Of a stretch of DNA of 46,043 nucleotides, positions 1 to 46,043 are shown piece after piece. Position 1 is the first letter of the stretch. Every line of letters begins with the position of its first letter. Position numbers and translations under genes: made by a program. The notes under the pieces were generated by a model that saw only the letters and a program-made list of their open reading frames with translations, had not been told where the DNA came from and searched no databases. The stretch covers positions 1 through 46,043 of the forward strand of contig PBAR01000002.1 of the NCBI GenBank assembly GCA_002718285.1. The letters are read 5' to 3'. The stretch is from Fidelibacterota bacterium (GTDB lineage: Bacteria > Marinisomatota > Marinisomatia > Marinisomatales > UBA1611).

Positions 1-647
1 GTCACTTCAATGGCCCGGTTGATAAATCCAACAGTGTCAATGGCATTACCAACATAAGCCAAATCTCCATCCAGTACTACACAGGGACGCTCACCGGCAA
101 TCACATAGCTTACATAAACATTACCATTTGCATCGGTTACTGCTTCCGTAAGCGAACTTTCACCAACCCACATTGCAACACCTTCACCAGTCATGTAATT
201 GATCTTGTAAAGAGTCTTGTAATGTGAACTGAGTATATGTCCGTCCTGATCAACTTCAATACCACGACCACCACCGGAACTTGCGCTCTCAGCAGTAAGA
301 GAATCAGAAGTGCCATCAGGGAAAGTCAGAATCTCAATCGGTGAAAAACTAACATGATCACCTGTTGCCGGATCCAGAACATAGATCCCTTTATAGTGAA
401 CCGTATCACCGCTTGCCAAAATTTCTCTACGGCCTTTCCCGCCATAGATATTGATCCAGACATTACCATCGGGAGCCACGGCTACACCATGAGGTGAATT
501 CTGCCAGGCAACACCTGCAGTACCCTGTACAACGCCACCAAGGGTGTCATTAAAATCGAGTAAGGTTGAACTATAGCTAAACTCGGCTTTCATAACACCA
601 ATAGACAAGATCAGAGCAAAGACAAAAGTACATATCTTTTTATTCAT
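1..647 (-). CDS. Secreted beta-propeller-like protein, C-terminus beyond window edge
   Basis: A minus-strand frame opens with ATG at 647 and stays open to base 1 (about 215 codons), so the C-terminus is missing. The start is supported by a good ribosome site, AGGAG five bases upstream, which is unusual here because most neighbours have none. The N-terminus is a typical signal peptide: MNKK, a hydrophobic core, then VMKA before the mature chain. The mature part contains short repeated blades such as SPHGVAVAPDGNVW and GRGIEVDQDGHIL, the pattern of NHL/SMP-30-like propellers. No catalytic motif can be named. It is separated from the operon ending at 812 by 164 AT-rich bases and is probably transcribed on its own. 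The propeller assignment is by pattern only; the function is unknown. Confidence 0.75.
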   Translation of the reverse strand, partial: MNKKICTFVFALILSIGVMKAEFSYSSTLLDFNDTLGGVVQGTAGVAWQNSPHGVAVAPDGNVWINIYGGKGRREILASGDTVHYKGIYVLDPATGDHVSFSPIEILTFPDGTSDSLTAESASSGGGRGIEVDQDGHILSSHYKTLYKINYMTGEGVAMWVGESSLTEAVTDANGNVYVSYVIAGERPCVVLDGDLAYVGNAIDTVGFINRAIEV

Positions 648-811
648 TGCTTCTCCTTTTTTTTTTATTATTGAATTATTATATAGCAATAGTGCCGGAA
701 GACACATTAACACACACATATAGTCTACAAGAATTAACCAAATAGGGCAAGTTTTATTCTTAATTATTGAAATTAATTTGATAATAGGTTTTTCTTATTT
801 AAAAACTAAAA

Positions 812-2959
812 CTATCGAATAACTACAAATTTTTTTACAATTTGATCTCCTTTCATAATTGATATTTCATTATTTACAGATGAGATGATGTTATCTGTAA
901 CATAAAAATGGGCAATATAGATACCTGGAGATATTACCTGCCTTCCTGAAGTAATCAGATTCCATGCTTCATCTCCACTTCCGTCCCTATGTGAAATTCG
1001 GTGAATGAGATCCCCCCGCTCAGTAAAAATTTTAATATCGCATTGACCGGGAATATTTAAAAACATGATTTTATCCCGCTCGCCGATATATTGCAGATCT
1101 TTACCTGCAATGTGGTAAGGGTTTGGTACGATACGAATATCCTCCAATGCCTGTCCGGACTGGCGCCTAAGATAAGCCGGTTTTGATGTTTTTGTATAAA
1201 ATCTGCTGCTTTTTAATTCCCCGACCGGGTTTAAACTTCCTGAAGTATTTTCACTACCGTCAGTTTTAGATTGAATAAAATAATAATATGAATTACCGCG
1301 TATCGGAGTTAGATCATCAAAGCTGTATATTCCTGCAGGACCTGAATAAATATTGATATAGGTTGTATCAGACTTACCTGTTGCGCGCCAAATCTCATAT
1401 CCTCCAAAGTTAGAGTCATTTTCCGAAGGGCTTGGATCCCAGTTTAAAAATATTCGGTCTCCTCCTGATCTAACATCAAACAATGCCGGTGGTAAGGGTG
1501 CTTCTGGAATCTGAAAACTAGATTCATAATTCCTTAGTGCTCTTCCAAAAGTTTTCAATATTGAATCTTTTCCTGTAAATACCCAGGAATTCTTATAAAT
1601 ATTTCTATCACTGGTTTCAGCTCCATCGGGAAGGATAAACGGAGAAGCACCATTCTTCCAATTAAATCCTATTGATTCACACAGCTCTCTACTCAGTCCA
1701 TTGATACCTTCTGCTTCAACAATAACAATACTCTCACCAAATGGAATATCAAAAGGTCCATAGCTCAGCATTGTATTCATTCCACCTCCATCATTATGTA
1801 AATCAAATGGTTTTATGCCATGTTTCAAATATTCATCTGAATCAGGATCTCCCATTGCTACTTCATCCGGTCGTTCAGCGCCTCCCAACCCAAGATGGGG
1901 TATGCCAGAAAGCATCTCATATAACTGAGCCATGGCAGGTTCATCTGTTTTCGACAGGTTACCTAGATTCGGGTAGGTATCTCCCGCGTGCCAGCCCCAG
2001 AACAAAGGCTGATTTATATTATCGATAGAACTATTCCAGCTCTCATCCACATGAAGGACCACTGTTCCGGCATGCTGAGGGGCTGTCAATCGACCATTAC
2101 CACGAAAATCAGGTCCACCAATATTATTAACCTGAAACACGGTCGCAGAGCGACCATACCAGGAAATAACAGCCCGTAACCATTCTGGACTTGGATCTGC
2201 TTCAGTAATAGAATTATTATAATTTTCTGAAAAATTTTCACCTCTTCGAGTGACCCAGGAATTCTTACCCCATTTTTGTTGACCATCTAAAATAATACCC
2301 GCTTCCCTGGAAACACTGTATCTAGTACCCCAACCAATCACTACACCATTAAGATCAGCGCTTAATTCAATTTCATTATCCCAGTCGATGTTTCCAGTAT
2401 TTGTAAAAGTAAATACCTTAATGAAATAATTATCATGGTATTCTTGGCTAAAAGCATAAACTCGTCTTTCCATTGTAAGACCCATTGATGTATTTACAGT
2501 ATTCACAATTATACGGTCTGATACAATTTCAGAATTCACGGAATCAATTTCAGCATTATAAAAACTATTTAAGTCTATCCCATCAACATAAACTGAAGGA
2601 GGCATGAATTTTGCTATCTGGTAAAGCTCCATTGGGAAAAGGCTGTTCCCTGCATCGCTTAAAACAAAATATAATCCATAATGACCCCAATCATACCCAT
2701 CACTATCATTAAAGTCTTTACAGGCTATCCAGGATCTTTTAATCACAGAATTATCTTGGTATAAATAATCTGCCGGCCAGATCAAACCTTCATAATATGT
2801 ATTATTCCAGGCACGCTCACTGCCATAAGCAGAAAAATGACTTTGAAGAGAACCAATTTTTACATATCGTTTTAAGGTTTCATCTACCTTTGCTACCAAT
2901 ACTAAGGGTAAAAAAAATAATAAAATATTTTTTACAAATCGTTTATACAAAAAAATCAT
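812..2959 (-). CDS. Large secreted protein with fibronectin-III-like and C-terminal sorting-type domains (paralogue of 9037-11187)
   Basis: A 715-residue exported protein with an N-terminal hydrophobic signal (YKRFVKNILLFFLPLVLVAK). The first ~460 residues form a conserved block of unknown fold. It ends with the signature GLSRELCESIGFNWKNG and the segment KNSWVFTGKDSILKTF, both also present in the 9037-11187 protein. Residues ~490-590 look like a fibronectin type III module (FDVRSGGDRIFLNWDPSPSE, then GGYEIWRA). The end (IRIVPNPYHIAGKDLQY through GDEAWNLITSGRQVISPGIY to KKFVVIR) resembles the FlgD/Ig-like sorting domain of FCB secreted proteins. Its ATG overlaps the stop of the upstream TonB receptor by one base (TAATG), so translation is probably coupled. 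It ends in TAG. The role is not known; a surface partner of the receptor is inferred from the repeated pairing. Confidence 0.85.
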   Translation of the reverse strand: MIFLYKRFVKNILLFFLPLVLVAKVDETLKRYVKIGSLQSHFSAYGSERAWNNTYYEGLIWPADYLYQDNSVIKRSWIACKDFNDSDGYDWGHYGLYFVLSDAGNSLFPMELYQIAKFMPPSVYVDGIDLNSFYNAEIDSVNSEIVSDRIIVNTVNTSMGLTMERRVYAFSQEYHDNYFIKVFTFTNTGNIDWDNEIELSADLNGVVIGWGTRYSVSREAGIILDGQQKWGKNSWVTRRGENFSENYNNSITEADPSPEWLRAVISWYGRSATVFQVNNIGGPDFRGNGRLTAPQHAGTVVLHVDESWNSSIDNINQPLFWGWHAGDTYPNLGNLSKTDEPAMAQLYEMLSGIPHLGLGGAERPDEVAMGDPDSDEYLKHGIKPFDLHNDGGGMNTMLSYGPFDIPFGESIVIVEAEGINGLSRELCESIGFNWKNGASPFILPDGAETSDRNIYKNSWVFTGKDSILKTFGRALRNYESSFQIPEAPLPPALFDVRSGGDRIFLNWDPSPSENDSNFGGYEIWRATGKSDTTYINIYSGPAGIYSFDDLTPIRGNSYYYFIQSKTDGSENTSGSLNPVGELKSSRFYTKTSKPAYLRRQSGQALEDIRIVPNPYHIAGKDLQYIGERDKIMFLNIPGQCDIKIFTERGDLIHRISHRDGSGDEAWNLITSGRQVISPGIYIAHFYVTDNIISSVNNEISIMKGDQIVKKFVVIR

Positions 2960-5900
2960 TAAAAATGAATAGAAATACCAAAATAAATATCACGGGGGTT
3001 CAAAAAAGAAACTGCTCTGATATTCGGCATATCGATATATGCTTTTGAATCAAGAATTTTCTTATCTTCTGGAGTAGGGTTCTCCCAATCATCAGGCTCA
3101 TAAGGCTGATAAGGTATAGACCAATCACGATATTTTCCAATACGATCATTCCCTTTTTCCTTACCATCTTCCCAGGAAAATCTAAGTGATTCTAAGTAAT
3201 CTATATAATCATAGTAATCTGCAAATCCTGCATAACTAAGAAATTGGTTGTTAAAAAGATTACGCACATCTAAAATAAAGTCTACATACCCCTGCCTCCA
3301 ACGCAGACGCTTACTTACGCGTAAATTTGTATTGTATGAATCTTCCCACTGTACATTATCAGAAACACCAGGAATATTTTGAGGATTATAGGTTTCGTAG
3401 GAACCAGTTTTATAATTAAAAATAAAACTCGAAGTCCATTCTCCAAGGAGATGGGTTTTCATCAATTTCGGTCCAAAATTATTTGGTGATTTAAGGTTGA
3501 TCACAGCTCTTAGGTATGGCCTCGGTCTCGGTTTTGACTGGTATTGATTAAGACTCTCATAATCACGCTGCATGTTAGGATCTTGAAACTGCCTCAATAA
3601 TCCAAAATATCCTGAAGATTGCACTAGATATGTATAATTAATCATCCCTGTTATCCAATCTCCAATATTTTTCTTTAGGGTAAGCTCCACTCCCCGAATA
3701 TCTTCATAGTTATTATTCTCAATACGGTTAACCTGAACTGTTCCATTCATATTCTGATAATAGATCCAGCCGGGTTGATTGGTAATATCCTTATAAAACA
3801 GTGCCAGATTAAAAAGGTAATTGCCAAATGGATTGGATGAAAAACCGACTTCATAGGCTACTGTTTTTTCAAAATCCATATTTGGGTCACCAAGGTGAGT
3901 AACCAGTCCGTTGCTCTCTCGCTGGAGACGGAATCGGTAAGAAGAGGACGGCTCTGAATAAAAATGACCATAGTTAAAATATAATTTTGATTTTTCTGTA
4001 ATTGGATGTGAGATGCCTAACCGGGGACTTAGAGCAAAATTTGGTTTTGATTTTTTAGTGTCTGCATTGGTTTCAATCTCATTACCTAATCCCTGCTTAA
4101 AAGATTCATCATACACGTCCAGATTGTACACTTCAGAATTAGCATTAGATAAATCAGTGCGTAATCCAAGATTTGCTATAAACCCTTCATACTCTACCTT
4201 ATCCTGAATATAGAAATAGGTTCTAAATGGCATTACATCATAAACCATTGAACGATTCCATGTTGACATACCCGGGTTTTGTGCATAGGATCTGATCTTG
4301 TATGAATTGATTACAGCACCAATTCCAGCTTTTATTTGATGATTTGATTTATATTGATTGGTGTAATCTGATTTTAAAATAACAGTTGAATTTTTTGTTT
4401 GATCTCGACCCAAGTTCATCCAACCACCGATATTCATTCCGTTAATTCCTGTTACACTATGCCCCCAATAACCATAAGGTGCTTCATCTGCGAGATAATG
4501 ATCATTACCTGGGATAATTGCATACTGCTTTGAAGTATCCCTATCCAGTGTCTGGTAAGTATCATAGATATTAGACTGTAACTGTAAAACTATATCAAAA
4601 AATTCTTTTTCTGAAACCATATGGGTTAATCTAAAACCTACAATAGAACGATTTAGTTTTGTAGGGGAGAAATACCCTGGCATAAATAAAATGCTATTTC
4701 CGGAACTGCTGTTAAGGAGGTTTGCAACTTCATATGTAGTCCTTAGAAAATAACCGGTTGGTGTCGTTTTCCAATTATATGGGGAGACAGACTGTATAGT
4801 TCCAGACTGAAAAGAAAAATTAAATTTAGTTTTTCTGGAAAAATCAGCTGTGAGTTTGATCAGTGTTGACTTATCGTCATAATTTTTGAATGATAATGGG
4901 AAAACAAAGGCTTCATTTTCACTGCGGTAACTGATAAGGAATCTCAAAGCACCAAGATTTTTAGAAAAATAAGGTACAGGTCCTTTTAAATAAAAATCTA
5001 CATTTTCATCAGGGTGTTGAATTACACCATAGCGTCGATGTTCCCATTTAAAAATCTGCTGTGCCGCCTTTGGGGTCATATCATTGGAAAGGTCATTATC
5101 ATTTAAGGTTGCATCTGCAATTGCATTCCAGCCTTCAAAAGAAGGATACTGCCTTTTCGTATAAGCATCCCAATTACCATTTTCCGTACCAGACCAGGCA
5201 ACATTGTCATCTAAAAAAGGTCTTAAAAAATAAGAATTCCTTGAAAAAAGTGAAGTCCCAAAATGCTTTTGTGCAGGGGGACTATGGCGAAAGGTAAACC
5301 CGCCATGGATCCGATCTTTATTACCTTCCGCCAGAATTACATTCACTATTCCCGATCGAATATTACCATATTCCGCATTAAACCCACCTGTCTGTACCTG
5401 CACTTCCTGAATAATACCCATAGGTAAAGATGTGTAAGGGACATTAGATCTTTCATCATTATACGATATTCCATCAACCTGAAAAAGCGACTCACGGCTA
5501 CCTCCACCTCTGACAGACATTCCTTCTATACCCGACTGCAAACCTATCACATCTATAATCTCATCAAATGGAAGAGTCTCTATTTCTTTAGAACTGATAT
5601 TAATCTGACTATTAGAAATATCAGGAATAACTATTGGTCTTTTTGCTTGTACGGTTACTGTTGCCATTTCAATAGATTTCTGGATCATTTTCACAGAAAT
5701 AATCGTAGTTTGATCAATTTTTACTTCCACACCTGTAATGCTGTGCTTTGCATAACCGATCATGGAAATATCAATATCATATATACCTGGAGGAAGGTTT
5801 AAAATAGTAAAACTTCCATCAGAGTCTGATACGGATCCCAGGCTGGTATTCCTTACTAATATATTTACCCCAGACATTGGAGAACCAGAATCGGCGTCTA

Positions 5901-5991
5901 CAAGAATACCCGATATTTTTCCTGATATACCAGGGAAAACATTATTTATGAGAAGGAAAACAGCAACCAGGAAAAATCTAGAATGGCCCAT
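2959..5991 (-). CDS. TonB-dependent receptor with N-terminal carboxypeptidase-regulatory domain
   Basis: A 1010-residue outer-membrane transporter. A signal peptide (~1-24) is followed by a carboxypeptidase-regulatory-like beta-sandwich (~25-110; SGILVDADSGSPMSGVNILV). Then comes the plug domain (~115-220), with SVRGGGSRESLFQVDGISYN and IQEVQVQTGGFNAEYGN typical of TonB receptor plugs. The rest is a long beta-barrel ending in the aromatic-rich strand IYFGISIHF. Family members use TonB-derived energy to import oligomers or chelates; the substrate cannot be read from sequence. The gene starts 17 bases after the TIG-lipoprotein stop and overlaps the next gene by one base. No clear Shine-Dalgarno site precedes it. 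It is a diverged paralogue of the receptor at 11177-14335 and sits in the same operon. Confidence 0.93.
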   Translation of the reverse strand: MGHSRFFLVAVFLLINNVFPGISGKISGILVDADSGSPMSGVNILVRNTSLGSVSDSDGSFTILNLPPGIYDIDISMIGYAKHSITGVEVKIDQTTIISVKMIQKSIEMATVTVQAKRPIVIPDISNSQINISSKEIETLPFDEIIDVIGLQSGIEGMSVRGGGSRESLFQVDGISYNDERSNVPYTSLPMGIIQEVQVQTGGFNAEYGNIRSGIVNVILAEGNKDRIHGGFTFRHSPPAQKHFGTSLFSRNSYFLRPFLDDNVAWSGTENGNWDAYTKRQYPSFEGWNAIADATLNDNDLSNDMTPKAAQQIFKWEHRRYGVIQHPDENVDFYLKGPVPYFSKNLGALRFLISYRSENEAFVFPLSFKNYDDKSTLIKLTADFSRKTKFNFSFQSGTIQSVSPYNWKTTPTGYFLRTTYEVANLLNSSSGNSILFMPGYFSPTKLNRSIVGFRLTHMVSEKEFFDIVLQLQSNIYDTYQTLDRDTSKQYAIIPGNDHYLADEAPYGYWGHSVTGINGMNIGGWMNLGRDQTKNSTVILKSDYTNQYKSNHQIKAGIGAVINSYKIRSYAQNPGMSTWNRSMVYDVMPFRTYFYIQDKVEYEGFIANLGLRTDLSNANSEVYNLDVYDESFKQGLGNEIETNADTKKSKPNFALSPRLGISHPITEKSKLYFNYGHFYSEPSSSYRFRLQRESNGLVTHLGDPNMDFEKTVAYEVGFSSNPFGNYLFNLALFYKDITNQPGWIYYQNMNGTVQVNRIENNNYEDIRGVELTLKKNIGDWITGMINYTYLVQSSGYFGLLRQFQDPNMQRDYESLNQYQSKPRPRPYLRAVINLKSPNNFGPKLMKTHLLGEWTSSFIFNYKTGSYETYNPQNIPGVSDNVQWEDSYNTNLRVSKRLRWRQGYVDFILDVRNLFNNQFLSYAGFADYYDYIDYLESLRFSWEDGKEKGNDRIGKYRDWSIPYQPYEPDDWENPTPEDKKILDSKAYIDMPNIRAVSFLNPRDIYFGISIHF

Positions 5992-6008
5992 AAAGCCAAT
6001 ATAAGGGC

Positions 6009-7232
6009 TTAGGGACGGCCATAATACGCCGCGCCGTTCATCCTGGTATCAATACGTTGTACGCGATTAGTCTCTTCTGTCCTGTTAATCACATACAGAT
6101 ACTGAGAATTGCCCCAGGCCATATAACTGATTGGCGGTGTAAGGACAGTCGGATAGAATGGGGAAGGACCGATACTTTCAATAAGTGTCAGAGGCTGGGT
6201 CTGACTATCAGAACCTACCAATAAACTACCTCCTTCTGTAATTGCAAAACATAATGCGGAAAAATCTTTATTTGAATAAGAAGTCCAATCAAATACCAGT
6301 TCAAGATCTCCAAGAGCACCGGAAGCATCCAAAATAGGCAGTCTGTAAATGGCTTCTTCTGCAAATACATTCTTTGTTAATATGTAAACCCAACTGCCAA
6401 AAACACGCAAACATTTAGTATCCAGATCTCCTAAATCCTTTACTTCAGTAACGCCTGAAGTAAGTCCATCATTATCACTAATATCTACAACATCGATAGA
6501 TGACCCTGAACCACTTGCATATAAGTTACCATGGGTATCAAAATCGAGATCACTGGCATTTCCATTCAAACGCTTAAATATTTCAGAATTCTCCTTTGGA
6601 GTCCCTTCAAGATCCTTGCATAAAAACCGCTGCGAGTTTACGTAATAAATATTACCATCTGGGCCAAGCTTCATTCCTGCACCTTTACTTAGTGATCCAG
6701 ACCATACCACCGAATCCTGGTTTGTATCTACTTTCCAAAATTCTGCATTTGGCGAGGCATCCATAGAAACAAATATATTCTCCTGGTTATCCAGATCAAG
6801 ACTGTAAATATCGGTGAATTGATCGAAAGGCCCATAATCAACTACTGCTGCTGTTAAAATATATTTTGCATTGTATTCCCCAAAAAGGAACGCACCTTGA
6901 ACAGCAACTTTAATTTTTACACTGTCACTTACTAAATTCGGCGGCACAACTAATATTCTTGTCGAAGTTGCATCAACAACGTTACCCAAAAGGCTATTGA
7001 AATAAACAATATTTTTAGTTTCAGTATCTGAAAAATTTTGTCCAGTAATTGTCACAGTATCAATACCGGCAAAAGCTCCACCAGAGGGTTCAACATTAGT
7101 AATAACAGGCGTTTCACCTCCCGTGTCATCACCATCCCAAATATCCTCAGGATAGTTGGGGTCATCACATGAAAAAATAGTTATTAAAATAAATATAAAA
7201 TAGTCCCTGAATTTGATATAATGTGAATTCAT
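6009..7232 (-). CDS. Lipoprotein with IPT/TIG domain and beta-propeller-like C-terminal part
   Basis: A 407-residue predicted lipoprotein. The N-terminus is a short hydrophobic signal ending in a lipobox-like ITIFSCDD, so Cys would be lipidated. Residues ~40-125 fit an IPT/TIG immunoglobulin-like domain (ITNVEPSGGAFAGIDTVTIT, GQNFSD, LVVPPNLVSDSVKIKV). The remainder has repeated blade-like segments (NIFVSMDASPNAEFWKVD, GMKLGPDGNIYYVNS, DLDFDTHGNLYASG), which suggests a propeller. Such surface lipoproteins often accompany TonB receptors and may bind a ligand or carry an enzyme; no catalytic residues are evident. Its ATG overlaps the stop of the PorV/PorQ gene by four bases (ATGA). It is followed by the first TonB receptor after 17 bases. 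Confidence 0.8.
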   Translation of the reverse strand: MNSHYIKFRDYFIFILITIFSCDDPNYPEDIWDGDDTGGETPVITNVEPSGGAFAGIDTVTITGQNFSDTETKNIVYFNSLLGNVVDATSTRILVVPPNLVSDSVKIKVAVQGAFLFGEYNAKYILTAAVVDYGPFDQFTDIYSLDLDNQENIFVSMDASPNAEFWKVDTNQDSVVWSGSLSKGAGMKLGPDGNIYYVNSQRFLCKDLEGTPKENSEIFKRLNGNASDLDFDTHGNLYASGSGSSIDVVDISDNDGLTSGVTEVKDLGDLDTKCLRVFGSWVYILTKNVFAEEAIYRLPILDASGALGDLELVFDWTSYSNKDFSALCFAITEGGSLLVGSDSQTQPLTLIESIGPSPFYPTVLTPPISYMAWGNSQYLYVINRTEETNRVQRIDTRMNGAAYYGRP

Positions 7233-8218
7233 CTTGATATACCAATACTAAGTCGACTTACAGAATCAAAAATTCCAAAAGGTGTGTGTGCATAGTCAAT
7301 CATTAGAGGACCAATTTTAGCACCGCATCCAAAAGTAAATCCTCTTTCATCATAATTATAGAGATAACCAAATCTAGCTTTAAATAATTTTCTCAGGGAA
7401 TATTCAAAACCCATATTAATCCGTTCTGGATAGGATCTGGGGTGAAGCGCATCAACAGCCATAACTAAACTATGCGAACCACCAATTAAAGGAGTGAAGC
7501 TAAGAATATCAATTGATCCTCCAATTCTAAATGTTAACGGAAGTTGAAATCCATCATAAGCATATTGAGACTCTTCACTAAAGTTTCTAACTGACATACC
7601 AAAAGTAAAACCATGCCAACCAGTTTGATAAATAGTGCCAAAATCAAACGCCAATGCAGACGCAATATTTTTTTGGACTACCTGAGAAGTATCAGATGTT
7701 GGAACTACACTGCGACCCAGATATTGGTATGCTTTTTTAACTTGGCCTCCAACTGAAAAATTTTCTGATAGAGCCCGGCCGTATCCCGCACCCATGGCCA
7801 TAGCAGCAGGTTTAAATACTTCAGTATCAATGAAACCCTGCTCATTGTCCCATACCATAGTTCCCTGCAATTCTCCATAATCTACATTATGAAATGTTAT
7901 TCCAAAAACACCATATTGCCCATTCCTTGGATTGAAGGATAAACTCAGAGCTTGATGCTGAATATCTGCAATCCAATTATTAGAGCTAAAATTGATATCC
8001 AGAAACCCTTGCTGCCTTGATAATCCAGCAGGATTAAAAAACAAAGATGCGGATCCTGTATGAAAAGTTGTTAATGCATCTCCCATCCCACCACCACGCG
8101 CATCAGCTGACACACTTAAAAATTGAAACCCTGTCTGTGCCAATTTTTTATTCTCAGAACCAAACAATAGAGAGAACAGAAATATAATGATGATACTATG
8201 CATTCTGAATTTTACCAT
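7229..8218 (-). CDS. PorV/PorQ family outer-membrane beta-barrel protein
   Basis: A 329-residue protein with a signal peptide. The family hallmark follows directly: LSVSADARGGGMGDALTT, then SASLFFNPAGLSR. The rest alternates amphipathic strands, as in a FadL-like ~14-stranded barrel, and ends in RLSIGISR. In Bacteroidota, PorV and PorQ are outer-membrane parts of the type IX secretion system that shuttle or attach cargo bearing C-terminal sorting domains. PorV-like paralogues beside cargo genes are common in Marinimicrobia and Calditrichota. Here it lies between two lipoprotein genes in an operon with two ~715-residue proteins carrying such C-terminal domains, which makes a dedicated cargo partner plausible (inference). 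It overlaps both neighbours: TAATG (1 base) upstream and ATGA (4 bases) downstream. It ends in TGA. Confidence 0.88.
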   Translation of the reverse strand: MVKFRMHSIIIIFLFSLLFGSENKKLAQTGFQFLSVSADARGGGMGDALTTFHTGSASLFFNPAGLSRQQGFLDINFSSNNWIADIQHQALSLSFNPRNGQYGVFGITFHNVDYGELQGTMVWDNEQGFIDTEVFKPAAMAMGAGYGRALSENFSVGGQVKKAYQYLGRSVVPTSDTSQVVQKNIASALAFDFGTIYQTGWHGFTFGMSVRNFSEESQYAYDGFQLPLTFRIGGSIDILSFTPLIGGSHSLVMAVDALHPRSYPERINMGFEYSLRKLFKARFGYLYNYDERGFTFGCGAKIGPLMIDYAHTPFGIFDSVSRLSIGISR

Positions 8219-9033
8219 TATTCTCCTACCCCCAAAACATTAATGAAATCTGTTTTTGTGACCGTGTTAGATAAATAACCATCAGAGACAGTAATGGATG
8301 GAGAAAATTTTCCTGAATCTACATAGGCATGTCGTACAAAGGATGAATCAGATCTGCTACTACCATCTCCAAAATCCCATAAATAAGATATAATGGGATA
8401 AGAACCTTTCGCAGATTGGTCCGTGAAGGATATGGTATCACCGACAGATACGTTAGACGAGCTAACAATAAAAGATGCCTTAGGGGGCAAATTATCATTA
8501 AGAAATACCATATGCAGGGTGGAAACATTCGGATTAATTACTCTCGCAAGATAAAGACCGTTCAATCCACTATATGCTTTTCTTGTCCTTGTCTCGGGAC
8601 ATCCTGCAACATTGGTTAAAGTTAAAATTTCATTTTCTGATTCAACGGATTGACCACCTGAATTATATAAGCTAAATCCAGAGGATGAATTAATAGCAAC
8701 AAAATAGGAATCAGCCTGCTGAGGAGCGTAAACCATGAAGAAACAAGTATCAGCAATAAGCGGAAGTTTCCAAGCACTGGTATTACTTATTGAAATAAAT
8801 GAAGATGTGTCAATTTTAAGTGTATCGTAGAGAGCAATTAAGCTTAGGGAATCATCTGCAAAAGCAATAGCATTAATAGCATTTTCAGTATTAGATAAAA
8901 TATCACATATCGTAATATCAATCGCAAGTGCTCCCACATCATCATCTTGATACTCATTCATCAATCCATCACACCCAAGAATAAACAAAAACAATGTAGA
9001 ATAAATACAAAATTGATTAGAACTCTTAATCAT
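8218..9033 (-). CDS. Lipoprotein with C-terminal PKD domain
   Basis: A 271-residue predicted lipoprotein with lipobox-like LFILGCDG near residue 21. Residues ~25-175 are unassigned; they contain CPETRTRKAYSGLNGLYLAR and several Ser/Thr-rich strands. Residues ~180-268 are a PKD domain, seen in SVGDTISFTDQS, ISYLWDFGDGSS and HAYVDSGKFSPSITVSD. PKD folds are protein- or glycan-contacting modules in surface proteins. The gene begins three bases after the stop of the ~716-residue protein and overlaps the PorV/PorQ start by one base, so it is firmly inside the seven-gene operon. The exact function is unknown; a surface-exposed accessory to the receptor complex is the simplest guess. Confidence 0.8.
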   Translation of the reverse strand: MIKSSNQFCIYSTLFLFILGCDGLMNEYQDDDVGALAIDITICDILSNTENAINAIAFADDSLSLIALYDTLKIDTSSFISISNTSAWKLPLIADTCFFMVYAPQQADSYFVAINSSSGFSLYNSGGQSVESENEILTLTNVAGCPETRTRKAYSGLNGLYLARVINPNVSTLHMVFLNDNLPPKASFIVSSSNVSVGDTISFTDQSAKGSYPIISYLWDFGDGSSRSDSSFVRHAYVDSGKFSPSITVSDGYLSNTVTKTDFINVLGVGE

Positions 9034-9036
9034 ATT

Positions 9037-11187
9037 TTACCTGATAACAGTAAATTTTCTAATGGTACTTCCATCTGATCCCATATCAAAATGTGCGATA
9101 TACAGACCACTAACTATAATCTGCCTGGATAAAGTTATGGAATTCCAAGCTTCATCGCCACTACCATCAGTATGTTCAATAGTATCAACCAAATCACCCC
9201 GCTCAGTAAATATTCGGATAGTACACTTTGCCGGAATATCCAGGAACATAAGTCTGTCAGGCGCACTAATACCATATTGCAAATCTCTGGCAGAAATATG
9301 AAATGGATTAGGAACAACCCTAATATCTTCAAATTTCTTACCTGCAGGACGCTTTAGAAAACCTGCCTTATTCGTTAAAGTAAAAAACTTACTGCTGTTT
9401 AGAACAATATTATCATTGGAACCATTATCAACAGACTCTAAAAAATAGTAATAATCATACCCTCTTATAGGTGTTAAATCTTCATAAGAACTTGTACCTG
9501 GACCTAAATTCCAAATATTCGCAATCGATTCATCCAAATCAATAATTTGACCTTGGTTAATATCATATGTAAACAGGGTTGTATCTGGCTTAAACTTAAG
9601 CCTATATAGTTTATATCCTGCAAATCCAGGCTCAGATTCTGCTTCATTAGACCAGTCAATAATAATTCTATCACCACCAGATGTAACATTAAATATTGCT
9701 GGCGGTCGAGGCGGCATGGGCAAAGATTGGCCTGCCTCCATTAAATCAAAATTTTCACGCGCTTTTTTAAAAGTTTTAATAATAGAGTCTGCACCTGTAA
9801 ACACCCATGCATTTTTATACTCATCTTTATTGCTTCCACGATTATATTTGCTGAGCATAGAACTATTCAATGGCGTTGATGGAGGCATTTCATTGGTATA
9901 GGTATCATTCTTCCAGTTCTGGCCTATTTTATAGCACATTTCCCTGCTTAAACCAGCTACACCTTCAGCGAGAACAATACGGATACTTTCCCCAGGTGCA
10001 AGAGTATAAGGTCCAAAGCCAATTCCCTGGGATGTACCACCAGGATTTGATCCAGTCCTTGGATCGTTGAACTGATTAGCATTACCATTACCTACAATCT
10101 CTGCCTGTGACTGATCAGGGTGTCCAACGGTCATATAATTATTGTATTCATTTGTAGATTTTGTCTCATTGTATTGGTCGTTTCCGGATGTAGTGGGATC
10201 GTCAGACGTAATAAACCACGTAGTACTTGGTTGCGTTAAATCATCACTATTATCAGTAGCGCTCTTATCCGCATGAAGTGTTACCACTCCAGCAAACTGT
10301 GCCGCTCCCAGATGCCCTTCCCCTGGTGCGTTCGGACCCCCGATATTATCAAAGCTGGCGTCAGAATGATAACCTTGCCACGAGAAAAAACCACGAATTA
10401 TTTCACCATCATCATAAAACTGATCATTATCTGAAGGTGTATCTGGATACTCGCCAATCACATCATTCATTGTATTATGGCCCCATGCTGCGCTCTGAGG
10501 AAGCCAGTTTCCATCATAAACCATACCTTCTCTGCTAATTGCATATCTATACTGCAGGTAAACCTGAAATCCTTCCAAAGTTTGTTCATAAGTGGTATTG
10601 CAATCTTTATCATAACATCCATTATTAGTAAAAATATATTCCTGTATATGATAGTTTTGGTGTTCATGGTGCGAAAATGCATAGATAGTTCTGATCATTT
10701 CAACACCAAGAGAAGTTTGAACCTTATTTACTATTTTTCTGTCTGATGGTAAGCCAGAATCCACTTCATCTACTGCATCAAGATATTGAAGATTTGAAGC
10801 TGGATCACCATCTACAAAAACATTTGGATGATCATAACGACCAGACATAGAAATATCAATTGGCATAGTTTCATTCTCTATGTCCAGGTGCCTGGGACCG
10901 GCATGGACGACCTTATATGAATAATCCTTATTTACTACAGGATCATGAAAATTAACTGCACCTAGCCAAAGTCCCTTTGCCGCCTGATTATCCTGAACCC
11001 TGTAAAACGCAGGCCAACGTAGTCCATCCTGCTGATCAGATACCTGTCCCGTTCGACCAACTTCAATTTCACAGCCTGCAGCTGAATACCAGTTATGCAA
11101 ATCTCCTATAGCCATCCACTTTACTTCCTGTGAATAAGAATTTGACAAAAATAATATCGACAGTAAATATACTCGGTTAGAAATCAT
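9037..11187 (-). CDS. Large secreted protein with fibronectin-III-like and C-terminal sorting-type domains (paralogue of 812-2959)
   Basis: A 716-residue exported protein (signal peptide SILFLSNSYSQ), homologous along its length to the 812-2959 product. Shared landmarks are IVNKVQTSLGVEM versus IVNTVNTSMGLTM, GLSREMCYKIGQNWKND, KNAWVFTGADSIIKTF, a fibronectin-III-like segment (FNVTSGGDRIIIDW), DLTPIRGYDYYYFLES, and IRVVPNPFHISARDLQYG with a final RKFTVIR. The C-terminal ~90 residues resemble the sorting/FlgD-like domain of FCB exported proteins. The start codon lies inside the last codons of the upstream TonB receptor (11-base overlap), a sign of translational coupling. As in the other pair, receptor and partner are adjacent and in the same order. 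No enzymatic motif is visible. The N-terminal ~450 residues belong to no family I can name with confidence. Confidence 0.86.
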   Translation of the reverse strand: MISNRVYLLSILFLSNSYSQEVKWMAIGDLHNWYSAAGCEIEVGRTGQVSDQQDGLRWPAFYRVQDNQAAKGLWLGAVNFHDPVVNKDYSYKVVHAGPRHLDIENETMPIDISMSGRYDHPNVFVDGDPASNLQYLDAVDEVDSGLPSDRKIVNKVQTSLGVEMIRTIYAFSHHEHQNYHIQEYIFTNNGCYDKDCNTTYEQTLEGFQVYLQYRYAISREGMVYDGNWLPQSAAWGHNTMNDVIGEYPDTPSDNDQFYDDGEIIRGFFSWQGYHSDASFDNIGGPNAPGEGHLGAAQFAGVVTLHADKSATDNSDDLTQPSTTWFITSDDPTTSGNDQYNETKSTNEYNNYMTVGHPDQSQAEIVGNGNANQFNDPRTGSNPGGTSQGIGFGPYTLAPGESIRIVLAEGVAGLSREMCYKIGQNWKNDTYTNEMPPSTPLNSSMLSKYNRGSNKDEYKNAWVFTGADSIIKTFKKARENFDLMEAGQSLPMPPRPPAIFNVTSGGDRIIIDWSNEAESEPGFAGYKLYRLKFKPDTTLFTYDINQGQIIDLDESIANIWNLGPGTSSYEDLTPIRGYDYYYFLESVDNGSNDNIVLNSSKFFTLTNKAGFLKRPAGKKFEDIRVVPNPFHISARDLQYGISAPDRLMFLDIPAKCTIRIFTERGDLVDTIEHTDGSGDEAWNSITLSRQIIVSGLYIAHFDMGSDGSTIRKFTVIR

Positions 11188-14100
11188 AACTAATATTTAT
11201 ACCAACAAAAATATCTTGGGGATTAAGAAATACATAGTAAGACTGATTAGGCATATCTATGTATTGTTTATTTTTTATAACCTGATCATAAAAAGCTTTT
11301 TCAACCTTCTGCCACCCATCAGACTTAGTCCATTGCAGAAATTGATCAGAATTATTATCGAAATAAATGGGTCTTTCGCTGGGATTAGATATAAATGTAA
11401 CATCTGAAACCCACTCCATAGGGACAAATTCAGTACCATCTTTTCGCACGTCTCCAGGCTTGTCATTCCCGTCAAAATAATTATATCCTAGCTCAGCAGC
11501 AATTTTTGCAGGCATATGAAGGGATTGCATATAATAATTATAATCAAACCCATCTTCAAACCCGTATCCAGAGAAAGTTTTCGTATTTAGAGCATTATAA
11601 ATATCTGCAAACACTTTTATATTGATCTTACCAGCATGAAATATTTTTGAGAATTTCAGATCCACATTAAAATTATTATTATACTGCACATTATATTCAA
11701 TTCCTGGCACATTGTTGGGATTATAAGTAAACCAGGAACCTGAAGACCATCTACTGATGACATTCATATGCCAGTCTCCCAAGAAATATTCACCTGCAAT
11801 ACTTGGCCCAAATTTGACAGGAGTATGAAAGTCTACTACCGACTTGATCCTCGGGATAGGTCGAGGTTTTGACTGTTTTTTATTATTCAACTCATAGTTA
11901 CGCTGGTCTGCGGGGTTTTCATAATAACGTCCCAAACCAAAATACCCTGAAGTATTTACACGGTATTCATAATTAATAAAACCAGTGACCCATTTCCCTC
12001 TCAATCGAGATAGTTCAAGTTCAAATCCTCTAATATCTTCATAACTGTTAGCTGTAAGCTGAGAATAGTTTACTTTGCTATTTGCACTTATATACCTCGT
12101 ATAATCTTGCTGATCTGATATATCTTTGTAATATGCTGCCAGATGGATTAAATATGATTCAAAAAACGACTGATCAAAGCCAATTTCGTAGGCAATAGTT
12201 TTTGCCATCGGAAGCGTAGGGTCACCAATTGTCAAAACTTCTTCACTAAAACCCCTGCGAACTCTATATAAATCTTGCGCAATCGGCATTTGCTGATAAT
12301 GACCATAGTTGAAATAGAGCTTCGATGTCTCTGTAATTGGATGAGAAATCGCCAACCTTGGACTAAAGTCTATATGTGGATCCAGTTTTTTCTTATTAAA
12401 TGAATCTTCTGAGTCTTCTGTATAGTTTGATGAGAAAAAATCGTCATTATAAATATCAATTTTATACCACTCACCATTTGGGTTTAAAACATCAAGATTC
12501 AACCCCATGGTAGCAACAAATCCTTTGTATTCAAGTTTGTCTTGCCCATAAAGTGAAAGACGGTACGGCTGAACTATAGACTTAGACCAATAGTTTCCAC
12601 TGGGTAAAAATTCATTTTGGGATCCAAATTTCAGATTTAGATCGGAAAAAACAATTTCACCTCCTGCTTTTAACTGATGGTAGTTATTTAACTGAGATAC
12701 ATAATCACCTTTGACGGTATAAGTCTTAACCTTACTATAATCCCTGGATGTGCTTATGGCACCGCCAAATGCAAGCCTTCCTTCAACACTGAATAGAGGA
12801 CCTCCAAAAAACCCTATTGGCGCTTCATCCGCAAACCAAATATTATCACCTTGCCCAAAAACAGTGAACGTTGATAATGAATCTCTGACTGGTCCATGAT
12901 CGGTATAATATTTCTTAGAGTCTAATTTTACCAGTATTTCAAAGAATGAATCATCTTTCGTCTGTTTAGTATATTTGAAAGCATGAGTAGTATTGTCAAC
13001 TTTTGTCGGTGCCCAGTATTCATTGGTGTAAAGTCGCCATGGCATCGTAAAACCAGAGCTATTTACCTGACTGGCGAGATCCCATACATCATTCATTATA
13101 GATGTTCCACCTCCTCGTGAAAGAGTAGTTCCTTCCATGGTACCTCGCAAAAAAGAATAAACGAGTTTTGAATTATTTTTTATATCCGCAGTTAGTTTAA
13201 CTAAATAGGATCTCCGTTCAAGGCCTGGTTTACTGACTTCATAGAGATACATATCATTTTCATGCCGAGTAGAAGCGAAAAATCTAAGGTTGCCAAATTT
13301 TGATGAAAGAACGGGAACAGGCCCTCCAAATCCTGCATCTATGTTAACATCAGGTTTTCTAATTGCACCATTCAATCTATGCTCCCAAGTGAAAAGTTTT
13401 TGTGCACCTGCAGGGGTTAAATCATTATTTGGATCACTATCAGCAAGGGTCTGCTCCGATACACTGTTCCAACCATCAAATGAAGGATATTGTCTTTGGA
13501 GATATTCATCCCAAGCTCCATTATTGGTCCCCGTCCAGGCTACTTCATCATCCAAATAAGGTTTAAACCAAAAAGACTCTGTATCATAGGGTGACATTCC
13601 AAAATGTTTTTGAGTAGCAGGAGACTGCCGAATACTGATTGTACCCGAATAGTTATCTTTCGAACCTTCCCTTGTAACTACATTTATTACCCCTGACCTT
13701 GCATTGCGATATTCAGCACCAAAACCACCTGTCTGAAGTGATATATCTTGCACTGCACTTAAAGGAATTCCAGTAGTTGGCTCGCTGGTACGCTCATCAT
13801 TTAAAACCAGCCCATCAACCATGAACTGAGTCTCATTGTAACTACCGCCACGGACTGAAAGGCCTGAAACCCCTGCAGAAAGCCCCACAACCTCTGAAAC
13901 ACTACTTACGGGCATCTCCGCAATTTGATTTGATGAGATTGATTTTTGGCTGGAAGCAACATCAACCTTGACTAATTTCTGCTTTGCCTGAACAATGATC
14001 ATCTGGCCAGCTATTGCTTCAACAGATAGCTGCACATCAATAACAGCTGTCAGATCAATTTCAACCCTTATTTTTATTACAGATTTTTCAGCATAGCCAA

Positions 14101-14335
14101 TCATATTTACACGCAAATCATAGTATCCAGGAGGGACATTTAGAATGTGATAATATCCATCTATATCTGAAGCAGCACCCAAGGATGTGCCTTGCAAAAT
14201 AACATTTGCACCGATCAAAGGCTCATTTGTTTTTGCGTCTATTATTTGGCCAGACACTTTACCTGTAACACCTGCATAAACGTATGCTGAGCATAAAAAG
14301 ATGAGAATAAAATATTTTTGAATTCTCGCTCTCAT
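11177..14335 (-). CDS. TonB-dependent receptor with N-terminal carboxypeptidase-regulatory domain; first gene of seven-gene operon
   Basis: A 1052-residue outer-membrane receptor. It has a signal peptide (~1-22), a carboxypeptidase-regulatory-like domain (~25-110; SGQIIDAKTNEPLIGANVIL), a plug (~120-225; LSVRGGSYNETQFMVDGLVL, TGGFGAEYRNARSGVINVV) and a beta-barrel ending in FVGINISYDF. It parallels the 2959-5991 receptor throughout; both contain a barrel segment of the form YPSF(E/D)GWN and the shared phrase HPITE(K/T)SKLYFNYGHY. It is probably a duplicated copy with altered substrate loops. It is the promoter-proximal gene: 209 AT-rich bases separate it from the GH3 fusion stop at 14545. The 11-base overlap with the next gene suggests coupled expression. 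The substrate is not deducible; proximity to glycan genes hints at oligosaccharides or glycopeptides (inference). Confidence 0.93.
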   Translation of the reverse strand: MRARIQKYFILIFLCSAYVYAGVTGKVSGQIIDAKTNEPLIGANVILQGTSLGAASDIDGYYHILNVPPGYYDLRVNMIGYAEKSVIKIRVEIDLTAVIDVQLSVEAIAGQMIIVQAKQKLVKVDVASSQKSISSNQIAEMPVSSVSEVVGLSAGVSGLSVRGGSYNETQFMVDGLVLNDERTSEPTTGIPLSAVQDISLQTGGFGAEYRNARSGVINVVTREGSKDNYSGTISIRQSPATQKHFGMSPYDTESFWFKPYLDDEVAWTGTNNGAWDEYLQRQYPSFDGWNSVSEQTLADSDPNNDLTPAGAQKLFTWEHRLNGAIRKPDVNIDAGFGGPVPVLSSKFGNLRFFASTRHENDMYLYEVSKPGLERRSYLVKLTADIKNNSKLVYSFLRGTMEGTTLSRGGGTSIMNDVWDLASQVNSSGFTMPWRLYTNEYWAPTKVDNTTHAFKYTKQTKDDSFFEILVKLDSKKYYTDHGPVRDSLSTFTVFGQGDNIWFADEAPIGFFGGPLFSVEGRLAFGGAISTSRDYSKVKTYTVKGDYVSQLNNYHQLKAGGEIVFSDLNLKFGSQNEFLPSGNYWSKSIVQPYRLSLYGQDKLEYKGFVATMGLNLDVLNPNGEWYKIDIYNDDFFSSNYTEDSEDSFNKKKLDPHIDFSPRLAISHPITETSKLYFNYGHYQQMPIAQDLYRVRRGFSEEVLTIGDPTLPMAKTIAYEIGFDQSFFESYLIHLAAYYKDISDQQDYTRYISANSKVNYSQLTANSYEDIRGFELELSRLRGKWVTGFINYEYRVNTSGYFGLGRYYENPADQRNYELNNKKQSKPRPIPRIKSVVDFHTPVKFGPSIAGEYFLGDWHMNVISRWSSGSWFTYNPNNVPGIEYNVQYNNNFNVDLKFSKIFHAGKINIKVFADIYNALNTKTFSGYGFEDGFDYNYYMQSLHMPAKIAAELGYNYFDGNDKPGDVRKDGTEFVPMEWVSDVTFISNPSERPIYFDNNSDQFLQWTKSDGWQKVEKAFYDQVIKNKQYIDMPNQSYYVFLNPQDIFVGINISYDF

Positions 14336-14544
14336 ATCCTAATTGTAATTATCAATCCTATCAAAAATTTAATCCTTATAACAATAACCTCTATTAAGAT
14401 GTACATACAAATAAATTATATTATAAACAAAAATAAAGTTAAATCATTATTGATTCCAAAGCTCTTTTATTTTATTAATACATTCTATAAATAAATATAA
14501 TTTAAATTTTAAATCCGATATTAATAATAAGTTAATTGTGATTT
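14336..14544 (-). promoter_or_regulatory. Intergenic leader of the receptor operon with possible TATAAT-type promoter
   Basis: These 209 bases between the GH3-fusion stop and the first receptor gene are very AT-rich and carry no ORF of note. On the minus strand two overlapping TATAAT hexamers occur at about 14425-14415, roughly 80-90 bases upstream of the receptor ATG. No good -35 element is present at normal spacing, only a TTTAAC-like match, and the Bacteroidota TAnnTTTG element is not met. The start of an independent transcript here is likely from layout alone; the exact promoter is a guess. Confidence 0.25.
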
Positions 14545-17508
14545 TTACCACTGTTTTCTCCACGTCAATTTTGGATTCTGATCATTAATACCTAAAGATT
14601 CATATACTGCTGAATGAATCCGTTGTCTCCAATCAAAATAAGCTGGGTCTTTGTAACTACGGTATGGGTGAACCGCATTGGTAAGTAAAATCACAAATAA
14701 ATTATAATCAGGGTCAATCCATACCGATGTTCCAGTGTAGCCAGTATGACCATAACTATTCTTACTTTGGAATACCCCACCAGAAGCATTTCCTGATGGG
14801 CTGTCCCATCCCAGACAACGAGAGCTGCTAGTATCAATCATTGCTTTTTGTGTGAACAACTTAACCGTTTTGTCTTTGAAAATTCTTTTTCTACCATAAT
14901 GACCATTATTTAACATCATCTGCGCAAATCTAGCTAATTCCGGTGCAGTGGAAAATAGACCAGCGTGCCCTGCAACTCCACCTAACTTATGAGCATTTTC
15001 ATCATGAACTTCACCATGAATCAAACCTGACCTATATCCAGAAGTTATTTCAGTTGGAACAATACGATTAAGTTTATGATCTGGAGGATTATAAAATGTA
15101 TTAACCATACCTAAATTCTGAAATAAATATTTAGAAATAAATACATCCAGAGGCATTTTAGCAATGGCTTCAACCAAGCTGCCAAGCAGAATTAGCCCAA
15201 GATCAGAGTATATCGTTTTGGTGCCAGGTTCATACAAGAGTTCTGTATCACAAATATCTGCAATAATATTTTTAGCACCCATATCCATAAGATAATACTT
15301 TTTAAAAGGAGGAAACCCAGCAGTATGGGTCAAAAGGTGCTTTACAGTAATTTTTTTTCTTCTTTTTGATGAACTGTCCTTTTTCTGATTAAGTCTAGGA
15401 ATTATTTTATTAATTTTTGTATCAAGACTAATTTTATTTTTTTCTAACAGCAACATCACAGCAGAAGTAGTCGCAATTACTTTGGATAAAGAAGCTATAT
15501 CAAATATATCTGACGGACTCATCATCCTTTTTCTACTATATGTATGAAAACCATTAGCTTCATGATAAAAAATCTGTCCATCTACAGCAGCCAATAAGAC
15601 ATTTCCAGGCCAAGCAGAATCAGAAATTGCCTGATCTAAAAGAATATTTAATTCTGAAACATCTGCGCCTACTTCAGAAGGCATAACCCATTTTAACTTT
15701 GGACTCTTCTCAATAACTGTTTTTCCATCAAACCAGATTGGTTTTTTTTTGACCATAATACCATAGTCCTTTTTGGCAACACCAGGAATAGTAATTGGTA
15801 ACCTTCCTGATATATTCTCACGTCCTGTGACTGCTCTAATAAATGCATTTTGCATAACTTTACTTTCTTTCCAGGAACACATGTAATTATTCACCATTGG
15901 GAAATACGCGATCAAATAAGGATTACCGTAACTGTTCAATAATAATTTTTTTGACTTGGCCGCAAGAGACTGGATGAAATTCTCCTGAGTTTTTGACAAA
16001 TTGATTTTATTCTTTCCAGCTGAAGGGCTTACAAATGCATTAACAATAATTGTCGAATTTTTTGGAATTTGCTTTAAAATAGCACGAGTCAAATATTTTT
16101 TGTCTGAATCATCCACTTGGAATGCATAAACCCTTGCTCCCATTTTACGTAAACCTTGCGTTGTAATCGATTCAGAATGGTCATTCTTATGATCATAGAT
16201 ATCTATAACATACAATTTCTCCTTCTGTTTTAATTTAAGTGGAAAAAATTTAGATTCATTTTTTACCAATGTTAGAGATTCTGCTGCTATACGATTAGCC
16301 GTGAGTTGGAAAGTACTATCCTTTAAAAATTCCTGAGCATCTTTTATTCCAATAAATCGGTTATTATTAATTCCAACTTTTTCTTTCGCCCGCAAAATTT
16401 TTAGCGCTGAATCATCAATTCTTTCTATTGAAATTAAACTATCAAGCACAGCTTGCTCAATTATATCTATAGACTCGATATAATTTTCACTTTTAGGAAT
16501 AATAAAATCGCAACCCGCGTTTATTGTTTCGATCAGACCATACGAATCTGAGTAATTATTAGTAATACTGCCCATACTCATAGCATCTGTTACTACCACT
16601 CCATTAAATCCCAAACTATCTTTTAGAATATCAGTGACCCAAAACTTGGATAGCGTTGCCGGTAGGTCAGCATTAAACTGGTAATCTGGTGCATGAACAT
16701 GTGATATCATCACTGCATCAACACCAAAATTAATAGCGTGTTTGAATGGCTTTATTTCAACTGACCACAATCTATCTTTATTACTAGGTATTTCTGCAAG
16801 TCCAGAATGTGAATCTGTTTCCGTATCACCATGGCCAGGAAAATGTTTTGCTGTAGCAATCATACCATAATCTTGCAATCCACGAATATAGGCTTCACCA
16901 TAAATAGAGACCTGATCAGGATCTTCCCCAAAAGAACGTGTGTTAATAATTGGATTTCGAGGATTATTATTGACATCCAATACAGGAGCAAAATTACAAT
17001 GTATACCAAGAGATCTACCTTCTACAGCAACAATTCTACCTGCAGCATAAGCAAATTCTGGATCCCCAGTTGCAGCAATCGCCATAAAAGGAGGCAATTC
17101 TGTACCTATTGGGTATCTTTGGTATAAACCATATTCAATATCAGCATCAACCAGTATAGGTACATCAGAATGAGATTGTATATCATTTAATAAACTAAGT
17201 GAAGTCCCCACATCCCCGTACCAAATGTGTATACCACCAATTCCATCTGTATCCAAGAGTGATTGAATTTCCTTCCACTTTTTACTTGAGTTGGGTAAAA
17301 AATTCATATTCATTCTATATATCAACATCTGAGCAATCTTTTGTCTTAGGGAAAGACGATCAAAGGTTTTTCTTGCCCAGCTGGAATCTTTTGAGAAATT
17401 TTTACCACATCCATTAAAACATAAGGCAAGAAAAAGCAGTAGTGCACATTGTATTTTTAAATTCTTCTTTATCATTGGAGCTAAAACCGATTTTGGAAAT
17501 TTTTTCAT
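14545..17508 (-). CDS. GH3 beta-N-acetylhexosaminidase fused to serine beta-lactamase/esterase domain (lipoprotein)
   Basis: A 987-residue two-enzyme fusion. An N-terminal signal ends in lipobox CFNGC (Cys34); Met12 is an equally good start. Residues ~45-380 form a NagZ-like GH3 domain with the dyad motif KHFPGHGDTETDSH (~221-234) and the nucleophile in VVTDAMSM (~Asp308). Residues ~400-580 are a GH3 C-terminal-like linker. Residues ~610-985 are a class C beta-lactamase-like serine hydrolase with SLSK (Ser673, Lys676), YSD (~767-769) and HTGYTGTS near the end. This fusion is well known in Bacteroidota and is linked to removal of GlcNAc from muropeptides or chito-oligomers in the periplasm; the role of the second domain is unsettled. 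It is followed by the receptor operon and preceded by the chitinase gene, 133 bases away. Confidence 0.92.
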   Translation of the reverse strand: MKKFPKSVLAPMIKKNLKIQCALLLFLALCFNGCGKNFSKDSSWARKTFDRLSLRQKIAQMLIYRMNMNFLPNSSKKWKEIQSLLDTDGIGGIHIWYGDVGTSLSLLNDIQSHSDVPILVDADIEYGLYQRYPIGTELPPFMAIAATGDPEFAYAAGRIVAVEGRSLGIHCNFAPVLDVNNNPRNPIINTRSFGEDPDQVSIYGEAYIRGLQDYGMIATAKHFPGHGDTETDSHSGLAEIPSNKDRLWSVEIKPFKHAINFGVDAVMISHVHAPDYQFNADLPATLSKFWVTDILKDSLGFNGVVVTDAMSMGSITNNYSDSYGLIETINAGCDFIIPKSENYIESIDIIEQAVLDSLISIERIDDSALKILRAKEKVGINNNRFIGIKDAQEFLKDSTFQLTANRIAAESLTLVKNESKFFPLKLKQKEKLYVIDIYDHKNDHSESITTQGLRKMGARVYAFQVDDSDKKYLTRAILKQIPKNSTIIVNAFVSPSAGKNKINLSKTQENFIQSLAAKSKKLLLNSYGNPYLIAYFPMVNNYMCSWKESKVMQNAFIRAVTGRENISGRLPITIPGVAKKDYGIMVKKKPIWFDGKTVIEKSPKLKWVMPSEVGADVSELNILLDQAISDSAWPGNVLLAAVDGQIFYHEANGFHTYSRKRMMSPSDIFDIASLSKVIATTSAVMLLLEKNKISLDTKINKIIPRLNQKKDSSSKRRKKITVKHLLTHTAGFPPFKKYYLMDMGAKNIIADICDTELLYEPGTKTIYSDLGLILLGSLVEAIAKMPLDVFISKYLFQNLGMVNTFYNPPDHKLNRIVPTEITSGYRSGLIHGEVHDENAHKLGGVAGHAGLFSTAPELARFAQMMLNNGHYGRKRIFKDKTVKLFTQKAMIDTSSSRCLGWDSPSGNASGGVFQSKNSYGHTGYTGTSVWIDPDYNLFVILLTNAVHPYRSYKDPAYFDWRQRIHSAVYESLGINDQNPKLTWRKQW

Positions 17509-17641
17509 TTATGCTCTATAAATCTGGATTTTTTGTGAAATTAAAATATGCAATTGTATTCAATTCCAAAACCAGTATCAATTAAAATTAAGAACTTCAT
17601 TCATGATATTAGGATGATTAGAACAATTCAGTGAACAGATA

Positions 17642-18994
17642 TTATTTTAAATACAACAACTTATCGGAATATACTTTTTCCTTCGATTGAGCTATGACAA
17701 CAAAGATACCCGATGCTATTGTATTTTGGTTTTTGTCTTTACCGTCCCATACAAATTCCTGATTGTCTCTTGAGTTTGTCTTATTGGACAATGAGGCTAT
17801 TAACTTTCCATCAATCGAATAAATAGATAATTTATTTACTGGGTCTGATAAAAAAAGCTGGATTCTACAGCGACTATTGAATGGGTTCGGAAAAATCTGA
17901 ATCGATATATCATCAGGATAAGTTTTATTTATTTCAGAATATAGCCCGAGATAATGTAGACTAATGGATTCAATAAGCTCTTGTACACCATTAACATGAT
18001 CATATCCCAATGCCCAAATCATCATTCCTCCAAGACCATGCTGCTTTACATATTCCGCTTTTTCCTGAATAGATGCTGGATCATCAAATGTGACTAACTG
18101 AGTTTGGTTCTCATTTAACAAATATGGGCAACGAGCATTTTCATCCCAATAATAGTTATAGCCTGAGTTAATCATGCCTGCAGCTTGATCATACCAAATA
18201 TCCGTAACAGATCCACTGAAACTTCCATTTATTGCACTTGCATTGAATTTCTTCCCATAAAAAGGAACACCCAGGTTTAATTTTTCGGCAGGAATATTTC
18301 TGGAATTCAGCAAATAATTTATACCAGTATGTACTGCTCCATCGAGATCTCCAGGAGGTGACTGATATAATGGAGCGTTGTGTCCAGCATGATTAGACCA
18401 GCTACCATGAAAATCATAACCCATCATACTGAACCAATCCAAATTTTCATTCATAGTCTCATATTCAAAATGCTGACCGCTCCAATTGCCAGGACCAACT
18501 GCCATAGTAATCATGTAATCTGGATTTATACTATCAAATGCAATCCGCAATTCATCCACTAATGATGTAAGATCATTTGTTTCTTCAGCAGTGGCAGGGT
18601 ATTCCCAATCCAAATCAATACCATCGTATCCATAGTTGAACATCAAATCTAATAGATTTGAGATAAAGTTCTCTCTGCTATCTATAGTCGATGCCATAGC
18701 TGCAAACCCTCCAGTATTTCCCCAACCCCCAAATGAAAGCAGTAATTTTCGGTCATTTTGGTGTACAACATTGGCAATATCTGGATCCAGCATATTATCA
18801 TAATAGCTGATTGAACCATCAGCGTTTGGCCACGCGAAGGCATGAATTACATGTGTTATAACAGAAAAATCAATTTGTTCAGGAGGAAATGAATTTTGAA
18901 TCCATTGCGGATAATACCCTACCACTCTTTGCGCTGAAATCCAGGTGCATACTATAAATAGCATCGGTATATTGTATTTAGTCATTTTATTCAT
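17642..18994 (-). CDS. Secreted GH18 chitinase with C-terminal sorting domain
   Basis: A 450-residue exported enzyme. After a signal peptide (~1-21) the GH18 barrel (~23-350) shows every expected mark: VVGYYPQW, KLLLSFGGWG (~83-92), the catalytic motif DGIDLDWE with the acid Glu131, MMGYDFHGSW, and a late GGMMIWALGYD. The motif belongs to processive or endo-acting chitinases, which cleave beta-1,4-linked GlcNAc; GH18 endo-beta-N-acetylglucosaminidases that cut N-glycan cores share this fold, so the substrate could be either. Residues ~365-450 are a C-terminal sorting domain (IFPNPFNSRCRIQL, WDGKDKNQNTIASGIFVV). It lies between the GH3 fusion and the DUF1460-like gene on the same strand, consistent with joint amino-sugar release. 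Confidence 0.92.
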   Translation of the reverse strand: MNKMTKYNIPMLFIVCTWISAQRVVGYYPQWIQNSFPPEQIDFSVITHVIHAFAWPNADGSISYYDNMLDPDIANVVHQNDRKLLLSFGGWGNTGGFAAMASTIDSRENFISNLLDLMFNYGYDGIDLDWEYPATAEETNDLTSLVDELRIAFDSINPDYMITMAVGPGNWSGQHFEYETMNENLDWFSMMGYDFHGSWSNHAGHNAPLYQSPPGDLDGAVHTGINYLLNSRNIPAEKLNLGVPFYGKKFNASAINGSFSGSVTDIWYDQAAGMINSGYNYYWDENARCPYLLNENQTQLVTFDDPASIQEKAEYVKQHGLGGMMIWALGYDHVNGVQELIESISLHYLGLYSEINKTYPDDISIQIFPNPFNSRCRIQLFLSDPVNKLSIYSIDGKLIASLSNKTNSRDNQEFVWDGKDKNQNTIASGIFVVIAQSKEKVYSDKLLYLK

Positions 18995-19046
18995 TGAAAA
19001 AAGTCATCTAACTGGTTTAATTCGCCTACGTATAATACCAACTCTA

Positions 19047-19892
19047 CTATTTATTATTGGGTGAAATTTTATATATCATCACTCCATCAAATCTTGAATT
19101 ACCGTTGTTAAGTAAATATTCCATAAATGGGACATTAACTGTTTTTCCTTCAATGGATGAAGCATGAATCAAGCTTTTTCTATCAATTAAATATCCTTCA
19201 TGAGCGATCACAATGCCTGATACAAAATAGCTTCTTTTCACAAAAGCAACACCACATACTTCTGGAAGCTTTGAAAGAATAATATGTGAAATATTTTCCA
19301 CAGGTATAAAAGAAATTTGTTGGAATGATGACCAGTCAAGATCAAGGAATTCAGAACCATCTTGCTTACGATTTAATTCAATTGTTATTGTCTTTAAATA
19401 TTGGTTGGGGACCAGTTGACTGGTAATATCTATTGTCTGATTATGATTTAAAATTCTATCTGATGTATAATGCCATCGAGATTTATATGTTGGAAATTTT
19501 TTACCATTTTTATTTTCTTTGTAATGAATATTTACCATGTTACTTCTTGCATCATCCCAATTATTACTTTGGGCAAAAGCCATTGTAGTTAGTACGTGTA
19601 CTGTACAATCAGAAGTATCAATTCTAATAATTGGATCTGGATCTGGTTCAATTTCTTCTCCAAGTTTAAAAATCCCATAGGGTGTCCCAACCCGCCATAG
19701 ATTTATCGCCTTTATTCTATTATGATAATCAGGAAAATGCTTTTTAAACTGTGGCAAATAAGATGAAAAATCTTCATTAGATAGCTCCCAAGGTTTTGGC
19801 AATGTTTCCACCCATTGAAAACTGGTATATTTTTCAGTGAGGCCAAATAAAAAAACCAGAGAGATTAGATTAGATATAATTTTCAAATGCAA
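19047..19892 (-). CDS. DUF1460-like (NlpC/P60-fold) N-acetylmuramoyl-L-alanine amidase-like protein
   Basis: A 281-residue protein with an N-terminal hydrophobic segment, probably exported. I read it as the DUF1460 amidase-like family from ordered landmarks: a candidate nucleophile in IDTSDCTVHVLTT (Cys96), SRWHYTSDRI (~139-147), the candidate His231 in IAHEGYLI, and LIHASSIEGKTVNVPFMEYL near the end. Family members hydrolyse cell-wall stem-peptide linkages and are often encoded beside GH3-beta-lactamase fusions, MurNAc kinases and symporters in Bacteroidota. That matches the gene's place next to the GH3 fusion and GH18 enzyme and the NagZ/kinase/symporter set at the other end of the window. 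The family call rests on motif order only. Confidence 0.65.
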   Translation of the reverse strand: MHLKIISNLISLVFLFGLTEKYTSFQWVETLPKPWELSNEDFSSYLPQFKKHFPDYHNRIKAINLWRVGTPYGIFKLGEEIEPDPDPIIRIDTSDCTVHVLTTMAFAQSNNWDDARSNMVNIHYKENKNGKKFPTYKSRWHYTSDRILNHNQTIDITSQLVPNQYLKTITIELNRKQDGSEFLDLDWSSFQQISFIPVENISHIILSKLPEVCGVAFVKRSYFVSGIVIAHEGYLIDRKSLIHASSIEGKTVNVPFMEYLLNNGNSRFDGVMIYKISPNNK

Positions 19893-19966
19893 TTTATCTT
19901 AATTCAATTTAGTTCATCGCTGAAAATTATTACACATTTCCATCATGTTTTCTTTTTTTATCCTAT

Positions 19967-21211
19967 TCATTTAAATGATTTAATAATTTCTAAATGCTCT
20001 TCCATTAGGTTATGAATACTAAAAAAATTTACACCATTTGCCCCCCATTTATTGCATTGTTGATCGCAATTGTTAATTTTTGAGGAGTTAATGCATTCAC
20101 AAAAATTCCAGAGAAATATTTGAAACGGCCATTTGTCTCTTCAATGCCATTTTCAACACTGTATTTTATCCAGTCAAGGTCTTTGTTGTAAAAATGATGA
20201 TAATTCATAGGACAAGCAATGTCTAAATTGCAAGATGACCAATCCTGTCGAACCATCTTACGAGACATTTCTGGGTAAGGAAATACAGCAGCAGATAGTT
20301 CAGTACCGTTTTTATGTGTAATCTTTACCAAATCATTTACTAAGCTTGTAACTTCATCTAATCTAAACTTTAGCCATTTATTATTTAGCTCTGGGTGTTT
20401 TAATTCTAACGGATCAATATCATAAATTTCTTTGAATTTCTTCCTGGCATCAGGATGATAACCAAAATCAAATTCTGGCATTTCACCTTTTTGCATAAGT
20501 CCATATTTCGGTTGCAAATCTCTGACATAATTATAAAGATCCTTTCCAAAATCATGAGTCCAAGTCTCTTCCCACTCACCATCAAACCAAAGCACTCCAA
20601 TATCACCATAGTTATTTAACAATTCCTGGAGTTAGTTTTTCATATAAATAACATAACAATTAAAATCAGCTCCTTCTGTTTTTCGATTCATCTCCCAGTT
20701 ACGCCGAGGTAAATAATCTGGATGATGCTAATCCATGATAGAATGATACCAGTATATTTTCAATCCACATTTACAGCACGCTTTCGCAAGTTCATCTAAA
20801 ATATCTCTTTGAAAAGGAGTTGACATAATATCATAATCTGTATAGTTGGAATTAAAAAGAAGAAAACCATCATAATGCTTACTTGTGATAACAATATATT
20901 TCATTCCTGCATCGCTAGCTATTCGATCCCATTCATCCGCATTGAATTTTATTGGGTCAAATTTTTCAATAAATTTGCCATACTGTTCCAATGGAATCTG
21001 TGCAGTTGTACGAATCCATTCAGCATGATTTGTTTTTTCTTCCCACTATCCTGCGGGAATGGAATAAAGCCCCCAATCAATAAACATACCAAAACGGGCT
21101 TCCCGCCACCAAGCCATACGTTCGTCTTTTAAACTTTTCATTTTATCATCTGATCCCCAAAAGCTGTTTATTCAAAACAAAAAGAAAAAGAAATAATATT
21201 AATCTTTTCAT
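19967..21211 (-). pseudogene. GH29 alpha-L-fucosidase, broken by three stops and two frameshifts
   Basis: Conceptual translation gives a nearly full-length secreted GH29 enzyme. A signal peptide starts at ATG 21211, two bases after the stop of the FGE gene. Then follow [19 protein letters not shown] (the usual FIHWG reads FIDWG), YGKFIEKFDP, YIVITSKHYDGFLLF, YHSIMD and GVLWFDGEWE, which holds the nucleophile Asp. Lesions are: a frame change between about 21172 and 21150, just after the signal peptide; TAG at 21048-21046, where the family has Glu in IPAGEW; TAG at 20730-20728, where MDWHHPDY expects Trp; TAA at 20634-20632; and a one-base shortfall in the G run at 20046-20041. Beyond the last, frame-corrected sequence continues to a TGA at 19969-19967. 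Each stop is one substitution from a sensible codon, so inactivation looks recent. Confidence 0.9.
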
Positions 21212-21212
21212 T

Positions 21213-22274
21213 CTATTTTAGGGATTTTACACATCGAAAACCAGTATGACTAAGTCCTGTATCTTGGCTTGAACTCATGCGTCTGGTAACACGATAACCA
21301 CTGCAATAGCTATCATTACATAAATAAGACCCACCCCGCATTACCCGTTTGGAGATATGCGGTTCATTAGGATCGAATGAACTGGAAGGGCCTTTGGGAT
21401 TAATAGCTATTTTGTTGGATGCGAAGATACCGTAGGACCCGAAATGATACAAATCATTACACCATTCCCATACGTTTCCAGCCATATCATACAGACCATA
21501 CCCATTAGGTGAATAAGATTTCACAGGAGCTGTACCAAAAAAACCGTCCTGTAAAGTGTTTTCATAAGGAAATATTCCTTGCCAAAAATTCGCTTTGGAA
21601 GACGATTGGCTGATTGAATTATTTCCCCATGGATAGATTGGATTATCTAAACCACCCCTAGCCGCCCACTCCCACTCTGCTTCTGTTGGTAACCGCTTTC
21701 CAGCCCACCGGGAGTATGCCACAGCATCTTCCCAGGCTATATGAACTACTGGATAATCCATTAACTTTTCAATAGTGCTTCCAGGGCCTTCTGGATGCTT
21801 CCAATTCGCACCGATGGTCCACTTCCACCATTGTGTTTCATTATTTAGCGGGACTGGACCAAGCGTAGCCTTAAATACCAAAGAACCAGGCTGTAAAATA
21901 TTTTCATCAGGTTTAGATTCACCTGATGGTAGATTTCTTTTTAATTCTTCCCATTCAATAACTTTTTCTGCAACGGTTATATAGTTTGTTTTTAATACGA
22001 AATCTGAAAATTGCCGGTTGGTAATTTCATGTATGTCCATGTAAAAGCTGTCAACCTTTACTTCATGCAATGGGAATTCATCTGGGCCAGCTTGCTGATC
22101 TCTGCCTCCCATCATAAATGTTCCCCCTGGGATTAATACCATTTCCCCAAAATAATTTGGTTCATATCTATGAGAAGATTCTTTGGCACAACCATAGAAT
22201 ATCATAACCAAAACAAAATATCTGATAAATGCTTCTTTGAAGCCAAAATAGTTGTAAAACTGTGGAAAGCTCAT
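21213..22274 (-). CDS. Formylglycine-generating enzyme (sulfatase-modifying factor), lipoprotein
   Basis: A 353-residue SUMF1/FGE-sulfatase-domain protein with a lipobox-like IFYGCAK near residue 30. It begins the catalytic fold with MVLIPGGTFMMGG and FYMDIHEITNRQFSDF. It contains the WEWAARGG and YDMAGNVWEW blocks. It ends with the full active-site signature RGGSYLCNDSYCSGYR (Cys319 and Cys324) and GLSHTGFRCV. Both cysteines are present, so this is a true formylglycine-generating enzyme rather than one of the many SUMF1-like proteins lacking them. It oxidises the cysteine of CxPSR sulfatases to formylglycine. It lies divergent to the sulfatase gene at 22565 and directly upstream (2-base spacing) of the GH29 pseudogene. 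The gene itself is intact although its neighbouring client is interrupted. Confidence 0.92.
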   Translation of the reverse strand: MSFPQFYNYFGFKEAFIRYFVLVMIFYGCAKESSHRYEPNYFGEMVLIPGGTFMMGGRDQQAGPDEFPLHEVKVDSFYMDIHEITNRQFSDFVLKTNYITVAEKVIEWEELKRNLPSGESKPDENILQPGSLVFKATLGPVPLNNETQWWKWTIGANWKHPEGPGSTIEKLMDYPVVHIAWEDAVAYSRWAGKRLPTEAEWEWAARGGLDNPIYPWGNNSISQSSSKANFWQGIFPYENTLQDGFFGTAPVKSYSPNGYGLYDMAGNVWEWCNDLYHFGSYGIFASNKIAINPKGPSSSFDPNEPHISKRVMRGGSYLCNDSYCSGYRVTRRMSSSQDTGLSHTGFRCVKSLK

Positions 22275-22564
22275 ATCAAAAAGTAAGAATAAAAAAAAAG
22301 GGAAGATAAAATTCTTTCATTTTCTTACATCTATAAACTGGAACTTCAGCAAGATAAAATGTATACATCATCAATTAGAAAAATTATAGGTGCAGTGATA
22401 AACCATAATTCAATAGGATAACAATTCATTTATTGAGATTTGAATGACCACATTTGATATAAAAATAGATATTTAATCAATTATTGCAATAAGGATTCAT
22501 TTATAAGACTAGGTTTTTTAATCTTGTTTATGATAGTAGATTTTTGGCGGTCTACGTATAAAAA
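22275..22564. promoter_or_regulatory. Divergent intergenic region between FGE and sulfatase
   Basis: These 290 AT-rich bases separate two divergently transcribed genes and should hold both promoters. No convincing -35/-10 pair or Bacteroidota-type TAnnTTTG element was found. A short inverted repeat GTAGA-N10-TCTAC (22536-22555) sits just before the sulfatase start but is too weak to call an operator. Confidence 0.3.
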
Positions 22565-24202
22565 ATGGAATCTATTATGAGTTCAAAATTCGAAAAAAAA
22601 ATTATTTATTCCATTTTCCTATTATTCTTTTTTTCTTGTTCCAACCAAAATGGTCATGAATCGTCTAAACTAAATATCCTTTTTATTATGTCTGATGATC
22701 ATGCTTATCAAGCGATTAGTTCTTACAATGATAAATTAATCCAGACACCAAATATTGACCGTATTGCCAAGGATGGAGCATTATTTACCAATTCATGCGT
22801 CACTAATTCTATTTGTGCTCCTTCAAGGGCTACAATCCTTACAGGAAAACATAATCACATCAATGGAAAAATTGATAATGAAACTCCTTTTGATTCAAAC
22901 CAGATAACCTTTCCACAACTTTTCCAAAAGGCAGGGTACCAAACTGCAATGTTTGGAAAACTGCACTTCTGAAACAATCCTAAAGGAATAGATGATTTTA
23001 TGATTCTACCTGGTCAGGGGCATTATATTAATCCTACTTTTATAACCAAAACCAGTGATACTACTATAACTGGATACGTTACTGATATTATTACCGATCT
23101 ATCCCTGAATTGGTTAAAAACCAAAAGAAACAAAGAAAAACCATTTCTAATGATGTATCTGCACAAAGCACCTCACAGGCCGTGGTGGCCAAGCCCAGAA
23201 AAATTTATTGAGTTTTCTAAAAAAGAGTTTCCCATACCAGAAACTTTATTCGATGACTATAAAAATAGAGGTACAGCTGCGAAGACAGCTGAAATGAATA
23301 TACTGTATGATTTAAGATATAGTCATGATTCCAAGATAAGACCTGAAATCCTTGAGTCATTAAATAATATTAAACCATTTGTAAAACCCTATAATTGGGG
23401 CGGCTCAGATGGATTTACAACATCATTCATAAGAGCAAATGATATGCAAAAAACCATATACGAACCTGTTTTGGATTCCATTAATATGTGGTTCAAACAG
23501 AATTGGAAACTCTTGAGTGATAAAGAAAAAATGGAATGGAAATACCAGCGATATATGCAAGATTATCTTGGCTGTATCTCATCTATTGATGATAATGTTG
23601 GCCGTGTCCTGGATTATCTTCAAGATTCCAGTTTGGATAAGAATACAATTGTTATTTATACATCAGATCAAGGATTCTATCTTGGAGAGCATGGTTGGTT
23701 CGATAAGCGGTTTATATATAATGAATCATTTAAAACACCATTATTGATCAGCTGGAAAAAAAGAATAAAACCTGGAATAAAGAAAACTCAAATGGTCCAA
23801 AACCTAGACTTCGCCCAAACATTTCTTGAAGCGGCAAATATCATTCCACCATCTGATATGCAAGGTGAAAGTCTTTTACCTCTGTTGCTGGGCCGTGATC
23901 ACGAATGGGACCGGGAAGCAGTTTATTACCATTATTATGAATATCCATCTGTCCATATGGTAAAACGACATTATGGAATTGTGACTGAAACATTTAAACT
24001 AATCCACTTTTATTATGATGTAGACGAATGGGAACTTTACGATCGTAGCAACGACCCTCAAGAGATGAAAAATGTATATAATGATCCTGCTTATGGGAAT
24101 ATTGTTTCGAAATTAAAAACTGAATTAGCTGAACTAAGGCTAAAGTATAAAGACTCGAAGGAGCTGGATCTTTATTATATTAATAAATATTTGGATAAAT
24201 GA
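22565..24202 (+). pseudogene. Sulfatase (formylglycine type, S1 family), interrupted by one in-frame TGA
   Basis: One frame runs from ATG 22565 (or Met5 at 22577) to 24202, broken only by TGA at 22970-22972. The N-terminus is a lipoprotein signal (LFFFSCSN). Family marks are metal ligands in MSDDHA (~Asp44, Asp45), the formylglycine site CAPSR (Cys84) with ATILTGKH, and TSDQGFYLGEHGWFDKRF for the second half. The stop replaces the residue after GKLHF where relatives have Gly before NNPKG (GGA to TGA is one change). The phrase LPGQGHYINP just after it recalls sulfatases acting on GlcNAc-6-sulfate, a tentative substrate. Without readthrough the product is 135 residues and inactive. The formylglycine-generating enzyme lies divergently upstream; two dioxygenase genes follow after 29 bases. 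Confidence 0.9.
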
Positions 24203-24231
24203 TATTTTGATTATGTAAACAAACGGAATGT

Positions 24232-25017
24232 ATGATTAATTGTAATATAAAAAAGGAATACAATAAAAACGGTTTTGTGATTATACGAAATGCTATTGAT
24301 CCTGATCTAGCAAATGAAATAAAAAATCATGTTCATTGGCTGGGATTAAAATATCCAGATATTAGACCTGAAGCATTCCACCATGATTTATTGATTCATG
24401 ACCCATTTATACACTACTTAGTCAAATCGAATCAGCTTCTAAGTATTGTTGAAAAAATAATCGGACCCAACATTGCTCTTTTTGGTGCTCACTATATTGC
24501 CAAAAAACCATACACTGGTAAACCAGTCGACTGGCATCAGGATGGATCCTATTGGCCGCTTGAACCTATGAAAGTTGTTTCACTTTGGGTAGCAGGAACT
24601 TCATCAACAATAAAAAGTGGGTGTATGCGAGTGATTCCTGGAACCCAAAATAAAAACCTTCTTAAACCTTCAGAAATGATTCAAGTTGACACTGAAGAAT
24701 TTGTATTAGATCTTGCCATACATCCTGATCAAATCGATGATTCAGATACGGTTGATATAGAACTAAATGCTGGAGACATATCAATCCATAATCCATTTAT
24801 CATCCACGGATCAAATCCTAACCTCTCTGATAAGTGGCGCATGGGTCTAACACTGCGTTATATTCCTACATCAGTATATGTAAATAGACAAGGTTGGAAA
24901 TGTATTTTATCAAAAGGAATTGCAGAAAAAGAGATAAAAAACAATTACTCTCTTCCACCAAAATTTGATGAAAAACAACATATGCCCTTTAATGGATACG
25001 AAGAATATATTGATTAG
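24232..25017 (+). CDS. Phytanoyl-CoA dioxygenase (PhyH) family Fe(II)/2-oxoglutarate oxygenase
   Basis: A 261-residue cytoplasmic protein without signal peptide. The double-stranded beta-helix is marked by the facial triad: His102 and Asp104 in WHQDGSYWPL and His192 in FIIHGSNPN. A 2-oxoglutarate-binding Arg (203 or 209) lies in WRMGLTLRY. Middle segments SLWVAGTSSTIKSGCMRVIPG are typical of the family. Members hydroxylate varied small molecules, and those in glycan loci have unknown substrates, so none is assigned here. It lies 29 bases after the sulfatase frame and 32 bases before a second, dissimilar PhyH gene, probably one transcript. All key residues are intact, unlike the upstream sulfatase. 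Confidence 0.9.
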   Translation: MINCNIKKEYNKNGFVIIRNAIDPDLANEIKNHVHWLGLKYPDIRPEAFHHDLLIHDPFIHYLVKSNQLLSIVEKIIGPNIALFGAHYIAKKPYTGKPVDWHQDGSYWPLEPMKVVSLWVAGTSSTIKSGCMRVIPGTQNKNLLKPSEMIQVDTEEFVLDLAIHPDQIDDSDTVDIELNAGDISIHNPFIIHGSNPNLSDKWRMGLTLRYIPTSVYVNRQGWKCILSKGIAEKEIKNNYSLPPKFDEKQHMPFNGYEEYID

Positions 25018-25049
25018 GTGCTTTTACCAAACTTGATATCTTTATAAAT

Positions 25050-25823
25050 ATGCATAATGTAAAATATAATTTATCAGAAGATGGGTTTTGTTTATTGCCA
25101 AAAATATTTTCATCTTCTCAGATAGCATCAGCCAGAAATGGTTTGTACGATGTGATCAAGGGGAACTATGAAACTAGAGTCCCTCCTGAAAATCGATTCT
25201 GGGATGTTGGAGATGATCCTAAAAATATAATTAAAATTGATAAGCCTCACATCTGCAATAAACATATTTGGAATTTAATTACACTACCAAGTTTTGGAAA
25301 AAGATTAGCCGAAGCGGTTGGAGCAAAGATGATTCAAATATGGCATTCACAGTTGGTTTGGAAACCTGCAGGAGGTGGTAAAAAAGGTCATGCAGGTTGG
25401 CATCGTGATACCCAATATTGGCCATTTTGGAAACCAAATGGTGTATTTACTGCGTGGATTGCAATATCGGATGTTAATGAGGAATCAGGCCCTGTTCGCT
25501 ACATACGCGGTTCCAATAAATGGGATGATATTTCAGGAATGGATTTCTTCGATAAAAATATTGCTTCACAAAATGATGTTCTTATAAAAATGCACAATGA
25601 TTTTAAAATTGTTAGCGCAAATATTGAAAAAGGTCAGATAATTATCCACACATCTAGGGTGTATCATTCATCTGGACCAAATATTAGCAAAGGTCCGAGG
25701 ATTGGCATGGTTGTGCATTTTTGTACAGATATGGCTGAGAGAATTGATATCACAGGAGATCACTCAGATTATTTAGATCAAATAGAAAATAAATCCATCT
25801 GCCCAATCATCTATAAAAAATAA
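25050..25823 (+). CDS. Second phytanoyl-CoA dioxygenase (PhyH) family oxygenase
   Basis: A 257-residue soluble protein of the same superfamily as its neighbour but clearly diverged. The iron ligands are His118 and Asp120 in GWHRDTQYWPFW and His206 in VYHSSGPN; Arg217 in GPRIGMVVHF would bind 2-oxoglutarate. The segment AWIAISDVNEESGPVRYIRG is the usual core of the family. It is co-directional with the first PhyH gene. It converges on the GH38 gene, with only 32 bases between stops and no visible terminator hairpin. Two different PhyH enzymes after a sulfatase suggest consecutive oxidations of one substrate or two related ones; this is inference. Confidence 0.9.
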   Translation: MHNVKYNLSEDGFCLLPKIFSSSQIASARNGLYDVIKGNYETRVPPENRFWDVGDDPKNIIKIDKPHICNKHIWNLITLPSFGKRLAEAVGAKMIQIWHSQLVWKPAGGGKKGHAGWHRDTQYWPFWKPNGVFTAWIAISDVNEESGPVRYIRGSNKWDDISGMDFFDKNIASQNDVLIKMHNDFKIVSANIEKGQIIIHTSRVYHSSGPNISKGPRIGMVVHFCTDMAERIDITGDHSDYLDQIENKSICPIIYKK

Positions 25824-25855
25824 TATAAATTAATTCTAGCTCTTTTTACATGGGT

Positions 25856-28800
25856 TCAAATACCAGGGCTAAATCTAAAAGTTCTAATCTCGAATGGTTT
25901 TAAATTAAGTTTGATTGATTTATCTACATGCATTTTTTTTCCTATCTGTTTCCATTCCATTAAATCACTCTCATATAGTACACCATTTAAAAAAAGACTC
26001 CCATTCGAATTGCGTCCCAGTGTCTCCACAATGCGCAATATCAATTCATCTTCTTTTTCTGCTTTTTTTAAAACGGATAATTCTAAACCATTACCTTCCA
26101 ATTTAACAGGCATCTCTATATGTGATTCTACTCCTTCAAACATTATTGGTTTCTGGTTCAAACATGTCGATTCCCTAATTACATCTGAGCGTATCAAATC
26201 AAATAGATGAGGAAAAAAGCTATAAGTAAAATAATGTTCTCCTATATCAGCATCAGGATCCGGATTATTTGGTGACCTTAGAAGATTTAAATCTAAAATA
26301 TTATTGTGAACCATATAACCATACTTGCAGTCATTTAAAAGTGCCACTCCATAATCGTGATCAGATAGGTCACCATATTTATGGCCTACCACTTCAAACT
26401 TGGCCCTGTCCCAACTTGTATTTCTATGCGTATTCCGTTTTACATAGCCATACTGTATATCAAATGAAACTCGTTCTGATATGATACTAACTGGGAAATG
26501 GACCCTGAGCATTTTATGCTTTTCCTTCCAATTGACCATTGTATTAAAGTCCAAACGTTTTGAATTTGGATTTAATGATACAGTTTGCTGTATCTGTGAA
26601 TGGCCGATCGTGAGGGTAAATATTAATTCTTGTAATACATCACCCTTTGAACCAAACTCGGTTTTTTGAGCAATGGCTTTCTCTATATAAACATCTCGAT
26701 AAAAAAAATCAATATCCCAAGCATCCCAATCATTTGGACGATCTTCATAAAGAGAAAGTACGTTTCCAACTCCATCTAAAACTTCCATTTCTGCTTCCTT
26801 ATCAAAAGCAGAAATGAGGGCTCCATTATTATCAAACCTATAGCATATTAGTTCATTCTCTAGTACTAATTCATCTAAATTATTCTGCTTTAATAAAACA
26901 GGGTCTGCTTTTCTATATGACTTAAAGGATAAAGAATCTATTTCTACATATGCTAATACTTCTTCACCGCATTTTTGTAAGGGCAATGTTTTTTTATTTT
27001 CATCTATGATAGAAAACCCATGAAGAGATTTTGGAATAGAAATCATTCCCTTCCAAGAATATGACAGTGTATTGGCCAAAACAAATGAGTCAGGATTTTG
27101 CTCAAATAAAATTTTCCCAACCTGAGTAATAAGTGAATTACAGCCATGTTGAAGCTCTTCGTATTCTATGTGAGTGGTTTGATAGACCAAATTGATACTC
27201 GACCCCGGGATAATATCATGAAATTGGTTGATAAGTAATTTTTTCCAAAATCCATCCAACGTTTTTAATGGATATTTTTGTATAGGAGCACAAGACCAAA
27301 GAATTTCTACAGCGCGAAGCTTCCATTCCAGTTGCCGATTATGTTTTTTAACCAATCCATGAGTCGTAAGAGTACCCCGGTGAAGCTCTAAATAAAGTTC
27401 GCCCACCCATGTTTCTATTTCATTCTTATAACTGTCTAATCGGTGAAAAAAGTTTTTTGCTGTGTCAAATTTTACTCTAGGAGAATTTTCCAAATCTGCC
27501 ATTCTTCGTCCAAGTTCTATATTTTCAGGTTTAGGGCCTCCACCTCCATTACCTACCCCAAATAAGGAAATAAACTCATTAATTCTATCTTTCTCCTTAA
27601 AATTATTCTGTGCAGGAATTAAAAATTCCGTATCCAGCTCGCTATTGTAGGTGTTTTCGGGCGGAAAATGGGTCAGGATTTCTGAACCATCAATTCCCCG
27701 CCAATTAAAGGTATGATGAGGAAAATCATTAAACTGGCTCCATGAAAGCTTTTGTGTCAGAAAATAATTGATACCTGATTTTTTTAGGATCTGAGGTAAT
27801 GCAGCAGAATAGCCAAACACATCTGGCAGCCATAAATTATCTACATCCACATTAAACTCATCCATAAAATAATTCTTTCCATGCAATAGCTGACGCACCA
27901 TTGATTCGCCACTAATAAGATTACAATCAGCTTCAACCCACATCCCTCCCTGGACTTCCCAGTTACCAGAACGTACTGCCTTTTTTATGCGTTTATATAT
28001 TTCTGGATAAAACTCTTTAATAAATTGATAGTGCTGAGGCTGAGAAGCTCCAAAGATATATTCTGGATATTTTTCAATAATATTCAATTGCGTTGCAAAA
28101 GTTCGAGCGCATTTCCTTATAGTCTCCTTAACGGGCCAGAGCCAACCAGTATCTATGTGCGCATGGCCTATTGCAGAAACAATAAGGTCAGATGCCGATG
28201 CTGGTTTTTTCAATTCAACATTTAATAAACCTCGGGCTTGTTTTATCTTTTTAGGATCGATTTCAAATGCATTAATACAATCATTTAATACCCGAATTAT
28301 TCTTGAACGCCTTACAGATTGTTCATTAAGCCGTTTTACTAAACCAAGCAGGATACGTGCATCGAGATACAATTTCCAAACATCATCATTAAAAATCCCG
28401 ATCTTTATTTTCTCAACCTTGGAATTGAACCATCCATGTCGCTTCGGGTTTTCTTCCGATGGATCTGAATCCATAAAAATACCAAACAACGAATTTGCTG
28501 CTGCTTCAACCCAAAAATCTATTTTCCCATCAGAGTGACAACTATCATCTAAGGGCACTATTGTGCGAACAAAATTTGGTTCCCATATCGAACCATTTGT
28601 TATACCTTGAATAGCTCTGCCATCAGAGCCAAAAACCAACCCTTCCCCTGAAAAATCTAACTCTGCTACAACCGCTTTCCCTAACCATACTTCAGGTATT
28701 TCTCCCTGTAAATGGAACCAGGCACTTTCCCATTTCTGGCCCCATTGTTCTCCTTCTGTAATAGGTTTGTAGTCTAAGCTAAGCCTATCTGAAAAAGGTA

Positions 28801-28948
28801 CTGGAGTATTTGACCAAGCATATTCAGCACGAAGAGTTTGTTTATCGTAGATAAAAAGTGATGGTAACTGGTTATACCACTTATCAATTCTGTTTATAAG
28901 GATTTCTGTTTCTTTTTTATTCATAAGAGTTATTCTACTGAAATCCAT
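25856..28948 (-). CDS. GH38 alpha-mannosidase
   Basis: A 1030-residue enzyme without a signal peptide, so probably cytoplasmic. An N-terminal beta-rich domain (~1-250) precedes the GH38 catalytic domain. That domain has zinc ligands in IGHAHIDTGWLWP (His264, Asp266), the nucleophile in LWLPDVFGYS (Asp376) and HDIIPGSS near 590. The C-terminal half is the beta-sandwich typical of the family. It releases alpha-linked mannose from N-glycan-derived oligosaccharides. The stated start overlaps the symporter stop by 19 bases; Met9 (28924), five bases after that stop, is an alternative. With the upstream symporter and CBM9-like protein it forms a three-gene unit that could import and trim mannose-containing products. 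It is intact and of normal length. Confidence 0.93.
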   Translation of the reverse strand: MDFSRITLMNKKETEILINRIDKWYNQLPSLFIYDKQTLRAEYAWSNTPVPFSDRLSLDYKPITEGEQWGQKWESAWFHLQGEIPEVWLGKAVVAELDFSGEGLVFGSDGRAIQGITNGSIWEPNFVRTIVPLDDSCHSDGKIDFWVEAAANSLFGIFMDSDPSEENPKRHGWFNSKVEKIKIGIFNDDVWKLYLDARILLGLVKRLNEQSVRRSRIIRVLNDCINAFEIDPKKIKQARGLLNVELKKPASASDLIVSAIGHAHIDTGWLWPVKETIRKCARTFATQLNIIEKYPEYIFGASQPQHYQFIKEFYPEIYKRIKKAVRSGNWEVQGGMWVEADCNLISGESMVRQLLHGKNYFMDEFNVDVDNLWLPDVFGYSAALPQILKKSGINYFLTQKLSWSQFNDFPHHTFNWRGIDGSEILTHFPPENTYNSELDTEFLIPAQNNFKEKDRINEFISLFGVGNGGGGPKPENIELGRRMADLENSPRVKFDTAKNFFHRLDSYKNEIETWVGELYLELHRGTLTTHGLVKKHNRQLEWKLRAVEILWSCAPIQKYPLKTLDGFWKKLLINQFHDIIPGSSINLVYQTTHIEYEELQHGCNSLITQVGKILFEQNPDSFVLANTLSYSWKGMISIPKSLHGFSIIDENKKTLPLQKCGEEVLAYVEIDSLSFKSYRKADPVLLKQNNLDELVLENELICYRFDNNGALISAFDKEAEMEVLDGVGNVLSLYEDRPNDWDAWDIDFFYRDVYIEKAIAQKTEFGSKGDVLQELIFTLTIGHSQIQQTVSLNPNSKRLDFNTMVNWKEKHKMLRVHFPVSIISERVSFDIQYGYVKRNTHRNTSWDRAKFEVVGHKYGDLSDHDYGVALLNDCKYGYMVHNNILDLNLLRSPNNPDPDADIGEHYFTYSFFPHLFDLIRSDVIRESTCLNQKPIMFEGVESHIEMPVKLEGNGLELSVLKKAEKEDELILRIVETLGRNSNGSLFLNGVLYESDLMEWKQIGKKMHVDKSIKLNLKPFEIRTFRFSPGI

Positions 28949-31014
28949 CCGTTATCTTTGTGATCTCTATCAGTAGATTTTAGTTTTGTCATCATTTCTC
29001 CCAGATCTTTAAATCCTCCCCAGGTAAACCAAATGATAGAAATAACAGCCATAATAATATGTATTAATAAATAATATTTCCAAAAATTCATCCATGAAGC
29101 ATCACTGACATCATTATAGAGATTATGTACTGTTCCTGCAAAAAAGACGATTGTCCAACTCAGGGTCCAAACATAGTTTATAATGTAAATGATTTTATCT
29201 CCCTTGGTAAATTCCTTTCCCATCCCAAGCATCTTCCACCCCCGTTCAGGTAACTCACTTACAATTTCCATCTCCCCTTTAATAGCATATTCACCTCGGT
29301 TTAACATTTTATCCATATTATATATAGAACGCTTTCCAAATAAAGAAACGAGAACATAAGATAAAGCAGAAGCTCCCATACCTATTGCCCAGTATACCTG
29401 TCCATTAATATTTCTTAAAATTATTATACCCTGTTTCAATACAATCATTGAATCGGTATCTGCCAACCAATCAGCTGATATCTGTTTCAGTATAATACCA
29501 CTCACGGCAATCACTGCACCTGTAATCATCGCAGACCATGCAGCAGAAGTGGTGCCTCTTTTCCAATATAGACCACCAATAATCACTGCACCTGCTCCAC
29601 CAGCGAATATTGCTCCAGTAATTGCAAAAAAAAGTGCAATTTTCTGATTCTGCTGAAAAAGTAAGCTGAAAAAAAATATGAAGACTGCAACACCATATAT
29701 AGAATATCTCAAAACCTTTAGGTGGGTATCCTTATCAAAGGGATCCTTTCTAAAAGGCATGATTACATCTTGTACAAGAATGCTGCCCCACGAATGAAGA
29801 TATGTATCATGCGTACTTATAAATGCAGCCAACATTAGTGCAGCAAATGCACCCATTAGTCCTACTGGTAAAACTTCGGATAAAACAATTGGTGCACGCA
29901 TTTGAGTTCTCAATGCATCTGAATTGAATTGATCTAATGAAGTATTAACTGATAAAGATATTGAATGATAATCCGCGTGATTCATAAAAACATAAATTGC
30001 AATCGGAACGAACAAGAAAAAAAGTGCCTGTGGAAAGCCTCTAAATCCCGCCAAAACTGCACCCATTTTTGCTTCGTGAGCACTCTTTGCTGATGCGTTA
30101 TAAGCCTGGCTCCCCTGCCAGCTCATGGTACCATACATTATTCCGATGATTCCTATCAGAAAATACCAGAAATTAAAATCTTCTACATGACTGGTTTTAA
30201 ACGGATTAATTCTGGATGAATTCTCATATTTTTCGCGGATTTCTATAATTTTTTCATTTTGTTCAAATTGGTTCAAAGAATAAAAATCTTTTTGTTTTTG
30301 AATATCGGTTATTTCTTCCTCAGCAAGCTTGATCGGGGTTTGTTCTAAAGCTTCGGTAACCTGATCCCAGCCGACACTAAATAAAAGGAAAAATATCATC
30401 ACAATAAAAATAATATTTACATAAACACCCTGAAAAAAATCAGCAATTATAACAGCAATTTGGCCTCCTGTCTGGACAAAATACAAAGCTATTGATAGTA
30501 AAAAAATCATCACTATAGGAAATATAGGAATGCCTAAAATTGATTCTGGAAGGCCACAAAAGTGAATGAAAAACCGAGCCCCGACAGCTGGGAAAATCCC
30601 GAAATTAATGATACCCGAAAAAAAAGCTATAAAACCCGTGAAAACTCGAAAATTTTGACTGTAACGTATCTCAAAAAATTGGGGTAAAGTTAAACAACGG
30701 GTTGAGCGAAAACGATAAATAACCCATCCTGAGACTGTAATCAATAGTATTATAATTCCCTGGCTTAATCCCCACCATGCAAGAGCAAATCCTGATACAT
30801 ATCCCATCTCCAAAAACATCACGATGGATATAGCACCCAACCCAGCCACACCACTTGAAACGGAGACTACATATCTTCCTGCTGTTCTTCCTGCTGCCAG
30901 AAAATCAGAGACACTTTTCATCAAACCCTTTGTAGTGCGGACAGAAAAAATCATCCCTGCTAAACAAACAAATACAATTAGCCAGTCCAAGATGGATAAA
31001 TTCATTTTACCCAA
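28930..31014 (-). CDS. Sodium:solute symporter (SSS) family transporter
   Basis: A 694-residue inner-membrane protein with about 14 hydrophobic segments. The N-terminus shows the SSS pattern (LDWLIVFVCLAGMIFSV, then SVSDFLAAGRTAGR). An extended, charged loop of ~60 residues around 235-290 (EEEITDIQKQKDFYSLNQFE) separates helices. The core motif region GAFAALMLAAFISTHDTYLHSW follows. Members couple sodium entry to uptake of sugars, sialic acid, MurNAc and others. The genes on either side point to a mannose-containing or amino-sugar product. Met4 (31005) forms an ATGA overlap with the stop of the upstream CBM9-like gene and may be the real start. The GH38 gene overlaps its 3' end. Confidence 0.92.
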   Translation of the reverse strand: MGKMNLSILDWLIVFVCLAGMIFSVRTTKGLMKSVSDFLAAGRTAGRYVVSVSSGVAGLGAISIVMFLEMGYVSGFALAWWGLSQGIIILLITVSGWVIYRFRSTRCLTLPQFFEIRYSQNFRVFTGFIAFFSGIINFGIFPAVGARFFIHFCGLPESILGIPIFPIVMIFLLSIALYFVQTGGQIAVIIADFFQGVYVNIIFIVMIFFLLFSVGWDQVTEALEQTPIKLAEEEITDIQKQKDFYSLNQFEQNEKIIEIREKYENSSRINPFKTSHVEDFNFWYFLIGIIGIMYGTMSWQGSQAYNASAKSAHEAKMGAVLAGFRGFPQALFFLFVPIAIYVFMNHADYHSISLSVNTSLDQFNSDALRTQMRAPIVLSEVLPVGLMGAFAALMLAAFISTHDTYLHSWGSILVQDVIMPFRKDPFDKDTHLKVLRYSIYGVAVFIFFFSLLFQQNQKIALFFAITGAIFAGGAGAVIIGGLYWKRGTTSAAWSAMITGAVIAVSGIILKQISADWLADTDSMIVLKQGIIILRNINGQVYWAIGMGASALSYVLVSLFGKRSIYNMDKMLNRGEYAIKGEMEIVSELPERGWKMLGMGKEFTKGDKIIYIINYVWTLSWTIVFFAGTVHNLYNDVSDASWMNFWKYYLLIHIIMAVISIIWFTWGGFKDLGEMMTKLKSTDRDHKDNGWISVE

Positions 31015-32087
31015 ACCTTTCCATCTTTTCTGATAATAACTTTTTGGTCATTCCAAACCAGAATTGCTTCCCAACCCGAATGTGTCAAAACAATTTCTGG
31101 CGGCCAGGGTATGTCTTCTCTTGGTGCCGTAATTAAATTCAGTAGTTGAATTGAATCAGTATACTTCTCATTTTTGAAATAATGATTTCTCTGCCTGTAG
31201 TAGACCTGTCTAAGTGCCCATTTTATTTGATCTACCTTACTCTCTTTATATTTTACTTTTTTCCTTCCTGGGGATTGATTTGTGAATTGAACAATTCCCC
31301 ATAGATCAGGCATATGCATGTAAATAAGACCCTGGGGGGACCAAACCCAGTTATACTCTGATTTATCTTTTTTAATATAAGATCCATCAGCAATGTCTGT
31401 CTCCCAATGTACTCTGCTAAAATTCACTTTCCACTGCTCCCCATCTTTTGGATGATTATTTGAACGGTAATTCCCAATCAGAGATTTCCAGGGAATAGCA
31501 ATTTCTACGCTCCAACCTTTATCCTGATCATATGGGTTATTAATTGTTCCGTCTATATTAACCTTAGTAATAAGACCAGGGATATCCCACGAGTCTAATG
31601 CGACTTTAGAATCATCATGATATGGTTTCAATAATATAAGATCCCACTCTGTGGCCAATGCATTGACTTCCAACTCATAATAGTTGTGAGTGTCTCCATC
31701 TGGATCAAGAAAAATTTCGAAATCATTATCCTTAAAAATTACTGCATCACGTTCAGTCAGAGTGGCCCAAACATGTGGTTCTTCCATTTCCGCACCAAAA
31801 TAAAAATATGTATCATCCCACAGCATTTTTGCTTTAGTATCCAGAAACGGATCTGGCTTAAGGCTGCCTTCAATATCCACAAAAGATTCGGTCCAAGCTG
31901 ACTTTTCCCAGTCTATGTCATCTAATTTCCCGTCCATAATAATTTTTCCAGATGCCTTATAGCAAACATATGTTCTAGGATTGTATTCCAACTTTTGTTC
32001 TGGAAACGCACTCCCCCAAAATCCCTGTCCATACATTATTGATAAAAAAAATGTAAAATAAAAAAATTTTGAGCTGATTCTTATCAT
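31002..32087 (-). CDS. Secreted carbohydrate-binding protein, CBM9-like
   Basis: A 361-residue exported protein with signal peptide (FFYFTFFLSIMYGQG). Residues ~40-270 match the CBM9-like fold seen in many FCB-group secreted proteins: GKIIMDGKLDDIDWEKSAWT, KMLWDDTYFYFGAEMEEPHV, DNDFEIFLDPDGDTHNYYEL and KGWSVEIAIPWKSL are the standard blocks. The C-terminal ~90 residues are basic and unassigned. CBM9 domains bind reducing ends of saccharides. The gene opens the unit with the symporter and alpha-mannosidase, so it may capture released oligosaccharide in the periplasm or on the surface (inference). It overlaps the symporter start by up to 13 bases. Confidence 0.85.
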   Translation of the reverse strand: MIRISSKFFYFTFFLSIMYGQGFWGSAFPEQKLEYNPRTYVCYKASGKIIMDGKLDDIDWEKSAWTESFVDIEGSLKPDPFLDTKAKMLWDDTYFYFGAEMEEPHVWATLTERDAVIFKDNDFEIFLDPDGDTHNYYELEVNALATEWDLILLKPYHDDSKVALDSWDIPGLITKVNIDGTINNPYDQDKGWSVEIAIPWKSLIGNYRSNNHPKDGEQWKVNFSRVHWETDIADGSYIKKDKSEYNWVWSPQGLIYMHMPDLWGIVQFTNQSPGRKKVKYKESKVDQIKWALRQVYYRQRNHYFKNEKYTDSIQLLNLITAPREDIPWPPEIVLTHSGWEAILVWNDQKVIIRKDGKVWVK

Positions 32088-32248
32088 TTCACTCCTGCTC
32101 GATTAATATTAAGAAACTTGGACTTACAATGCAGGAATCTAAAAAATCTGTTCATTACGTAAATCCAATTGGATAAACGACTAACAATATCAAAATATTG
32201 GAAACTATTTTGAATTCTATTCACCGATATTAGAAATAAAATCAATTT

Positions 32249-32917
32249 CTAGATCTTTGATAATATTTTTGTAGCAATATTAGACATTAACTCATAGCCT
32301 GTCTTATTTGGATGAACACCATCTTTCGTATATCCTATATCGAGTCCTTTATTTTTATCTACCATTAAAGAATAATAGTCCAGATATACCATTTTATTTC
32401 TGACTGCATAATCTTTTATAAGTACGTTAATAGAACTAATATTAGATGGCACATTTTTAATAGAAAGATTCCAGGGGTAATTATGTACGGGTAATATAGA
32501 AGAGAGAATAATTTTTATCTTTTTATTGATTGCTAACTCTGCCATATAAAATATATTATCAGTAATCATTTTAACCATTGATGGTCCTGTATTTCCTGCA
32601 ATATCATTTGTACCCGCAAGAATAACGATAACATTTGGTTTAAGATTAATAGCATCAGGCTTGAAGCGCAATAACATTTGAGGAGTTGTCTGACCTCCTA
32701 TCTCTCTATTAATATAACCCTGATTTGCAAAGAAACGTGGATACAAGTTCCCCCACTCTTCTGTAATAGAGTCTCCGATGAATACTATCCTATTTTCATT
32801 TTTTTTCGGCAATCCTAGCACGATATTTTATTTTCGGTAATATCTTAGATTTGGCCAATCCTGATTGTTTTTCTCGTTATTTTTCATAAACGCTAACTGC
32901 CTTATTTCATATTTCAT
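32249..32917 (-). pseudogene. SGNH/GDSL-type esterase with an in-frame TAA near the N-terminus
   Basis: The conserved domain is encoded from a GTG at 32821 to 32249 (190 codons): FIGDSITEEWGNLYP with the nucleophile Ser, GGQTTPQMLLRFKPD, ILAGTNDIAGNTG and KDGVHPNKTGYEL with the Asp/His pair. Relatives carry a conserved segment just before it, and here that segment is present upstream in the same frame (QDWPNLRYYRK) from an ATG at 32917 or 32887. It is cut off by TAA at 32830-32828, one change from GAA. The GTG could still produce a shortened protein with all catalytic blocks, so activity may persist. It is probably a lipase/esterase-like carbohydrate deacetylase; the substrate is unknown. Its start abuts the TonB-receptor remnant. 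Confidence 0.75.
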
Positions 32918-32927
32918 TTACAAATAA

Positions 32928-34286
32928 TCTACTGAATTAGTAATTAATATCTATAAATATCCTAATAATATTGATGAAATCGGATCAAAAATTGTTTATT
33001 GTGTTACAATATTAGATGAATATTTTATAGGTAGATATGATTTTGGTCCTGTTGCTGATATTGATTTTATGATGAAAGTCTTCAATTATATGAGAGCTAA
33101 TTGGGATAAATTTAATTCAGGAGTAATAATTCCTGAATCAGTAATGCACCGAATTAGTGAAACGCACTCAATACAATATGACTATTCGGGCAAAGAAAAT
33201 TATGAAGCATCTTATTTTATGGCAGATATCAATATAGGATCAAAAATTAATGTTGTATCCAGTGCAAGATTCGAAGGTAAATCTACCGAGTATCAATCTT
33301 ACAAATCTGTAAAATCACCTGCCCCTCATTGGGTTTATACTGGAGAGCCATCTTCCCAAAAACGGAAAAACTCATTTTTTCTTCCTGCTTTGTTTGTACA
33401 CCTGAAACCGACTGATTGGTTAAATATACGGTTTGCCAGAACCAACACTCTTACGAGACCTGATTATAGGGATTTGACCCCTTTTTACGAAATTGATGGG
33501 ACCTATAATACTATTGATTATCGGAATCCTCTTTTAGTTCCCGGCTTATCAAAAAATATTGATTTTTTACCATAGCTGCGCACCAAAACCGCCTTGGACT
33601 CATTAGCATTGGTTACTTTGAAAAAGATATTGAAAACCTAATTTATGCCAGCGGATCACGAATAATTACAAATACAGATGATTTCAATCTTCCGGAAAAC
33701 CTATTGAAAAATAAAATATTAAACTATACACTCAACAATCCTTATAACGTTTTCCTGTCTAGATATGAAATTGATTATCAGACAAGGTTCTGGTATCTGC
33801 CCGGTGTTTTAAGCGGTCTGGTATTTAATGCAAATTATACCTATACAGAATACGATGTAAAATATCCATGGACCATTCTTCATCATGAGTTTGATTGGTC
33901 AATACCGGCATTAATTACAACCAATATTGATACATTCTATGCCGATCGCTTGCTCGATCAACCCGATCAAATTATTAATATATCTATTGGCTATGACTAT
34001 AAAGGATTTTCAGGTAGATTATCTATGCTGCACAAAGATAATGTTTTTATGCGAACTAATTTTTGGCCTGAGCTGAGAGAAACAACAGATGCATACCGTA
34101 GATGGGATCTGTCAATGAAACAAAAACTTCCGATAAGCGGTCTGGCAATCTTTTTAAATGCAAGCAATCTTACAGAAGCAGTGGATGTTAACCGATACAG
34201 AGGAAAAAAATTTCGCAGGAAATAACTTAACATCTAAACAACATTACGGCATGACTATAGATCTTGGATTTCGTTATTCATTCTAA
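32928..34286 (+). pseudogene. Remnant of a TonB-dependent receptor: C-terminal barrel only, two frameshifts
   Basis: An open frame begins after TAA 32925-32927 and encodes barrel sequence without signal peptide, plug or any proper start. Typical features are ADIDFMMKVFNYM, DWLNIRFARTNTLTRPDYRD, and after correction AAHQNRLGLISIGYFEKDIE, LIYASGSRI, GFSGRLSMLHKDNVF and a final GMTIDLGFRYSF. The frame shifts in the T run at 33563-33568 and again in the A run at 34204-34210, after which the true C-terminus with Phe-TAA is reached at 34286. About the last 450 residues of a ~900-1000-residue receptor survive. The missing front half, and the abrupt junction a few bases from the SGNH start, suggest a deletion. 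This would have been the importer for the plus-strand genes that follow. Confidence 0.85.
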
Positions 34287-34303
34287 TTAACTACACTATA
34301 AAA

Positions 34304-35071
34304 ATGAAACTAACAATATTCATAACCTTGCTTATTACAAATCCATTAATAGCTCAGAAGTATAATAACGGCATTAAAGTAGATTTTGACAGTCTATATC
34401 CAGATTCAAATTTGCACATCCCATATAGAGCTGAGTGGCAGATAATTGCATACAAAAATCGTATTCAATATTTCAAAACAAATCCCATTGGATATAATAA
34501 AATTATTTTTTTAGGAAATAGTATAATGGAAGGATGCAAAGATTGGAATGAGAAGTTTGGTCTTAATAATATTGTAAATAGAGGAATCACTGGAGATATT
34601 ACAGAGTCAATGCTTGCCAGATTAAATGAGGTATTTTACTATAAACCAATAAAAGTTTTTTTGTTAATTGGAATAAATGATATTTTTGATGGTGTAATTA
34701 CTTATAAAAAAGAAATTACGCCATTAAGAATTGTCACTAATATCTTTAATATAGCTGACAGCATAAAATATAATTCTAATCGCACAGAAATTTTTATTCA
34801 CACTCTCTTACCGATTAATGAAAAAAAGTTCAGAAATATTAGGGAATTTTTCCCCGATCATAATTACCCAATAAATAAACAAATTAATGAAATTAATAGA
34901 AAAATTATTGATACAGGAAAAAATAAAGGGTATAAAATTATCGACCTTCATTCAGTATTTATCAATGATCAAGGAAAAATGGAATTGCAATTTTTCAGAG
35001 ATGGCTTACACTTAAATGATGCAGGATATAAAGTATGGGCAACACATATTAAGAAATACTTAATAGAATAA
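34304..35071 (+). CDS. Secreted SGNH/GDSL-type esterase
   Basis: A 255-residue protein with a signal peptide (LTIFITLLITNPLIAQ). The SGNH blocks are IIFLGNSIMEG (Ser nucleophile), NRGITGDITESMLARLNEV, FLLIGINDIFDG and the C-terminal RDGLHLNDAGYKVWA, which supplies Asp and His. In this Bacteroidota-type subfamily the first block often reads GNSI, so Asn in place of Asp is not by itself a defect. Related proteins are sialate O-acetylesterase-like or act on acetylated sugars; the substrate here is unknown. It starts 17 bases after the TonB remnant and is followed by a similar gene after 46 bases, so a tandem duplication is likely. Confidence 0.88.
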   Translation: MKLTIFITLLITNPLIAQKYNNGIKVDFDSLYPDSNLHIPYRAEWQIIAYKNRIQYFKTNPIGYNKIIFLGNSIMEGCKDWNEKFGLNNIVNRGITGDITESMLARLNEVFYYKPIKVFLLIGINDIFDGVITYKKEITPLRIVTNIFNIADSIKYNSNRTEIFIHTLLPINEKKFRNIREFFPDHNYPINKQINEINRKIIDTGKNKGYKIIDLHSVFINDQGKMELQFFRDGLHLNDAGYKVWATHIKKYLIE

Positions 35072-35117
35072 TTCAATAATAATATTTATTATAATTTTTT
35101 TATTTATAAATCTATAA

Positions 35118-35819
35118 ATGAGGCATTTTTATAATCATATGGAAGCTGTAAAAAATCATAATGCTGATCAAAAAGAACATTATGATCAACGTTGTACCGA
35201 GTTTGCTAATTCACCTATAGGTTTTAATAAAATTGTTTTTCTTAGGGACAGTCTTACTGAAGGAACACAAAACTGGAAAAAATATTTTAATAATAATAGA
35301 ATTGATAACCGAGGCATTGGAGGTGATACTACAGAAGGAGTTTTAGCAAGGCTAGATGAAATTTATTATTATAAACCTTTGGCAGTATTTTTATTAATTG
35401 GTATTAATGATATTTTTAATACTGATTCCCCTAATAGAGAAAAAACCACAGTAGAAACAGTTTCAGATAATATAATACTTATCAAAGACACTATAGCAAA
35501 CCAGGGTATAGAAAAAAATTTTATTCAAACAATACCCATAAATAATAATATATACTTTAAAGAGAATGGCTGGTTTCCAAATCATAGGATTTCTTTAAAC
35601 AAACAGATTAATCGAATAAATAGGTCAATAAAAAAGCAATCTAAAGATAAATTACATACCATTATTGACTTACACTCTGCTTTTTCAGATAATAATGGGC
35701 TATTAAATAAATCTTTTACAAGTGACGGAGTTCATTTAAATCAAAATGGATATAAAACCTGGGCTAACTTTATTCAAAATGATTTTGATGCAATTACGTT
35801 AAATCCTTTAACAAAATAA
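35118..35819 (+). CDS. SGNH/GDSL-type esterase, tandem paralogue without signal peptide
   Basis: A 233-residue protein clearly related to the gene just upstream: NSPIGFNKIVFL versus TNPIGYNKIIFL, NRGIGGDTTEGVLARLDEI, YYYKPLAVFLLIGINDIF and SDGVHLNQNGYKTWA. Two features suggest weakened function. It has no signal peptide although its sibling does. Block I reads FLRDSLTEG, with Arg where the family has Gly beside the nucleophile Ser. The catalytic Ser, Asp and His are all still present. Either it is a cytoplasmic esterase of changed specificity or a copy drifting toward loss; the surrounding broken genes favour the latter (inference). Confidence 0.8.
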   Translation: MRHFYNHMEAVKNHNADQKEHYDQRCTEFANSPIGFNKIVFLRDSLTEGTQNWKKYFNNNRIDNRGIGGDTTEGVLARLDEIYYYKPLAVFLLIGINDIFNTDSPNREKTTVETVSDNIILIKDTIANQGIEKNFIQTIPINNNIYFKENGWFPNHRISLNKQINRINRSIKKQSKDKLHTIIDLHSAFSDNNGLLNKSFTSDGVHLNQNGYKTWANFIQNDFDAITLNPLTK

Positions 35820-35931
35820 AGGAAACGCAAATGACTAAGGTTTTTAATCAAAGATCCATAAATACAGTATGTTCCTATTTTTCATTTCCAAATGATTGAA
35901 TTGAGAGAATATATAATTTGTCCATTCTATT

Positions 35932-38409
35932 ATGAATAAAAAAATAACACAAAGTTTAGTTCATGACTGGGAATTTCAACATCCAGAAGAAAACAAATGG
36001 TATCCAGCAAAGGTACCAGGATGCATACATTTGGATTTGATCGAGGAAGGCTTGATAGGTGATCCATTTTTTGGGGATAATGAAAAACAAATTCAATGGA
36101 TTGGCAAGATCAATTGGAAGTATAGATTATATTTTTACCTTGACCAAACATTAAAAAAAAGAAGTAATAAAAAAATTAAGTTTTACGGAATCGATACCTA
36201 TGCGACTATTTACCTTAATGGACACATTATATTAGAATCAAACAATATGTTTCATCCCTGGGAAAATGATGTAACTCAGATATTAAAAAAAGGAAAGAAT
36301 GAATTATTAGTTAATTTTCGTTCACCACTAAATGAAATCCTGCCCAGCCTATCTACGAAAGCATACACTCTTCCAGCCGAGAATGATCGCGCAGGTGGTA
36401 CAAGTCCTTACACAAGAAAAGCTCCCTACCATTATGGATGGGATTGGGGCCCGTGTTTGATTTCTTCTGGTATTTGGAAGAAAGTAGAATTAATTGGGTG
36501 GAACTCATGGAACATAACAAATATTTTTATAGAACAATTAGAATGTAGCTCTGGATCTGCAAAATTAAAGTTTCTGGTATACATAGAATCAAAAGTTCAG
36601 GAAACAGGAACACTAGTGATTTCTGAACCAAAATCAAAAACCAATATTCATTATCCAATACAGATTAATTCAGAAGAAAATATTTTTACCTATGAAATAG
36701 AAATTTTAGATCCAGATCTTTGGTGGCCTATTGGTTATGGAGATCAATCGCTCTATACTTTCAATATAAAAGTAATAACTCAGAGCAATTCAGCAGAGAT
36801 TACAAAACGTATTGGTATTCGCAGTATCAAAATAAAAAGAGAAAAAGATGAAAGAGGTACCAGCTTTGAAATCCACATTAATGATGTAGCCATTTTTGCA
36901 AAAGGAGCAAACTGGATTCCAGCTGATTCATTTACACCTAGACTGAAAAATGAAGACTATAAATCACTCCTAAAATCCGCAGTATTGGCAAACATGAATA
37001 TGCTACGTATTTGGGGCGGAGGCATCTATGAACCTGATTCCTTCTATAGCCTTTGTGATGAACTTGGCATACTAATTTGGCAGGATTTTATGTTTGCCTG
37101 CTCTCTATACCCAGGTAACAAAAATTTTCTTAAATCAGTTAAAAAAGAGGCCCAATACCAGATAAATCGTTTGAAACACCATCCCAGTATTGTATTATGG
37201 TGCGGTAATAATGAAATTGCTTCAGCCTGGCTAAGTTGGGGATGGAAAGAAAAATTACCAAAATCTGTTTGGAGAAAAGATTATAATATTTTATTCCATC
37301 AGATTATTCCTGAAATCTGTCAAAGTCTAGATCCAGAAAGATTGTATTGGCCAAGTTCGCCAGGACATAGTCTTGAACTTCCAGAATCTGATCAAATATA
37401 TGGTTCTGGCGATAATCATTACTGGGGTGTATGGCACGGAGGAGATGAAATAGAAAGATTTGATGAAAATATTGGAAGATTTATGTCCGAGTATGGTATG
37501 CAATCTTTTCCTGAGCCGAAAACTATTGCAACTTTTGCAAAGAAAAAAGATTGGGATATTAAATCTGAAGTAATTAAATCTCATCAAAAAGCGTCATTAG
37601 GAAATAAAAATATTACAAAATACATAGATATGTATTATCCTACTCCTAAGGATTTTAAATCCTATGCAATGATAAGCCAAATTATGCAGGCTTTAGTGAT
37701 TAGGTATGCTGTCGAAGCCCACAGAAGAAATATGCCTTATTGTATGGGAACGCTCTATTGGCAATTTAACGATTGCTGGCCTGGTGCTTCTTGGTCTAGT
37801 ATTGATTATTTTGGGAATTGGAAAGCATTACAATACGCTGCTAAAAAATTCTTTAATCCTTTATTACTTTCTATTGTTGAAGAAAATAATTCAATAGTTT
37901 TTTATATTATAAATGATTGTAATAAAAGTTCACTTGCAATTATAAATTTATTTATCTATTCATTTGATGGAAATATTAAAAAGAAACTTTCTAAGAAAAT
38001 TGACATACCATCATCAAGATCTAAAAAAGTGCTGGAAATTGAAAGAGAAAAACTAATCACTAGCTATGACCCAACTACTATTGTATTGATCAGCGAAATT
38101 GAGGAAAACAATATAATTGTTGCAAAAAACAATTTTTTCTTTGTCAAGCCAAAAGAACTGAAATTAGAAAAACCTGAAATTGACTTTAATTATGAAAAGT
38201 TGGGAGCAAAATATGTGATTTCCATATATTCAAAAACCTTTATTCACGAATTACATATCCTGTGCGAAAATTTGACGGGCATTTTCACCGATAATTTTTT
38301 TGATCTTCTTCCTGAAAAATTAGTAAAAATTGAATTTGAACCTTCACATAATGACTATGAAATTGCACCAATTTTCACAGTCAATAGTTTACACGGCCTA
38401 ACAGCATAG
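35932..38409 (+). CDS. GH2 beta-mannosidase
   Basis: An 825-residue enzyme without signal peptide. Domain order is as usual for the family: jelly-roll sugar-binding domain (~1-190; PAKVPGCIHLDLIEEGLI, APYHYGWDWGP), Ig-like domain (~195-300) and the catalytic barrel (~300-640). The barrel has the acid/base Glu428 in LWCGNNE, the nucleophile Glu520 in MSEYGMQSFPE, and upstream LRIWGGGIYE. The tryptophan-rich APYHYGWDWGP is characteristic of beta-mannosidases rather than beta-galactosidases. It would remove the single beta-1,4-mannose from the N-glycan core, or mannose from beta-mannan oligomers, in the cytoplasm. It is the first intact gene of a plus-strand run; the oxidoreductase follows after 20 bases. 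It is intact and of normal length. Confidence 0.92.
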   Translation: MNKKITQSLVHDWEFQHPEENKWYPAKVPGCIHLDLIEEGLIGDPFFGDNEKQIQWIGKINWKYRLYFYLDQTLKKRSNKKIKFYGIDTYATIYLNGHIILESNNMFHPWENDVTQILKKGKNELLVNFRSPLNEILPSLSTKAYTLPAENDRAGGTSPYTRKAPYHYGWDWGPCLISSGIWKKVELIGWNSWNITNIFIEQLECSSGSAKLKFLVYIESKVQETGTLVISEPKSKTNIHYPIQINSEENIFTYEIEILDPDLWWPIGYGDQSLYTFNIKVITQSNSAEITKRIGIRSIKIKREKDERGTSFEIHINDVAIFAKGANWIPADSFTPRLKNEDYKSLLKSAVLANMNMLRIWGGGIYEPDSFYSLCDELGILIWQDFMFACSLYPGNKNFLKSVKKEAQYQINRLKHHPSIVLWCGNNEIASAWLSWGWKEKLPKSVWRKDYNILFHQIIPEICQSLDPERLYWPSSPGHSLELPESDQIYGSGDNHYWGVWHGGDEIERFDENIGRFMSEYGMQSFPEPKTIATFAKKKDWDIKSEVIKSHQKASLGNKNITKYIDMYYPTPKDFKSYAMISQIMQALVIRYAVEAHRRNMPYCMGTLYWQFNDCWPGASWSSIDYFGNWKALQYAAKKFFNPLLLSIVEENNSIVFYIINDCNKSSLAIINLFIYSFDGNIKKKLSKKIDIPSSRSKKVLEIEREKLITSYDPTTIVLISEIEENNIIVAKNNFFFVKPKELKLEKPEIDFNYEKLGAKYVISIYSKTFIHELHILCENLTGIFTDNFFDLLPEKLVKIEFEPSHNDYEIAPIFTVNSLHGLTA

Positions 38410-38429
38410 AAAATATCAGGAAAATAATT

Positions 38430-39416
38430 ATGTCAAATTCTAAATTTAGATGGGGAATTATCGGCACTGGTGGGATAGCAAAAACATTTGCAAATGATTT
38501 ATGTTTTACAAAAAATCATAGAGTAACCGCTGTAGGTTCCCGATCATCTAATTCTGCTTTGGAGTTCTCATCTAAATACCCAGGATGCAAGAGCTACGGT
38601 AGTTACTCAGAATTAGTTTCAGACCCTGATTTGGATGGCGTCTATATAGCTACACCTCATTCTCTTCACAAAGAACATACAATAATGGCATTACAGGCTG
38701 GTAAACCTGTTCTATGTGAAAAACCATTTTCTATAAATGAACGTGAAGCACGTTTAATGATAAGTGTCTCGCAAGAAAAAAACTTGACCTTAATGGAAGC
38801 AATGTGGACAAGATTTTTGCCTCACATTGCAAAAGTTCGAGAGATTTTGAATAGTGGTACTCTTGGTACAATCTTTACGTTACAAGCAGATTTTGGACAA
38901 AAACTGACCAGTAACAAGAATCCGCGTCTTTGGGAACCCAAATTAGGCGGGGGTGCACTGCTTGATATGGGGATCTACCCTGTATCTTTTGCTCACATGG
39001 TCCTGGGAAAGCCTTCCAGCATTACTGCACAATCTACCTTCACAGACAAAGGAGTAGATGCACAAACATCAGCAGTATTTGCATACGAAAACGGTGCCCA
39101 ATCCATAATCTCAGCTTCTTCCCATAACCAGACAGCTTGTACAGCACATATTTCGGGATCCAATGGATTTTTAGAAATTGATAGTCTATTTTTCTGTCCT
39201 ACTGCAATGAGAATCGAGTTATATGACGGTTCAAAAATTGAATACCCTAATACCTATAAAGGTCATGGGCTAAGGGAACAAGCAATTGAATTTGCACGTT
39301 GCGTGCAATCCAGGGAAATTGAATCAAGTTTATTACCTCATCAAGAAAGTATTGCTGTAATGAAATCTATGGATCAAATAAGAGAGCAGATAGGGCTCCG
39401 TTATCCAAATGAATAG
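38430..39416 (+). CDS. Gfo/Idh/MocA family NAD(P)-dependent oxidoreductase
   Basis: A 328-residue soluble enzyme. The N-terminal Rossmann domain has RWGIIGTGGIAKTFAND (~5-21), and the family's lysine lies in VLCEKPFSINEREA. The C-terminal alpha/beta domain contains EAMWTRFLPHIAKVREIL, GALLDMGIYPVSFAHMVLG and AQTSAVFAYENGAQSI. These proteins oxidise or epimerise sugars and sugar-like alcohols; this subtype resembles the dihydrodiol dehydrogenase/GFO branch. No substrate can be given, but its place 20 bases after a beta-mannosidase suggests a released monosaccharide or derivative. It is intact. The next gene starts 51 bases downstream. Confidence 0.9.
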   Translation: MSNSKFRWGIIGTGGIAKTFANDLCFTKNHRVTAVGSRSSNSALEFSSKYPGCKSYGSYSELVSDPDLDGVYIATPHSLHKEHTIMALQAGKPVLCEKPFSINEREARLMISVSQEKNLTLMEAMWTRFLPHIAKVREILNSGTLGTIFTLQADFGQKLTSNKNPRLWEPKLGGGALLDMGIYPVSFAHMVLGKPSSITAQSTFTDKGVDAQTSAVFAYENGAQSIISASSHNQTACTAHISGSNGFLEIDSLFFCPTAMRIELYDGSKIEYPNTYKGHGLREQAIEFARCVQSREIESSLLPHQESIAVMKSMDQIREQIGLRYPNE

Positions 39417-39467
39417 TGTTTTTTGAATGGAAAATAGATTGTATATAAGGCTATATTAGTATTTAAA

Positions 39468-40903
39468 ATGAATCTATTGAACCAAAAACATTTTTTTCTT
39501 TTTTTCTCACTCTGTTTTGTTTTTGGACAAGAATATTCTCTACGATTTGATGGAAATAATGATTACGTATCCATCCAGGACCATCCTCAATGAGACCTTA
39601 CAAATAACTATTCTCTTTAGGCCTGGGTTTTCCCTGAATCATTTGATTGGCTTTCGGGGATTATCTCCAAATACCACACCCCCGCATCACACGGATATGT
39701 ATTAAGGCTTACATCCCAATCACCATACACCGGTATCTCTTTTGATGAATCTGAAACAGCTACAGGTTTACTTTATACAGGAAGCTGGTTTCATATTGCA
39801 GCAGTCAATCAATCAGGATAACGAAAATTGTATTTAAATGGTATAGAATATTCACTATCTGGAAACCCGCTTACCATAAGTGCAAATACAAATCCTCTGC
39901 GTATCGGCAGTGATTATGGAGGTCGCTATTTTCATGGTAAAATAGACGAAATCCGCTTGTGGAATATCGCTCGATCAGAATCAGAAATACTTTCTGACAT
40001 GAATACTACTTTATTAGGTAGCGAGGATGGATTGGTGGCATACTACTCTTTTAATGAAGGTATCGGAGATACTCTATATGATAATTCAGGCAATGCGCAT
40101 CAAGGAATTATTTATGATAATCCAGAATGGGCAGATGGATACAATATGTCAGAATTAAGTGGAGATTTAAATTTTGATGACGTACAAAATATTTATGATA
40201 CTGTAATTCTTGTAGCTATCATGCTGGGAATTGAAGCTGGAACAGAAATTCAAATAAATGCTGCAGATACAAACCAGGATAGCATTATAGACATTGTAGA
40301 TCTAGTATTGTTAATTCAGTGGATTTTAGATATTGATGGTAATTCCAGAGTCAGTATTAAAAAAGCAAATTATGTAGTTAAAGATAACTGTATTATTCTT
40401 CAAACAAACGGTGAAATTGCAGGTTTCCAAATTGAATTATCGAATCCTCTGTTAATAAGTGATTATACAATTCCAACTGGCTGGGTATGGAAACAGTCTA
40501 ATGAAAAAATCATAGCTTACAGCCTAGATGGAAGCTCATTGGAATCGGAAAATCTTTTTTTCTTGGATGATAAAGTGAAAATAAATCATTTTTCCGTTGT
40601 TGACTGGAGAAATAATAGAAAAAAAGTGCAAATTTCCTATATCCTAGAAAAATTTAATTTATCTAGTTTCCCAAATCCATTTAACCCCGTCAATAATATC
40701 ACTTTTGAAATAAGTTCTAAGTCATTTATAGATATTTGATTATTTAATTTAAATGGGAAAAAAGTTAATACGATACTTTACGAAATAAAGAATCCAGGAA
40801 AACACCATGTAAAATGGATACCTACAAACTTATCGTCGGGATACTATGTGCTGCAAATTTCTAACGGGTATTATAAACAAACAAAGTTATCTTTCTCAAA
40901 TAA
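39468..40903 (+). pseudogene. Secreted LamG-dockerin protein with C-terminal sorting domain, broken at five points
   Basis: From ATG 39468 one frame encodes a signal peptide (FFLFFSLCFVFGQ) and a LamG/concanavalin-like domain (YSLRFDGNNDYVSI through KIDEIRLWNIARSESEI and GLVAYYSFNEG). A dockerin-like pair of Asp-rich repeats follows (LSGDLNFDDVQNIYDTVIL; AADTNQDSIIDIVDLVLLIQ). The sorting domain comes last (FPNPFNPVNNITFEIS, then WIPTNLSSGYYVLQI). In-frame stops interrupt it: TGA 39591, TAG 39618 (before AWV, where Glu is usual), TAA 39819 and TGA 40737. Near 40881-40890 one base seems missing; the shifted frame then reads KVIFLK and stops at TAA 40901-40903, a natural end. No catalytic domain is visible; glycan or cell-surface binding is likely. 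Confidence 0.85.
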
Positions 40904-40907
40904 ATTG

Positions 40908-42588
40908 ATGAAAAAAACTATAATTATTTTATTCTTTATTCATTATTTACATGGTGATACAAAAGTAACAGCTCTTAATGATGTGCATCATTTCTTTGGA
41001 GGTGGAACAAATAATCGTATTATCACTAATACAACTCAACTTCCAGAAGATAATAATGATTATCAACAGATTCTAATGCATATTTATCTATCCTGCCCTA
41101 CAGATGGTTGCGATCCTTGGGATCGGAAAGCCAACATATCGGTAGAATATTTAAATAGCTGGTATGAGATTGGACGTTACATAACACCTTATGACGTTGA
41201 ATGCGACTGGACCTTAGATGTGACTGATTACCGATCAATATTAAAAGGGGAAATCAACTTGCGTTCCTTATATTGATACATGGGTTCAGCCAGCATGGCT
41301 TCTAACTATCCAGTTTGAATTTGTTTCAGGGGTTCAAAATCACCCATTTACTGTTATAAGAAATATGTGGAATGATAGTTACGCTGTATACGGTGATGAA
41401 ACAAATCCTATTAATTTTTACCCGATTACTGAATATATCCCAGAGGATGCACAATCAATATATCTTAGAATGATTACTACAGGACACGGACAAGGAAATA
41501 CCGATAATGCCGCGGAATTTTCACAAAAAATACATCAGATTTATTTAAATAATGTATTTTTATATAACCATAATTTTTGGAGAGATGATTGTCAGGATAA
41601 TCCATGTTCACCACAGTATGGATCGTGGCAATACAACCGTGCAGGGTTTTGCCCAGGCGCTATAGTAACACCAATAGATTTTGATTTATCCAATTTTATA
41701 TCACCAGGGGATACTGCAACTTTATCTTATATCTTGGAAGAATACTTCAATGAGTGTTCTCCAAATAACATATCATGTATTAAAGGTGTTACTTGCCAAT
41801 CTTGTAATTACAACAATACTGGTCACACTGAACCAAATTATTTTATTGCGTCCCATTTAATAATCCACACTGAAAATATTCACTCTAATGCAGATGTCTA
41901 TTTGACCTTATCAGAAGATACGTTTAGTGGATCCTTAGCGATTATTATCGAAAATTATATTCCTGTATACGGCATACAGTTCGATATCAATATTAATAAT
42001 TTGGCAGGCGAAGGTATTAATGAACTTGAGTTCCAAAATGGAAATTCAGGAAGAGCTGAATCAGCAGGATAGACTGTTTCGATCATTGAAACTGGAAGAA
42101 TAGTTGCACTTTCACAAAATACAGGAAATCCTTTACCTGCGGGTGAAGGTGTACTCACATACATACCCTAGAACAGAGATGATTTGCCTGGACTATATGG
42201 CGATATCTCAATTACTAATGTTTATATCTCTGGATATTTTGGATCTGAATTATCTCATGAGGTAGGACCGCAATATAATTTTGAAAATATATTAAAATCG
42301 AATGAATCCAGTTCTCTACCCAAGAGTTTTCATTTATATCCTAGTTTTCCAAATCCATTTAATCCAATAATAACTATTCCATTTCATATTAGTAATGATC
42401 AGGTATTAGATTTAGATATCTATAATGTTAATGGTAAAAACATTCAGAGTATTTTGAAAAATGCAGAGTTTCATAGAGGAAAACATCAAATTGAATGGAA
42501 TGCTGGTAAATGGAGTAGCGGACTATATTTTATTCAATTGAAAAATAAAAAAAATATTTTCACTCAAAAAATAATGTTAATGAAATAA
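40908..42588 (+). pseudogene. PNGase F-type peptide-N-glycosidase with C-terminal sorting domain, one frameshift and two stops
   Basis: The ATG at 40908 starts a signal peptide (MKKTIIILFFIHYLHG). The first part carries CPTDGCDPWDRKANI, WYEIGRYITPY and LDVTDYRSILKG. An extra T near 41267-41269 then shifts the frame; the other frame continues with YIDTWVQPAWLLTIQFEFV, YLRMITTGHGQG, AAEFSQKIHQIYLNN and YNRAGFCPG, all matching PNGase F. From memory of that enzyme, active-site Asp60 and Glu206 have counterparts here (Asp72 in DPWDR; Glu in AAEF), and Glu118 aligns with Asp in YIDTW. A cohesin-like module follows, broken by TAG at 42070 and 42169, then a sorting domain (FPNPFNPIITIPFH). It would release N-glycans from glycoproteins. 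The stop overlaps the next ATG (TAATG). Confidence 0.87.
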
Positions 42589-43622
42589 TGATTAAAGAAA
42601 TTGGAAACCTTATCATCGCTGGATTTCGAGGATCATCAATATCTGAAGGTACACTTATACAAAAATGGATTCATGATTACCAATTAGGAGGAGTGATTTT
42701 ATATGATATGGACTTGGAATATAAACAATTGGGGACAAGAAACATTCAATCAGCTGAACAACTGAAAAGTTTAAATAACAGTCTACAATCCATTTCTAAA
42801 GAACCACTATTTATTGCGATTGATCAAGAAGGAGGAGAAGTAAATCGTCTCAATATAAAGTATGGTTTCCCTGATTTTCCATCTTGGAAAGAAATTGGAA
42901 AAAACAATGATATTAATTTTACTGAAAACTATTCTAAAAAATTGGGTGAGTTATTAAATGACTTAAATATTAACCTAAACTTTGCTCCAGTCCTTGATAT
43001 AGATGGAGGAAAATCATCTTTTATTGCTAAACAAGGCAGAGCATTAAGTTCAGATATTCTAAAAATCACTCATCATTCACGCGTATTTATAGAACAACTC
43101 CAAAATAAAGGGGTTATTTGCTGTGGAAAACATTTTCCAGGCCAAGGATCGGCGTCAGCTGATACACACGCAGGAGCTACAGACATTACCAATACCTGGA
43201 GCGAAAAAGAACTTGAGCCGTATAATGATCTTATAAAATCTAAACATCTGGATGCAATCATTATTGCACATACTTTTCACAATAATTTTGACAATGAGTT
43301 TCCTGCTTCAATGTCAAGAAAAACAATAACTGATTTATTGAGGGTAAAAATGGGGTTCTCAGGCATTGTTATTTGCGATGACCCAAGTATGAAGGCAATT
43401 TCAGCTCACTATGATTTGAAAACAACATTGAAACACATGCTTAATGCCGGTGTAGATATGTTTATTCTAGGTAATAATCTGGAGTATGATCCTAATTTAA
43501 TTCCTAATGCAGTCCATTGTCTTAGAGAGTTAGTTTCTGAAGGAGAAATAAGTAAAAATAAGATTTATGAATCCCTGAATCGCATAAAATCTTTAAGGTC
43601 AAAAATAAAATTAAATGACTAA
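42588..43622 (+). CDS. NagZ-like GH3 beta-N-acetylglucosaminidase
   Basis: A 344-residue single-domain GH3 enzyme without signal peptide, the size of cytoplasmic NagZ. Motifs are FIAIDQEGGEVNRL (~76-88), FAPVLDIDG, the His/Asp dyad loop GKHFPGQGSASADTHAG (~180-196) and the nucleophile region GIVICDDPSM (Asp264/265). It removes terminal beta-GlcNAc, for instance from GlcNAc-anhydro-muropeptides or from the chitobiose core left after N-glycan trimming. The start overlaps the preceding stop by one base, and the kinase gene overlaps its end by eight, so translation of this run is coupled. It is intact, unlike the gene before it. It is distinct from the lipoprotein GH3 fusion at 14545-17508. Confidence 0.92.
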   Translation: MIKEIGNLIIAGFRGSSISEGTLIQKWIHDYQLGGVILYDMDLEYKQLGTRNIQSAEQLKSLNNSLQSISKEPLFIAIDQEGGEVNRLNIKYGFPDFPSWKEIGKNNDINFTENYSKKLGELLNDLNINLNFAPVLDIDGGKSSFIAKQGRALSSDILKITHHSRVFIEQLQNKGVICCGKHFPGQGSASADTHAGATDITNTWSEKELEPYNDLIKSKHLDAIIIAHTFHNNFDNEFPASMSRKTITDLLRVKMGFSGIVICDDPSMKAISAHYDLKTTLKHMLNAGVDMFILGNNLEYDPNLIPNAVHCLRELVSEGEISKNKIYESLNRIKSLRSKIKLND

Positions 43623-44625
43623 AAGTAAAATTTATTTGGGTATAGATGGTGGAGCTACCAAAATGATGGCACAATCTATTCAGATTTCTGACCAATCCAA
43701 ATTAGCCAGTTACAATGCATTTAATTATGAGATCAGCTATGAGCAAATGCCAGGATGGAATAATAATTTTCAACCATTGCATATATCTATACAAAAAGAA
43801 CTCAAACAGTCAAAAGATTTAAAAATATCATTGAATGAAAAACAGCAAGGAAAAATCATTATTGATACAGTACAGACCTGCTACCGGCAGGCCTTGAAAA
43901 AAAACCAAAAAATATCAGGTGTTGGATTATGTTTTCCAGGTTTGAAAAACGATGATGAAGATGGAACAATATTATTGGTTAATGGACCTAGAATACCAGA
44001 CTTCGTAGATCAACTAAAAAAAAAGAATATTCCTATTAATCAAATATATAACGATTCTGTTTGCTGTCTTATTGGGGAAATTAAAGGGTTATCTGGCTCT
44101 TTACGTGATATTAGTAATGGAATATATATCGGTGGAGGAACAGGTATTGCAGACGGCCTAATCATTAATGGAAAAATTGCTGATTTCAATAAAGATAATA
44201 ATTTAAAACGTTCCTGGGAATTAACACTCCCGACTGGAAACTCTGTTGAATCCAGTTTGGCGCCAAAATATCTGATTAATACTTTTAATAGGATGGAAAA
44301 CTACGATCCAATCACTTCCTTGGAAGAACTTATAATACTTGCAGAAAAAGGAAATCAATCTGCGGATAGACTATTAACACAAGCCGTAGAAGCTATAAGA
44401 ATTTTGGTCATAAATAGAGTAAAATATATAGGTAAGAAAACAAATAAAAACTGTCAAAAAATTGTTATTGGACAAAGACTAGCTATAGCACTATCATTAC
44501 AAAATGGAAAAAATACGTTCATGAAAAAAATACATTCTTCTTTAAATCATAATATTCCCATTACTCTTTCAAAAGACCGTAGGACTGCTGCCCTAGGGGC
44601 AGCTTGGAAAAAAGCATGCTCGTAA
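43615..44625 (+). CDS. ASKHA-fold sugar kinase (BadF/ROK-like), likely for an amino sugar
   Basis: A 336-residue protein with the ATPase fold of sugar kinases: phosphate-1 motif YLGIDGGATK (~7-16), GVGLCFPGL, phosphate-2 region GIYIGGGTGIADGLIINGKI and the C-terminal RTAALGAAWKK. The zinc-binding cysteine cluster of classical ROK repressors and kinases is not seen. BadF-type kinases in Bacteroidota include GlcNAc and MurNAc kinases, and this gene lies between a NagZ-like glycosidase (8-base overlap) and a SpoIID-domain gene (22-base overlap). Phosphorylation of GlcNAc or MurNAc released by the preceding enzyme is the natural reading, but the sugar is inferred. No MurNAc-6-phosphate etherase gene is visible in the window to settle it. 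Confidence 0.8.
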   Translation: MTKSKIYLGIDGGATKMMAQSIQISDQSKLASYNAFNYEISYEQMPGWNNNFQPLHISIQKELKQSKDLKISLNEKQQGKIIIDTVQTCYRQALKKNQKISGVGLCFPGLKNDDEDGTILLVNGPRIPDFVDQLKKKNIPINQIYNDSVCCLIGEIKGLSGSLRDISNGIYIGGGTGIADGLIINGKIADFNKDNNLKRSWELTLPTGNSVESSLAPKYLINTFNRMENYDPITSLEELIILAEKGNQSADRLLTQAVEAIRILVINRVKYIGKKTNKNCQKIVIGQRLAIALSLQNGKNTFMKKIHSSLNHNIPITLSKDRRTAALGAAWKKACS

Positions 44626-45923
44626 AAGGGAATATCCCTAGTTCTGAACCAGTTGTTTTTATTGGATTGGTTTTACCAGAAGATAATCAAAACGAGTTAT
44701 CACTTCTATTTTCCAACCCAGATAGTTTTAAATTTCTTTTTAAGGGTAAACCAGAAAAAATATTAGAAAATACACTAAATATAAAAGTTGAGAATAATAA
44801 ACTTTTTGCTAATGGACACCAGACAAATGAAATACAGTGTATCCCCGTTATATATGAAGACAACGATTATACTCAATTAAATTCAGTTCGGGTTGGAAGA
44901 GGATTTCACTGGGAGAAAAATATTAAAATTACTGTACCAGGGGAACTAATAATTTCTTTAAAGAATGAAGCACTTTTTGTTGTAAATAAAATTAAGCTGG
45001 AAGATTATATCATGTGTGTAGCTACATCTGAAATGAGCTCCAGCTGTCCAGAAGCGTTGCTGGAAGCACAAACTATTTCTGCCCGATCTTGGCTATTAGC
45101 CGCTGAAGAACAGAAACATAAAAATTTGAAAATAGATGCTTGTAATGATGACTGCTGTCAAAGATATCAAGGTATAGATAACATCACAGATTCTGCTAAG
45201 ACAGCGACTAAGTCCACACGAGGAAAGATATTAATATTTTATCATCATATCTGTGATGCAAGGTATTCAAAATCGTGCGGAGGAATCACAGAAAATAATG
45301 AAAATGTCTGGCCTGGAGAACCAAAACCTTACCTTCGCTCTGTAATAGATTCAGAAGGGATATCACCCCCTATGTTGCATAATGCGATAGGAAGAAAATC
45401 TTGGTTCCTTTCAAATCCTAATTGCTTCTGTGGACCTGATTTTGTTCCTAAAGATCAGCTGGGAACCTATCTCGGAGATGTTGATGAAGAAGAAAACTAT
45501 TTTCGTTGGAATTGTCCCATTACGCAAGAACAACTGTTGAAATCTATAAATGAGAAAACAGAAAATGATTTTCAATATATCCACTCATTGATTCCTTTAA
45601 AGCGAGGAATCTCTGGTAGGATAATTAGTCTTAAGATTGATGGTATATCTAGCGACCAAAGTCATTCCATAACTATAGAATCTGAATACAAAATTCGTCA
45701 AGTTTTACACCCAAATTTTCTTTTTAGCTCAGCGTTTCTTATTCAAACTGACTTTGGTGACGGCCCTCATCCAATAAATTTTCATCTAAAAGGTGCAGGA
45801 TGGGGCCATGGTGTGGGACTATGTCAGATTGGAGCATTAGGAATGGCTTTATCAGGAAAAAATTCCACAGAGATTTTGAACCATTATTTCCAATCAACTC
45901 AGATTCGGAAACTTTATGACTGA
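44604..45923 (+). CDS. SpoIID/LytB-domain protein, no signal peptide
   Basis: A 439-residue protein. An unassigned ~120-residue front precedes the SpoIID domain: VNKIKLEDYIMCVATSEMSS (Glu143 at the catalytic position), CPEALLEAQTISARSW, KSTRGKILIF, ARYSKSCGGITENNENVW and the closing GWGHGVGLCQIGALGMAL. SpoIID in Bacillus is a lytic transglycosylase that acts on denuded glycan strands outside the membrane; here there is neither signal peptide nor membrane helix. It also contains a cysteine-rich stretch (IDACNDDCCQRYQG; SNPNCFCGPD) which may bind metal. It overlaps the kinase by 22 bases and the symporter by 8. Context suggests processing of imported cell-wall or glycan fragments; this is inference. 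Confidence 0.85.
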   Translation: MEKSMLVKGNIPSSEPVVFIGLVLPEDNQNELSLLFSNPDSFKFLFKGKPEKILENTLNIKVENNKLFANGHQTNEIQCIPVIYEDNDYTQLNSVRVGRGFHWEKNIKITVPGELIISLKNEALFVVNKIKLEDYIMCVATSEMSSSCPEALLEAQTISARSWLLAAEEQKHKNLKIDACNDDCCQRYQGIDNITDSAKTATKSTRGKILIFYHHICDARYSKSCGGITENNENVWPGEPKPYLRSVIDSEGISPPMLHNAIGRKSWFLSNPNCFCGPDFVPKDQLGTYLGDVDEEENYFRWNCPITQEQLLKSINEKTENDFQYIHSLIPLKRGISGRIISLKIDGISSDQSHSITIESEYKIRQVLHPNFLFSSAFLIQTDFGDGPHPINFHLKGAGWGHGVGLCQIGALGMALSGKNSTEILNHYFQSTQIRKLYD

Positions 45924-46043
45924 ACCTATCAGTCTGCATTGGGTAGATTGGTCAATTATTCTGGCTTACATTGTATTTTCATTAGGTGTAGGTATATATT
46001 TTTCAAAAAGAGCCAGTTCAAATACAGAAGAATATTTCCTTTC
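45916..46043 (+). CDS. Sodium:solute symporter, N-terminus only (window edge)
   Basis: An ATG at 45916, inside the last codons of the SpoIID gene (8-base overlap), opens a frame that runs off the window after 42 codons. The sequence has the SSS family opening: a Trp-Asp start to helix 1 (HWVDWSIILAYIVFSLGVGI) and then YFSKRASSNTEEYFL, which normally leads to a Gly-Arg pair. It differs from the symporter at 28930-31014. Placed after NagZ, kinase and SpoIID, it is a good candidate for the importer of the amino sugar they handle, as in the MurNAc transporter-kinase clusters of Bacteroidota. Confidence 0.8.
   Translation, partial: MTEPISLHWVDWSIILAYIVFSLGVGIYFSKRASSNTEEYFL

Follow-up and report, generated by a model that had tools for sequence, protein, structure and literature searches.

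The broken glycan genes in this locus are very probably true pseudogenes that are fixed, the remains of an exported surface arm that is decaying next to an inner arm that has been kept open. They lie in a 46,043-nt stretch of DNA (the whole stretch analysed, hereafter the window) from Ca. Marinimicrobia, and the closest of the compared genomes share 74–75% nucleotide identity with it. The genes concerned are given below, where G001 and G002 denote the genomes of two relatives.

19976..20517, minus strand: remnant of a GHL10-like protein (residues 150–330 of 331), one frameshift, fused to the GH29 remnant
20509..21211, minus strand: N-terminal part of a GH29 alpha-L-fucosidase pseudogene, one frameshift and three stops
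21213..22274, minus strand: FGE-type sulfatase-modifying enzyme, intact (PF03781; 74% identity over 353 residues to G001)
22565..24202, plus strand: exported sulfatase pseudogene, one in-frame TGA at 22970 (PF00884, PF16347)
24232..25017, plus strand: PhyH-type dioxygenase 1, intact (PF05721)
25050..25823, plus strand: PhyH-type dioxygenase 2, intact (PF05721)
25856..28948, minus strand: GH38 alpha-mannosidase, intact, no signal peptide seen
28930..31014, minus strand: SSS-family sodium:solute symporter, intact (PF00474; 85–86% identity to G001 and G002)
31002..32087, minus strand: CBM9-domain protein, exported, intact (PF06452)
32249..32917, minus strand: SGNH hydrolase 1, in-frame TAA at 32830 near the N-terminus (PF13472; N-terminal alignment)
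33015..34286, plus strand: remnant of a TonB-dependent receptor, C-terminal ~430 of ~980 residues, two frameshifts
34304..35071, plus strand: SGNH hydrolase 2, exported, intact
35118..35819, plus strand: SGNH hydrolase 3, intact, no signal peptide seen
35932..38409, plus strand: GH2 beta-mannosidase-like enzyme, intact, no signal peptide seen (PF22666, PF17786, PF17753)
38430..39416, plus strand: Gfo/Idh/MocA oxidoreductase, intact (PF01408)
39468..40903, plus strand: LamG-dockerin secreted protein pseudogene, four stops and one frameshift near 40885
40908..42588, plus strand: PNGase F (peptide-N-glycosidase F) secreted pseudogene, one frameshift and two stops
42588..43622, plus strand: GH3 NagZ-like enzyme, intact, abutting the PNGase F pseudogene (NCBIfam match under the equivalog cut-off)

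An earlier note on this DNA had listed 17 lesions in six genes and proposed aligning them with intact homologues from related genomes. We aligned each gene protein-to-DNA, in a frameshift-aware manner, with one to three uninterrupted homologues, and all 17 lesions were verified, stops and shifts appearing against uninterrupted frames. The alignments show all 11 stops: 21048, 20730, and 20634 in GH29; 22970 in the sulfatase; 32830 in the SGNH hydrolase; 39591, 39618, 39819, and 40737 in LamG; and 42070 and 42169 in PNGase F. They also contain five of the six frameshifts (21150–21159, 20044, 33566–33572, 34206, and 41269). The sixth, near 40885, adjoins the end of LamG beyond the reach of the alignment and was confirmed by direct reading, as the expected C-terminus and stop of LamG are read in a different frame from the rest of the gene. 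The lesions are strongly clustered: they fall in 6 of 29 genes (a set without the cut-off ORF at 3–719), while length-weighted random placement reached six or fewer genes in none of 20,000 trials (minimum 7, mean 12.4). As for the interleaved genes and the region 812–19892, which had been called lesion-free, all are indeed open frames, although most of 812–17508 was judged as open frames only; near end-to-end alignment with relatives was obtained for FGE, PhyH1, PhyH2, GH38, SSS, CBM9, GH18, AmiA-like, GH3b, ROK, and SpoIID. The window holds three short tandem arrays, none of them at a lesion, and a tRNA search of the window found none.

The locus around the lesions can, on the other hand, no longer be called otherwise intact, since genes of the relatives, exported neighbors among them, are missing from the window and two remnants are fused. 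What had been described as a GH29 gene with five lesions does carry all five, but it consists of a GH29 front and a GHL10-like tail, so that the G-run lesion at 20046 belongs to the latter. The front is 79% identical over 204 residues to the syntenic GH29 of G001 (PF01120). This enzyme measures 680 aa in both G001 and G002, where it stands beside two more sulfatase-like genes that are missing from the window. The tail is 66–68% identical to 331-aa proteins of two other genomes (G013 and G014), and the PF02638 match of a GHL10-like homologue (25.2 bits) stays under the cut-off of 27.9. The TonB-dependent receptor has both claimed shifts and, beyond the earlier claim, has also lost its first ~550 of ~980 residues. 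SGNH hydrolase 1 is the least certain loss, because its stop lies ahead of the catalytic GDS block, and translation could restart at a GTG (32821).

The LamG-dockerin and PNGase F genes have intact syntenic counterparts in G002 (479 and 561 aa, respectively), located between open Gfo/Idh and GH3b genes. The PNGase F pseudogene retains its C-terminal Por sorting domain and a PF09113 (N-glycanase C domain) match above the cut-off (E 1.5e-16). Its PF09112 (N-glycanase N domain) match reaches 18.9 bits in the fragment against a cut-off of 22.4, whereas full-length relatives do have PF09112. Across the phylum, PNGase F was found in 66 of 245 genomes, and in none of the 85 matches was the matched domain interrupted by a stop; this count is limited to the PF09113 match, a part in which the window's copy is likewise free of stops. 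G002 also encodes a second, distant PNGase F, and the source genome may hold further copies elsewhere.

How old is the damage? The six stops in LamG and PNGase F correspond, roughly, to 3–5% neutral divergence since loss. The sulfatase counterpart in G001 is an open frame of 548 codons, and the fragment behind the window's stop recurs with one residue different in a protein (P0063) present on 13 contigs from the ncbi, lgn, ena, and tara sets, some of whose assemblies may share samples. The sulfatase truncation is therefore not a private new change, and "freshly" broken, as the earlier note put it, applies in a relative sense only.

Substitution patterns give a mixed picture. The lineage-specific changes of LamG and PNGase F divide between codon positions 1+2 and position 3 as 150:128 for the window against 96:168 for G002 (P = 5e-5), whereas three intact genes pooled give 275:349 and 247:364 (P = 0.2). 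At outgroup-invariant sites, the broken pair counts 23 changes in the window (stops included) against 4 in G002, compared to 45 against 34 for the intact three (P = 0.01). Counts of all unique residues fail to distinguish the two groups (window:G002, broken 81:47 versus intact 169:145; P = 0.07), and among intact genes they are skewed toward the window in GH38 (117:74, P = 0.002) and toward G002 in CBM9 (28:52, P = 0.01). In codon models, where distances are saturated and so are several branches of the 6–7-taxon fits (10 sets), omega was raised for PNGase F (0.27–0.32 vs 0.03–0.04) and also for the intact SSS gene (0.129 vs 0.028, P = 1e-5), borderline for SGNH hydrolase 1 (0.082 vs 0.011, P = 0.06), lowered for CBM9 (P = 0.03), and no different for GH38, GH2, LamG, and both TonB pieces. 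The codon models gave no significant rise for LamG, the TonB remnant, the sulfatase, or GH29. Three-taxon fits of seven genes raised no broken gene in the window lineage, and GH38 omega was lower there (0.045 vs 0.140, P = 7e-9). The dN/dS comparison that had been suggested thus yields no clean split between broken and intact genes, with PNGase F raised but the intact SSS likewise, and the case for decay does not rest on it.

An independent lineage of the same phylum illustrates a second route to a similar outcome. Gene order in the window is unlike that of G006 and G015. Between these two genomes, the flanks are 90.4 and 93.4% identical, and G006 lacks one block of 10,727 bases that is present in G015. 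This block, equivalent to the surface block of the window, encodes a T9SS-type protein, a small lipoprotein-like protein, a TonB receptor, an SGNH protein, a 287-aa gene, PNGase F, and most of LamG. The first ~40 bases of LamG persist in G006 as a scar, which identifies the loss as a deletion. G006 still has GH2, SGNH1, CBM9, SSS, and GH38.

Several other explanations deserve consideration. It is very improbable that the lesions are errors of assembly or consensus in a metagenome contig. The window's LamG fragment (four member sequences) is listed on a single contig, which would fit such errors, but the clustering was unmatched in random placements, 11 of the 17 lesions are substitution-type stops, and the point lesions are accompanied by missing genes. 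The recurrence of the truncated sulfatase, even if some assemblies share samples, speaks against errors too, as does the lack of close intact versions: among the best 120 matches listed for each gene in a set of 5.8 billion proteins, intact versions reached no more than 82% identity for the sulfatase, 73% for LamG, and 76% for PNGase F. The same result bears on phase variation or population polymorphism, with intact and broken alleles side by side, which the earlier note had kept as an alternative and which we regard as improbable. Three shifts do occur in or adjoining short homopolymer runs (20046, 33563, and 34204), and the presence of the surface block differs between the relatives G006 and G015; however, the runs are just 6–7 bases long, no hypervariable repeats were found at the lesions, and most lesions are stops.

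The possibility that the whole N-glycan locus is relaxed, and that the open genes (GH38 first) have simply not been hit so far, is harder to dismiss, though we consider it rather doubtful. The excess of lineage-specific residues in GH38 fits it, but the codon model shows no rise for this gene, some 36 kb of other coding sequence is free of lesions (13.8 kb of it between broken genes), and G006 has kept the rest of the locus without the surface block. Finally, recoded stops or programmed readthrough could sustain the proteins. The single TGA in the sulfatase is all that points this way, and recoding was rejected as extremely improbable because all three stop codons occur together with frameshifts and truncations; neighboring genes, moreover, have no internal stops.

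We therefore return to fixed decay of the surface arm. The exported PNGase F, LamG-dockerin protein, TonB-dependent receptor, fucosidase, and sulfatase would have been freed from selection in the window lineage and would be decaying via stops, frameshifts, and deletions; the genes of the inner arm (the GH38 and GH2 mannosidases, the SSS symporter, and their neighbors) would be kept open. Exported proteins make up five of the six broken and three of the ten intact genes, a difference that is not significant (P = 0.12); location was assigned by a hydrophobicity rule and manual reading of N-termini, with that of the receptor (a remnant without a start) taken from a relative. Recent loss of one function, as originally proposed, thus remains plausible given the broken genes and their intact counterparts in relatives, without "freshly" and "otherwise intact". 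We infer that relaxed selection caused the decay. The lesions other than that of the sulfatase are probably fixed as well, N-glycans would be the putative target of the arm, and the inner arm is presumably still functional. The relatives probably use the lost surface proteins to cut and import glycoprotein sugars, and the window lineage may have switched to scavenging sugars released by others.

Pseudogenized carbohydrate-use loci and reductive gene loss are known in bacteria, and the loss described here is of this familiar kind: within one pathway, several genes are disrupted by stops, shifts, and deletions next to others that are intact, and relatives have intact versions. It differs in that mostly the exported arm is affected and an equivalent arm was removed as a block in an independent lineage. 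With the Bacteroides N-glycan loci, as outlined in PMC9522356, it shares PNGase, GH29 fucosidase, mannosidases, and a SusC-type receptor, which in Bacteroides are found in associated loci; the window is set apart by its Por-tailed PNGase F with a LamG-dockerin partner, GH38/GH2, and the SSS symporter. In the classification of polysaccharide users into selfish, sharing, and scavenging types sketched in PMC6474216, a cell without its surface arm but with uptake and inner enzymes would, by its gene content, match a scavenger.

A literature search of titles and abstract openings found no report of a decaying N-glycan locus in Marinimicrobia. Ocean bacteria with small genomes usually reveal a gene loss only once it is complete. 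Here, several genes are seen partway through their loss: relatives still carry intact versions, another lineage shows a deletion, and a plausible functional boundary runs between the outside and the inside of the cell. We tentatively suggest that the surface arm might be a unit lost more than once in independent events (point decay in the window, the 10.7-kb deletion in G006), with the inner arm remaining under selection, so that glycoprotein harvesters turn into scavengers of glycans that neighbors release. If true, public-goods loss would have been caught at two stages. Intact relatives and such a boundary make the loss of a shared extracellular function testable in existing ocean metagenomes.

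In this marine bacterium, what is probably an N-glycan locus has a surface arm, formed by its exported proteins, that is likely in fixed decay. All 17 lesions that the earlier note had placed in six genes (GH29, a sulfatase, SGNH1, a TonB receptor remnant, LamG-dockerin, and PNGase F) stand. A frameshift-aware alignment script, run on each gene with one, two, or three uninterrupted homologues as reference, recovered 11 of 11 stops and five of the six listed frameshifts; the sixth, near 40885 in LamG, was read directly, as the tail matching the LamG C-terminus of G002 (a relative in the phylum) lies, with its stop, in another frame than the rest. In 20,000 random placements weighted by length, such confinement to six of 29 genes (the cut-off ORF at 3-719 being excluded) never arose. 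The other genes, described as lesion-free, are indeed open, and alignments to relatives cover almost the full length of eleven of them, but for most of 812-17508 this is an open-frame check only. In that region a ~716-aa secreted protein is twice paired with a TonB-dependent receptor (812-5991 and 9037-14335); the two pairs look alike, possibly through tandem duplication, and a PorV/PorQ-family protein lies between them. The region also contains a protein combining GH3 and beta-lactamase-family (PF00144) domains (14545-17508).

The locus cannot be called otherwise intact, and its erosion goes beyond the point lesions. The lesions of the ‘GH29’ gene are real, but it is not a single gene: two remnants are joined at about 20509-20517, the front sharing 79% identity across 204 residues with the syntenic fucosidase (680 residues) of G001 (another relative), and the rear corresponding to the tail (last 181 aligned residues) of a GHL10-like protein 331 residues long (G013, G014). 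The TonB remnant starts at about residue 550 of ~980-1070-residue receptors. In six relatives examined (loci L181, L183, L185, L187, L188, and L189), the receptor is preceded by a T9SS-type protein and by a small protein that we read, from its N-terminus, as lipoprotein-like; neither was found in the window, apart from a shared sorting tail. Two more sulfatase-like genes adjoining GH29 in G001 and G002 are also absent, and FGE (21213-22274) is intact beside the broken sulfatase; other sulfatases elsewhere in the genome may need it.

The broken state is very unlikely to be an artefact and, for the sulfatase, is not private, as protein-set searches covering the sulfatase, LamG, and PNGase F indicate. 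With X at the stop position of the query, the sulfatase search returned P0063, a 400-residue piece starting past the stop and differing from the window’s by one residue, with six member sequences and 13 contigs (ncbi, lgn, ena, and tara; some assemblies may share samples). Full-length sulfatases reached 82% at most (best 120 of 7,999 scored), and among the matches listed, the closest full-length proteins were at 73% for LamG and 76% for PNGase F. The window’s own 303-residue LamG fragment has four member sequences from one contig. Because genotype sharing is shown for the sulfatase alone, our confidence in fixed decay is slightly lower. Of 245 phylum genomes, 66 carry PNGase F; all 85 matches are free of stops within the matched domain, though some, many of them at contig ends, lie in short open frames. 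The closest DNA matches of the window among these genomes are G002 (74%) and G001 (75%), and therefore none appears to be the same species; the 15 best GH38 homologues (L001-L015; MAGs and single-cell genomes recorded as Candidatus Marinimicrobia, Neomarinimicrobiota, or ‘bacterium’) share 61-71% identity.

PNGase F releases N-glycans from glycoproteins, which could then be trimmed by GH29, GH38, and GH2 enzymes, judging from the known activities of the families; the substrates at this locus are presumed ones. On one contig each, G007, G015, and G142 carry GH38, SSS, CBM9, SGNH, GH2, T9SS-type, lipoprotein-like, TonB receptor, SGNH, PNGase F, and LamG genes in that order, with some others interspersed; unlike there, the receptor remnant of the window adjoins SGNH1 and GH2 adjoins Gfo/Idh. 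A PhyH-type dioxygenase tandem pair (24232-25823) lies beside the sulfatase and GH38, also in G001 and G002. By a simple rule, signal peptides are present in PNGase F, LamG, sulfatase, and GH29 (the receptor’s was seen in a relative) and lacking in GH38, GH2, the PhyH pair, Gfo/Idh, and SGNH3. The broken set is largely the exported arm (five of six broken genes vs three of ten others; P = 0.12). The strongest support for this boundary comes from an independent lineage, G006, which is 93% and 90% identical to G015 on either side of an absent 10,727-base block holding the T9SS-type and lipoprotein-like proteins, receptor, SGNH, a 287-residue gene, PNGase F, and LamG minus its first ~40 bases. 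These survive as a truncated signal-peptide start (L195, G006:C3, 8018-8057, vs L183/L184, G015:C16), so the block was lost by deletion; the two breakpoints have about 6-7 bases in common. GH2, SGNH1, CBM9, SSS, and GH38 are retained, and G012, whose genome is small and perhaps incomplete, carries the same five together on a single contig and gives no PNGase F match.

By simple mutation models, the six stops in LamG and PNGase F (3,120 bases of G002 sequence) correspond roughly to 100-160 neutral substitutions, or 3-5% per site. Set against 71-76% protein identity to G002 the decay is recent, but it is older than strain-level change; ‘freshly’ broken holds in that relative sense. For LamG and PNGase F, the ratio of lineage-specific changes at codon positions 1+2 to those at position 3 is 150:128 in the window against 96:168 in G002 (P = 5e-5; saturated); for GH38, SSS, and CBM9 jointly it is 275:349 against 247:364 (P = 0.2; saturated). 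Outgroup-invariant sites changed 23:4 (window:G002) in the broken pair vs 45:34 in the intact three (P = 0.01; saturated), whereas all unique residues, at 81:47 vs 169:145, do not differ significantly (P = 0.07). Singly, CBM9 leans toward G002 (28:52) and GH38 (25856-28948), although open, toward the window (117:74); the codon model gives no support for a weaker constraint on GH38. In this home-made, saturated model, omega in the window lineage is raised for PNGase F (0.27-0.32) and also for the intact SSS (0.129), with no rise for LamG, GH29, sulfatase, or the TonB remnant. Overall, the rates draw no clean line between broken and intact genes.

Loss of the surface arm may signal a scavenger lifestyle; the gene loss itself is ordinary in kind and unusually well staged.
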